A DNA stretch of 64,000 nucleotides, taken from contig RPFO01000256.1 in NCBI GenBank assembly GCA_009746045.1, positions 952,429 through 1,016,428 on the forward strand. The letters run 5' to 3'. The DNA comes from Mesostigma viride (taxonomy: Eukaryota > Streptophyta > Mesostigmatophyceae > Mesostigmatales > Mesostigmataceae). A model generated the notes under the pieces. That model was not told where the DNA came from. It made no database searches and saw nothing but the letters and a program-made list of their open reading frames with translations. Each line of letters starts with the position of its first letter. Position 1 is the first letter of the stretch. This document shows positions 1-64,000 of this stretch, one piece after another. The position numbers and the translations under genes are program-made.

Positions 1-1067
1 CCCGAGGTTAGCAAGCTAGATCACAAGTGGCTTGTTCATTCCCTGCTCGAGAAGCTTAACCTTGAGCGTAACACCTTTGCCATGATCACCACAGGCTTGG
101 CCACCCATTGGGAGTCGATGAAAGAGGCTCTCGATTATGTTAAGCTAGCCCTGGGTCCACTGTGTCAGGACTCAGCTCCTCCCCCCTCTACCTCTTCCCC
201 CCTGCTGTCAAGCGGGCCCGGGGGAGGAATCAGATGAGGAGGGTAAGGCCAGGAAGGCCAAGGACAAGCGTCCTGTGACGCTAGGGGAGGTGAAGACTCT
301 TATGAGTCAGTTTGTTAAGAGCCTCAAGGGCAAGGGCAAGGGCAAGGGCAAGGGCAAGGGCAAGGGGCAGGGGAAGGGGAAGGGTAGGTCATCCCCCCAG
401 GGGGAACGCTAACAAGTCTTCTGGGGCTGGGTCCTCCACCCCCAAGAAGGATGTGAAATGTGTGCGTTGTGGGCGTCGTGGACACAGCAAGGACAAGTGC
501 CACAAACACAAGGAGCACCTGGCGCACCTGGAGGTGCTCTGCCACAAGTGCCTGGGACCGCCTCACGGGGACCCCGCCAAGTGCACCAAGGAGCCGTGGC
601 AGCCCCCTAAATGTAAGTCCTCACACCCTCACACGTGTCATGATGAGTCGTGTCCCCTACACCACCCAATATCCAGCTCCACTGCCCAGGCAGGGACACA
701 GGATGGGAGGATGTTGACAGGATGTCAAGTTAACTCTGTTACCTCTCACTCTCCACCTTCATGCTCAGCTGTCAAGGCTGTAAGCAAGGTTGGCAAAGTG
801 TTGAAGTATTACACAGAAACCTCTGACAGTGAACCCAGGTTCACCTCCTTGATACCCAAGGTGTCCAGGGTCATGACCCAAGCTCTTAGTAACATCAGTT
901 ATGAGGAGCTGGCATTGCAACTGCACTTACTGTATGGTCATGAGACATGTGCAGAGGTGGTAGCAGCTGCATTGGGAGGTACGGCACTCAGGAAGGCATG
1001 TCAGCTGATCAGAAAACACTGTCAGCACTGCCAAATGTATGCACCTAAACCACCCAAGTGGCATGTA
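1..1067 (+). pseudogene. gag: Copia-A gag tail and start of integrase, interrupted
   Basis: This piece encodes the Gag C-terminal part and the beginning of Pol. A lysine/glycine alternating tract (coding from about 325-390, nucleic-acid-binding character) is followed by a CX2CX4HX4C zinc knuckle (CVRCGRRGHSKDKC, near 460) and a second Cys/His cluster (CHKCLGPPHGDPAKC, near 540). After a linker comes the integrase N-terminal HHCC zinc module: Hx4H near 930 and CQHC near 1025. The K/G tract and the knuckles are in different frames because of an indel in a C/G run near 393-404; copy B is intact at that spot but frameshifted later. Coding stops at 1067, where the giant transposon is inserted. Confidence 0.85.
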
Positions 1068-1131
1068 GGGTGGTCCCACGCGGAATGGGGTAGATTTTTG
1101 CAAGAAAAAAACGCTAATTTCAATCGTCCGA
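1068..1131 (+). repeat. Left terminal inverted repeat of giant transposon
   Basis: The sequence is the reverse complement of 28130-28202: 24 perfect terminal bases, then a shared stretch with a run of seven A and ending CAATCGTCCGA, offset by about 10 bp. It is preceded by the TGTA duplication. Confidence 0.93.
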
Positions 1132-1515
1132 AAACCGGACATTGCGCCGAAATTCTTGCCGAAAATTTGGCAGCCGAGCGAATTTTTCGCCCGACGGACT
1201 TTGCGCCGAAATTTTGTGTCTGCCGTGCTTCGAACTCAACCGACTCCTGCTGTTGCGTGCACTTTGTCCGATGCCTGCAGGCCACGCACGAATTTTGCGA
1301 CCGAAATATGACGACTAGACAAGTTTATCGACGACCTACATCGATCTATTGCCACTTTTGAAGTCCTTGGCTTGCTAGCAGCTTTTGATTATCAATGCCG
1401 GGAACAAAATTGCCGAAATTTTTTATTGAATCAGTACATATATGTGCACATGTCCGTAATTTTATCATTCGCAATTTTGACATTGTCGGAGTATTTGACA
1501 ACTTAGGCATTGCGC

Positions 1516-2154
1516 CTAGAAAAAGGTGCCCCATCCGTCGATGTCAAAATCGCCGAAGGAGTACACTCCCTGGTACTGGTCTCCCCTGTAGTTGGGAGGC
1601 TCGCCTGTATACATTTTGGTGTTCCACTTGGCCCCGCCGTTCTCCGCAGCAGCCAGGAACTCCTGCTGGGCCTCGGCCCTCAGGCGCATCATTGATACAT
1701 TGGGAGAGCCCGGAATTTCCGTGCTCTCCACCACCACTCTCGCCTGATTGTCAGGCACGCATTGGTAAGCAGGGTTCAAATCTGAATCGGGTGGCACCAG
1801 ATCGATCATGCCATTGCCGAACGCAATGACACCTGCACCCCACTGTGCAGAAGGTCCGAGCAACTCTACATCAATTCTGATGTTTGCAGCGTGCTCATTT
1901 TTGTCGACCATCACATAGGTATGCTGAGAACCGAAAATATTGCTCTGCTCCATTTGTGACAGTGTTAAATTTCGGCAAGGTTGGCTGCTTGCAATCGACA
2001 GGAAATTGGTGACCCCGACAGCCAGACGCGCAAGGGTTATAACTGCAGGTAGAACCCAAAATTTGTCGATAAGGAGTAATGGAAGGGCACGACCACCAGT
2101 CACTAGTATTCGCTTCACCGGACACCTTTTCAGCTTCCGGATAAAATTCAGCAA
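1516..2154 (-). CDS. Hypothetical protein next to left TIR of giant transposon
   Basis: Open frame of 212 codons, about 380 bp inside the left inverted repeat, in the same direction as the transposase gene. Residues ~1-25 are basic, and residues ~24-55 hold a hydrophobic stretch that could be a membrane segment, although an internal Met near residue 68 would give a shorter soluble protein. The rest is acidic to neutral, rich in Asn, Gly and Asp, and ends in an aromatic/Gly-rich tail. I recognise no family. It could be a real accessory gene, the last exon of a spliced gene, or a chance frame; position and length make a real gene moderately likely. Confidence 0.45.
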   Translation of the reverse strand: MLNFIRKLKRCPVKRILVTGGRALPLLLIDKFWVLPAVITLARLAVGVTNFLSIASSQPCRNLTLSQMEQSNIFGSQHTYVMVDKNEHAANIRIDVELLGPSAQWGAGVIAFGNGMIDLVPPDSDLNPAYQCVPDNQARVVVESTEIPGSPNVSMMRLRAEAQQEFLAAAENGGAKWNTKMYTGEPPNYRGDQYQGVYSFGDFDIDGWGTFF

Positions 2155-2751
2155 GAGCAGCGGCGATTAGATACTAAATATTGCGTTATTGGTTCGTACC
2201 GTACCCAGACAAAAATTGTACTAGTGACGCAATTGTACTAGGCGGAATGACAACTGCGCCCGGCAAATAAGTATTTATTGCTCCAACCCCACAAACTTGT
2301 TCCGGAGCTGTTCGAAGCGAAGAGCAATGGAAGGGATCGGACCCGAGCCAGATTTGAGTGCGGAACATGATGGCTGGCCTACCTCACTCCGAACATTAAT
2401 GTGGACCCGGGTTCGAATCCTGTCAGTGCTATTCGCTTCGAACAGTTCCGGAACGATTTTTTTTGTGGGGGTGGAGCAATAAATTCTCGACATGCAGAAA
2501 CAAATGTCGAAATCCTTATCATTATTTAAATATACAGCATAAAATTATGTTGCAGTAAAAAATAACTGTTAATTGAAGGCCGCAAAAAATTATCAACTAC
2601 CCTTAAACTTGACCACAGAAAGATCTCGAAAAATATATACAATATATGCGGCCACCTTTTTACACCCTACTGAAGCCCCACTCTAAAGATATAATACGAG
2701 CCGAAACTAGGGCGTCGTCTACCCGCAGCGAGACCCCAATTTCTTGTTAAT
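2155..2751. other. Non-coding spacer with MITE-like insert
   Basis: No convincing gene. It holds the inverted-repeat element at 2274-2483 and AT-rich sequence downstream of the transposase stop codon. Confidence 0.6.
2274..2483. mobile_element. MITE-like 210-bp element with long inverted ends
   Basis: The left end reads TTTATTGCTCCAACCCCACA and then covers a stretch through GTTCCGGA and CTGTTCGAAGCGAA; the right end is its reverse complement, ending GGAGCAATAAA, for about 45 bp of imperfect arm. The core carries GGTTCGAATCC (2410-2420), a match to the RNA polymerase III B-box, but no clear tRNA cloverleaf. It is probably a short non-autonomous element inside the giant transposon; a folded-back duplicate or SINE-derived piece is also possible. 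Confidence 0.6.
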
Positions 2752-5700
2752 TTAAGTCGGTGCCGGCCCCTCCGGGGCTTCATCCTTGATCACCAGCGTA
2801 GTAAGCCACTTGTCGAGCTCCTTGCTCATCCTGATGTCGGCACACATTCCGTCGCTGCGCACGCGTGCTTCTAGCCGGAGAGCCGGAGCGACGCAGAGAT
2901 AGCAATTCACAAGCTCGGGCTGGCGTGACGGTGGCCAATCCTCAACGTTGAGCGTGAAATGCAGGGGGTCATGCTTATCCCGCTTCCAAATCCGAACGGG
3001 AAGAATGCCGTTCCCGGCGAGGAACAGCTCCTTCTCCCGTCCGTTCCGGCCCTCGACCCACCTCTCGAAGTTCTCGTCTAACACGATCGGCCCGGCTTCG
3101 CTTACAACCTCAGCCAACCAGAACGGGTGGATGGGATCGTGATCCGTGTCCTTGTCCGATGGAACTGCCACATAGTCGTGGAGTCTCATCTGCCGGCCCA
3201 TCGCCTCCCGCTTGTCCTTCAGCTGCTCCCCCCGCGTCACCATGCGAACCGGAGGGTTGGGCTGGCTCGGTGGCAGCAAACGGACAGTTTTCATCGAGCT
3301 TCCTGCATCATTGAACTCGATGATAAACGACCACTCGCTTAGACATCCCTCAAACCGCCCAGCCAAACAGGGCGGACAGTAGCAGGAATAGCGCCTAATC
3401 ATCAAAAGGCCAGGGTCGGACTTGTCCAGTCGCCACCAATGCGCCTTCTTGATGCCAGGCACCTCCTCAACCTCCGCGCGTCGGCCGGACTCGACGTCCT
3501 GTCATCAAATAGTTAGGACAAAAAGAATACCGTTCAAATTAGCAAAATTGACCAAAAACCAATAAAACAGGGTATAGCTGCAGAGAGACCCCTTAAAAAA
3601 AAATTAACGACAAGACATCAAGTGATCAAAATTCGACACAGGGTATAGCTGCAGAGAGACCCCATTCGAATCATAATAACAACGTACGACAAGATATCAA
3701 GTGATCAAAATTCGACACAGGGTATAGCTGCAGAGAGACCCCATTCGAATCATAATAACAACGTACGACAAGATATCAAGTGATCGAAATTCGACACAGG
3801 GTATAGCTGCAGAGAGACCCCTTCATACCGAAAGAACAAGCGAAATTTCATACCTAAAAGAAAAGCAACCCATGGACAGTATATAGGGTCTCTCTGCAGA
3901 GATACCTTTATTGGGTTTGAATTTTTATAGAACAGCGGCAGTTGACGTCTTAAAACCTGAAATAACACAAAATTCCGTACCGGGGGTAAAAGGAAGAAGT
4001 GGCGAGTGACGTTCTCGGCCCGCGCGCGGGCCGACTCCCTGCTCGATGTCTTGCCGCCCTGCCAGTTCTGGTTCAAGTAGGCGACTAGCTGGTGGGTCTC
4101 AAGTATGTGCTGGTTTTCGGGAATCCTCTGCATTTCCCTCAAGACGCACTTGCACTTCGCTCCTTGACCATCCACCTCCCCCTTCCCATGCTGCTCCCCC
4201 ATGTAGTGGAACTCAAAGGCCTGCAGGTCGGGATCCCCCATGAGCAGACCGTTAATCTGGTTAATCACGTACCTGGACTTAAACTGCACCGCGCAGTTGT
4301 CCGAGCACATGTACAGGTTTCGCACCTCTACCCCTACTTCTACCCGCAGGGTTTCCAGAATCTTGCGAAGAGCGTATACGAGTGCGCGCTCGCCCCGCTT
4401 GATACTGGAATCCCCCAGGAAAAAGAAGACGCGCTTTTCCAGCTCGCCGTTGAGCCGATAACGCACGATCATGGGCATCAGGATGTGGCTGCGCTTGTGG
4501 AAGTACTGCGACTGCAGTTGGACGTAGCTGCTGTTCTCGTAGTTCTCGGCCCAGTCGCCGTGCACGAGCACGTCCCCCTCTCTCAGATTCTTCTCCCGAT
4601 CCTTGATTGTATCCGCCTGCGACCAGGCCGTAAAGCAGTGCACGGTGAACTTGTCCCACATCTTAAGAATCTCGTCCCGCAGCTCAGCTGGGGTGGACCT
4701 CATTTGGACTTGCTCGGGCCGCTTCACCTTCTTCGCCGCCCTGCCATCGGTCTCGCCCTGTTTCGCAAAGGTCCGCAGACAGTTTCGATTTGCAATAAAA
4801 TCGCATTTCGATAAGATAACTGCAACTCACAAAGGGTCTCGCTGCAGCTATAGGTCACAAAAAAAAAAGTCAACAACATATTAACGGAGAAATAAAATCG
4901 AAACCAACTCACATTCACCCGTCGGGTCACAGTCTGCTCCACCATCTCGAACTTGAACCAATTCAGAATCTCCGTGGAATTCTTGTCCCGATCACACTGC
5001 ACCCAGTTATTATGGATGCCGCATGATTCCTCAGGACAGAACCCCTCCACACACGCCATCTTCAGTATGCGGTGAACCCTCTCCGTCCTCGGCACCCCAT
5101 CTTCGTCCTCCACCAGCCTCTCAGAAATGTCGAGGTCTTCCAGGTCCCGTCCCCGCCATTCATCTTCCCCCTCCCCCTCTTCCATCCCCCCGCCCATTCC
5201 GCCCCCTTCACGCAGCCCGTTATCCCTGCCGTCAGTCTCGGCGGACACCGGGCAGTGAAAGTGCTTGATCCAGTCCGTCGAGTGAATGGCTTTCCACATT
5301 CCGCAAGTACCGTCCGGCTCTCTGTACTTGGAGCATCCCGCACACTCCGCGCCACACTTGCAGTTCTTGCCGTGGTTCGCATTGGAGTGCTTGGTCCACG
5401 CCCCCATGGCCGACTGCATGGTGACGTGCTTCTCACACGCGCACAGGTTCCTCTCCTTCCACTTGCCCTTGATGCAATCGGGCGCGTATTTGCAGAAGGT
5501 CGTGTAGCCCACGTGAATGCCCACGTCCTTATCATACTGGTTACTCCTTTTGTTCCAGTACGCATGCTTTTCGAGAAAGTGATTGTACATGTCCTCCTTG
5601 GAGGTCATGTAATAGCGCGCTCCCTCAACGGCGACGAGCACCCCGTGATTGCCACGACCCTCCCTGCTGTAAGTGCGCTTGACATCCTTCATCTGGGAGG

Positions 5701-6837
5701 AGGCGCGCGACTCATCATCGTGCATCCACGCGTCCACTATCGCGTCAATCACGAATTGCGGCAAAGGGCGCCCCTTGCGAGCCTGCGCGTGTCTGAGGTA
5801 GTCCAACTTCTGCTGCCTTCGTATCGCGCGAATTCCGCGAATCTTCTTGGCGTCCATCCCCGTCAGGTTCTCCAACTCCGCGGCCGAAAACTCCTTCTCC
5901 AAGTCGTCACCACAGTAAAGCGTGGACATCAGCACCATCCTGACGTCTCTGTCTGCGTCGCTTTTGGTCAGACCATCAAAAAAGCCGTTAATCCGAGCCA
6001 CCCAGAACCTGTTCAGTTCTGCCATCCGCTCCTGATTGTAAAGCTTTTTCGCCTCCTCATGATACTTCCCGTGACCTAGTTCAGCGGCCCTAGAGTTAAA
6101 GCCAGCAATCATCTGGTCGAAAGCCGGCCCCCGCCCCTCGGGTTTTGTCATCGCCTGAGCCGCTTCAAACGCCTGGTCAGCGAAATATTCCCCAATAACC
6201 CTCTTTGATTTCGAGTATTCTCCCGGCCGCTTGACTTCCTTGGCTTCAGGCTGCGCTGGATTCTGGTTCTCATCTCCGAAAACCCTTTTTGCGCCAGTTG
6301 ACTGCTTCGTCCCGGTGTTCAACTTAATTGCACTGAATCCTGGACGACCGGACGCAAGGGCGAAAACTCCCACCCGTTCGCGTGCTGCATGCCATGACGA
6401 CCGGCACAACGAAATCCATGCAAATCGAGTATCGTTGGGAAAAGCGACAATTACAGACAAAGTTCGAAAGTGTATCATTTTTTACCACGATTGGGGTCTA
6501 GCTGCAGCTAGACCCTTAGAGGGGCTTTTTCCGTTAGACGAAAAGATTACCTGATGTGGTGAACTTAGCATACCCCGACCAAGATTGGGGTCTCGCTGCA
6601 GCTAGACCCTTCATTGCGGCGTGCGATTGTTAAATCACAGACTTCTGATTCATTAATTTTATAGCAACCATAAAGAGGGTCTAGCTGCAGCGAGACCCTT
6701 GAATTTAAGCTATTGCTTGTGGTTATAAATGGTCTAGCTGCAGAGAGACCCCAATAAGGACGAAAAGATTTCAGGTTTTCCTCACCTTCGCGGCTCATTC
6801 TCTTATTAGTTCTCCCAGAACACTCAGATACCTGCAT
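2752..6837 (-). CDS. Spliced DDD/E transposase of the giant transposon (Sola-like?)
   Basis: Likely exons on the minus strand: a short first exon ~6837-6792 (ends at a GTGAGG donor), 6478-4913, 4762-3983 and 3499-2752. The 4913/4762 junction (GTGAGT...CAG) and the 3983/3499 junction (GTACGG...GACAG) keep the frame. The large exon has a basic N-terminal half and a Cys/His-rich module (residues ~340-400 of that exon, many CxC and CxxC pairs). The next exon holds the catalytic core: D in HGDWAENY, D in CSDNCAVQFK, and D (or E) in HGKGEVDGQG, spaced about 85 and 43 residues. The last exon contains a BAH-like stretch (DYVAVPSDKD...PFWLAEV). The layout matches DDD/E transposases with a D(F/W)AENY signature seen in invertebrate repeats; the superfamily is inferred. 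It would cut and join the 1068/28202 ends. No break was noticed, so it may be functional. Confidence 0.8.
3500..3982 (-). repeat. Transposase intron with tandem palindrome array
   Basis: This intron holds four tandem units of about 78 bp, each starting with a GGGTATAGCTGCAGAGAGAC palindrome variant (3570, 3641, 3720, 3799), followed by a conserved tail with CAAGATATCAAGTGATC. A fifth, oppositely varied palindrome lies at 3886-3906. The second and third units are nearly identical, so the array grew recently. Confidence 0.85.
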
Positions 6838-8295
6838 GGCGAGAATAACAAAAATAACACAGTAGCATTGATAAAATTGTTTATCAGAAAATATATATAC
6901 TAATTACAGTATATTTTGCAAAAGATTTTATAATATATTGTGAATAGCATGGTTAAATTCCACATACTTTAATAATATGGTATGTTAAAGTATATAGAAT
7001 CATTATTTAGTAAATCATTTACAAGAAAAAGTGGTATAGACTATTATTATTATATAGTTCGGCAATCTATGATAGTAAGACGTACCGGATGTCAGGTTTA
7101 TCAGCGGCCTCCAGGGCTATAGCGTCTCGCTGCAGCGTGAGTTTGGTGCTATGACTGATTTCAGTAGATGTGCAGAAAAAAATTTATTTCCATGACCACA
7201 CCAGGAATCGAACCCAGAACCTCATTGTACATTTCGCATGGTAACGATGTCAGCCAAACATCCGAATGTTCCCAGGTAAATGGGCTGGAGGTCGTCTCTT
7301 TTTATACCTGCGGCCACAAGCACGGGTGACGGCATATTGGATGTCGTCCAATCCGCTAGCTTGGTTCCAAAAGATGGGATCGAGCTTTTGCACCAGCGCC
7401 GCGCTTCCAGTTTTCAGTTCCGTGGGGAGGAACGAGGATGCCACGTTTCCAATTTTTTCAATACCGTTCAGCCCTGTGACGCCGCGTCCGTTTTGCGAAT
7501 TGCGACCGTCCCATCGCCCATCGAAAAAGAAGCGCAGCCGCAGAGAGACCCCATAGCTGATACGAGCTGCCATATCGTTTCGACGTTTGCATGCTACCTG
7601 CTGGATTATAAAATCCTACGTTGATACCTGCCTGGTGCCGGAAGTTTACAAGGAAATCGGTCTGCTTTCGCCGCACAACGAAAAAAAGGTGAGCTTTTGC
7701 CGCATCCTGGATGGTAGGCTGACTAAAATTGTTCTATCAAAAACGGCAACTAAACAGCGCATGCACGCCGACGACACAGTTAGCCAGCTGGGCGAAGACA
7801 TGTCCTTGCTGCCATCGCAAGAAACTCTATGTTGCAGCAAGAGTGATAAAAATGTCTGGCTTCCTTCTTTTCGTTGCTAGCTAAACCCTGCAGACATCTC
7901 GGTAGAGTCAGCTAAGCCGATCCTAATCCACATCTGGCATCCATCCCTTTAGTCTAGTTGCCATGGAGCGTTTCTTGGTCTCGCACATGTCGATCATGGT
8001 GGTGCTAGGCTTTCACTTGGGTCACCCTTTCCATGTTTGCTATGCCTTTGGTCTGGTTAGGTTATAGGTGTAGATGTGCACATACTGCATTTGCTGCGTT
8101 TCTAATCGGTGCTCCTGTTTGATGCTTTTTTTCCCCTTCATATCGTTTCGACGTTTGCATGCTACCTGCCGGATTATAACATCGGACGTTGCTACCTGCC
8201 TGCATAACGATAGTTTGCAAGAAATCTTCATTTTGCCGAAACACAAAAAAAGGTGATCTTTTGCCGCAACGTGGATGGTAGGCTGACTAAAATTG
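6838..8295. other. Intergenic region upstream of transposase, no gene supported
   Basis: AT-rich sequence around 6840-7080 could hold the transposase promoter. Two degenerate palindromes (7122, 7535), a tRNA-like segment (7195-7262) and one copy of a direct repeat follow. Frames here are short, overlap on both strands and show no domain. Confidence 0.6.
7195..7262 (-). other. tRNA-like / SINE-like fragment
   Basis: On the minus strand a TTGGCTGACAT segment resembling an A-box is followed about 35 nt later by GGTTCGATTCC, a B-box match, in the spacing of a tRNA-derived SINE head. No complete acceptor stem was found, so it is a fragment or SINE rather than a working tRNA gene. Confidence 0.45.
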
Positions 8296-8299
8296 TGCT
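7571..8299 (+). repeat. ~165-bp direct repeat pair
   Basis: The stretch from CATATCGTTTCGACGTTTGC near 7571 through GGTAGGCTGACTAAAATTGT near 7737 recurs, diverged, at about 8141-8295. The 30-bp minisatellite starts exactly at the end of the second copy, so it arose in or beside that copy. Confidence 0.8.
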
Positions 8300-9903
8300 G
8301 CTACGTATCAATACATGTGGGGGGGTGCTGCTACGTATCAATACATGTGGGGGGGTGCTGCTACGTATCAATACATGTGGGGGGGTGCTGCTACGTATCA
8401 ATACATGTGGGGGGGTGCTGCTACGTATCAATACATGTGGGGGGGTGCTGCTACGTATCAATACATGTGGGGGGGTGCTGCTACGTATCAATACATGTGG
8501 GGGGGTGCTGCTACGTATCAATACATGTGGGGGGGTGCTGCTACGTATCAATACATGTGGGGGGGTGCTGCTACGTATCAATACATGTGGGGGGGTGCTG
8601 CTACGTATCAATACATGTGGGGGGGTGCTGCTACGTATCAATACATGTGGGGGGTGCTGCTACGTATCAATACATGTGGGGGGGTGCTGCTACGTATCAA
8701 TACATGTGGGGGGGTGCTGCTACGTATCAATACATGTGGGGGGGTGCTGCTACGTATCAATACATGTGGGGGGGTGCTGCTACGTATCAATACATGTGGG
8801 GGGGTGCTGCTACGTATCAATACATGTGGGGGGGTGCTGCTACGTATCAATACATGTGGGGGGGTGCTGCTACGTATCAATACATGTGGGGGGGTGCTGC
8901 TACGTATCAATACATGTGGGGGGGTGCTGCTACGTATCAATACATGTGGGGGGGTGCTGCTACGTATCAATACATGTGGGGGGGTGCTGCTACGTATCAA
9001 TACATGTGGGGGGGTGCTGCTACGTATCAATACATGTGGGGGGGTGCTGCTACGTATCAATACATGTGGGGGGGTGCTGCTACGTATCAATACATGTGGG
9101 GGGGTGCTGCTACGTATCAATACATGTGGGGGGGTGCTGCTACGTATCAATACATGTGGGGGGGTGCTGCTACGTATCAATACATGTGGGGGGGTGCTGC
9201 TACGTATCAATACATGTGGGGGGGTGCTGCTACGTATCAATACATGTGGGGGGGTGCTGCTACGTATCAATACATGTGGGGGGGTGCTGCTACGTATCAA
9301 TACATGTGGGGGGGTGCTGCTACGTATCAATACATGTGGGGGGGTGCTGCTACGTATCAATACATGTGGGGGGGTGCTGCTACGTATCAATACATGTGGG
9401 GGGGTGCTGCTACGTATCAATACATGTGGGGGGGTGCTGCTACGTATCAATACATGTGGGGGGTGCTGCTACGTACGTATCAATACATGTGGGGGGGTGC
9501 TGCTACGTATCAATACATGTGGGGGGGTGCTGCTACGTATCAATACATGTGGGGGGGTGCTGCTACGTATCAATACATGTGGGGGGGTGCTGCTACGTAT
9601 CAATACATGTGGGGGGGTGCTGCTACGTATCAATACATGTGGGGGGGTGCTGCTACGTATCAATACATGTGGGGGGGTGCTGCTACGTATCAATACATGT
9701 GGGGGGTGCTGCTACGTATCAATACATGTGGGGGGGTGCTGCTACGTATCAATACATGTGGGGGGGTGCTGCTACGTATCAATACATGTGGGGGGGGATG
9801 CTACGTATCAATACATGTGGGGGGGTGATGCTACGTATCAATACATGTGGGGGGTGATGCTACGTACGTATCAATACATGTGGGGGGGTGATGCTACGTA
9901 TCA
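8296..9903 (+). repeat. 30-bp minisatellite, ~53 copies
   Basis: The unit is a TGCTGCTAC, GTATCAATAC, ATGTGGGGGGG 30-mer repeated almost without change; a few units are one G shorter or carry a doubled ACGT (near 9475 and 9868). It translates in all forward frames without stops, but those frames have no coding meaning. The strand is G-run rich, so quadruplex formation is conceivable. Confidence 0.97.
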
Positions 9904-11045
9904 TTTATTTATTCATGCCATCACCCCCCCACATTTAATTATTAATGCCAGCACCCCCAACATTCATTTATTCATGCCATCACACCCCCACATTCTTTTA
10001 TTCATGGCAGCACCCCCCACATTTATTTATTCATGCCATCACACCCCCACATTTAATGATTAATGCCAGCACCCCCCAACATTCATTTATTCATGCCATC
10101 ACACCCCCACATTCTTTTATTCATGGCAGCACCCCCCACATTTATTTATTCATGCCATCACCCCCCCACATTCTTTTATTCATGGCAGCACCCCCCCACA
10201 TTTATTTATTCATGCCATCACCCCCCCACATTTAATTATTAATGCCAGCACCCCCCAACATTCATTTATTCATGCCATCACACCCCCACATTCTTTTATT
10301 CATGGCAGCACCCCCCCACATTCTTTTATTCATGGCAGCACCCCCCCACATTTATTTATTCATGCCATCACCCCCCCACATTTAATTATTAATGCCAGCA
10401 CCCCCCAACATTCATTTATTCATGCCATCACACCCCCACATTCTTTTATTCATGGCAGCACCCCCCCACATTCTTTTATTCATGGCAGCACCCCCCACAT
10501 TTATTTATTCATGCCATCACCCCCCCACATTCTTTTATTCATGGCAGCACCCCCCACATTTATTTATTCATGCCATCACCCCCCACATTCTTTTATTCAT
10601 GGCAGCACCCCCCCACATTTATTTATTCATGCCATCACCCCCCACATTTAATTATTAATGCCAGCACCCCCCAACATTCATTTATTCATGCCATCACACC
10701 CCCACATTCTTTTATTCATGGCAGCACCCCCCCACATTCTTTTATTCATGGCAGCACCCCCCACATTTATTTATTCATGCCATCACCCCCCCACATTTAA
10801 TTATTAATGCCAGCACCCCCCAACATTCATTTATTCATGCCATCACACCCCCACATTCTTTTATTCATGGCAGCACCCCCCCACATTCTTTTATTCATGG
10901 CAGCACCCCCCCACATTTATTTATTCATGCCATCACCCCCCACATTTAATTATTAATGCCAGCACCCCCCCACATGCATTTATACATAGCATCCCCCCCC
11001 ACATGTATTTATACGTAGCTTCCCCCCCCACATGTATTTATACGT
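9904..11045 (-). repeat. Second minisatellite, inverted relative to the first
   Basis: Units of ~29-30 bp with CATTTATTTATTCATGCCATCACCCCCC. Read on the minus strand they have the same frame as the first array (GGGGGGTGCTGC, then a variable core, then ATGTG). Transitional units at 10974-11045 (ACATGTATTTATACGTAGC) are almost exact reverse complements of the first array. Four sub-variants alternate, showing higher-order amplification. Confidence 0.93.
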
Positions 11046-11594
11046 GGTCGTAAGGGTCTCGCTGCGGGTAGACCCTCGGAATTTTGTTTTTGTATTGACG
11101 TTAGGGTCTCGCTGCAGCGAGACCCCAAGGAATGTCAATTTTTCATGTTTTCATGATGGGGGGTCTTTCTTTTCTCACCCTTAAAATGATTTGTTTTTGT
11201 ATCGGTGTTAGGGTCTCGCTGCAGCGAGACCCCTACGAATGTCGACTTTTAATGTTTGCAAGATGGGAGAGGGCTTTCTTCGCTCACCCTAAAAATGATT
11301 TGTTTTTGTTTGACGTTAGGGTCTCGCTGCAGCGAGACCCCTACGAATGTCGACTTTTTTATGTTTGCATGATGGGAGGTTGCTTGTTTTCGCTCACCCT
11401 AAAAATGATTTGTTTTTGCTTGAAGTGAGGGTCTCGCTGCAGCGAGACGCCAAAGTTTTGCATTAAACTAAATGTCCCTTTTAGAATCCACGAAAGGGTC
11501 TAGCTGCAGCGAGACCCTCCCCATCGTTTTTCTGCCGGTAATTCAGATTCTGAATGACATTTGTGAAACTTGCTTTTTTGATATTGTTCTGCAG
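11046..11594 (+). promoter_or_regulatory. Palindrome array upstream of the unknown large gene
   Basis: Six palindromes (11053, 11103, 11211, 11319, 11429, 11496). The middle four sit in ~108-bp tandem units containing TTTGTTTTTG and a CTCACCCTAAAAATGATT tail. A pyrimidine-rich TTCTGCAG acceptor directly precedes the ATG at 11595, so part of this may be a 5' UTR intron. A regulatory role is inferred from position only. Confidence 0.55.
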
Positions 11595-12787
11595 ATGTCG
11601 TCCTCCTATTCCGATGCTGTCAAGGCCACTCCCGTTTCACCCAAGATGACGTCGAACACCTCGCCGGACGGAACGGCAACGGAGGCGTTTCCTCCGTTGC
11701 AGTTTGGTCCCGTAAATGCTATTGCGAGGTCCCCCCCACCGAGTCCCCCTCGCCCTCCAAGTCCAACTTGCCCCCCAGCGAGTTGGACAGAATTATACCC
11801 CCCAACCCTCTCGCTGCTGCGTCTCGCGCTCCGTCCCGCTCTCCGCCCCGTAAGTCTCCATCGCCGCCCCCCAAGTCGGCCGGAGCTGCTGCGTCCCTCT
11901 CGCCGAACCGCAAGTCCCCCAAGTCCCCCGCAACTGCGACCCGTTCGCCGAACCGCAAGTCCCCCTCTCCGCCCAAAGTTCCCCCCGCTACCGCGTCCCG
12001 CTCTCCTTCTCGCAAGTCCCCCTCGCCGTCAACCAAGAACCCCGCAACTGCGTCCCGCTCGCCGTCCCGCTCTCCTTCCCCCAAGTCCCGCTCGCCGCCA
12101 CCCAAGTCCCCTGCTTCTGCGTCCCGTCCGCCGTCCCCCAAGCATTCCAGTTCTAAGCGTAAGCCTGCGGCCGAGTGGGTAGAGGAAGACGACCGCACCA
12201 AAGAGCTCAGGAAGCTGAGGAAGTCTATCGGTGAGCTTGTTGAGGAGGACGAGCGCGATCAGACTAACGGGAGGCCTGAAGACCCGGAATCGCCGGTTCG
12301 GGAGTCGCGTCGGAAGCGGTTGTCCGATTTGTTAGCAATGGCCGCAAGCTTTGCTGACGAGTACGCGGCTCTCGACAAGAAGGACATGGAGAAGGAGAAG
12401 GCGGAGAGGGAGGCCATCGAGAAGGCGGAGAGGGAGAGGGTGGAGAGGGAGGAGAAGGAGATGGTGGAGAAGGCGGAGAGGGAGGAGGAGGAGAGGGAGT
12501 ACAAGGAGAAAAAGGCTGCCCAGGAGAAGGAGCACAGGATCCTGGTGGCGAAGCAGAAGGAGGAGGCGAAGAAGAAGACGGAGGCGGCAGCGAAGTCAAT
12601 TCTTGCGGAGGAGGCCGCTCTTTTTTTGCAGATGCGACAGGAGAGGATGAAGGCGGAAGAGGCTGCGAGGAAGGAGGAGGAGGAGGCTGCGAGGAAGGAG
12701 GAGGAGGCTGCGAAGGCGGTTGAGGGGGAGAAGGACGAGAACGTGAAGAAGGGGTGGGCTCCCGAAGGATGTTCAGTCGATTATCAG
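11595..12787 (+). CDS. Unknown large gene, first coding exon: S/P-rich and coiled coil
   Basis: The ATG follows a splice acceptor. The first ~45 residues read in one frame; then a run of seven C (about 11732-11738) shifts the frame, after which ~130 residues of SPSRKSP-type Ser/Pro/Lys/Arg repeats follow, resembling disordered, phosphorylatable nuclear proteins. Next is a long charged coiled coil (about 12370-12740, Glu/Lys/Arg/Ala heptads). The exon ends at a CAG|GTATGT donor. The C-run change may be a sequence error, since both sides look coding. No catalytic domain. This is the opening part of the rightward cargo gene. Confidence 0.65.
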
Positions 12788-12979
12788 GTATGTTTATTGA
12801 TGTGAGACGTACATTTCTCAGATGGCTTTTGAACGGCGTGTGTGTATCGTAGAAAGGGTGGGATTTTATGTCATACATTGATCCTAAGGGTATAGCTGCG
12901 GAGAGACGTTGACTTAGGAGTTAAGGTTGTTGACGACGACGACGATGTGTGGCCTTTTTTTTACTCTTGTTGTCTGCAG
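12788..12979 (+). other. Intron with palindrome
   Basis: GTATGT donor, TGTCTGCAG acceptor; contains the 12888 palindrome variant and a GACGACGAC short repeat. Confidence 0.7.
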
Positions 12980-13063
12980 CCCTCCACGGTGGCCATTCTG
13001 AAACAGTACCTGGCTCAGACTGAGTCTGAGGCTGGGGTGAGTCGTAAAGCCGAAAAGGGCTTG

Positions 13064-13680
13064 AGTTAACGTAAAGGATTTACGTTAGATGGATAGAGAT
13101 TGTTACGCTCTTTCCAACGGCACCTTGAACGCCTCATTTGGTTAAGGAACGTAAAAGTTATGACGTTTCCTAGGCTGTGCCGACAGTACCCGGCGCGCCA
13201 CTGTGGGCGCGTACGGACACAGGATGTACAAGTGTCACTTTGATAGTCCGCAGGACGTTGACAGGACTTGTACAGGACTTGATGGTCAATTGATAGGTAG
13301 GCGCACTGTAGCGCGCCAGGACCTATGAGACAATTGATGCTGACTAGTGTACGGATAGGTCCACAGGACTAGCCGTATGGACAATTGATAGATCTGCGCG
13401 CCAAAGGCGTGCCAGAGTCTGTGTAATCAATTGATTGACAGTTCAGCTGTGACAGTGCAGCTGAATACTTGGACGCGTCCCTAGTAAGCTATATGAGTGA
13501 CTTGGTCACACCGGGACGCTAGTTCTTGCGTGCACGTTCTCTTGGCACTGCGACCCTGTCGTCTGTGCTGCGTGCAGTCTTGGAAGTGACGTGACTTACG
13601 TCTGTGTTTCCTGATTATTAATAAAGGCAACTTCCTGCAAGAACCATGGCGGAATTCGTGGCATTCTTACCCTCACAACT
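13064..13680 (+). repeat. 5' LTR of Copia C
   Basis: 617 bp, AGTT...AACT. It contains TATATGAG (about 13490) as a possible TATA region and ATTAATAAAGG (near 13617) as a possible polyadenylation signal. Same as 20267-20883 as far as read. Confidence 0.95.
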
Positions 13681-13704
13681 CGTATTACACGCTCTGTCAA
13701 AAAG

Positions 13705-14409
13705 ATGCCAAATTCGGAAGAATTTCGGATTCCGGACGATGAGGAAATAGCCGCTCCGCCGGCTGGTTCTTCGTCAAGACCAACTGTGCCGTCGTGGCAA
13801 CAATTGCTCGACGAAGTTACAGTTTCGCTCGACGAGCTTCATCGTCAGCAGCGTGCAGCTCACGCATTGCTCGGGGATAACCCCGAGGACCCCGATTTGC
13901 CAGCACTGGTGCCGGCTCGCGCATTTGGACCAGATTCGAAACATTTTATCGACATTTACGGTCCAGGTGCGGGGAGGTTTGCGGTCGGTGACCGAAGTCA
14001 CGACTGCCATTGAGGAGTTGGACAACGTCCTCTCTTCACTCACCGGTTACCAGAGAAACCTGCAAAACTGGGCATCGCTTCGCACGGGGGGCGCGCCGGC
14101 GGTGTCAACAAATTTGTTTCAGGATCTCGCGCTGTATCGCTGCTCACTCGCGGCGTACGCAGTCGTGAGCGCCAGGTTTTAATTAACCTGGTGGCATTTC
14201 TCGCCTCTGTGCGAGAGTGGATTCCCGCGGGGTGGGAATTATTGACGATCTTTACACATCCTCTGCGCCTCGTCGCGCGTCGGCGCGTCGCAACTTACGC
14301 GGCGGGGAGCACGCCGGTTTTAATTCATACCGGTGCAGGTCCGGAGCTGGATATGGAGGATCGTGAGTTCGTATACACGTACTGCGACTTCAGGGGCCTT
14401 GACTACTAG
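13705..14409 (+). pseudogene. gag: Copia C leader / N-terminal Gag frames, broken
   Basis: Three successive open stretches (13705-14013, 13853-14182, 14191-14409) in different frames directly after the 5' LTR. Composition is acidic and helical with several Leu-rich stretches, as expected of a Gag N-terminal region, but no named domain is visible. The frame changes near 13970 and stops near 14182 and 14407 suggest either mutations or separate small ORFs. Confidence 0.45.
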
Positions 14410-14577
14410 TCGGCCTAATTTTCTTCTGCAGTACTTGTCGACATTTTTTTGTCGAATTTCGGCGGCAATTCGCGGGGCGGCAGCGACACCGGCGCAGGCG
14501 GCAGAGGCGACACAAAAATTTTGTACATATTTTCTGCTGCTTTGTTAAGGTGTTCTTTGAATAGCTGGTAGTGCAGG

Positions 14578-15692
14578 ATGGCTGAGGGACGCCGTAGCAA
14601 GGGTCCAGCCAGTGGGAATAATAATGGGGGTGCTGGTAGTGGAACCGCTCACGTAGATGACGTGGGGCTTACCGGAGAGATTACCAACCTTCCTCACAAT
14701 AATAATAATGCACAAGCTATTCATGGCTTTGATCTTACCACACAGGGTCTTTTAATTGTCAATCAGTTGCAGCCTGTAACCTCAGACTCCAAGCCTAAGC
14801 AGGCTGAAGAGTTTGTGGAGGGATTGGAAGGGTTCCCTAGCTTGTACGGTGGTACAAATTACTATCAAATCTGGATAGGCAGTAGCACTTTTGGCAAGTG
14901 TACTGACCAGATTAAGGACCTAACCAGGGAGTGCAAAAAGGCCAATAAGGCCTGGGCACTGTACGTGGCTGAGCTGAAGGAGCTGCTGGAGGACCAACGA
15001 AGAAGGTCGGCATCCATTGGCAGGACAAGTATCAAGGGTGGGAGGTCAAGGGGGACCTGATCCAGAACTTTCTCAACTATTGTAAGATGGTTGAGGAGGG
15101 CAGGGCTCACGGCTTTAATGTCGCTGATAACATAGCCCTAACCAACTGGCTCAAGGTTTCTGGGCTGGATAAGGCGACACGTGGCTCCTTAAAAGTCATG
15201 TGTGCCCCACACTCTACCCTGAAGGCCTACAAGGTCATCATTAAACAAGCTCTCGAGGCAGAGGAGCTGTTTGAGGGTGGAGTGCCAGCAGTGAAGGCTA
15301 CCCAGGCAGGCGGGCGTACCCAGGGTGGCTCCAAGACGTCTGAGGCTGACCGAAGCCAAGGAGGGCGTAGGGGCAACCATCACAAGCGCAAGGGAGATCA
15401 TTCACCTGATTCTGACAGGAGGTCACACTCCAAGTCGGTGTTCAGGCGGGTGGGTGGTCAGCCCAAGCAGGGCAACGCGTCTGACAATGGGGGCAGTGGC
15501 CAGGGCAAGTCCAAGATACAATGCTACCTGTGCAAGGGGTGGGGGCACATCAAGAAGGAGTGTCCCAGCTTCAAGAAGTCCCAGGGCCAGGGCAGCAACA
15601 AGAATAACAACAACAACAAGAAGAACAACAACAAGTCCCAGGCAGGCCAGCCTTCAAAGGGCAGTCAGCAAGAAGACAACAAGGAGCAGTGA
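14578..15692 (+). CDS. gag: Copia C Gag with zinc knuckle, one frameshift
   Basis: The first frame runs 14578 to ~15010 and the rest continues one frame over from ~15010; the join around CCAACGAAGAAGG needs a 1-nt shift, by mutation, sequence error or programmed frameshift. The second part carries the Gag helical region, a basic linker and a CX2CX4HX4C knuckle (CYLCKGWGHIKKEC, near 15520) and ends in an Asn/Lys-rich tail. It packages element RNA. The frame stops at TGA 15690-15692, but the same frame then stays open into Pol. Confidence 0.85.
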
Positions 15693-18600
15693 CTGTCTGA
15701 GGCAACCCCTACACACCTTAATTCACCCAAGGGGGAGGCCAGGTGCTCCAATGCAGATTTTATATCTGGGCAACAAGAGGGTGATCTCCAGGTTCAGTGT
15801 GGCCCCAGGTCACCTGGAGAGGTACAGGTTCCTATGAAGACGTCCTTGACAGCTGATGCAGCTGTAAGTATGTCTGACCCTATGCATCCTCGTGCTGGGC
15901 ACGAGGGTGGACCTCTCATTTTGAGAGAAACCAATGTACAACCACAGAGGGGTGTGAAGGCCTCTGGTGGTATGCATGTGGTCCCTGCTGGCGGTCCAGG
16001 TGTTGGGCATGAGCAGGGTGACTCAGGCTCTGAGTCAGAACAGGATGGAAGTCAGCATGGTGATGCTGGACAACCTGACAGCACAGTCCTGACTGTGCCA
16101 GGGACTGCTTCCTCTGTGTACCAGGAGTTGGGTGCCCGAATCCACAACATGTTTGGGCATGCCACTTCTCTGTCAAACAACTTTGCCTTCCGTATGGGCA
16201 GGGCACCCCTTCTTAAGGCGTGTCAGCAAGCTGCCTCACGGTGTAAGTGCCAGTTGTCCTCCAACAAGCCCAGGAAATCACATGCCAAAGCTCTACCTCA
16301 GAGCATTGGTGATCTGCAGTGTGATATCCAACACATCAGGGGCATGCAACTGTTGGTGTGCGTGGACAGGTACACGAAATACAAGGTGCTGGAGCATTTA
16401 CCTTCTATGAAGAACAGGTACTTGCTGGCTGCCCTGCAGAATGTAAGAGCCAAGTTTCCTACCACAAGGATCCAGGTGGACATGCAGTTTCAGCATCTCA
16501 AGGGTGATCCTACCCTTCCTGAGTTGCTGGTTACACCTAGGGAGGCTCATGGGCAGCAGGGTGCTATCGAGAGGGCAATCCAGGAGGTCAAGAAATTGAT
16601 CATCTCTGAAGACTGGGTACCCTTGTCTGCACCTGCACTTGTCAGGAGTGCATGGCTGAGGAACGTGGAGCAGCAGCTGAACAGCAGGGTTAACTTCTAC
16701 TATGATGGAGTTGCTGTCAGCCCAATGGGTCTATATCATGGCCTGTGCCCACCACATGTGCTGGAGGGCTGGAAACATGCTGCACATGTCACCTTTGCCA
16801 AGCTGAGGGAGAAGGACCGGGGTTGGAAGATGCTGGAGCCACAAGTGGGTCAGAAGGTCCTAGCTTGGAAGGAACCTAGCCTTTATGGCAAACGTGGTAG
16901 CTGGAGTCCTGGGGTGGTTACCCAGGTTGATGAAGCTAGCCACGCATGCTTGGTCAGCATGGAGGACGAACCAAAGCATGTACACCGGCTGAGTTGGTCA
17001 TATGTCAAGCCTAACCTGATGAATGAGGGCAGTCAGGCACAAGGCTCACAGGATCTGCAGGATTTTCAGGTCCCAGGTGACATCACTGACGCAACGACCA
17101 CATCTGTTGCAGGGGAATCTGTCAGCCCTGGCCAGGTTGCAGAGGTACTTGTTGAACAGGCTGCAAGGTCAACAGCTGGGGAGTCAACTGTCAAGCCCAA
17201 GGCACTAACCAAGCCCAGGGGGACAAGTTTGGCTGGATTGATTGGGGCTCTACAAAGGGCCAAGAAGCAGCCCAAGGTAGCCAAGCTCAGGTGGCATGGC
17301 AATCTGGGGCTGGACACTGCCTTAGAGGTAGACACTAATTCTCAGGTCTCCATTATTGGGACCAGGGCTGCAGCAGGGTACAGCATGTCTGAACCCAGCT
17401 ATCAGTTTGTGTCTGACTTCAGTGGCGGGGTACACGTGAAGGTACTGGGTGAGGTATTCATTCCTATCCTTGGACAGGACACTGCTTTTTGTGTCTTGGA
17501 GGGCTATCAAGGACCTGCTCTTCTGGGGCAGAATTTCCTATGCCAGGATGGGGTAGTGATCACGTCCTCTCTCCTGACTAAGGAAGGGGCTGGTCAGGTC
17601 CCACTGATTAATTTCAGGACCACTCACCTATCACGTGCAGTAACCAGGACGGTTAAGCGTGTGCAAGTGTGCCAGGGGCAGGAGCCCTTGGTTGATGACC
17701 TCATACTGCCAGCTGCTAGTCATCCAAGCAGTTTGGGCATTGGTCCTCACTCACTTGCTGGACACAGCCCTATCAACTACCAAGGCCTGGTGAAGCTCAT
17801 GTCCTCTCCCATTATGTGTCCCCAGGTCACACTGGGTCTGATTAAATCTGGGGAGGACTGGATCTCCAAGAAATGCGTGGAACCTGTCAATGACCTGCCT
17901 CCTGCACGACGTCTACTCAAGCTCAAGTTTGTCATCAAGATGAAGGAGGTGGACGGGGTCAAGGTACCACATGTCAGGCCAGTGCTGAATGAGTTCAAGG
18001 GTACTGGTGAGTGCACTGCTGAGGAGTTGTATACCCCTGGCATGCTGCATGATACTTGGAGGCTGCTGCTGTGTGTCTTTCTAGGCCTTCTCAACAAGGG
18101 CTTGGACTATGGCTCAGTGGTGATAGACTTCAAGAGGGCATTTCTGGAGGGTGATGCAGATGTGGCACAGGAAAAGTGGGAGGGCAAGACGCCTTTCTAT
18201 GTTAGGGTGCCTGCTGTATGGAAAAGGGACATCCACACGGAGTTCCTTAAAATCCTCAAGGGCCTGGAGGGCCTGAGGTCAAGTCCAATAATCTGGAGGG
18301 AGACTCTCAACCGTTTCCTGAAGGAGCATTGCAACTTGAAGGTCTCTCCTGTAGACCCCTGTCTGTTTCTGGGGCAATGGGAAGGCCTGCCAGTGTATGC
18401 TTCGCTGCACGGGGATGACCTACATCTGATAGCTCCCACGTCGTGGCTTAAGGAGCTGATCTCCATCATTAAGTCCAAGTTTCCTCTGGGTAGGGAGCAA
18501 TGGCAGGTGGAGAATGAGCCTCTGCTGTTTGTGGGCATGGAGGCCACACTGGTGAAGAAGGGGGGGAGTGGCGTATGCTGCTGGTGGGGGGCAATGACTA

Positions 18601-19318
18601 TCAAGAGACCCTCATTAGCAAGCTTCCTCCAACCATCACACAGGCACTGTGTCCCATGGTGAGGGGCATGGTTGCTTGGGTGGCAGGCATTTCCAGGCCA
18701 GACCTTATGGTCATAGCCAGGTTGCCTGATGACATGCTGGTGGAGCTAGGGTCTGCCAAGGTGGCTGATCAGGTCAGGGCTTCATCTGGCATTCTGTTGT
18801 CTGCAGTGGATTTATCACAACCCATTTGCATGGAGCTGTATGTGGATAGCTCAATGGACAGCAGGCAGGTCTCCAAGGTCAGGGGCAGGGCTGCAGGGCT
18901 CTTTGTGCTCAGACAGGAAGGCCTGGGGAGTTTGGTGAGCTGGTTTAGTCGCCTGCACAAACGGGTGGCTGTCAGCAGTGATGTGGCAGAATGCAGGGCT
19001 ATTTGTGAAGGCATTCACACAAGCCTTTATCTGAAGGAGTTGCTTCATCAGATGACTTCTAACACTCCTTGGCCACTTCAGGTTACCACTCTTCTAAAAA
19101 CAGACTCCATGGGGATGGTGCAGTTTGTGCACAGGCAGATGGCCAGAAGTAGGGACTTGGATTATCTCCTTCTTAAGGAGTTGTCCTCCTTGGCCAATAT
19201 TGAGCATATCCCTGGGGTTGACAATCCTGCTGATGCTTTGACCAAGCTAGTGCAGAAGGCAGCAGTGCAATACAAGGTTCTTCAGTCTCTGATGGACCCA
19301 TCTCAGCAAGCTGTCTAA
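15693..19318 (+). CDS. pol: Copia C Pol: integrase, protease-like, RT, RNase H
   Basis: The frame is open from just after the Gag TGA; the first ATG is 15834. Numbering from it: integrase with D164, D216, E247 and an SH3-like C-terminal barrel (~340-390); then a retropepsin-like stretch with VDTNSQVSII (D500) and ALLGQNFL (~562); then Copia-type RT with D765 (VIDFKRAFLEG) and HGDD at ~859-862 in place of YVDD. A 1-nt shift in a run of seven G (18560-18566) moves the rest into the frame of 18575-19318, which holds RNase H (YVDSSMDSRQ, AECRA, KTDS, NPADALTK). The usual Copia order is protease then integrase, so this order is unusual. With the G-run shift the copy is probably defective. Confidence 0.9.
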
Positions 19319-20266
19319 GCTGGTGCATGGTTATAGGGCATTGGAGAGCAGATTGTGTGGTAGTGTCAGCATTGTGACTGGCATAATACCTGTATTTTAG
19401 TCTGTACTAAGGCTCATGGACCATGGTACACTCACTCTGATTTTAATCAGGATACAGCCAGGTTTTGGCTGGGGTTCATGCTGTTGACTACACAAGGTTG
19501 ACAGGTCCATTACAGACCATGTATTCTATTTTAAAAGAAATGTATATTTGTACATACTCTCACAATGGTCTGGGAACCTTTATTCTGGGGTTTATAGGGC
19601 GGGGTTCGATTCCCTGGTATTATGTTTCTACAAGCTGGCCTGTTCAGGTGTTTGCCTGTTCAGACTTCCCTAGTTCCCCAGGGCAGGATTTAATTGTTGC
19701 CTATGTGTTTCATTTTGTCATTTGTTTGCTGTGGCAGTTTACCATCTGGCAAGTAGACGGGCGCCGTAAGACGGGCGCCAATAGACCCCTGTTGAGAGAA
19801 TGACAGGCAAACTATTGTAATACGCCTTACTTTGTCAAGTGGTATTTTAATTGTCATGGATTTATTGTACTTATATTGAATATGTACTGGGTTTTATGGG
19901 ATTAGTATCTGGGATTAATGTAACTCACCGCCAGAAGGTCATTGTACTGGAGGCTCTACCGAGGTGATGGGATTAATTCCTGGAGAAGACCTCATAGAAT
20001 TAACCTGTATGTATTTAATTTTGTGTGCTTCTAATATCTGGTGGTACTCTGTAATGCCACTTCCATAGGTTTTCTCCATTTCTCATGAAATGGTTTTCCC
20101 TGTGGCAGATCTGTTTCTTTTCCAGTTCCTTAAAAGAAAGGGCTGGGGGAATGGCAATGGCCATTAAAGACATCTGTTCAAGCTTCAAGCTGGAGTGAAG
20201 GACATTTCAAGCTACTTCAAGGGTCCCTGGCAGGGGATGTGATCCCTAAAGAAAAGAAGGGATTGG
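19319..20266 (+). other. Copia C 3' non-coding region
   Basis: No gene between RNase H and the 3' LTR. A GGTTCGATTCC B-box-like match lies near 19603, with a purine tract immediately before the LTR. Confidence 0.65.
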
Positions 20267-20883
20267 AGTTAACGTAAAGGATTTACGTTAGATGGATAGA
20301 GATTGTTACGCTCTTTCCAACGGCACCTTGAACGCCTCATTTGGTTAAGGAACGTAAAAGTTATGACGTTTCCTAGGCTGTGCCGACAGTACCCGGCGCG
20401 CCACTGTGGGCGCGTACGGACACAGGATGTACAAGTGTCACTTTGATAGTCCGCAGGACGTTGACAGGACTTGTACAGGACTTGATGGTCAATTGATAGG
20501 TAGGCGCACTGTAGCGCGCCAGGACCTATGAGACAATTGATGCTGACTAGTGTACGGATAGGTCCACAGGACTAGCCGTATGGACAATTGATAGATCTGC
20601 GCGCCAAAGGCGTGCCAGAGTCTGTGTAATCAATTGATTGACAGTTCAGCTGTGACAGTGCAGCTGAATACTTGGACGCGTCCCTAGTAAGCTATATGAG
20701 TGACTTGGTCACACCGGGACGCTAGTTCTTGCGTGCACGTTCTCTTGGCACTGCGACCCTGTCGTCTGTGCTGCGTGCAGTCTTGGAAGTGACGTGACTT
20801 ACGTCTGTGTTTCCTGATTATTAATAAAGGCAACTTCCTGCAAGAACCATGGCGGAATTCGTGGCATTCTTACCCTCACAACT
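20267..20883 (+). repeat. 3' LTR of Copia C
   Basis: Partner of 13064-13680, followed by GCTTG and by the resumed cargo-gene exon. Confidence 0.95.
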
Positions 20884-21961
20884 GCTTGAGAGGCTTGATC
20901 CGCTTTCTTTCGGCCGAGATAGCGTTTGCAGAGAAGTCCGGTGTCGTCGTGGACCGTCCGGAGTCGGCACACATAATTTGGAAGAACGACCGCCTGGGCC
21001 ATCTTGCATTGTTCGAAGCCACACAGCGAGCCATTCATGGGAAGAGGGTCGTTGGTGACGACATTTATGAGGTTTTGAAGATCGCGCAGTCGTGCATCCT
21101 TAATCTGAAGGAGGATGTCGGACGTTACTTTCCCCGTCGTGCTTTAATATGGTCGACGCTCTTTGATGAGGTTGAAAAGTTCGAGGTCCACATTGGCTTC
21201 ACATGCATCGAGGCTTCCTATATGGAAACCTTGAAAACCACTGCGTTGCATCAGCTCTTTAAACTCATGACTGGAGATATGAGAGCGGATTCGAGGGCTT
21301 CACTGTCGGAAGATGAAGTGTTTGATATTGTCAGGCAAGGATTTGTTGACACGTCCAACAGTGACTTTATCGTAATTGTGCCGGGAAGAATGAATGACGT
21401 AGGAGGATTGGAGGAGCGCGCACATGAAGTGATCGCGCATTTGGACATGGCAAGAGACCACTTACTGCAATCTTTTGTTAAGTGGCGGACTGACTTTCTT
21501 GTTAGCCCGGACGCCAGCCTTTCGCGGGAAGCGGTCGCTTTCTTTTTGGATTGGGCTGGACAGGTGATCCAAAGTTTCCGGCACCGGGAGGACTTCCATG
21601 TTATTCAGACATATAAGCCATACCGGGAAGTCGTCCAGGAATGGTTGGATCAAATCTCGTTGGTTGATTGTCTCCAGAGTATCCGAACCAAGACAGACAC
21701 GGAGTGGTCTGATTTAGAGGCGGGAGGCCATTGGCAGTCCCTCGAGTTGTTCTTCGAGGCGGAATTGAGGCGGCAACTGGAAAAGGAGAGAGCCCATCAA
21801 GTGCCGATATGGCCTTTGGGGAAGATTTTGAGGAGGTGGAAGTTCTACGTTTCGGTACGTTAACTTGCCGATATCGTTTATCGATTTGGGTTGTTTCCAT
21901 TCCCTGAATAGGGCTCTATATGCTGACCAACCTTCATGGTTTGTCCTGTCATATCATGCAG

Positions 21962-22476
21962 GGGGGCTCCATGCCAGGGGACGTATCGGAGGATGTACCG
22001 AATTTGTCAGACTTGGTTGATAAGGTGGGTGCTTGTCCGTCGAGTTTCCACGAGCATCTTACATGGGGTCTAGCTGCAGGTAGACCCTCACCCTTTTATT
22101 GAGACTGACATGTTCGGCTAATTTCAACGGTGCCCCCAACCAATCTGTTGTCTTTTTTCAGGGGGCGGCTGCGGCGATGGCTGTTGACAGTGCTGGTATT
22201 TGGTCTGGACTCGAGATGGAAATGGTAAGCATTAAACGATATCCGGATGTCTGCATTTCGCCTGAAGTTTTAGTGAGCGCATTATGCGAAATATACAAAT
22301 GTCGACTAATTTTGATTTCCAATGAGCTGTCGTATTCGGTGTTGACAGGCGGGGGTTTGGCCTCAGCAGGCGCTGCCGGAGAGGAAGAAAACGCTGGAGG
22401 AGATGAGGATGGGGGGGATGAAAACGCTGGAGGAGATGAGGATGGGGGAGACGCTGAGGGAGAAGTGGCTGTGCAG
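21962..22476 (+). CDS. Unknown large gene, small exons 3-5
   Basis: Candidate exons are 21962-22024, 22162-22224 and 22349-22476, bounded by CAG acceptors and GTGGGT, GTAAGC and GTACGT donors. The middle exon is Ala/Met-rich. The third has an internal duplication giving acidic Gly/Asp/Glu repeats (ENAGGDEDGGD twice) in the frame that joins the next exon. The phase between the second and third does not close perfectly, so one boundary is wrong or mutated. The intron 22025-22161 carries a palindrome (22065); the intron 22225-22348 does not. Confidence 0.5.
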
Positions 22477-22602
22477 GTACGTTCATCCGCCGCGAGTTCG
22501 TGTGATTTTTTTCGTGCTGAGGGGTATCTCCGCAGAGAGACGATGGTGCAACAATCGAACTGAGGTGAAGTCCCTTCTTGTTCGTTTTTTTTTGTCATGC
22601 AG

Positions 22603-23124
22603 GCGGGGGCTGTCGCTGGGGGTACTGCGGGGGGGAAGGCGGCGAAGCCTCCATTGACTGAGCATGAAAGGGAAAAGCTGGATTCCCGCAAGAAGGTTGC
22701 GAAGGATCATATTATTGCTGTTGGCCTGATCATGCTTAAGTCTCCGCCCGATGGCGTCGATTCGGAGGGACCTGCGGGGTCCGAGTTTCGCAAGTACCTG
22801 ACACGACTTGAGGCGGAAGTCGATGCCGATTTCGATACGGAGGTGTTGGGTGTCGCTACCCTTAATAGTGAATTGGCATATGAATTTGTAAATCTGGTGA
22901 GGTCGAAAGCCACCAAGAATTTCAAGTGGCAGCCTAAGGAGTACTCAGAGGCAAAGGTTGAGAAGATCGAGAAATTCATGAAGGTTGATTTTCGTCGTCG
23001 GGCCGCTGAGGGAAAAAGGGCGCTGAATGCGGTGGCAAAGGCCAACAGTAAGAAGAACGCGGAGGCGAAGAAGGCGGAGAAGGAGAAGGCTAAGGAGGCC
23101 AAGAAGCAGCAGAAAACTGGACAG
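22603..23124 (+). CDS. Unknown large gene, exon 6
   Basis: Exon from a TGCAG acceptor to a CAG|GTACG donor. It encodes ~174 residues: an Ala/Gly-rich start, a mixed charged helical middle with a short compact-looking region (EFRKYLTRLEAEVDADF), and a Lys/Ala/Glu-rich coiled tail (KKAEKEKAKEAKKQQK) like a nuclear or nucleic-acid-binding tail. No domain recognised. Both flanking introns hold palindromes (22521, 23147). Confidence 0.65.
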
Positions 23125-23313
23125 GTACGATTGTTGTGAAAATTTAGACCTCTCGCTGCGGGTAGACGCTGACTGGCTGCGGGACTTGGTGTTGAGTGTC
23201 AGTAAGGTATTATTCCAACAGAACTTTGTTCGTCCCTGAACAGGATGTCGTGGTCGGCCTAAATATTACTGACTTGAGCAAATCCTGCGGTCCTTTTCGA
23301 TTTTTTACTTCAG

Positions 23314-24481
23314 GATGACGGGGGGGACGAAGACGCCACGGTGGAGAAGAAGTTACCTGGTCATGACGCCGTGTTCGCGCTGGTGAAGGATATGCTCAAG
23401 TACTGCTCGAGTAGGCGGATGGCGGACGTCGATGACCTGCCAAACTGGCCCGAGTTCTCCCCCTTTCTTGAGCTGCTCCGGTCACTCAACAAGCTTTTTA
23501 AGGAGGGGGTGCTCACGAGCAGTGGGAACCCGGACACCGACCCTATCATTGAAAGCTGGAAGCCTTCGAAAAAGGTCGACTCGAACAAGGAGGTCAGGGA
23601 CCAGAACATCCGGAAGGCCAATTCTCTCAGGGAAACGCGTTGGATTCGGCCGGCCGATTTTCAGCAGACCGGATGTTTCAGTATGCGGATCCAGACGGTC
23701 AACGCGCTTATTTTGCCAGAGGCTTTGAGGCAGCGGCGTTTAAACCTTGAAACCATTAAGGAGAACGGCCGCATTCTCCTCAATGCGCGGGACAACGCCT
23801 TGCACTTCAAGGTTGTTGTCCCGGTCTGGCAGTTCCCTTTCCAGGCGCTTGCCGAATCTCAACCTGACCTGTTCGACAAGCAAATCTTGTGCATGCCGGA
23901 TTTCGTCAAGTGGCTGAAGCATTCACCACGGCGCCAAGATTGACGCGGAGGATGTGGGGTCCAGGTACTTCCGGCCCCTTTCGGATACTGAAGTCGACGT
24001 GTGGCTTAACACGGAGTCCACCACCTCTTTCCTCGCGAGAGGACTTGAGTGGCGTACCTACGCCAGGGTGGACGAGGTGGAAGCAGTTTTGCCTCAGGAG
24101 ATCGAGGGCAGTCGGGATGTTTTCAACCTGCTGTGCAATACTGCGATGAAGTCCTACGATCCGAAATTTTTTGAGGAACGGGTACCGGTACCGTATCTGG
24201 TTCTCCGGTACGCGGTGGTGGATGGGAACCACTACTTTAAGGGGTTAAAGTCGTTTCTCAGGGGGCCGGATGGCGGGTGGGGAGAGGTTCGGGCAATGAT
24301 GTGCGAGGGTGGGGCGGAGTCCAATTTCGCAAAGACTCCTAAGGAGGCGGAGCACGCCTTCCAGGACCTGTTGCGGAAATTCCGTGGTGGTTACATGGGT
24401 ACGAACGTCATTCTTCTCAAGGGTGGCGACCTGCTCCCGTCGTGGAGTGAGCTGCGAAATCTACCTAAGGCAAAAGAAGAT
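23314..24481 (+). CDS. Unknown large gene, exon 7 (frameshift near 23930)
   Basis: Acceptor CTTCAG at 23311-23313, donor GAT|GTAAGC. About 205 residues read to a stop at 23943, and the following ~175 continue one frame over; sequence on both sides of ~23915-23935 looks coding, so a 1-nt indel is likely. Trp- and aromatic-rich globular sequence (RWIRPADFQQTG, VPVWQFPFQAL, RYFRPLSDTEVDVW). I do not recognise the fold. It is probably a folded domain of the cargo protein; remote homology to a polymerase, helicase or nuclease cannot be judged by eye. Confidence 0.62.
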
Positions 24482-24736
24482 GTAAGCTATCTATTTTGGC
24501 AGGGTCTAGCTGCGGGTAGACCCTCGGAATTTTCGTGGTTGTTTTTTGTGTGCGCTTCAAGTTTTTTGCGAGGGTCTCGCTGCAGCTAGACCCTCTCCTT
24601 TTTTTTGTTGGAATTTTCGTTGCGTATTGTCGGCCGTTTCTTTTTCGAATTTTGTTAGGGTCTATCCGCAGCTATACCCCTCGCCTTTTATGACTGAGTT
24701 TTGTCGTTGCTCGCTCGATGTTAATTGATGTCGCAG
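24482..24736 (+). other. Intron with three palindromes
   Basis: GTAAGC...TCGCAG intron carrying palindromes at 24501, 24571 and 24657, about 70-86 bp apart with T-rich spacers. This is the densest case among the short introns. Confidence 0.8.
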
Positions 24737-25744
24737 GCGGTGCTGACCGGCAAGCTGGAGAAGCTGTTCGACATCGCCAAGGGGGCGAATTCGGAGGACT
24801 TAGCCGTGGCGGATCGTACGCTGGGCCAGGCGTTGCTTGACGTGTGGAACTACAACAAGCTATATCTATACGGCAAAGTCACGCGTGGGAAGGGCCACTA
24901 TATTGCGGATGGCCACTACACCAATCTGCTCACGTACATCCTCCCGGCTATGCGGCAAGCGGGGGGAAGGGAAGGGAATGTGGAGCCGGCAGCGGTGGAT
25001 GTACACGAGGAGGAAGCAGAAGGAAAGAAAAAGCCGGCCCACAGCATTGCTTCAGTGCATTCCGCTTACAGTCGCACGCTGGCCAACACGTTTCTCCGTC
25101 TGACACAGGAGCAGACTGATGATCCTGCCTCAACGAAACCCGCGCCTGAGGAGGTGATGATGCAAAGGTGCAAATTCGCCAATGCAGAGGGGGAGAAGAA
25201 AGGCCAGAAGGTCTCTTGGACTTCTTTCAGGAACTTGGCCAGCCTTCCTATGATGGACGCCGTGATCGATTGCATCATGAGCTGCCAGGTTGGACCGGAA
25301 AAGCTCACCAAGTTGGTGGAGATCGCCAAGGATGTGCTGGAGTGCCTGCGGCTGACCATTTGCGCCAGATTCAAGGAGGATGTGACGCTGGAAGCGCGAT
25401 GCAAGGACGCAAATGGCAAGGAGTTTGTGGCGTCTCATATTTTCGAACTCGTCTTCAATCTCCATCCTCTCGCTCGGCCGGTCGGCAGGAAGGAGATTGT
25501 GGCCAGATACCGGGAATTTTGGGATGTGGCCGTCATCATAACGAGGAACATCGCCTACCTTCTTAAAGCCAAAAAACACGCCGCACATCTGAGGATTCCG
25601 AGAAAGGATATCAGTAATGGCAAGATCGACTTTCAGGAGATTCTGCTAAAAGAGAGCGAGGACAAGACGGTGGGTTTGGCACTTTTTGCTCCGGAAGCGT
25701 TCAGGAAGTACGCTCCAAAACTTGGATTACTCGAAGGGGGGTGA
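24737..25744 (+). CDS. Unknown large gene, exon 8
   Basis: Follows a GCAG acceptor; ~335 residues to a TGA at 25742-25744. It begins with a helical LTGKLEKLFDIAKG segment, has a Tyr-rich patch (NYNKLYLYGKVTRGKGHYIADGHYTN), a charged linker and a long helical region ending LALFAPEAFRKYAPKLG. The stop falls in a run of six G (25736-25741), and all three frames are open or nearly so just after it, so the true protein may continue into the Lys-rich segment that follows. No domain recognised. Confidence 0.6.
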   Translation, partial: AVLTGKLEKLFDIAKGANSEDLAVADRTLGQALLDVWNYNKLYLYGKVTRGKGHYIADGHYTNLLTYILPAMRQAGGREGNVEPAAVDVHEEEAEGKKKPAHSIASVHSAYSRTLANTFLRLTQEQTDDPASTKPAPEEVMMQRCKFANAEGEKKGQKVSWTSFRNLASLPMMDAVIDCIMSCQVGPEKLTKLVEIAKDVLECLRLTICARFKEDVTLEARCKDANGKEFVASHIFELVFNLHPLARPVGRKEIVARYREFWDVAVIITRNIAYLLKAKKHAAHLRIPRKDISNGKIDFQEILLKESEDKTVGLALFAPEAFRKYAPKLGLLEGG

Positions 25745-26544
25745 AGGAGGCGGCGATGAAGGGGCCGGTGAAGGGGCTGGAGAAGGGATCGAAGGGGAAG
25801 GGGAAGGGGAAGGAGACGGAGGCGAAGAAGGAGGAGGAGGAGTGGGACGTGAAGTATGAGTGGCAGAGTGTGGACTGGGGCCGTCGCCGGGTCTGGTTTT
25901 GCTGTCAGTTACTAGACGGTGATGATGATGACAAGTCGCTCGTCAAGCAGGTGGCAGGCGAGGTTGCCTCAGCTTCAGCCCGCCCCTTTCCCTTGGGCTA
26001 TAGGTCCCTTCCGTGCCTGAGCCTGCTGAACTTGGCGAACATTTGGGGTGATAAGTGGAGTAACTTTCAGTCCAGGTGGTGGGCGTTCGGTCCTTGCCCG
26101 AAAGCTTCGGACATTCCCCAACCGGGCGGGATGTACGATCATGTGCTGAAGGCTTGCGCCCACGACTTTTTCTCCAGGTTCGAACCGATGGTGATCGTGT
26201 TTGGTACCGAGACGGAGATTAAGGGGTTTCAAGAGATAGTGGAAAGGATCGGGAAAGGGAGTGAATTGTGGGAGCGGCTTGAACAGGGGGAAGGTGATGG
26301 GGGGCCTAGGCTCGGAAGGGCGAAGAAGCGAAAAGCTTCCCACGAAGCTGGGGGATTGTCCGCCGTGGTGGAGAGGGATGACCAACAGTTGTTGGAGGGA
26401 GGGGATGGAGGGGATGGAGGTCCGGCAGGAGGGTCTAACCGCGGAGAGACCCCCGTCGAGGTCAGAACGCAGCAGGCCGAACAGATACGGGGCCTGAAGG
26501 TGATTCGGATCCGCCTGCGGCGAAGAAGCCCGCTTCTCAAGTGA
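25741..26544 (+). CDS. Unknown large gene, Lys-rich linker and Trp-rich domain
   Basis: Starts with a basic tract (KGSKGKGKGKETEAKKEEEE), then a Trp/aromatic-rich globular stretch of ~130 residues (WQSVDWGRRRVWFCCQLL, NIWGDKWSNFQSRWWAFG) and a basic NLS-like RLGRAKKRKA. A palindrome variant at 26430-26453 lies inside the apparent frame, which hints at an unrecognised intron around 26410-26480, because palindromes otherwise mark introns. The stop at 26542-26544 may be downstream of a real splice. Confidence 0.55.
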   Translation: MKEAAMKGPVKGLEKGSKGKGKGKETEAKKEEEEWDVKYEWQSVDWGRRRVWFCCQLLDGDDDDKSLVKQVAGEVASASARPFPLGYRSLPCLSLLNLANIWGDKWSNFQSRWWAFGPCPKASDIPQPGGMYDHVLKACAHDFFSRFEPMVIVFGTETEIKGFQEIVERIGKGSELWERLEQGEGDGGPRLGRAKKRKASHEAGGLSAVVERDDQQLLEGGDGGDGGPAGGSNRGETPVEVRTQQAEQIRGLKVIRIRLRRRSPLLK

Positions 26545-27250
26545 CTCGACGGGCAGTCGTGTCACTTGTTGAGGATGATGGAGGTGGGCCTTCCAAGCCT
26601 GCCGCGTCGCAGCCCGTTTTTCAGGTTCCGAAGAAGCAGCTTCGGGTTCCCGCCGACTCTGCCCACCCCGGCGCCTCTGCCCAGTTCTCAGGTACCGAAG
26701 AAGCAGCTTCGGGTTCCCCCGCCGACTCTGGCCATTTCTCAGGTACCGAAGAAGCAGCTTCGTAAGCCAGTTGTGGCAGTGGCTGATTCGGACGACGATG
26801 CTGAGGAGGAGGAGGAGGAGGAGGACGACGATGCTGAGGAGGAGGAGGGGGAGGAGGAGGAGGAGGAGGAGGAGCAGCAGCCGTTGCTACCAAGAAATCC
26901 GCCAAGGGTGGGAAGGCTGCGGAGCACGTTGCTTCCAAGAAATCGGCCAAGGTGGGGAAGCCTCCCAAGCCTGCCCTGCCTCAGAAACGGCGTCGAAAAG
27001 CAGTTGTGCTTTCAGATTCGGACGATGAGGAGGAGAAGGAGGAGGAGGATGGCGGCGGAGAGGAGGAGGACGGGGGAAAGGAGCGCGTTGCTTCCAAGAA
27101 GTTACCCAAGACCGCGAAGACTGCCAAGGTTGCCGAGCCCGCCAAACCCGCCCCGGCGCCTGCCCCCCACCCCCAGACGGGGTCTACCTGCGAGCAGAGG
27201 TCGAAGGAAAAGGCCAAAAAGGGTAAGAAAAAATCTGCGAGTGAATTCTG
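26545..27250 (+). CDS. Unknown large gene, acidic/basic low-complexity region
   Basis: Contains three tandem copies of a ~70-bp unit with GTACCGAAGAAGCAGCTTCG (near 26626, 26692 and 26743), then long Glu/Asp runs and alternating Lys-rich segments (KKSAKVGKPPKPALPQKRRRK, split over frames) with SDSDDEEE casein-kinase-like sites. Frames switch at least twice. The exon ends at a CTG|GTATGT donor. This looks like a disordered nuclear, chromatin-type tail. Confidence 0.5.
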
Positions 27251-27345
27251 GTATGTAGAGTGTTTTGATTTTTTACGGTTGGCAGTCCGATTTCTACTAA
27301 CTCGATTTTAGTCATGCGTTGATGGCATGATCGGTTTGCTCGCAG

Positions 27346-27908
27346 GTAATGAGGATGTGGAGCAGTTACTTCGCTTGGCTAATGTGGCGGTGGGCTTCGG
27401 ACCAGCGGCTGTACATGCTGACACTTCCGGACGGGAGGAGCCTAAGGGGGCGGAAGACAGTCAGGCGGGCGATGAGGATGATGACAAGCCCACGTTGGAA
27501 ATGAGACTTATGGACGGGGAAATGGGGTTCGGAGCACCAGAGGCCTTTTGGTGTGATGGGTGGACTGCAGCCATTATGCAAGCAGGGAACAAGGATACGG
27601 CTACGCCAATGTATGCCAAGCTAGAAGACGTCATGCTTTATGGGCAGGTGTCTGGATACGACACCAAGTGGAGGGACGTCGCATTTAAGTTTTTCGCTGA
27701 GGGGGAGAAGGGAGGGAAGTTGAAGAACAAGTTGTGGTGGATGCCGCTGGACTACGCGATGAAGGTGGTAAAGCTGACGGATGGCAAGAGCTGGAAGGAT
27801 GTGGAAGTCTGGGCGCCTGCAAAGGAGATCGATAAGAAGAGGAGGAACTCGAAAACGGAACAGCAGATCGCGGAAGCGAAATTACGGAAGAGGCCCTCGA
27901 AAGTGTGA
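27346..27908 (+). CDS. Unknown large gene, last exon
   Basis: Follows a CTCGCAG acceptor and stops with TGA at 27906-27908, about 220 bp before the right inverted repeat. It encodes ~187 residues: an acidic linker, then a compact Trp-rich domain (MGFGAPEAFWCDGWTAAIM, KNKLWWMPLDYAMKVVKL) and a basic tail (KKRRNSKTEQQ...KRPSK). No family recognised. The position at the element edge shows that the gene belongs to the transposon. Confidence 0.62.
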
Positions 27909-28129
27909 GGGAAAGTTAGCACTTGGACATGCGCTGGCAATGCTCGTCCTATGGTTAATACAAAGGTTAGGATGATGTCGAGTCTCTCCACGTAAAATTT
28001 ACATGAATTACTAACTTTCAAGCCTCTCGATGTGGAATGTACGCTCAAATTGACATGAATTAAGCATTATGACACCAAATTAGCTCGAAAATACGCGATC
28101 GGACGCCAAATTCGCGCGAAAAAAAGATA

Positions 28130-28202
28130 TCGGACGATTGAAACTAGCGTTTTTTTCTTGCAAAATGCGCCAAAAATGACCCCATTCCGCGTGGGACCAC
28201 CC
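28130..28202 (-). repeat. Right terminal inverted repeat of giant transposon
   Basis: This is the partner of 1068-1131, followed by TGTA at 28203-28206 and then by the resumed Copia-A integrase sequence. Confidence 0.93.
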
Positions 28203-28206
28203 TGTA

Positions 28207-31200
28207 GCTACACCACCTATGTGCAAGGGCAGAGTGGTCGGGGATGTGTTCCATATTAAGGGACAGCCCTATCTGGCTTTAAAGGACGCATGGTCCAGGT
28301 ACACAGCAATAGAACCTCTCCCTGGTATGGACAAGTCTCAGTTGCATAGAGCTATATTAATAGCACAAGCCAGGTACTACCCAGTAGAAGCACTGCTGTT
28401 AGATCAGCAATTTAGTTGCCTTGCTGGGGCAGAGGGCTGTGAAGCTATAGACCTGGCTGGGCTAGAAGATCATGAGAGACAAGGTATCATTGAGAGGGCA
28501 ATTAGGTCTATCAAAACCTTGGTAGCCAAAGAAGGTGAGAACCTGTTAGCTGACAGTGGGTCATACGCTGATAGGGCACTGTGGGCTACTAAGATATGCC
28601 AGATACTCAATAGACGACCACTCCTGCAGACACCCTATGGTATTATCACACCAGATGGGTTACAGGCTGGGATATACCCACCTGAGGTACTAGCTGTGTA
28701 CAATGCACAGCGTGCCCACGCTGCCAGCAGATTGGCAGCCAAGGATGCCAAGCATCCACGCCCCTCCTTCAAGGAAGGGGACACAGTTCTCTTCTATAAG
28801 GAGTCAGGGCTAGGGAAGGTTGGGACATGGTTAGGCCCAGCCACTATCCTTAAGTTTTCCAGCACAGGCAAGACTGTGCATGTGAAACACAATGACACTG
28901 GGCATGTGCACAAGTGCTCACCTCACAGGATTAAATTGTATTACACTCCACTGTCAGACGTGGCAGAGGAGGAAGAGCTGATGGTCGACAGCTCAGTACA
29001 GTTGCCTGGTATATCTGGAGTACCCAGTGAGTGGTTGTTTGGAACACACACTGGTGAGTGTGATTATTAGCCACAACACATGTGCACCCCAGGTCATCCT
29101 CAGTGAGCCTAGCCAGCCACAGCAGGTTAGACCACCTGTCAACGAGGGCACTAACCAAGAAGGTGGTCAGCAAGACAGCACACCTTCAGCGGTACCAGCT
29201 CAACCCATACCTACCGTGTCCAAACATGGGCTAGCAGAAGCGGTCCGCATACTGCAAGCAGCGCATAGAGCCAAAGCTCACACTGCTGCAGGGTCATGCA
29301 GCCAAAGTGAGTAGGGCAGGTCACAGCGACAACAATCCAGCTCTAGTCGCGGTTGACACCCAAGCTCAGGTTAGCATCATCAGTGCATTGGCTGTACCAC
29401 ACCTAGAGTTAGAGCCTTCCCCTTGGCAACGGGTGGCTGATTTCTCTGGGCAGGCTAGCTTGACTGTTAAAGGTCAGGTTACCTTAAACATTCTTGGTAT
29501 CCCCACACCTTTTCAGGTACTGGAAGGATACACAGGCAATGCTTTGTTGGGTGATCCATTTATTTCTTACCCAGGTGTCACCATCTCTTGTGATAGGCTT
29601 GAGGTACAGGGCCTGGGTGGGGTGTCACTTGATCATTTTCAGGTACCACTCCAGACTTTGGTTGACACACAGCCAGCCACTGTCAAATTTGTTGCACCAA
29701 AGTATGCACCTGGGCACGAGCCACGTGTGGCAGATTTGGTGCACAGTCAGAAACTGCACCCCAAAGCATTTGGATTGGGAAAGTATGATGTTGCAAAAAT
29801 GTCTCCCCTCTCCTATGAGCAGATTGTCCAGGACTGTCAAACTCAGGAAGGTTTCACTAAGTGGGTTGAAGCTTTTAGAAAGGCTATGGATGAATGGGTG
29901 GTTCCAGATCCACGTAGTCCCACCCACACACCTCCAGTCACTCCCTTAGAGCGTAAGCCCAACGGGAGCAAGCACCTAAGACTTAAGTTCGTGTGCAAGC
30001 ACAAGCAAGCAGCAGATGGCTCTGTCATTTTCCATGCTAGGCCTTGTGTGACTGAGTTTATGTACGGGATCCACTGATTTGACAGAGGCAGACCTGTATA
30101 CACCTGGCATTCAGCAAACTTCTCTTAAAATTTTGCTGTCTGTTTTTCTAGGGCACATCAATCAAGGTGATGATTATGTGTGCAAAGCTACTGACATTAA
30201 ACGTGCATTTCTGAAAGGCTCACCTGAAATAGCTGAGCAAGTTTGGCATGGGAAGGTGTATGTGGTCAACACACCTCAGGTGTGGTCTAAGGATATCCCA
30301 CAACCATTTCTGAAAGCCAACATAGGAGTGGAAGGTCTGCAATCTGCTCCTAGAATTTTCAGAATGTCAGCTCAAGCTGTGTTTGAGAAGCTAGGTGCTC
30401 GTTATGATGACATAGACCCTTGCTTCTTTGTTGTACCTCACCCTCATGGCATGATCATGTTTGTGTGGCATGGGGATGATCAGCTTATTGCTGGGCCTAG
30501 GCAGGCTGTGGATGATTTTATTGCCAACGTGTCTAAGTCTTTTGAGATTGGCAAGCAGCTAGAGCTGGGCACCATTGCTATTAAGTTCTGTGGCACAATG
30601 TTGCAGCTTCAGAAGCAAGCAGATCAGTGGGTCTGTGCAATGTACTCTCCATCAGATTACATGCACAGTTGTAAGGAGGTGCTGCAGACTAAAATCAAAC
30701 CTTGTGACTGTCCCACCATTAGGGGCAAGCTGGGGTGGCTGTGTTCTACTTGTGCACCACACTTGGCAGTAGTCAGCACGGTTGATGATGCAGTTCTTAT
30801 GCAGGTAGGCCACAAGGCTATCAACAAGCTCCTGCAGGCTGGTCCGCCCCTTATCTTGCATTCCCTGGAACTCTTTAAGCCCATTCACATTCAGGCTATA
30901 ATGGACAGTTCCATGGAATCACGGCAGATTACTCAACTGCAGGCTAGGGAGGCTGGCTTATTTTTTGTACAAAATGCTGACAAGCCCATGTCACTCATCT
31001 CATGGTATAGCAGGCTACATAGGCGTAAAGCTGTTAGTAGCAATGCTGCTGAGTGCAGGGCAGTTGTGTCAGCTGTGCTACATGCCAGGTATCTCAATCA
31101 TGTCCTGGTTTGGTTACAGAAGCAAGCAGGCAGCCAGGCTGGGGTGGTGGCTCACTTGCACACCGACAGTCAATCTCTCCTCAGTTTCCTTGACAACCCT

Positions 31201-31407
31201 TATGCTGTGCATACTGATTTGGACTGGGTGATCCTGAAACAGGAGTGCACCTACTGGGAGTCTACCAATCATGTGCCGGACAAGGCCAACGCCGCGGATG
31301 CGTTGACCAAGGTGCCCCAGCTAGCACCTGAGCAGTACCAACTGCTCTATCACATGATGAACCCCTACGGCAAGCAGGCCAGCCTGCCCCCGCCGGTAGA
31401 CACCTAG
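28207..31407 (+). pseudogene. pol: Copia-A Pol, second piece, three 4-bp insertions
   Basis: Continues integrase from the giant-transposon insertion point: the catalytic core, C-terminal SH3-like barrel, protease-like region, RT with a WHGDDQ box, and RNase H ending NAADALTK. Compared with copy B, net 4-bp insertions at ~29064, ~29296 and ~30061 break the frame and give three open stretches (28219-29070, 29307-30077, 30079-31407). Otherwise nearly identical to copy B. Non-functional. Confidence 0.93.
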
Positions 31408-31858
31408 TCCACCCCTCCCCAGGGAGGGTGGCTAGTCTCCCCACCCCTACTATGGGGCAACCCCTGTCAGGGGGTAGGGGTACCCAGACCCGGGCCCAGG
31501 CCACGGGGTGTCTTATCATCAGCACTAGCTCCTGGGGAGGAGCTGAACCTGTATGCCTTGTAAGCCCTGTTTTATGGTGAATAAAATGGAGTCTCTTTGA
31601 CCTCGTCTCTCTCATGGAATTTCGTTAGCTCATCTCTTGGGAGGTGAGCTGTCATATCCTTCACATTGTGTCATTGTGTCAGTCATGGTGACAGTACTTG
31701 TACATGGCATTGTTATGTGGCTGGGTCATGTTCATGGTTACCTTGTACATGTGCATGTGCATGTGCATGTAGCGTGTGACAGTCTTAGTCCTGTGACTGT
31801 GCCTGTTGTGTTTTATGCTGCCATCTGGTCCCAGGACCTGTGGTAGGGTGATGGGCAG
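31408..31858 (+). other. Copia-A 3' non-coding part up to CACTA insertion
   Basis: Matches copy B 46624-47066, with G/C-rich inverted stretches and a TGAATAAAATGG possible polyadenylation signal near 31578. It is cut at 31858 by the CACTA-ended element. Confidence 0.85.
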
Positions 31859-31956
31859 CACTATACTATAAACTTACGGCCCGTACACGTATACGGGCCC
31901 CGTATACGGCCCGTAAACGTATACGGGCTCCGTATACGGTACGTAAACTTTACTTC
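31859..31956 (+). repeat. Left TIR and start of subterminal array of CACTA element
   Basis: Repeated GTATACGGGC / TACGGCCCGTA motifs follow the TIR; the array resumes at 37457 beyond the DIRS insertion. Confidence 0.85.
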
Positions 31957-32090
31957 TATTAACCGTGGAACTCCAGGGTAACCAGACTCTTTATTAAAAC
32001 AATGAGTGGAGCACATACAAAAGGCAGGCCACATCCCGGCCGCCGATGCTCATGGGAACACTTATTGCTTGGCAAAGGCTAGCCTTACCC
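31957..32090 (-). repeat. DIRS split repeat B2
   Basis: Identical in reading to 32550-32683 (134 bp, TATTAACCGTGG... to ...AGCCTTACCC). Confidence 0.92.
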
Positions 32091-32115
32091 CCAAACACGC
32101 AGGGAGGGTGGGCGG

Positions 32116-32549
32116 GAAAAGAAAAGAGGCCGACCTTAGCTAGGTGGGTTTGTTTTTGTCCTTTTTTGCGTGTCATGCGGCCTTGGCCCGGACGGCATTT
32201 TTTCGCCACGCAAATGTTGCGTCTGAACAAATGACGCAATGTGGCGTTCTAATTGCCGGCAGCTTACGTAAGGCTGCCGGGGCTATTAGGTCACATATTG
32301 CGTGAGAGAAAGAATCTAGATCTAGTTAATCACTACGCCATGAGCCAAGAAACCTAGACAGTGGCAGGTTTATATCTCAACGTAGCTCCTGCCACCTGGC
32401 CAAGAAAAACTGGCCAAAGCTTTGGCCACGACTGATCCGGATCAGGCCGCACCGGCCTCAAAAGGTTGTCACGTGAACCCAATAACCTAGCTATAGCGGC
32501 TACCCTTCCATCTCACTATAAAGAAACTATGTTCAGAGAACCACGATTC
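32116..32549 (-). repeat. DIRS split repeat A2
   Basis: 434 bp, matching 37021-37456 apart from two 1-bp indels in homopolymers. The 25 bp between it and B2 (32091-32115) are unique. Confidence 0.92.
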
Positions 32550-32683
32550 TATTAACCGTGGAACTCCAGGGTAACCAGACTCTTTATTAAAACAATGAGT
32601 GGAGCACATACAAAAGGCAGGCCACATCCCGGCCGCCGATGCTCATGGGAACACTTATTGCTTGGCAAAGGCTAGCCTTACCC
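32550..32683 (-). repeat. DIRS split repeat B1
   Basis: 134 bp, copy of 31957-32090, immediately beside A2 so that the B1-A2 junction reads GATTC-TATTAACC. Confidence 0.92.
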
Positions 32684-32755
32684 TTATATCCCTCCCTGGC
32701 GATCCATGCCAGGGGCAAAGAACCTAGCATAATGACAGAGAAATGAACAACCAAA

Positions 32756-35700
32756 TTAGGTGGAGGGCAATTTCAAAATAGCCCGCCAGGCCCGAGGGGG
32801 GCAGGCGGCCATGGCCCGAAGAATAACCTCAGGCAGCTGCACCTCCAAACTGCGGTGCAAGCCCACATAATGGGCAACCGTGGAGCTGCTAAGCCAGCGC
32901 CCCCGGCCCTGGATGTCCCCCATGCTGCGACCCGCGAGGAAATCGTGAGTGGCACCTCCATGCCGCAGCCCGTGAATGGTGAAAATCTGGGCGACCCCCA
33001 AGGCCTGACTCGCAGCCTGCCAAATGCGCCGGAATTGCGGGTAGGTGAAAGGGAACACGGCCTCCCAAGCGTGCTTACCCGCGATGCAGTGACGGAGGAT
33101 GGTTTCAGACATCACATCTTCTACCACCACTGACTGAGTCTTGCCCTTAGAGGTCTTGGTAGACCTCAGCAGTAGGGCGCCCCGTTGAGCCGGCCCAAGC
33201 CGAACGTCAGGCTGGAGGCGCACATGGCCAACACGGAGGTTCAGCGCCTCCGAGATTCGCAGGTAATGGCGGAACACGATGACAACCAGCAGGCCCGCAA
33301 GGCGCTGACCTTGCATGACCATCGTGCTGGCAAGTGCAAACGCCGCCTCCCATGGAATGGGAGGAGGGGCACGGGGGGGCACAAGTGTTTTCCACCCAGC
33401 GAGGACGCCACGGGCCAAGTCCCACCGCTTCACCATACCGGGATAATAAAGTTGCAACCCCATCAAGGCATTGACACACACTTGGCGGCTGTACCCCCGA
33501 AAATGAGCCCAGGCGACATACGCACAAAATGTCTCCTCAAGGGTGTCAGCTCGTGACGATGACCCGTCCGCCCGCCCACCAGCCTCCCACCAAGTCAAGA
33601 GGGAATCAAGACCACGACGGTAGGCCAGCAAAGTAGCCGGCTTTACTTTCCCCTCTAGCAATGGAAGGTAGCTAACAGGTGCAGGGGGCCCCGGGTTAGG
33701 ATGGATGCCTTCCGCGGTCAGGTCGCGCACCCAGCCTGCCAAGAAAGTCGCCATGGATTGGCCGCGAGAAACGCCATCGGCTGGTTGAAGTGCACTCGGC
33801 GTCCACACCCACTGGGAACGACTCCCCGTGGCGAGGGTCAGCGCGCACAAGCGGCGGCACTGCTTGTTGAGCTTGTGGGATGAGGACCGCCCCTTAGCCA
33901 AGCAGCCCAACGCCGCGGTGGAGTCCACCAACCTCACCACCCGCTTGCCTCGGTTTGCCAAGCTGCGCGCACTCCTCTCCACGCCCTTCACTGCAGCCCG
34001 CACCTCCTTCTCGTTGATGTGCATCCCCGGATCCCGCCAACGACTCCGGACCCCAACCCGCCATTGCTGGCTAGTGATTGCTTGTTGCGCCCGCGCGCTC
34101 AGTGGCCTAGGGCCAGCGTAGGCCACCTCACTTGGTATGAGCAAAGTCGGGTACCCCCGCACCTCTCGTGCCCTCGCCAGCTCCGTCACATCGCCCGGCT
34201 CCATGGTTGCGTACACGACACCTTGCCCGTAGGTGGACGCGTCAGATGCAACCACCTCACGGGCCAAAGGTGCGCTTCGGTCAACCCTTAGCATGGGAGC
34301 CAAGGCCAGGGCACACTCTAACTCCTCCCGCACCCCGGCCCACAGCACCCAGGATCGCTGCCCCCACCCTTGCAGGCTGATGAATTTGAAACATTGCTGC
34401 CAAATGGACAAGCAGCTGCGGCTTAACATCTGCAGCCACAACCACCGCCCCAAGACGGCAGCCAGCCCCTCGGCCGTAGCTCGGCCTCGAGTGAGTATAG
34501 CCTGCGTGTGGGCGATCACAAGGTTGAGCTGCTTGACCGTTGGTTCCAGCACGCCGTTCCGTCGGTGCACCACCCCTAGGGCTTCTAGCTCGTCCCCTTC
34601 CAGGCTCGCCATCTTAGTCTTCTCCTTAGACGGCACAAGGTTGTTAGGGAGGTAGCCTTCCTCAATAGCGCGCGTGATGAGCTGGTTCACCGCCTCGCAG
34701 GTCCGCCCGTTGCTGGCCACCAAGTCATCAATAGTGATGGACAGCATGGGGGCAGGGGGGTTTTCCAGGTCAATCTGAAGCTCCCCGGCGCGCTCCTCCT
34801 TGTACTCGATGGCCAAGCGCAGTGGCTGGCCACACTCGTCGCGCACCAAGGTGAGCTCACCTGCGCTTGAGAGGTAGTTGACCTGGCGCCTCGGATCCAG
34901 GGCACCGGTCATGTAGAGCACCATCTCATGGATGGCCTCCCCCAGCGCCACCGCATGGGAATGTCCCATGGCCAGCACCTTGAGCACGGGCCACACCTTC
35001 CGCCTGGGCCCTGCCAGACCTACGCTAGTCGACCACACACTAGGAAGCCCTTGGTAGTCCCACCACCACTCGGGCACCTCGATGGAATAGTAGTATGACA
35101 CGAGGTCGCTCTTGGCGCAGTAGCACCAGCCTTTGATGTAGACCTCCACGAGGATGCCCAGGTGGGGTAGCAGGATCTTGGGGGGGTCCACCCACAGCAG
35201 GTTGCCCAGCTTCCTGTTGACGATGAACCGAAGCTCACCCACCCCCTTGGCCACTCCAAAGCAGCCATCCACCCACTTGGGCCGCCTCTCCCGGAACGCC
35301 ACCATGCCCACGCCCGCTGCCCGGCTCATGAGCTTGCCCCATTCAGCCATGGAGCATCCCCGGCTGGGCTTGGGCACATTCCAATACTTTGCGCTCGCCA
35401 CGACCGCTGGCTTGATGCAGTTCTCTTCGCTGGCATATATCTCCCGCCAGCTCGGCCGCATAGCCAACAGGTCGAGCAGCCGTGCCTTCCCCGCCACCTC
35501 CGCCTTTGGTAGACTCACCGCGTCCGCGCGCAGTTGTTCATACTTATTCTGCTTCCCATATATTGCATCAGCACCTTCTTGCTCCTGGCCTGTCGCAACG
35601 CCCCCTACGCGGCGACTGTGCCAGGTGCAGTGCCTCTTGACCCTCGCAAGGGCCTCCTCCCTCCCCTTAGAGCACGCCCCTCTAGGGTTAGGAGGAGGGT

Positions 35701-36199
35701 CTTGCCCCCCTCCCCACAGCCAATTAAGCCAACGCACTACCTTGCATTGCAGTGTGTACTCGCGGTGGCGGCGCGTGGCACGCTGTCGCCGGCGTGCCGA
35801 TCTCACCCTGCCCCACGCGGTGTACGCTGGCCTAAGTGGGTATGGCAGCGGGAAAAGGGAGCGGTCCCGCTGGGATTCTATTTCCCTACTTGTTGAGCCT
35901 TGCTGAGCTTGTCCAAGAGGATGGCAGTTTGGAGAGCTGCCTTGACAGCCGGGGTGGCTGACAGTGCAGCCTCCTCCCCCAATGGCAGGAGGTGGCTGGC
36001 CACCTTCCACCCCCCCCCTCCTTGCCCTTCCACCTGCAGCAAGGCCGCCACCACCCTCATTAGGTACTCCATGCCCACAAGCTCCCCGGCTGCTGAGCCC
36101 AGCTCCTTGAGAAGGGTGTCCATGGCCAATGCAATGTTCATGACAATTTTCCTGTTCTCCATGTTCCGCCAATTTCCAGGCTTTACCGTCATGACCCAC
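32756..36199 (-). CDS. pol: DIRS Pol: RT, RNase H, 2A-like motif, tyrosine recombinase
   Basis: Open for 1147 codons; the first ~107 overlap the Gag-like ORF in another frame and are probably not native, so the real start lies near or after 35878. RT: first catalytic Asp in AKSDLVSYYY (~365), IDD box in SITIDDLVAS (~491). RNase H: VVASDASTYG (~653) and VRLVDSTAALG (~758), ending PADGVSRG. A short GIHPNPGP motif (~831-838) resembles a 2A ribosome-skipping site and lies exactly between RNase H and the recombinase. Tyrosine recombinase: Arg ~982 (HYLRISEAL), HGLRH (~1076-1080), GRW (~1100) and Tyr ~1111 (VAHYVG). The protein copies the RNA and inserts a circular intermediate. No methylase domain seen. 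Confidence 0.92.
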   Translation of the reverse strand: MGHDGKAWKLAEHGEQENCHEHCIGHGHPSQGAGLSSRGACGHGVPNEGGGGLAAGGRARRGGVEGGQPPPAIGGGGCTVSHPGCQGSSPNCHPLGQAQQGSTSREIESQRDRSLFPLPYPLRPAYTAWGRVRSARRRQRATRRHREYTLQCKVVRWLNWLWGGGQDPPPNPRGACSKGREEALARVKRHCTWHSRRVGGVATGQEQEGADAIYGKQNKYEQLRADAVSLPKAEVAGKARLLDLLAMRPSWREIYASEENCIKPAVVASAKYWNVPKPSRGCSMAEWGKLMSRAAGVGMVAFRERRPKWVDGCFGVAKGVGELRFIVNRKLGNLLWVDPPKILLPHLGILVEVYIKGWCYCAKSDLVSYYYSIEVPEWWWDYQGLPSVWSTSVGLAGPRRKVWPVLKVLAMGHSHAVALGEAIHEMVLYMTGALDPRRQVNYLSSAGELTLVRDECGQPLRLAIEYKEERAGELQIDLENPPAPMLSITIDDLVASNGRTCEAVNQLITRAIEEGYLPNNLVPSKEKTKMASLEGDELEALGVVHRRNGVLEPTVKQLNLVIAHTQAILTRGRATAEGLAAVLGRWLWLQMLSRSCLSIWQQCFKFISLQGWGQRSWVLWAGVREELECALALAPMLRVDRSAPLAREVVASDASTYGQGVVYATMEPGDVTELARAREVRGYPTLLIPSEVAYAGPRPLSARAQQAITSQQWRVGVRSRWRDPGMHINEKEVRAAVKGVERSARSLANRGKRVVRLVDSTAALGCLAKGRSSSHKLNKQCRRLCALTLATGSRSQWVWTPSALQPADGVSRGQSMATFLAGWVRDLTAEGIHPNPGPPAPVSYLPLLEGKVKPATLLAYRRGLDSLLTWWEAGGRADGSSSRADTLEETFCAYVAWAHFRGYSRQVCVNALMGLQLYYPGMVKRWDLARGVLAGWKTLVPPRAPPPIPWEAAFALASTMVMQGQRLAGLLVVIVFRHYLRISEALNLRVGHVRLQPDVRLGPAQRGALLLRSTKTSKGKTQSVVVEDVMSETILRHCIAGKHAWEAVFPFTYPQFRRIWQAASQALGVAQIFTIHGLRHGGATHDFLAGRSMGDIQGRGRWLSSSTVAHYVGLHRSLEVQLPEVILRAMAACPPRAWRAILKLPST

Positions 36200-36933
36200 G
36201 ACCGGATTCCCATCCCATTGTCGCTGGCGTCCTCCAACACCCCCGGCAGCACCCGCTCCGAAACCCGATATTTCACGCTCTTGGCTCGGCTTGGCAGCGC
36301 CACCCCTTTCGAGGCCTTGAAGTGGCTTCCCGCCCCCTCCATTCCTCCCAGCGCTGCCTTCAAACCTTGCATGAATTTCTCGGCTGCGACCTCCCCCTCC
36401 TCGTCCTCCTCGTCGTCCTGATTTTCGGTTTCCGGAGGTGCCCCAACGAATGTCGCCAACCTCGCCCTCATTTCCTTTCCGACAGCCCCCCCACCTGCCG
36501 AAACCTTGGCCGCGCCTTTCGGCTTGGCCATTTTTCGCTGCGCAGGTGTCGTTGGTGGCAGCGCCTGATCCTCCTCCTCGTCCGCCGCGAGATCTGCCAC
36601 GGCCAGCAGTTTTGCCACCAACGTTCCGTTTGGGTCACGTGCGTCCAACACGTCGCCAACATCAACGTGATCGGCCAGCAACTGCACGACAGACTTCAGC
36701 TGGCTCGAGCTCCACGAGCTGGCGTCCGTCACCCAGTCCTCGGCACCGAAGACCTGCTCGACTGCCCCCACCGCCTCTGCGGGGCTGATGCACTTGGCGA
36801 GCAGAGTGGCGAGCTGCTTCTTTTTGGCGCTGAAGGCGACTGGCGCGTGACTGGCGGCAGCAGCCCGCGGTGTGGGCGTCCCGTCCTCCCCGCGCGCTGC
36901 CTGCCCTCCTGTAGCTTTGCGCCCCTTCGGCAT
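35878..36933 (-). CDS. gag: DIRS ORF1, Gag-like
   Basis: 351 residues from an ATG at 36933 to a stop at 35878-35880. Basic start (MPKGRKATGG), Ala-rich helical stretches, an acidic linker (ENQDDEEDEEGE), and a C-terminal helical region (MGIRSWVMTVKPGNWRNMENRK...AILLDKLSKAQQ). No zinc knuckle, as is common for DIRS ORF1. It is upstream of Pol and overlaps its nominal start. Assigned from order and composition, not from a recognised domain. Confidence 0.75.
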   Translation of the reverse strand: MPKGRKATGGQAARGEDGTPTPRAAAASHAPVAFSAKKKQLATLLAKCISPAEAVGAVEQVFGAEDWVTDASSWSSSQLKSVVQLLADHVDVGDVLDARDPNGTLVAKLLAVADLAADEEEDQALPPTTPAQRKMAKPKGAAKVSAGGGAVGKEMRARLATFVGAPPETENQDDEEDEEGEVAAEKFMQGLKAALGGMEGAGSHFKASKGVALPSRAKSVKYRVSERVLPGVLEDASDNGMGIRSWVMTVKPGNWRNMENRKIVMNIALAMDTLLKELGSAAGELVGMEYLMRVVAALLQVEGQGGGGWKVASHLLPLGEEAALSATPAVKAALQTAILLDKLSKAQQVGK

Positions 36934-37020
36934 TGCTGCTCAGGGCCAAAAATGGCTCCGACAGTACAGGTTCGTCAAACCAGAGGTTCGTTTCCCCTGG
37001 CTTGCTGTCGCCGCCCTCGT

Positions 37021-37456
37021 GAAAAGAAAAGAGGCCGACCTTAGCTAGGTGGGTTTGTTTTTGTCCTTTTTTGCGTGTCATGCGGCCTTGGCCCGGACGG
37101 CATTTTTTCGCCACGCAAATGTTGCGTCTGAACAAATGACGCAATGTGGCGTTCTAATTGCCGGCAGCTTACGTAAGGCTGCCGGGGCTATTAGGTCACA
37201 TATTGCGTGAGAGAAAGAATCTAGATCTAGTTAATCACTACGCCATGAGCCAAGAAACCTAGACAGTGGCAGGTTTATATCTCAACGTAGCTCCTGCCAC
37301 CTGGCCAAGAAAAAACTGGCCAAAGCTTTGGCCACGACTGATCCGGATCAGGCCGCACCGGCCTCAAAAGGTTTGTCACGTGAACCCAATAACCTAGCTA
37401 TAGCGGCTACCCTTCCATCTCACTATAAAGAAACTATGTTCAGAGAACCACGATTC
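37021..37456 (-). repeat. DIRS split repeat A1
   Basis: 436 bp at the 5' side of the minus-strand element; copy of 32116-32549. Confidence 0.92.
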
Positions 37457-37760
37457 AATATACGACAAAAAGTATACGGGCCGTAAAGTTTACGGCCCGT
37501 ATACTTTTTGTCGTATACTTTAGTAAACTTTACTTTAGTATACGAAAAAAAGTATACGGGCCGTAAAAATTACTACCGTATACTTTTTGTCGTATACTTT
37601 AGTAAATTTTACTTTAGTATACGACAAAAAGTATACGGGCCGTAAACTTTACGGCCCGTATACTTTGTGTCGTATGCTGCAGTAAATTTACTACCGTAAA
37701 CGACACAAAGTATACGGGCCGTAACATTTACGGCAAGTATACTTTGTGTCGTATGCCTTA
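37457..37760. repeat. Left subterminal repeat array, continued
   Basis: Dense palindromic motifs: GTATACGGGCCGTAAA, its complement, and CGACAAAAAGTATACG spacers. They mirror the array at 50925-51280. In CACTA elements such subterminal repeats bind the transposase; that role is inferred here. Confidence 0.8.
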
Positions 37761-39145
37761 CAGGCCATTTTTTACGTCCACTTGGCGTCCACTAGAATTA
37801 ATGTCACGCTACGTACACGCCGCGTACACCGAACCGAGCCTAGTACGGGGCCGTAACCGAAACGGACCCCGGTTACGGTCTTGTTGTTGTTGTTGTTGTT
37901 GTTGTGTCCCACGCCGCACATGGGTAGCAGAGAATCTATACTGGCCGATACGGTTTTGTACTTGTCCCGTTCTAGGTACGGCACAGAGCGGTTGCGTGTT
38001 GTTCTTGTTCTTGTTCTTGTTCTTGTTCTTGTTCTTGTTGTTGGTTCCCACGCCGCGGAAGTTAGTTAGTTAGTTACTTGAATCCCACGCCGCGGAAGTT
38101 GTTGTTGTTGTTGTTGTGTCCCACGCCGCGGAAGTGCAGCAGAGATAAAATAGCAGAGATAAAATATTTGTCGAGGGCCGGATAGAACGGTTGCGTGTAC
38201 GGGACTGGTTTCAGGAACGCCCCCGTACCTGTGCTAGTCGAGTTTGCAGGTGGGGAGTTGTGAACCGCCGCGCCGGGCGAGAACGATTTTTCGAATTTAT
38301 CAACGATCACAAGCGTCTGCCCTTGCAACGCTTGCCTCATAATTAGCCGGCCATGCCGATTTGCAGTCGCCAGCCGGTCAGTAGTGGTGAAAGAATATTT
38401 GGACTAAAAAAGAATCGCGGGCTTATTGCGCCTGAAGAAGAAGAAAGCCAAAGGCGCATTAGAACAAGCCTTTGGAGCCGCAGTTTAGCATGATTGAGTT
38501 ATCATTTTTCCAGCCATCTACAGCGCTCTCTCCGATACAGCTACTAGCCTACCATGGCGTAGTCCTTAGCCAGCTACATCAATTTGTTCGTCTTTGTTCC
38601 TAAAGGAAATTGAAATTTCGTGACATCGTGCGCATGCGGCATTTCACGAAGCTACTGCAATCGCATTACGCTAAACAAAGTAAGCCAATGTTCCTAATCA
38701 GCGCCCGCATATGCATGCCACGTTTAGTCGCAAGGAGTCGCATAGACTATCTGTCTCACACTTTGTTAATCATCGCTCATTTGCTTACTGCTCCATGAGG
38801 GGAGCTGTGTACTACTGATTCTCTATCTTTTATGTATGGCAGTCGACTTATTGTCTTTTGCCATTCTTCAGGAATCCACTCGTTCCCGTCGCTTGACAGG
38901 CTACTAAAGATGCCTTTGAGTTACGCGACATTTTCGGCCTCGTTTACTCTACACCCGGCACATCTGGGCTACTCATTATGTGCCGATGTCCACTGTAAGT
39001 TATTCAAGTTTTTTGCCTTGCATGGTTGTCAGTTTTGCTGGGCAATTTCTCCCCACCGAGATCTCTTCTTTCGCTTTGGCAACGCCATGCTATTGTATGG
39101 TATGCCTTCGTGCCATGCTAGTGGGAAGGTAGGTTCACGTGCTTG
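37761..39145. other. CACTA interior: simple repeats, no gene
   Basis: GTT and CTTGTT microsatellites (about 37880, 38000, 38099) are interleaved with four copies of a CCCACGCCGCGGAAG-type motif. The remainder (38350-39145) is unique-looking sequence without a convincing frame. Confidence 0.65.
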
Positions 39146-39561
39146 TTCGTTGTCAAGAGAGGAATGCGTGTGGGTGGGTGGGTGAACGCACTTTTTCCCT
39201 GTCAAGGGAGGGATGCATGTGGGGTGGGTGAGTGCAAGTGCTTTTTCCTGTCAAAGGAGGGATGCATGTGGGGTGGGTGAGTGCAAGTGCTTGTTCCTTG
39301 TCAAGGGAGGGATGCACGTGGGGTGTGTGGTTGCACGTGCTTTTTCCTTGTCAAAGGAGGGATGCATGTGGGGTGGGTGAGTGCACGCGCTTGTTCCTTG
39401 TCAAGGGAGGGATGCATGTGGGGTGGGTGGGTGCACGCGCTTGTTCCTTGTCAAGGGAGGGGTGCATGTGCAGTAGGTGGGTGCACGTGCTTGTTTCTTG
39501 TAAAGGGAGGACTGCATGTGGGGTGGGTGGCTGCATGCGCTTGTTCCTTGTCAAGGGAGGG
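39146..39561 (+). repeat. ~48-bp minisatellite, left part
   Basis: Units of GGGTGGGTGCACGCGCTTGT-TCCTTGTCAAGGGAGGGATGCATGTG type, about 8 copies. Copia B is inserted at 39561; the array resumes at 48045. Confidence 0.93.
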
Positions 39562-39969
39562 AGTTAGCTGAGATACCTCGAGGCTGACTTGTGGCCGGAG
39601 CCACACAGGGGAACATACAGTGTGACCGGAGTTATTCTGGCGGAGACAGAATAACGGTGCCGAGCGCCGGTTGTGGCGCGACGCACACACGTGTACGCAA
39701 GTTACGTAGCTAGCAACTAGTCTAGTGGACGTTGTGCGTAGTAACGTTGCTCCAGGTCTAGAAGCCTCTAGAACCTGGACACGTGGCGGACAAGTGAGCG
39801 TAGTCCAGTTGTCCTAGGGATCTCGTGTGAGTGATGTGTCCACGACATATAATGTGTGCCCACATATGGAGTGAATAATGACAAGGAACGCCCGATCCCT
39901 GGCGTTGCTGCAGCCATCATTCTCACACTGAGTCCCCAACGTCTCCGACGTACATCTATATATCTAACT
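39562..39969 (+). repeat. 5' LTR of Copia B
   Basis: 408 bp, same as 47637-48044; contains a CATATAATGTG TATA-like stretch near 39847. Confidence 0.95.
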
Positions 39970-39979
39970 TGGATTAGAC

Positions 39980-42976
39980 ATGGCGCCGAAGAACTCGGAA
40001 GCTAAGAACAACAATGTCCGTCCCACCCTTCAGCGGGGAGGGGCAGGAAACGGTCGGGGTCGGCCTCCCGCTAACCGGGAGCCCCCCATTACCACGAGAC
40101 TGCCTTTCCCGGCGTCTCAGAGGAGAATTTCTCCTCGCAGTTCCCCACCGCGGGAGCGTGACGAAAATGTCACCTACCGCATGGTGGTGGCGGACACCCC
40201 TCGCCGGCAGCGTGAAGCTGTCGCTGCCGAGGAGTCTGCCCCCCAGGGGAACAGGGGCACCGGGACTCGCAACGAGTCCGAGGTTGCCCCGCACCTCATG
40301 CCACCCGCCCCAGGGCGACAGGTGGAAGAGGATTCCTCCTCTATGGAGGAGGGGGAGGCTTCACCCTCTCCTAGGAGAGAGGTGACCTCCGGCCAGACGA
40401 GGTCCTCGTCTGGCAACACCTCTGTCGGGAGGGCGCTGGCAGGCATGAGCCTCGGCGCGAACCCGACCCCTGCGTCCCAGGACGCAGGTGAGGTTTATGT
40501 TGACGGTTGGGGCCAGCTCCCCTTCAAGATCCCGGTGCGTAATGCACCAAATTTTCTGCCTTTCGACGGCTGGCGACTCCGCCAGCAGAGTACCCTCCCT
40601 GGCGGCTTCGTCCTGACCAAGTTCGCGGTTCAGGCGGTGGCGGCCGAGCTCCCGGAGGACGTCCATTGTCGTTTTTCGCATGTCCAGGTTGCGATTCTGA
40701 TCCGGCTGTATTCTTGGCCGTGAGACAAGGTGTAACTGCTCTCGACATGTATTCGGAGGCTCGCCAGGTGGCAGCGGCCACGGTGGTGGCCAAGCCACCT
40801 CGGCCGGCCGAGGAGATGCCAAGGATGCCACCTGTCGTGCCAGTCGGCTGGGGACCTGCGACGGCATCCCCTGGTTCGGCAGCGACATCGACTGCGTCGC
40901 AGCAGCTGGCTGCAACTGTGTCGCCCCCGGCGTCGGCGGCGACCTTGCCGGCCGCGGCATCCAAGACTGCAGCACCGGTGGGCGCCCCGTCTTCTCCAGT
41001 AGCGACAGCGACAGCGACAGCAGCAGCGACAGCGACAGCGGCAGCGACCCCTAGGCGGGCGGAGGGCAAGCGCCAGCCGCCTCCCCACGACACACCCGCC
41101 GCTGAGTCGGCACCGTCGGCATCAGCCGACAACACCAACGCCATCACCACCCACCCCCCGCGAAGGCGGGTGCTTCGGCACCCCCATCGCAGTCCCAAGC
41201 CCCCGGCAGGGCCGGCAAGGGACCTGCCACGGCCCAGGCCGTGGCAAGGGATCATCCATCTCCCCCAGGGGAGGAGGATGTGGCCATGGAGACAGCCGAG
41301 GCACGCATCCCTGGGGATGACGTCGTCTCACTCCGTGAGCCAACCCTTTGGCGCGCAGTCCAGCGCTGCGCCCAGGGTATCCAAGGGGTGGCCAGCGAGA
41401 GGCTGGACGACAGGTTGGCTGAACACACCAGCCTGTTGTGTGCGATCATCTATCATTTGCTCGATCAACCCTCGATTGAGCCGATGACCAGGAGGATGTG
41501 CGAGGCACTCCTGCCCGCCCTGCAGACCTTGCTGCGAGGCAAGAAGATCAGGGTGAACCTGGCGATGGTGGAGATGGTGCAGACGTTGCACCGGGTGTGC
41601 ATGCAGCAAGCAAGTATGTATCTCCCCACTTGGTTGCGTGTACAGACAGGTAGCCAGCAGGGGGGGACGTGCAGCAGACAAGCTCATCTAGCAGTGAGGA
41701 TAGTGATGTTTCTCTCACCCCTACCTTTGAGCAATGGGAGGCAGCTAGGGCACGCAAGAGGCAGGCACAGAGTCAGGGTGTGCAGGGGGGCATGGACATG
41801 TCATCTTCACCAGCACATGTTGTGCAGGCACCTAACCCCCCAGTGCAGCCAGCCACGCGTAGCAGGCCCTCACAGGTCTCACCTAGCATCCCAACACTGC
41901 CAATGCTGCTACATCCCCAGGCAGGTCTTCTTCTCCCTCTCCCTCTTCACCCTCTCAGGATTGGCCAGTCTATAACGAGCATAGGCCAATTGACAGGATT
42001 ATGGTGAGGGGGCTGCCAGAGGGGTATACTAGGCAGCAGGGTGCTCAGCTTCTTCTCTCTCTCAAGCTCGCTAGGGAGGAGCTGAATATCAAGAACTGGT
42101 TTGGGGCACTCATGCAGGGTGATTTCTTCCACCAATCCAATCCCTCCATCCAGCACTTGGTATCCATATATCAGCAAAGGTATCCCAGGTGGCAGGACAC
42201 AGGGTAGGGAGCCATGGGAGAATTTTCTGCGTGATCTGCATGACCTGCTGTCTGCTCCCACCACTGTTGACATGTACTCTGCGTTTAACTGGGTGAAAAC
42301 CTATAAGGTAGAAACTCAGAACTATGTAGCAGAGATCAAGAAGTGGGAACTTGCAGTGAAGGCCCACCCCGAGGTTAGCAAGCTAGATCACAAGTGGCTT
42401 GTTCATTCCCTGCTCGAGAAGCTTAACCTTGATCGTAACACCTTTGCCATGATCACCACAGGCTTGGCCACCCATTGGGAGTCGATGAAAGAGGCTCTCG
42501 ATTATGTTAAGCTAGCCCTGGGTCCACTGTGTCAGGACTCAGCCCCTCCCCCCTCTACCTCTTCCCCCCTGCTGTCAAGCGGGCCGGGGGGAGGAATCAG
42601 ATGAGGAGGGTAAGGCCAGGAAGGCCAAGGACAAGCGTCCTGTGACGCTAGGGGAGGTGAAGACTCTTATGAGTCAGTTTGTTAAGAGCCTCAAGGGCAA
42701 GGGCAAGGGCAAGGGCAAGGGCAAGGGCAAGGGGCAGGGGAAGGGGAAGGGTAGGTCATCCCCCCCAGGGGGGAACGCTAACAAGTCTTCTGGGGCTGGG
42801 TCCTCCACCCCCAAGAAGGATGTGAAATGTGTGCGTTGTGGGCGTCGTGGACACAGCAAGGACAAGTGCCACAAACACAAGGAGCACCTGCGCACCTGGA
42901 GGTGCTCTGCCACAAGTGCCTGGGACCGCCTCACGGGGACCCCGCCAAGTGCACCAAGGAGCCGTGGCAGCCCCTA
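39980..42976 (+). pseudogene. gag: Copia B gag region, several frameshifts
   Basis: The ATG at 39980 starts 10 bp after the LTR. Open stretches 39980-40723, ~40730-41487, 41241-41700, 41669-42007, 42001-42207, ~42195-42604 and 42642-42977 follow in changing frames. Features: a Pro/Arg-rich N-terminus, an Ala/Thr low-complexity tract near 41000, a helical capsid-like part (LAEHTSLLCAIIYHLLDQPS, 41420), the conserved AFNWVKTYKVETQNY part (42280), the Lys/Gly alternating tract (42690) and the CVRCGRRGHSKDKC knuckle (42826). The frame breaks just after the knuckle because one G is missing relative to copy A. Probably defective, or some changes are sequence errors. Confidence 0.78.
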
Positions 42977-45900
42977 AATGTAAGTCCTCACACCCTCACA
43001 CGTGTCATGATGAGTCGTGTCCCCTACACCACCCAATATCCAGCTCCACTGCCCAGGCAGGGACACAGGATGGGAGGATGTTGACAGGATGTCAAGTTAA
43101 CTCTGTTACCTCTCACTCTCCACCTTCATGCTCAGCTGTCAAGGCTGTAAGCAAGGTTGGCAAAGTGTTGAAGTATTACACAGAAACCTCTGACAGTGAA
43201 CCCAGGTTCACCTCCTTGATACCCAAGGTGTCCAGGGTCATGACCCAAGCTCTTAGTAACATCAGTTATGAGGAGCTGGCATTGCAACTGCACTTACTGT
43301 ATGGTCATGAGACATGTGCAGAGGTGGTAGCAGCTGCATTGGGAGGTACGGCACTCAGGAAGGCATGTCAGCTGATCAGAAAACACTGTCAGCACTGCCA
43401 AATGTATGCACCTAAACCACCCAAGTGGCATGTAGCTACACCACCTAAGTGCAAGGGCAGAGTGGTCGGGGATGTGTTCCATATTAAGGGACAGCCCTAT
43501 CTGGCTTTAAAGGACGCATGGTCCAGGTACACAGCAATAGAACCTCTCCCTGGTATGGACAAGTCTCAGTTGCATAGAGCTATATTAATAGCACAAGCCA
43601 GGTACTACCCAGTAGAAGCACTGCTGTTAGATCAGCAATTTAGTTGCCTTGCTGGGGCAGAGGGCTGTGAAGCTATAGACCTGGCTGGGCTAGAAGATCA
43701 TGAGAGACAAGGTATCATTGAGAGGGCAATTAGGTCTATCAAAACCTTGGTAGCCAAAGAAGGTGAGAACCTGTTAGCTGACAGTGGGTCATACGCTGAT
43801 AGGGCACTGTGGGCTACTAAGATATGCCAGATACTCAATAGACGACCACTCCTGCAGACACCCTATGGTATTATCACACCAGATGGGTTACAGGCTGGGA
43901 TATACCCACCTGAGGTACTAGCTGTGTACAATGCACAGCGTGCCCACGCTGCCAGCAGATTGGCAGCCAAGGATGCCAAGCATCCACGCCCCTCCTTCAA
44001 GGAAGGGGACACAGTTCTCTTCTATAAGGAGTCAGGGCTAGGGAAGGTTGGGACATGGTTAGGCCCAGCCACTATCCTTAAGTTTTCCAGCACAGGCAAG
44101 ACTGTGCATGTGAAACACAATGACACTGGGCATGTGCACAAGTGCTCACCTCACAGGATTAAATTGTATTACACTCCACTGTCAGACGTGGCAGAGGAGG
44201 AAGAGCTGATGGTCGACAGCTCAGTACAGTTGCCTGGTATATCTGGAGTACCCAGTGAGTGGTTGTTTGGAACACACACTGGTGAGTGTGATAGCCACAA
44301 CACATGTGCACCCCAGGTCACCCTCAGTGAGCCTAGCCAGCCACAGCAGGTTAGACCACCTGTCAACGAGGGCACTAACCAAGAAGGTGGTCAGCAAGAC
44401 AGCACACCTTCAGCGGTACCAGCTCAACCCATACCTACCGTGTCCAAACATGGGCTAGCAGAAGCGGTCCGCATACTGCAAGCAGCGCATAGAGCCAAAG
44501 CTCACACTGCTGCAGGGTCAGCCAAAGTGAGTAGGGCAGGTCACAGCGACAACAATCCAGCTCTAGTCGCGGTTGACACCCAAGCTCAGGTTAGCATCAT
44601 CAGTGCATTGGCTGTACCACACCTAGAGTTAGAGCCTTCCCCTTGGCAACGGGTGGCTGATTTCTCTGGGCAGGCTAGCTTGACTGTTAAAGGTCAGGTT
44701 ACCTTAAACATTCTTGGTATCCCCACACCTTTTCAGGTACTGGAAGGATACACAGGAAATGCTTTGTTGGGTGATCCATTTATTTCTTACCCAGGTGTCA
44801 CCATCTCTTGTGATAGGCTTGAGGTACAGGGCCTGGGTGGGGTGTCACTTGATCATTTTCAGGTACCACTCCAGACTTTGGTTGACACACAGCCAGCCAC
44901 TGTCAAATTTGTTGCACCAAAGTATGCACCTGGGCACGAGCCACGTGTGGCAGATTTGGTGCACAGTCAGAAACTGCACCCCAAAGCATTTGGATTGGGA
45001 AAGTATGATGTTGCAAAAATGTCTCCCCTCTCCTATGAGCAGATTGTCCAGGACTGTCAAACTCAGGAAGGTTTCACTAAGTGGGTTGAAGCTTTTAGAA
45101 AGGCTATGGATGAATGGGTGGTTCCAGATCCACGTAGTCCCACCCACACACCTCCAGTCACTCCCTTAGAGCGTAAGCCCAACGGGAGCAAGCACCTAAG
45201 ACTTAAGTTCGTGTGCAAGCACAAGCAAGCAGCAGATGGCTCTGTCATTTTCCATGCTAGGCCTTGTGTGACTGAGTTTAAGGGATCCACTGATTTGACA
45301 GAGGCAGATCTGTATACACCTGGCATTCAGCAAACTTCTCTTAAAATTTTGCTGTCTGTTTTTCTAGGGCACATCAATCAAGGTGATGATTATGTGTGCA
45401 AAGCCACTGACATTAAACGTGCATTTCTGAAAGGCTCACCTGAAATAGCTGAGCAAGTTTGGCATGGGAAGGTGTATGTGGTCAACACACCTCAGGTGTG
45501 GTCTAAGGATATCCCACAACCATTTCTGAAAGCCAACATAGGAGTGGAAGGTCTGCAATCTGCTCCTAGAATTTTCAGAATGTCAGCTCAAGCTGTGTTT
45601 GAGAAGCTAGGTGCTCGGTATGATGACATAGACCCTTGCTTCTTTGTTGTCCCTCACCCTCATGGCATGATCATGTTTGTGTGGCATGGGGATGATCAGC
45701 TTATTGCTGGGCCTAGGCAGGCTGTGGATGATTTTATTGCCAACGTGTCTAAGTCTTTTGAGATTGGCAAGCAGCTAGAGCTGGGCACCATTGCTATTAA
45801 GTTCTGTGGCACAATGTTGCAGCTTCAGAAGCAAGCAGATCAGTGGGTCTGTGCAATGTACTCTCCATCAGATTACATGCACAGTTGTAAGGAAGTGCTG

Positions 45901-46623
45901 CAGACTAAAATCAAACCTTGTGACTGTCCCACCATTAGGGGCAAGCTGGGGTGGTTGTGTTCTACTTGTGCACCACACTTGGCAGTAGTCAGCAGGGTTG
46001 ATGATGCAGTTCTTATGCAGGTAGGCCACAAGGCTATCAACAAGCTCCTGCAGGCTGGTCCACCCCTTATCTTGCATTCCCTGGAACTCTTTAAGCCCAT
46101 TCACATTCAGGCTATAATGGACAGTTCCATGGAATCACGGCAGATTACTCAACTGCAGGCTAGGGAGGCTGGCTTATTTTTTGTACAAAATGCTGACCAA
46201 CCCATGTCACTCATCTCATGGTATAGCAGGCTACATAGGCGTAAAGCTGTTAGTAGCAATGCTGCTGAGTGCAGGGCAGTTGTGTCAGCTGTGCTACATG
46301 CCAGGTATCTCAATCATGTCCTGGTTTGGTTACAGAAGCAAGCAGGCAGTCAGGCTGGGGTGGTGGCTCACTTGCACACCGACAGTCAATCTCTCCTCAG
46401 TTTCCTTGACAACCCTTATGCTGTGCATACTGATTTGGACTGGGTGATCCTGAAACAGGAGTGCACCTACTGGGAGTCTACCAATCATGTGCCGGACAAG
46501 GCCAACGCCGCGGATGCGTTGACCAAGGTGCCCCAGCTAGCACCTGAGCAGTACCAACTGCTCTATCACATGATGAACCCCTACGGCAAGCAGGCCAGCC
46601 TGCCCCCGCCGGTAGACACCTAG
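42977..46623 (+). CDS. pol: Copia B Pol: integrase, protease-like, RT, RNase H
   Basis: The longest intact Pol here (open from 42829, properly in frame from ~42976). Residues counted from 42829: HHCC zinc module ~154-188; integrase core D215 (GDVFHI), D268 (LLLDQQF), E298 (IIERA); an SH3-like C-terminal barrel ~393-447, of the type usual in Ty3/gypsy integrases. Then a retropepsin-like domain with AVDTQAQVSII (D583, Gln in place of the Gly of D-T/S-G) and ALLGDPFI (~646). RT has D861 (ATDIKRAFLKG) and WHGDDQ (~952-957). RNase H follows (IMDSSMESRQ, AECRA, HTDSQS, NAADALTK). Integrase lies upstream of protease, unlike standard Copia. Otherwise undamaged; it likely needs Gag in trans. Confidence 0.93.
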
Positions 46624-47636
46624 TCCACCCCTCCCCAGGGAGGGTGGCTAGTCTCCCCACCCCTACTATGGGGCAACCCCTGTCAGGGGGTAGGGGTACC
46701 CAGACCCGGCCCAGGCCACGGGGTGTCTTATCATCAGCACTAGCTCCTGGGGAGGAGCTGAACCTGTATGCCTTGTAAGCCCTGTTTTATGGTGAATAAA
46801 TGGAGTCTCTTTGACTCGTCTCTCTCATGGAATTTCGTTAGCTCATCTCTTGGGAGGTGAGCTGTCAATCCTTCACAAGTGTGTCATTGTCATGGTGACA
46901 GTACTTGTACATGGCATTGTTATGTGGCTGGGTCATGTTCATGGTTACCTTGTACATGTGCATGTGCATGTGCATGTAACGTGTGACAGTCTTAGTCTTG
47001 TGACTGTGCCTGTTGTGTCTTATGCTGCCATCTGGTCCCAGGACCTGTGGTAGGGTGATGGGCAGTCCACCCATTCGCCATGTGCAAATCAAGTGGAGAA
47101 CCAGTTCCCCTTGTCAGTTGCCTGTGCTTACCACCATGTGGCACTCACAGGTATCTGGCTGCTCTGGCCCAGGTCAGCAGTGGCAAAACATCAGGTCCTA
47201 AGCACCTGGGGAAGACCTCTGGTTTCACTAGAGTCATCCCATTGGTTTTTGGGAAGTGGATGTTGCATGGGGTTCCATCCACAAGTGGCAATCAAGCCCC
47301 CCTTTTTCTACCATCTGCAGTGACAGATGCCAGGGAAATGACGACAATTCGCTCCTTCAAAGATGGAAACTGGGCACTCCTTATATGCTGTGACATGTGA
47401 CTTGCATGACGTCCTGTGTGACGAATGGCCGCAGTACCTCATTTATGTTTTCCCCACTATTGAGGGGGAGGAACCCCCGTAGTGCTTGGCAGGGTTAAAT
47501 CAGCAGTCAGCATCAGTATAGTCCGTTTCTGGGGCCCTTCTCTAATCCAGTTGTGACTGTATGGGCTCTGGTTGCCTTGCAACGGTTGGTAGGTCAGACT
47601 TGGAGCATGTTCCAATCTGAAAGAAAACATAATGGG
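46624..47636 (+). other. Copia B 3' non-coding region
   Basis: About 1 kb between stop and 3' LTR, shared with copy A (31408-31858 plus 51283-51854). It includes TGAATAAATGG near 46793, a short GTGCAT repeat near 46955, and a weak purine stretch before the LTR. Small frames are not supported. Confidence 0.75.
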
Positions 47637-48044
47637 AGTTAGCTGAGATACCTCGAGGCTGACTTGTGGCCGGAGCCACACAGGGGAACATACAGTGTGA
47701 CCGGAGTTATTCTGGCGGAGACAGAATAACGGTGCCGAGCGCCGGTTGTGGCGCGACGCACACACGTGTACGCAAGTTACGTAGCTAGCAACTAGTCTAG
47801 TGGACGTTGTGCGTAGTAACGTTGCTCCAGGTCTAGAAGCCTCTAGAACCTGGACACGTGGCGGACAAGTGAGCGTAGTCCAGTTGTCCTAGGGATCTCG
47901 TGTGAGTGATGTGTCCACGACATATAATGTGTGCCCACATATGGAGTGAATAATGACAAGGAACGCCCGATCCCTGGCGTTGCTGCAGCCATCATTCTCA
48001 CACTGAGTCCCCAACGTCTCCGACGTACATCTATATATCTAACT
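47637..48044 (+). repeat. 3' LTR of Copia B
   Basis: Matches 39562-39969 and, with one noticed substitution (GTTACGTAG versus GTTACGCAG), the copy-A LTR at 51855-52262. Confidence 0.95.
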
Positions 48045-49470
48045 GAGGGATGCATGTGGGGTGGGTAGGTGCATGCGCTTGTTCCTTGTCGAGGGAGGGA
48101 TGCATGTGGGGTGGGTGGGTGCACGTGCTTGTTCCTTATCAAGGGAGGGATGCTTGTGCATTAGGTGGGTTCACGTGCTTGTTTCTTGTAAAGGGATGGA
48201 TGCATGTGGGGTGGGTGGGTACACATGCTTGTTCCTTGTCAAGGGAGGGATGCATGCGCGGTGGGTAGGTGCATGCTCTTGTTCCTTGTCAAGGTAGAGA
48301 TGCATGTGGGTGGGTGGGTGCATGAAATTGTTCCTTGTCAAGGGAGGGACGCAGGTGGGGTGGGTGGGTGCACATGCTTCTTCCTTGTCAAGGGAGGGAT
48401 GCATGCGCGGTGGGTGGGTGCATGTGTGTGTTCTTTATCAAGGGAGGGATGCATGTGGGGTAGGTGGGCCCACATGCTTGTTTCTTGTAAAGGGAGGGGT
48501 GCATGTGGGGTGGGTGGGTGCACGTGCTTGTTCCTTGTCGAGGGAGGGATGCATGTGGGGTGGGTGGGTGCACGTGCTTTTTCCTTGTCAAAGGAGGGAT
48601 GCATGTGGGGTGGGTGAGTGCACGCGCTTGTTCCTTGTCAAGGGAGGGATGCATGTGGGGTGGGTGGGTGGGTGCACGCGCTTGTTCCTTGTCAAGGGAG
48701 GGGTGCATGTGCAGTAGGTGGGTGCACGTGCTTGTTTCTTGTAAAGGGAGGACTGCATGTGGGGTGGGTGGCTGCATGCGCTTGTTCCTTGTCAAGGGAG
48801 GGATGCATGTGGGGTGGGTGGGTGCATGCGCTTGTTCCTTGTCAAGGGAGGGACGCAGGTGGGGTGGGTGGGTGCACATGCTTCTTCCTTGTCAAGGGAG
48901 GGATGCATGCGCGGTGGGTGGGTGCATGTGTGTGTTCTTCATCAAGGGAGGGATGCATGTGGGGTAGGTGGGCCCACATGCTTGTTTCTTGTAAAGGGAG
49001 GGGTGCATGTGGGGTGGGTGGGTGCACGTGCTTGTTCCTTGTCGAGGGAGGGATGCATGTGGGGTGGGTGGGTGCACGTGCTTGTTCCTTATCAAGGGAG
49101 GGATGCTTGTGCATTAGGTGGGTTCACGTGCTTGTTCCTTGTCAAGGGAGGGATGCATGCGCGGTGGGTAGGTGCATGCTCTTGTTCCTGTTCAAGGTAG
49201 AGATGCATGTGGGTGGGTGGGTGCATGCGCTTGTTCCTTGTCAAGGGAGGGACGCAGGTGGGGTGGGTGGGTGCACATGCTTCTTCCTTGTCAAGGGAGG
49301 GATGCATGCGCGGTGGGTGGGTGCATGTGTGTGTTCTTTATCAAGGGAGGGATGCATTGCAGTAGGTGGGCCCACATGCTTGTTTCTTGTAAAGGGAGGG
49401 GTGCATGTGGGGTGGGTGGGTGGGTGCATGCGCTTGTTCCTTGTCGAGGGAGAGATGCATGTGGGCCGCT
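48045..49470 (+). repeat. ~48-bp minisatellite, right part, with higher-order repeats
   Basis: About 29 more units. A block of four to five variant units (ACGCAGGTGGGG, GCATGCGCGGTG, TGTGTGTTCTTTATC, GGGCCCACATGC) recurs near 48345, 48850 and 49245, so amplification happened in multi-unit blocks. The many overlapping frames are repeat artefacts. Confidence 0.93.
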
Positions 49471-50335
49471 AGCTTCCCTCCCCTCCCCTCCCTTCTTAGC
49501 TTCCCTCCTTCCTTGCATTACTTAAGTTCCTATAGCTTCCTTCCCCTCCCCTCCCATGTCCCATAGCTTAATGCCCTCCCCTTTCGTCCCTCTCCCTTAG
49601 TAGCTTTCCTCCCCTTCCCTTTCTTAGCTTCCCTCCTTCCTTGCAGCACCTAAGATCCTTTAGCTTCCTTCCCCTCCCCTCCCACGCCTGAGCTTCCCTC
49701 CCCTTTCGTCCCTCTCCCTTAGTAACTTTCCTCCCCTTCCCTTTCTTAGTTTCCCTCCTTCCTTGCATTACCTAAGTTCCTTTAGCTTCCTTCCTCTCCC
49801 CTCCCATCCCTTAGCTTCCCTCCCCTTTCCTCCCTCTCCCTTCTAAGTAGCTTTCCTCCCCTTCCCTTTCTTAGCTTGGGGGCTTCCTTGCATTACCGAA
49901 GTTCCTTTAGCTTCCTTCCCCTCCCCTCCCATCTTAGCTTCCCTCCCCTTTCCTCACTCTCCCTTAGTAACTTTCCTCCCCTTCCCTTTCTTAGCTTCCC
50001 TCCCCTTTCCTCCCTCTCCCTTGGTAACTTTCCTCCCCTTCCCTTTCTTAGCTTCCCTCCTTCCTTGCATTACCTAAGTTCCTTTAGCTTCCTTCCCCTC
50101 CCCTCCCATATCCCATAGCTTAATGCCCTTCCCTTTCCTCCCTCTCCCTTAGTAGCTTTCCTCCCCTCACTTTCTTAGCTTCCCTCCTTCCTTGCATTAC
50201 CTAAGTTCCTTTAGCTTCCTTCCCCTCCCCTCCCATATCCCATAGCTTAATGCCCTTCCCTTTCCTCCCTCTACCTTAGTAGCTTTCCTCCCCTCCCTTG
50301 CTTAGCTTCCCTCCCTCGTTGCATTACCTAAGTTC
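49471..50335 (+). repeat. Polypyrimidine tandem repeat (~125-bp unit)
   Basis: Roughly six or seven diverged units of CTTCCCTCCTTCCTTGCATT-type sequence, almost pure C/T on the plus strand with TTAGCTTCC and TTAGTAGC interruptions. No gene. Such strand bias can form triplex DNA. Confidence 0.88.
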
Positions 50336-50924
50336 AAAGAGCTACTTGGGAGCGGCGGGAGCGATGCCGACGAAAGGGCTGGCTGCGGCAAGAACGTCGT
50401 CCAGCGACCGGGTTTCTGGGGCGGCAGGTGTTGGTGGGGCCTCCATAGCTACGGGGAAGATGTCGAATGCTGGGGCGGGGGGCGCAGGCGTGCTATTCAC
50501 GAAGGGAATGCCGCCATATCGAGTCGAAAATAGCGATATCTGCTGGGCAGGCCGAGGTCGAGAACGTACGAAATCGGGGACGATAGCTGCCGGAAATTAT
50601 ACCAGCGTGTTTGTCATCAGAAGACGAGTCGAATGCAACAAACCCGACTAAATTTCATGGCCTGAGTCGAAAGTTATGAGCATTCTCGGCAGCCATAGCT
50701 CGGCATATTTTCGCGTACGTCGTTGAGCTGATGCTCTGGGAAATTTGAATGATTGATAAGGGTTAATTCAACTAGTGTGTTTCTTAGTAGTATAATGTGT
50801 TTCTTCATTAATTTGAATGATTGATAATTGATTAATTAATTTGAATTATTGCCACATGATGTTTCCATGAAGTCAAATGACAACGCAAATCACAATACAC
50901 TAGGTTGGACAAATCACAAGGTTA
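50336..50924. other. CACTA interior right of repeats, no gene supported
   Basis: A short frame to 50651 is Ala/Gly-rich and without a domain. Then comes AT-rich sequence with a duplicated TTTGAATGATTGATAA motif (50744, 50813). Confidence 0.6.
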
Positions 50925-51280
50925 CGGCCCGTATACTTGTCCAGTATACTGGCCGTAAACTTTTACTACCGTATACTTTTTCTAGTATACTGGCCGTAAA
51001 ATTTACTTCCGTATACTTTTTCTAGTATACTGACCGTAAACTTTACTTTCGTATACTTTTTCTCGTATACTGGCCGTAAAATTTACTACCGTAAAATAAT
51101 TCTCGTATACTGGCCGTAAAGTTTACTACCGTAAATTTTACTGCCGTATACGAGGAAAAGTATACGGTAGTAAATTTTACGGCCAGTATACGAGTGGTAA
51201 GTATATGCGTACGAACGCAAAATTTACGGCCCGTAAAAATTTCCGTATACGTGTACGGGCCGTAAATTTATAGTATAGTG
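50925..51280. repeat. Right subterminal array and TIR of CACTA element
   Basis: Repeated GTATACTGGCCGTAAA and TTTTTCTAGTATAC motifs, ending in TTTATAGTATAGTG. Paired with the left array. Confidence 0.87.
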
Positions 51281-51282
51281 AG

Positions 51283-51854
51283 TCCACCCATTCGCCATGT
51301 GCAAATCAAGTGGAGAACCAGTTCCCACTTGTCAGTTGCCTGTGCCTACCACCATGTGGCACTCACAGGTATCTGGCTGCTCTGGCCCAGGTCAGCAGTG
51401 GCGAAACATCAGGTCATAAGCACCTGGGGAAGACCTCTGGTTTCACTAGAGTCATCCCATTGGTTTTTGGGAAGTGGATGTTGCATGGGGTTCCATCCAC
51501 AAGTGGCAATCAAGCCCCCCTTTTTCTACCATCTGCAGTGACAGATGCCAGGGAAATGACGACAATTCGCTCCTTCAAAGATGGAAACTGGGCACTCCTT
51601 ATATGCTGTGACATGTGACTTGCATGACGTCCTGTGTGACGAATGGCCGCAGTACCTCATTTATGTTTTCCCCACTATTGAGGGGGAGGAACCCCCGTAG
51701 TGCTTGGCAGGGTTAAATCAGCAGTCAGCATCAGTATAGTCCGTTTCTGGGGCCCTTCTCTAATCCAGTTGTGACTGTATGGGCTCTGGTTGCCTTGCAA
51801 CGGTTGGTAGGTCAGACTTGGAGCATGTTCCAATCTGAAAGAAAACATAATGGG
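51283..51854 (+). other. Copia-A 3' non-coding part, resumed after CACTA insertion
   Basis: Matches copy B 47067-47636 almost base for base. Confidence 0.9.
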
Positions 51855-52262
51855 AGTTAGCTGAGATACCTCGAGGCTGACTTGTGGCCGGAGCCACACA
51901 GGGGAACATACAGTGTGACCGGAGTTATTCTGGCGGAGACAGAATAACGGTGCCGAGCGCCGGTTGTGGCGCGACGCACACACGTGTACGCAAGTTACGC
52001 AGCTAGCAACTAGTCTAGTGGACGTTGTGCGTAGTAACGTTGCTCCAGGTCTAGAAGCCTCTAGAACCTGGACACGTGGCGGACAAGTGAGCGTAGTCCA
52101 GTTGTCCTAGGGATCTCGTGTGAGTGATGTGTCCACGACATATAATGTGTGCCCACATATGGAGTGAATAATGACAAGGAACGCCCGATCCCTGGCGTTG
52201 CTGCAGCCATCATTCTCACACTGAGTCCCCAACGTCTCCGACGTACATCTATATATCTAACT
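51855..52262 (+). repeat. 3' LTR of Copia A
   Basis: 408 bp, AGTTAG...CTAACT, the third copy of this LTR in the window; it closes the copy interrupted at 1067 and 31858. Confidence 0.95.
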
Positions 52263-52918
52263 TACATAGGAAGGAGTGACTATGTACTCCACACTATGTA
52301 CTCCAAGAGTACATAGTGTGGAGTACATAGTGTCTCCAATGCAGCAGCACTCCGCTATGATCCGGGATTTCCGAATAGGGGACTGCCGACGCGGTGTGAC
52401 ACGCCCGTATTACATAGGAAGGAGTGACTATGTACTCCACACTATGTACTCCAAGAGTACATAGTGTGGAGTACATAGTGTCTCCAATGCAGCAGCACTC
52501 CGCTATGATCCGGGATTTCCGAATAGGGGACTGCCGATGCGGTGAGACACGCCCGTATTACATAGGAAGGAGTGACTATGTACTCCACACTATGTACTCC
52601 AAGAGTACATAGTGTCTCCAATGCAGCAGCACTCCGCTATGATCCGGGATTTCCGAATAGGGGACTGACGACGCGGTGAGACACGCCCGTATTACATAGG
52701 AAGGAGTGACTATGTACTCCACACTATGTACTCCAAGAGTACATAGTGTGGAGTACATAGTGCCTACAATGCAGCAGCACTCCGCCATGATCCGGGATTT
52801 CCGAATAGGGGACTGCCGACGCGGTGAGACACGCCCGTATTACATAGGAAGGAGTGACTATGTTCTCCACACTATGTACTCCAAGAGTACATAGTGTGGA
52901 GTACATAGTGCCTCCAAT
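52263..52918 (+). repeat. Five ~148-bp tandem units, each with a perfect hairpin
   Basis: Each unit has ACTATGTACTCCACACTATG plus TACTC, a CAA loop, and the exact complement, giving a 25-bp stem, then GCAGCAGCACTCCGCTATGA and GGACTGCCGACGCGG. The third unit has lost part of the right stem; the fifth has one substitution. It abuts the copy-A LTR directly. Confidence 0.93.
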
Positions 52919-53041
52919 GCAAGCAGGTATTCTCTGTTGGTTTTTAATATAGTTGGATAAATCTTTATAGGGAGGGGGGGAAGCTGCCGGCGCAGCTTAA
53001 CGTTGATCACCGGCTGAGCGGCTGTTTTATTTCGCAGGACA
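52919..53041 (+). other. Possible intron end before exon hit by element D
   Basis: AT-rich, ending TTTATTTCGCAG followed by GACA and element D. The same GGACA continues at 61552, so the acceptor and exon were contiguous before insertion. Confidence 0.5.
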
Positions 53042-53709
53042 TGTTACGTCCCAGCCCAGACACTCCTAGCCTGAGCTACGTAGCGAAAGATCTACCATGC
53101 CGGAATTAGGAAGATTCAAGGTGGCCTAATGCAGATTGCGCTTCACGACTGGGGTCGTGAGATATCTGGCACCGCGACTTGATGCCAAGCTAATTAATAC
53201 ACACTTATAATGGCTAGCAATACCAATTACAAATGGATAGTTGCCCCAGGTTTAATGTGTAGGCGTATTCGCACTTATCATTCATCAAACCAAGAGGACG
53301 AGACTCTCGTCCTCGGACCAATTTCACCTAGGTCTGCCACTACGCTGGCAAGGGGCGCCGACATGGCGCCGACCTTCCAAAGCATGCAGTCCACACAGGA
53401 TCCTCGGGTCGACATCGACCCTCGCCTACAGAATCCACGCATGAGTACAATATCTCAACTAGCTATAAAGTACGCAGCGCGGTGCGACTGCACCGGCCCC
53501 TAGAAGATACACGCATACAACAACCTAGGCCCAAAATAACTGGTCCGAATCACACAAACTGTCATAGTTCCATACAAAAGTCCTGACCAAGGGACAATTC
53601 CCAAATTAAGTCCCGAAATGAGTCCCGAAGTCCTACGGACCATGACAACAAGTCAAACTACATAATTTATTCCATTGTTACGTCCGTCCAAAAGGGCCGG
53701 GACGTAACA
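53042..53709 (-). repeat. 3' LTR of element D
   Basis: 668 bp, near-identical to 60880-61551. The MASNTNYKWI frame inside both LTR copies is repeat sequence, not evidence for a gene. Confidence 0.94.
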
Positions 53710-56100
53710 CTCCTCCCCCCCCACGGGGGTCGGTAGTCCCTACCGTACAAGAGATAGAAAGGAAACAAGTAAGCTACTATAAGAGTACTATGTCCCAACC
53801 CCGGTTCACCCGCGGGTTAGTAATACCAATTCCTCTAGAGGTTGATACACAAGACCAACCCTGACGTAGTAGCATGAAACAGGATGACAGGATAATTCCA
53901 CTATCCGTCATAAAACTCTCACAACCATCTCAGCGACCGCCGTTGTTGGCGCGCCGATCCACTGGAACCATCTTAGGGGGCGCCACCGCGTGCCCTATCC
54001 CATCCACATAATTATGCACAGTCCATGTAATCCCGCGCAACTAGTCCCGAGGTCCTGAGCAGCCTCAAACTTGATGAAATGTTGACCATAGGGGTACTAT
54101 GTCCCAGCCCTTGTGCACCAAAGGGCCAGTGAAACCAGGTCCCCCCAGACTTGCCACGCAAGGGCAACTCTTTATATAGCCAATCGGGACTGTCAGCAGG
54201 AGGGAATATTTTTCATGCATACAACTTGATGATCCGGCCGACGAGGTGGCCAGTCATGTATCCCATCCAGCCGAAACCCAGTCTTACAGCGCGACTGATG
54301 CGCGTGATCACACGGCGATTAAGAGTACTACTAGCGTCGAAGACTGTGAGGCACAGCATGCAGTGCAGGCTCCATGCTCAGAAGCGAGGGCGTGCACCAG
54401 AAGAAACTGATCCATCGCCTCACTACCGACGGCTGTACGCGTCATCTCAAATACAGGCGCGCTGTGAGCCAACCGGCCATGCAACGTGGCCGTCCCTGAC
54501 CGCCGCTGGAGTGGCTGTATAGCGGGGGAAGCCCTAGCGTGGCCGCTAGAGTGCGCCTCCCATGCACCTGCGAACGCATGCAGGTGTCCGCAAGGCCCTA
54601 GTGTGTCCACTAGAGTGCGCCCCGCCGTCTCTATCCAGCACAGGAAACAGTCAAAGTCGATCAACACCGGAAACTTGGATAATATGGCACGTTAAGTGCC
54701 CAAAACTAGCAGGGCCCCAGCGTGTCCACTGGAGTGCGCCCTGCCAACTCCTCCACGAAGCTGCAGTAGTTTAGGCACAACACCACTCCGGCCGACGTGC
54801 ATAGACCGGAGCAGTCGCCGGTCCCCGCATTCCTTACTGCCAATGTGCCTGAACTCCACCGCAAGCGAGGGAAAACTCCTCAGCTCGCAGTCACACCCTC
54901 CGTGACACTTGCACAGCAAGAGCACGGTTGATGTTTGCGTAGGCCATAAGCATGTGATGCTCAAGGCCGCCGACGTGGACTGCATAGCGCCCGCAATGCC
55001 CGCACTTATATAATGCAATGGGCAGGTCGGGGAGTGACACGCCTTGCAGGAACTGCCGTATCAGTAACGTTGCCCCTGCGAGACACCGTGCTGCTCATGA
55101 AGTAGGGCCGAAACAACCCCGCAGTCCCCAACAAGAGCTCCTCGGGCTCGATCGCGCCCAGCCCCCAGGTGCTCAAGCACATACAGCGATCGTGGACCGG
55201 GGTCAATGCCGCGCACGACCGATCACCGCCTGTCCACCCCGCTTGACTGTCTTGCCCAGGATCCCCATTCCCGCAACAGAAACACGTCCCTAGGTATGCA
55301 GTCCTCACCGCGCATCGCCACATCCCCCACTCGAAGCTTGAAGGCCTCTCACCACCCCTGTACCAGTGCATGGCCATGGAGTAGAGTACGTTTTAAAGCC
55401 CACACAGCCCGCCCGCCATGCACATGGAACGCCCTGCTCTGAGTCCCTCATCCATGCAACCTCGTAGGCGCGCGGACACGAGCCACTTGCAAATCACGCT
55501 CGATCGGCCTCCACCAGTGGTGCAAGGAACAACTCCCTACCGAGCTCAGCCCACAGGAGGGACGCGAACACTGCGCGATGGTAGCCATGCACAGGGTCCT
55601 CTTCGGGACGACCCGTTCAAGCCCACCGCCAACTGCAGATTATCCCATAGAGAATATATCATGCAGAAAATATATTACATAGAAAATAGAGAATATCGAA
55701 AATATATAATATCCGCACGCTGGCGCATCGATCCCTGGCATGGCAGTAGAAGGGTCGTCGGATCCACGCGCGGCTGCGCATCGATCCCTGGCATGGCAGT
55801 AGAAGGGTCGTCGGATCCACGCGCGGCTGCGCGGTGGATTCCTACATAGATGGCCGGCTCGATCCAAAGCCGAACCGTGCCGATCATACAGGAGCTAGAT
55901 ATAGTTAAGAAGAGTATGGTATCATAAAGAAGTGTAGTGGACCAGTACAAGTACTTAGTATATAAAAGGTAGGTATAGTAGAGAAGTATATGGTATTATT
56001 AGTAGCCATCTGGTTTCATACGCTCTGCGACCCCTCCCCTTCCCCCGGGGACGACGCGTCCACGCGATCGTCCAATTACTGCCAAGGAGTCAAGGATGCT
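53710..56100 (-). other. Element D interior without RT; filler sequence
   Basis: Where RT and integrase would be, no RT or integrase motif is visible on either strand. Contains three copies of a CTAGTGTGTCCACTAGAGTG-like motif (54530, 54595, 54715) and a 53-bp tandem duplication (55728-55833) next to an AT-rich GAATAT repeat. Confidence 0.65.
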
Positions 56101-56123
56101 GGACCGCCGGGCGCTCGTGTGTA

Positions 56124-56470
56124 ATGCTATGTGCCCTATACTCGCTGTCAGGGCACCAAAAGGAACCATCGGGAAACCAAACCACTCGCCGGCGCACGCG
56201 AATGTCCACATCCTGCGCGTCCAAAGTCGAGCCCAATGATGATGTCCGCTGCGCCCAGCGGTGCGATGGTCGCAGCCAGGTCGAACGGGGTGCCTTGCAG
56301 CACACCTTTGATCTCTGCCAGACCGGGCGATTGGTGTTGGCGACCATCCGAGTGGGTCAAATGCACGGCCGTCCGGTGTGGGGGCTGGGCGTCAGGCCCA
56401 GCCGGCGCACTAGTGCCGCGTTGAGGAAGGACGTGGAAGCGCCTGCATCAAGTTTCGTTTAAGTGGCCAG
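56124..56470 (-). pseudogene. Element D protease-like fragment
   Basis: Minus-strand reading gives LDAGASTSFLNAALVRRLGL, the retropepsin active-site pattern with DAG in place of D(S/T)G, followed after a frame change by AADIIIGLDFG, matching the I(L/I)G-D second motif. The frame is broken between them and stops early, so it is a remnant. Confidence 0.65.
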
Positions 56471-57700
56471 CCGGAGCGGCTGCTTAGGTTTTAGCGGGCA
56501 AGTGTTCGAAGCGCGTCATTGGTGAATTACTAGGGAACTTGGGTTTCCCCGCGAAACTCCAACCGCACGTTCAGATTTCCAAATCTCAAGTAAAGTTCGG
56601 CGCAACTTTCTGAACGGGGGCAGTTGACGAGCAGCATTCCTCCGGACGAATGAATTGCGTTCCATACTTGCGCAAAATTTTGAAAGGTAGCTTGCGTGCA
56701 GCCCTACTAAAATTTGCGCGCACGTTCAGATTTCCAAATCTCAAGTAAATTTCGGCGGAACATTCTGAACGGGGGTAGTTGGCGGGCAGCGTTCCTCCAG
56801 ACGAATGAAATGCGTTCCATACTAGCGCAAAATTTTGAAAGGTAGCTTGCGTGCAGCCCTACTAAAATTTGCGCGAAGTGTGGGACTGAAAATTCGTAAC
56901 GGAAACTTTTTGGTAGTTGCCGTCACTTCCTCTTGTGCAAACGTGTGGGAGTGAAAATTCGTAACGGAAACGTTTTGGTAGTTGCCGTCACTTCATTCTG
57001 CGCGAGTGTTGGGCTGAAAATTCGTAACGGAAACTTTTTGGTAGTTGGCGTCACTCCCTTTGGTTCGACTGAAAATTCGCTGAAATTCGCTGAATTCGTA
57101 CCGTAGCCTAATTTTTAGTACCTCGAAGTGACGGGGCACCTAAAAATTTGCCCACAAGTACACTTGGCAGCGCGCTCACCGGGAAAAATTGTACAGCCGC
57201 TCCGGCGGGCCACTTGAACGAATTGTAATGGTGTCGACCAAAAACTAGGCATCCATGACGGTTGGTTGGCCGTGTCTGAATATATTATTACAATCTCATA
57301 TATAAAATATCCCATTACCGCCAACGGTACCCTATATAAAACCACTAGTGCTAGACGCCTAATAGTAATTTCCCATTACCGCCAACGGCGTCTATGCATG
57401 GGGTCAGTGTATGATTCCAAACACCCCCCTTACTGCTGATAGCATGATAACAGGGTGACCTGCTACTGTGCAGGACCAATGCACCCTTGGTATTTGGTAC
57501 AGATGTGGGGCAAAACAGACACCCCCCCCTTGCCCTACACAGGTGGGCATTCTCAGAATGGCTAAGGTGGCCAGCCACTAGGACTGGAAAAGCGCACCGG
57601 AATGAACATATTATAAAAATATAATTATTAGTTAAATATACTAATATAGTAATATATATTATAGTATACTTCCCAGCGGCAAACTCGTAACCGGCCACTG
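56471..57700. repeat. Element D internal repeats between gag and protease
   Basis: Two ~170-bp copies starting GCACGTTCAGATTTCCAAAT (56564, 56721), three ~60-bp copies with GAAAATTCGTAACGGAAAC (56888, 56955, 57018), and two CCCATTACCGCCAACGG copies (57311, 57372). No frame supported. Confidence 0.8.
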
Positions 57701-57752
57701 CTGGTGACTCAAAGGTCGCACGCTGTCCGGAGGCTAGTCGTGAGCCTCGATC

Positions 57753-59395
57753 TCAATGACCGCGCGCAGCACGCCCTTGGTAGAACTCATCGCTGGCGGC
57801 CGCGGCTGCTGGTGCTGAGTCGTGAACTGCCGGGCCTGCTGGCGCCCGCTCATCCGCGTTGCGGGGCTTGTCCCTTGGGCCGGAGGAGTCCGGGCGACTG
57901 CCGAACGCCGGGCCTGAAAACCTGGGCTCGGTCTCCCCCGTGCCACGTCCAGCGTGCCTGCTACGGAGTTTGGGGCAGTCGCGCCTGAGGTGACCCACCT
58001 CAAAGCACATGAAGCAACGGGCTTTACTCGCGTCGATGGCGTTGAGGCCATGGTCAGCGTTCCCGTCCTCCAGGTCATCGGGGGAGTCCTCGTTCCCCTC
58101 GCCGTCGTGCGGGGGACCTGATCGGAAGAAACGACGCACCGATGGTGCGCGCCCGCGAGCCACGACGTCGGCCACCTGCAGAAGATACCTCTGGATATTC
58201 AAGATGTCCCACTCCTTCCATGGGACCTCAGCGTAGTGTTTGAATACCTCGTCCTGCAGCTCGGGACAGAGTGCCTCGATGAACCTGATCTTGTACTCGT
58301 ACCAGGTCATGTCGGTCAGATAAGCGGCGCTGGACTCAAACTTGGACAGAAACTCGCGATATGGGGTGGTCCCCTGGCGCAGCTTGCCGAAGGCGAGTCG
58401 CTCGTGGAGCTCCGCGTCTGGGGGTATCAACTTGCGGCGCACCCGGTCCATCAGCTCCTCCACGGTTTGCGGGTATGACTGGGATGCGATGCTCTCACAG
58501 TTCAAGATGCTCACCACCGAGGGGTCCATGCAGGTGTTAACCACGTGCGGGATCAGATCACAGGTGGCCAGCTGCCAGCTGTGCATGGTGATTGCGCCAG
58601 ATGGTATACTGCTGTTGCCACATGCGTCCGGGCCATTCGTCGACCTCTCGCGGTTTCATATCCGCGTGCAGCTTGGGTACATTCTTGAAATTGGGCATCG
58701 GTGGGGCCTTTACCGCGTTGGTGATGGGCCCACCGACGTCTACGTAGGGGATGGAGCCGAATGCGGGGGGCTGCGACCGGGGGAGAGATCCGGACCTAGA
58801 CGGCGTACCGTGAATCCCCCGCACCTGTACCGATGAGGGATGTTCGTACCCCGGGTCATCCAATGCCACCCTGCTGAAATTAAGATTGCTGACGACCGCA
58901 GGCGAGTGGACCATGCTGCTGTCCTGCGCCCGAGGTCGCTGCGGTTGGGGGACGTGTCGCTGGACGGGTGTCTGAGTCCCCTCGTCGTGTGCGGTGGCGC
59001 TGCTTCTGTCACCCCCTAGCCGGACCCGTGGCCTATGAGCTCCAAAGGGTGGGTCCTGTGCCCCTGGTTCCTCGATATCCTCCACGGCCCCCTCCAAATC
59101 GCCGAAATATTCGCCATCTGCCCCGGTGTCCTCACCGTCATCCTCAGAGTTCCACAACACCATGGGTAGTAGGGAAGCACTGCCAAAGGACACTCGACGC
59201 CTGCCCCGGTGTGTTGTGGCCGGCGGAGGTCCCATGGAGCGGCCGCGCCCAGCCCAGGGCTGCGATGGTCGCTCCGTGGCTGGCAGAGCATGATAACGGT
59301 AGCATGCGTGTTTTCATTCTCGTGCCCTGTCTGCTCAGGATACCGCGGCGGCCGCTGTGGTCGTTGCTGCTGTTGCTGCGGTTGCTGCTGCGGTA

Positions 59396-59434
<39 letters not shown>

Positions 59435-59748
59435 GCCGATGCTGCTGCTGCCGCTGCCGCTGCAGCAGCTGCTGCTGCTGCTGCTGGAAACCCCCCTGGA
59501 GCATCTCCTGGCTGCGCCCGTCCCCCCCTTGTTCCAACCTGGAGTCTGGACTGTCACCATCTGACTGATGAATCTCTGCGGCCCTGGTCTCTGAATCCTG
59601 GGGAGCCTTCCGCAGGTCTCTCCATGACCTCACCTGTACCTGTCCCTACTTGGACGTGCGGTGGTACCTCTACCACCTCTATACCTTGCTCGTGGTTGTC
59701 TCCCTGTTCTATCTCGCTGTTGACAGGTTCTCTCCGTTTTCGTGGCAT
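57753..59748 (-). CDS. gag: Element D Gag with polyQ and zinc knuckle, frameshifted
   Basis: The minus-strand Gag starts near 59748 (MPKRKREP-like basic start, seen as MPRKRREPVN). A Gln-rich tract from CTG repeats (59360-59490) follows, then a Pro/Ser-rich linker (59235-58700), the Ty3-type Gag core (58560-58200, KLRQGTTPYREFLSKFESS and YEYKIRFIEALCP), and a CX2CX4HX4C knuckle (CFMCFEVGHLRRDC, near 57990). Frames change near 59500-59235 and 58558-58586, so the copy is broken or carries homopolymer errors. Family call rests on the core and the knuckle. Confidence 0.82.
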
Positions 59749-60879
59749 GGTGCTCGTACCGATACCTTACACAGCAGGCAACACCTCCCCAGAAAGAAAG
59801 AGAGAGAGGGAGAGAGTGCAACCACGTGCTATAGATCTTATATATGTAGGACCTAGTACTATTCCCTATAGTAATAATCCCCTCTATTGTCTGCTAGGGC
59901 CAATGGTCAACTGAGAGAAGGTAACTGTAACTGCTGTCCCCTCCCCCTGACTGCTGATCGTGGGTGGCTTGGAGCATTCATGAGTGGTGTGCATCCCCTC
60001 AGGCAATGGCATGTGTTCCCTAACAAACCTATCTGCATCTGTAATGTTATCAAACCCCTTCCACCTGGCAATAGAGCCCTTATCCTTAATGTATTCCTCA
60101 CATGCCCTGTAGGGACGTAATGCATTATAGGCTAGCAGAAGCTTGCAAGAAGGAAAAGGGGAATCCCAGGAATACCTCTAAGTGCAGTGCAGTTACCACA
60201 TAACGCAACGAGGAAGAAGACGGAATCTAACACAGCACACGCCCCAGCCTTCCGCGGCAAAGGGCTATACAATTTATAAGCACACGGAGGTAGACACCGT
60301 CAACACAGTCGGCAACAGCCAGACGGTATCCACCCCCACGACAGGTCAAACAATGAATGGTCGTCATCCGCAACTTCCATTCGCACCAACGACATTCACA
60401 ACCTATGGAGGCACAACGTATAACAAGAACCCCCTACGCGTGCGGACCCGGAGAGAAAGCGAGCACGCCAGCTAGCCTTCCACAGGCATAGCTTGCAAAG
60501 AAAGAATCCTAACTATAGGGGACGTACCATCGTCGATGACGTAAATCCCTCCTGAGCTGGCCGCCACCCGGTGTCGTTGAAGGCAAGCCCTGGCCGCCAC
60601 TGGATGTCGTTGAAAACAGGAGAGATGAGCGCTATCGTTGACAGCACCTCACCACAGGACTATTGCTAGCCCCGCCGAGTATCCCGGACTGGCCGCTTGC
60701 TGCCTAGGTCGTCGTTGAATCCCTTTACGGGCTGGCCGCCGACCTGTCAGCAATCGTTGAATTCCGGAACCTCTATCTACGCCAAGCACCGCCCTGGTTT
60801 CCTAATTGGCTTCCCGAACCCTCGATCTCCGCGAGAGTTAGCTGACCTCTCCAGCACATTTCCTCCGATAACCATGCAG
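59749..60879 (-). other. Element D leader between 5' LTR and gag
   Basis: No supported gene. Holds six TCGTTGA motifs spaced irregularly (60570-60760), three beside CTGGCCGCC, possibly leader or packaging repeats. Confidence 0.55.
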
Positions 60880-61551
60880 TGTTACGTCCCAGCCCAGACA
60901 CTCCTAGCCTGAGCTACGTAGCGAAAGATCTACCATGCCGGAATTAGGAAGATTCAAGGTGGCCTAATGCAGATTGCGCTTCACGACTGGGGTCGTGAGA
61001 TATCTGGCACCGCGACTTGATGCCAAGCTAATTAATACACACTTATAATGGCTAGCAATACCAATTACAAATGGATAGTTGCCCCAGGTTTAATGTGTAG
61101 GCGTATTCGCACTTATCATTCATCAAACCAAGAGGACGAGACTCTCGTCCTCGGACCAATTTCACCTAGGTCTGCCACTACGCTGGCAAGGGGCGCCGAC
61201 ATGGCGCCGACCTTCCAAAGCATGCAGTCCACACAGGATCCTCGGGTCGACATCGACCCTCGCCTACAGAATCCACGCATGAGTACAATATCTCAACTAG
61301 CTATAAAGTACGCAGCGCGGTGCGACTGCACCGGCCCCTAGAAGATACACGCATACAACAACCTAGGCCCAAAATAACTGGTCCGAATCACACAAACTGT
61401 CATAGTTCCATACAAAAGTCCTGACCAAGGGACAATTCCCAAATTAAGTCCCGAAATGAGTCCTGAAGTCCTACGGACCATGACAACAAGTCAAACTACA
61501 TAATTTATTCCATTGTTACGTCCGTCCAAAATTAAGGGCCGGGACGTAACA
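60880..61551 (-). repeat. 5' LTR of element D
   Basis: 672 bp; carries an extra 4 bp (ATTA) near 61531 relative to the other LTR. Confidence 0.94.
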
Positions 61552-61556
61552 GGACA

Positions 61557-61914
61557 CACGGGTGTTTTCAACAGGAAAGACGCAAGGTATGGCTCGAAAG
61601 CCCAAGCATAATTGAGCCGCTTCGGCTGGCGGCAGCAAGGGAAAGGGTCCTATGAAGAAAACGCGCCCCAGTGGTCCTCCTGGCCGTAAGGGAAGTGCGT
61701 CGTGTGATCCCAATGACTCATCGATCCCAATGACGCCAGGCGCCAACGTTATTGTGGTTCCAGAGACAACGAGCGGTAACAGCCGGGACGTTCAGACTTC
61801 CGATCCTAACAAAACTATACTTTTAGACGAAGCTTGTCCCAAAAAGAATTGCTGCTGCGCTACTTGCAACGCTGACGTACATGTGCATATCTGTTTGCAC
61901 GGAATGACAAAAAG
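61557..61914 (+). pseudogene. Exon of an unrecognised gene, start disrupted
   Basis: An ATG at 61589 opens MARKPKHN, hits TGA at 61613-61615, and the same frame is then open to an AAAAG|GTAAAC donor at ~61914. The second part is Lys/Pro/Gly-rich, then acidic, and ends in a Cys/His cluster (CPKKNCCCATCNADVHVHIC) that could bind zinc. No family recognised. Element D lies just upstream, next to a probable TTTCGCAG acceptor, and would separate this exon from its upstream exons. It could be a host gene or another transposon's exon. Confidence 0.5.
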
Positions 61915-62033
61915 GTAAACACTTAATCCCTGCCTCCACCCTCCCTCGGCAGCAGGCTTCTTCCTTACTCCGCTCCCTTCTTCCCTACATTGAATTCTTC
62001 CTTGCATAAACGTTGGCATGCTTGTGTGTTTAG
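61915..62033 (+). other. Start of intron
   Basis: Begins with GTAAAC after the Cys-rich exon; C/T-rich, leading into the microsatellite. Confidence 0.5.

Positions 62034-64000
<1,967 letters not shown>

Follow-up and report, generated by a model that had tools for sequence, protein, structure and literature searches.

The 64,000-nucleotide stretch of Mesostigma viride DNA analysed here (the window) contains one copy of a transposable element that is most probably (about 0.85) a member of an autonomous, recently amplified DNA transposon family of ~20 kb. The anatomy of the family is established: a spliced transposase gene lies between fixed 24-bp inverted ends, the target-site duplications (TSDs) are 4 bp long and vary in sequence, and copies that are nearly identical occur at unrelated sites. 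From this anatomy alone we infer cut-and-paste movement, in which the minus-strand protein, whose core is probably an RNase H-like domain of the DDD/E type flanked by Cys/His-rich segments, would bind the ends, excise the element and insert it via 4-bp staggered cuts. No excision was observed.

Ends, true size and genomic copies

The window copy measures 27,135 bp end to end (1068-28202) and is organized as follows.

1064-1067, unstranded: left TSD, TGTA, with the junction read against the empty site
1068-1091, + strand: left terminal inverted repeat (TIR), 24 bp, perfect, GGGTGGTCCCACGCGGAATGGGGT, from pattern scan and alignment
1516-1953, - strand: a third, small ORF of 145 aa, without a family match and with a positive in-frame codon score
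2715-26452, unstranded: 22-bp palindrome resembling GGGTCTCGCTGCAGCGAGACCC, in 25 copies, with clusters at 3570-3907, 6494-7143, 11054-11517 and 24502-24679
2752-6798, - strand: transposase gene, four exons (6798-6786, 6384-4913, 4757-3981, 3498-2752), 1002 aa, from the exon model and Mesostigma relatives
8295-11041, unstranded: a pair of satellites, each built of 30-bp units and oriented oppositely, lying between the divergent genes
11595-13063, + strand: large gene, 5' part, up to the nested element that interrupts the gene, with exon 1 at 11595-12787 (start possibly 11472) and exon 2 from 12980
13064-20883, + strand: nested copia-type LTR retrotransposon, recognized by its LTRs, its TSD and its absence from other copies
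20884-27908, + strand: large gene, 3' part, with exons to 21854, 21962-22024, 22162-22224, 22349-22476 (frame ambiguous), 22603-23124, 23314-24481, from 24737, and the last from ~27345
28179-28202, - strand: right TIR, 24 bp, perfect, GGGTGGTCCCACGCGGAATGGGGT inverted, from pattern scan and alignment
28203-28206, unstranded: right TSD, TGTA, with the junction read against the empty site

At up to three mismatches, the two element ends are the only matches to GGGTGGTCCCACGCGGAATGGGGT in the 64-kb window (0 expected, 100 shuffles), and past the 24-bp TIR the inverted repeat goes on after a 9-base offset, with 62 of 74 columns identical. The empty site lies within a paralogous retroelement of the same window, copy B, where TGTA occurs singly at 43431-43434; the left flank (1-1068) matches copy B 42368-43435 at 99.3% and the right flank (28203-31858) matches 43431-47065 at 98.9%. 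The 24-bp TIRs, TGTA duplication and empty copy B site drawn in an earlier note are therefore correct to the base. Its 27-kb transposon holds as a unit bounded by TIRs and TSDs, but not in size, since 7.8 kb belongs to the nested copia-type element and other copies are shorter. The transposon's own DNA here thus amounts to ~19.3 kb, in agreement with the other copies (19.6-20.3 kb, and 23.1 kb for c1579 with an insertion of its own).

The nested element is delimited by LTRs of 617 bp each (13064-13680 and 20267-20883; 99.7% identical over a 627-bp alignment) and by a GCTTG TSD at 13059-13063 and 20884-20888. Its ORFs gave a zinc-knuckle match and a match to copia-type reverse transcriptase, neither of which reaches the Pfam cut-off, and a weak rve match in the window element is also part of it. 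In all five other copies read at this position (c2178, c1818, c1646b, c1579 and c1557) the insertion site is uninterrupted and the large-gene reading frame runs continuously across it, which places the nested element inside one of the large gene's coding exons.

Beyond the transposon, the window holds a tyrosine-recombinase element at 31956-37456, with a minus-strand ORF of 1292 aa (32756-36634; Phage_integrase, E 9e-7) in which no reverse transcriptase match was found, and with split direct repeats (~31956-32088/32549-32690 and 32113-32549/37018-37456), a layout that we take to be like that of PAT/Ngaro-type DIRS elements. A single 50-bp satellite occurs at two places (39128-39562 and 48045-49465), and a 2-kb (TGCC)n microsatellite occupies 62035-64000, up to the window's end.

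The window's own assembly (439.9 Mb, 2243 contigs) was searched with the element's left 333 bp, yielding 429 first-look candidates and at least 40 scored left ends, all at 100% identity; this lower bound includes the window's own copy, and 30 of the 40 share the top score while 10 are slightly lower. Flanks were read at 28 further left ends, of which 27 start exactly at the 24-bp TIR and the 28th (L038) carries a mismatch within it. These flanks are unlike one another save for two pairs, L003/L048 with identical 60-bp flanks and L040/L046 agreeing over the last 30 bp shown, and the four bases preceding the element lean weakly to [TG]GC[TA] (28 left flanks, effectively 27, as L038 is untrimmed). 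The survey and the flank reading together place many copies at unrelated sites, as expected of a mobile element.

Eight copies were fetched as 10- or 30-kb stretches, and both ends were found in four of them:

c2178: 19,867 bp, TSD ATCT
c1818: 19,590 bp, TSD AAGC
c1646b: 20,344 bp, TSD TGCT
c1579: 23,125 bp, with its own insertion, TSD ATAG

For c2133, c1557, c1868 and c1635, the right end was absent from the stretch fetched (10 or 30 kb). Perfect TSDs of constant 4-bp length and varied sequence (TGTA, ATCT, AAGC, TGCT, ATAG) accompany the TIRs in 5/5 two-ended copies, the pattern of a DDE-type TIR transposon. The second copy with identical ends, on which the earlier note had staked its element, thus exists many times over, as at least 40 scored left ends and four further two-ended copies with TSDs.

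Relative to the window, the transposase region (2752-6798) carries 0 substitutions in c2178, 3 in c1818, 0 in c1646b and 29 in c1579, and the small third ORF carries 0 in the first three and 1 in c1579. Large-gene exon 1 differs by 21 substitutions in each of these four copies; across exons 1 and 2 (11595-13063) the substitutions are window-specific, whereas three of the four copies match the window's transposase exactly or almost exactly. Because the copies differ in blocks, their sequences suggest recombination between copies. Insertions of unequal length with a nearly common start, TAAAAATATAATTACTTACA..., were observed in AT-rich spots of the transposon in c1868 (L027), c1646b (L018) and c1579 (L021), and resemble 5'-truncated non-LTR retrotransposons. 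A second near-identical left part, in reverse orientation, lies inside the 30 kb fetched for c2133 (L014). Repeats are reported to make up 66% of the Mesostigma viride genome in the NIES-296 assembly (PMC6947507).

The large divergent gene and the internal palindromes

The divergently arranged multi-exon gene proposed in the earlier note is supported, as a spliced plus-strand gene, by its exon/intron structure and codon signature. Seven GT-AG introns were checked, with probably one further near 27249-27344, and the predicted exons total roughly 2400 aa when summed from their coordinates. With the codon usage of the transposase as model, the proposed frame was compared with both other forward frames and scored best in every segment tested except 22349-22476, narrowly so in 22162-22224. 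No homologue was found among 7995 candidates scored under a length rule that left out shorter annotated fragments, and the exons scanned gave no Pfam match at cut-off and no PHROG match. A ParB-like domain in exon 8, suggested by a DGNHYF motif, was rejected, having no Pfam support and a low-confidence model (pLDDT 36.5).

In the window copy this gene is interrupted by the nested element and also bears frame changes in its 3' part. The frame changes differ between copies; that of exon 8 takes a form common to the window, c2178, c1818 and c1557 and absent from c1646b, c1579 and L049, a related stretch with segment identities of 90.5-99.7%. Such changes represent either drift in many copies or assembly indel errors. 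Compared with the window, L049 shows 22 synonymous and 97 nonsynonymous large-gene changes over six segments and c2178 shows 6 and 33 over seven. Close copies thus give no indication of purifying selection when compared, and dN/dS is near 1 where computable.

These substitution counts, together with frame changes unlike from copy to copy and a copia-type element seated in a coding exon, lend considerable weight, somewhat short of even odds, to the large gene being a dead or decaying passenger, with only the transposase and the ends mattering and the palindromes representing regulatory or repeat debris. Against this stand the transposase-like codon bias in all segments tested except 22349-22476, the occurrence of the gene in 4/4 other complete copies, the retention of 24-25 palindromes per copy, and the possibility that indels in the assembly account for some of the frame changes.

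The palindromes form a set specific to the element. Counted at up to six mismatches to GGGTCTCGCTGCAGCGAGACCC, they number 25 in the window element, against 1, 0, 0, 0 and 0 in five first-order Markov sequences of the element's composition, and at up to three mismatches 16 occur against 0 expected. None lies in the nested retrotransposon or in the remainder of the 64-kb window. The other complete copies contain 25 (c2178), 24 (c1818), 25 (c1646b) and 24 (c1579), and none was found in 37,074 bp of flanks of these four. Only one of the 25 falls within predicted coding sequence (two with the earlier start codon), although such sequence accounts for 65% of the element once the satellites are set aside; the clusters occupy the transposase introns and 5' region, the region upstream of the large gene and one large-gene intron. 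The commonest half-sites are GGGTCTCGCTG, GGGTCTAGCTG, GGGTATAGCTG and GGGTCTCTCTG. The two halves vary independently (218 of 275 positions paired; shuffle mean 218.5), so the palindromes are read as sites on DNA; a reading as RNA hairpins was rejected, compensating changes being absent. The satellites at 8295-11041 show 53 G-runs on the plus strand in the first and 38 C-runs in the second, so that GC skew flips at ~9902.

Within the transposon reading, the large protein could serve as an accessory DNA-binding protein acting via the 25 palindromes, either as a regulator of the divergent gene pair or by keeping the long element in one piece; that it binds the palindromes is a guess. This role is tentative and rather doubtful, and it lies outside the probability given above for the transposon family. 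As the gene is interrupted in the window copy, its function there would have to come from other copies, and the lack of purifying selection, together with frame changes in several copies, argues against a need for the gene in every copy.

The transposase and its relatives

A search with the transposase core matched three annotated proteins, all from Mesostigma viride: P0001 (100% identity, 4 member sequences), P0002 (67%) and P0003 (44%, 9 member sequences). Asp563 (codon 4556-4554) and Asp648 (codon 4301-4299), assigned as putative catalytic residues, are conserved across all three, as is the motif GEQHGKGEVDG. Following the core, CYC-x2/3-C and H-x3-H are conserved in 3/3 sequences, P0003 having C-x3-C. 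A profile built from the three sequences found two proteins, both known beforehand; the searches run found no relatives outside Mesostigma and no prokaryotic relatives.

In the predicted core, strands and helices succeed one another as in an RNase H fold, and an Asp follows each of strands 1 and 4. A fold search with this model returned mostly PIWI and RNase H domains as best matches, none reaching E 0.001; a DDE transposase was not among the 50 matches listed, which carries no weight as evidence. The core is thus probably RNase H-like and of the DDD/E type, with two of the three acids assigned. Of the DDD/E transposase claimed in the earlier note, the spliced gene stands and the core looks RNase H-like, whereas the third acid of the triad is not assigned and the model is poor (mean pLDDT 37.4).

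In the window copy, in c2178 and in c1646b the transposase has an open frame, with 0 substitutions in coding exons; in c1579, exon 2 is only partly matched, the match stopping short. The partial exon of c1579 and the existence of related Mesostigma transposases (P0002, P0003) would fit visible copies that are non-autonomous and moved in trans by a different transposase of a related element, but the open, unchanged frames and the presence of the gene inside the ends in the copies read make this improbable. An origin of the inverted ends by chance or through misassembly, as a repeat-rich region with a paralogous retroelement in the same window might suggest, is refuted by the other copies, given 0 chance matches expected, the identical end at 27/28 further loci and TSDs in 5/5 two-ended copies.

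Classification and significance

Academ elements combine an Academ-type transposase with an accessory nuclease or helicase; no nuclease or helicase Pfam match was found in the ORFs of the Mesostigma element that were scanned. Sola2, compared by description, likewise has a TSD of 4 bp and short TIRs; its transposase is also large, with 888 aa in one Dictyostelium family, and some families encode extra proteins, but its TSDs are described as AT-rich in two amoebozoan groups (PMC3627910), whereas those of the Mesostigma element include AAGC and TGCT. Kolobok also has a 4-bp TSD, and its 5'-RR..YY-3' termini would accommodate the GG..CC termini seen here; its described TSD, however, is TTAA (PMC9587614), which is required there and matches 0/5 Mesostigma TSDs. 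The CMCT group (CACTA, Chapaev, Transib and others) is described with TSDs of 2-5 bp, a range that includes the present length, with mostly CA..TG termini, in contrast to GGG..CCC here, and with C(2)C and H(3-4)H motifs between the second D and the last E (PMC12730594); the Mesostigma Cys and H-x3-H motifs follow the core, and with the last acid not placed the motif order is not established. Zisupton, of the KDZ group, differs in its 8-bp TSD (PMC12730594). Judged on the described features tested, none of Sola2, Kolobok, Zisupton and CMCT fits.

Size alone is not new, since enlarged En/Spm families of 16-20 kb with 4-5 ORFs are reported from the red alga Chondrus crispus (PMC6431247); by description, these resemble the present element in size and algal host and differ in terminal sequence. 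Polinton/Maverick elements, which encode a protein-primed DNA polymerase B and a retroviral-type integrase, and Teratorn (PMC6431247) share its size class and large coding load, but the Mesostigma element differs in its 4-bp TSD, and the scanned ORFs of its own gave no Pfam match to polymerase B, retroviral-type integrase or viral genes. A viral origin was rejected, as no relatives were found in viral contigs, where the TIR pattern was also sought, or in phages, with the transposase and one large-gene exon as protein queries.

No published description of this element was recognized in the literature searched. Because the transposase matched nothing outside Mesostigma in the searches run, its family may constitute an undescribed superfamily. 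The fullest form of this proposal, an undescribed DDE superfamily seen so far only in Mesostigma that moves ~20 kb as one unit with its transposase and a ~2400-aa protein reading the 25 palindromes as a built-in organizer or regulator, is unlikely.

DNA transposition reportedly becomes significantly less effective once the cargo exceeds 6 kb (PMC6431247), and the spread of a 20-kb element as near-identical copies therefore raises the question of how it is achieved. A second very large protein, together with element-specific palindromes, provides a testable proposal, and the transposase could represent a further superfamily of DDE enzymes. Moreover, the identity of copies points to recent activity in an alga that can be cultured, the early-diverging Mesostigma, near the base of the streptophytes.
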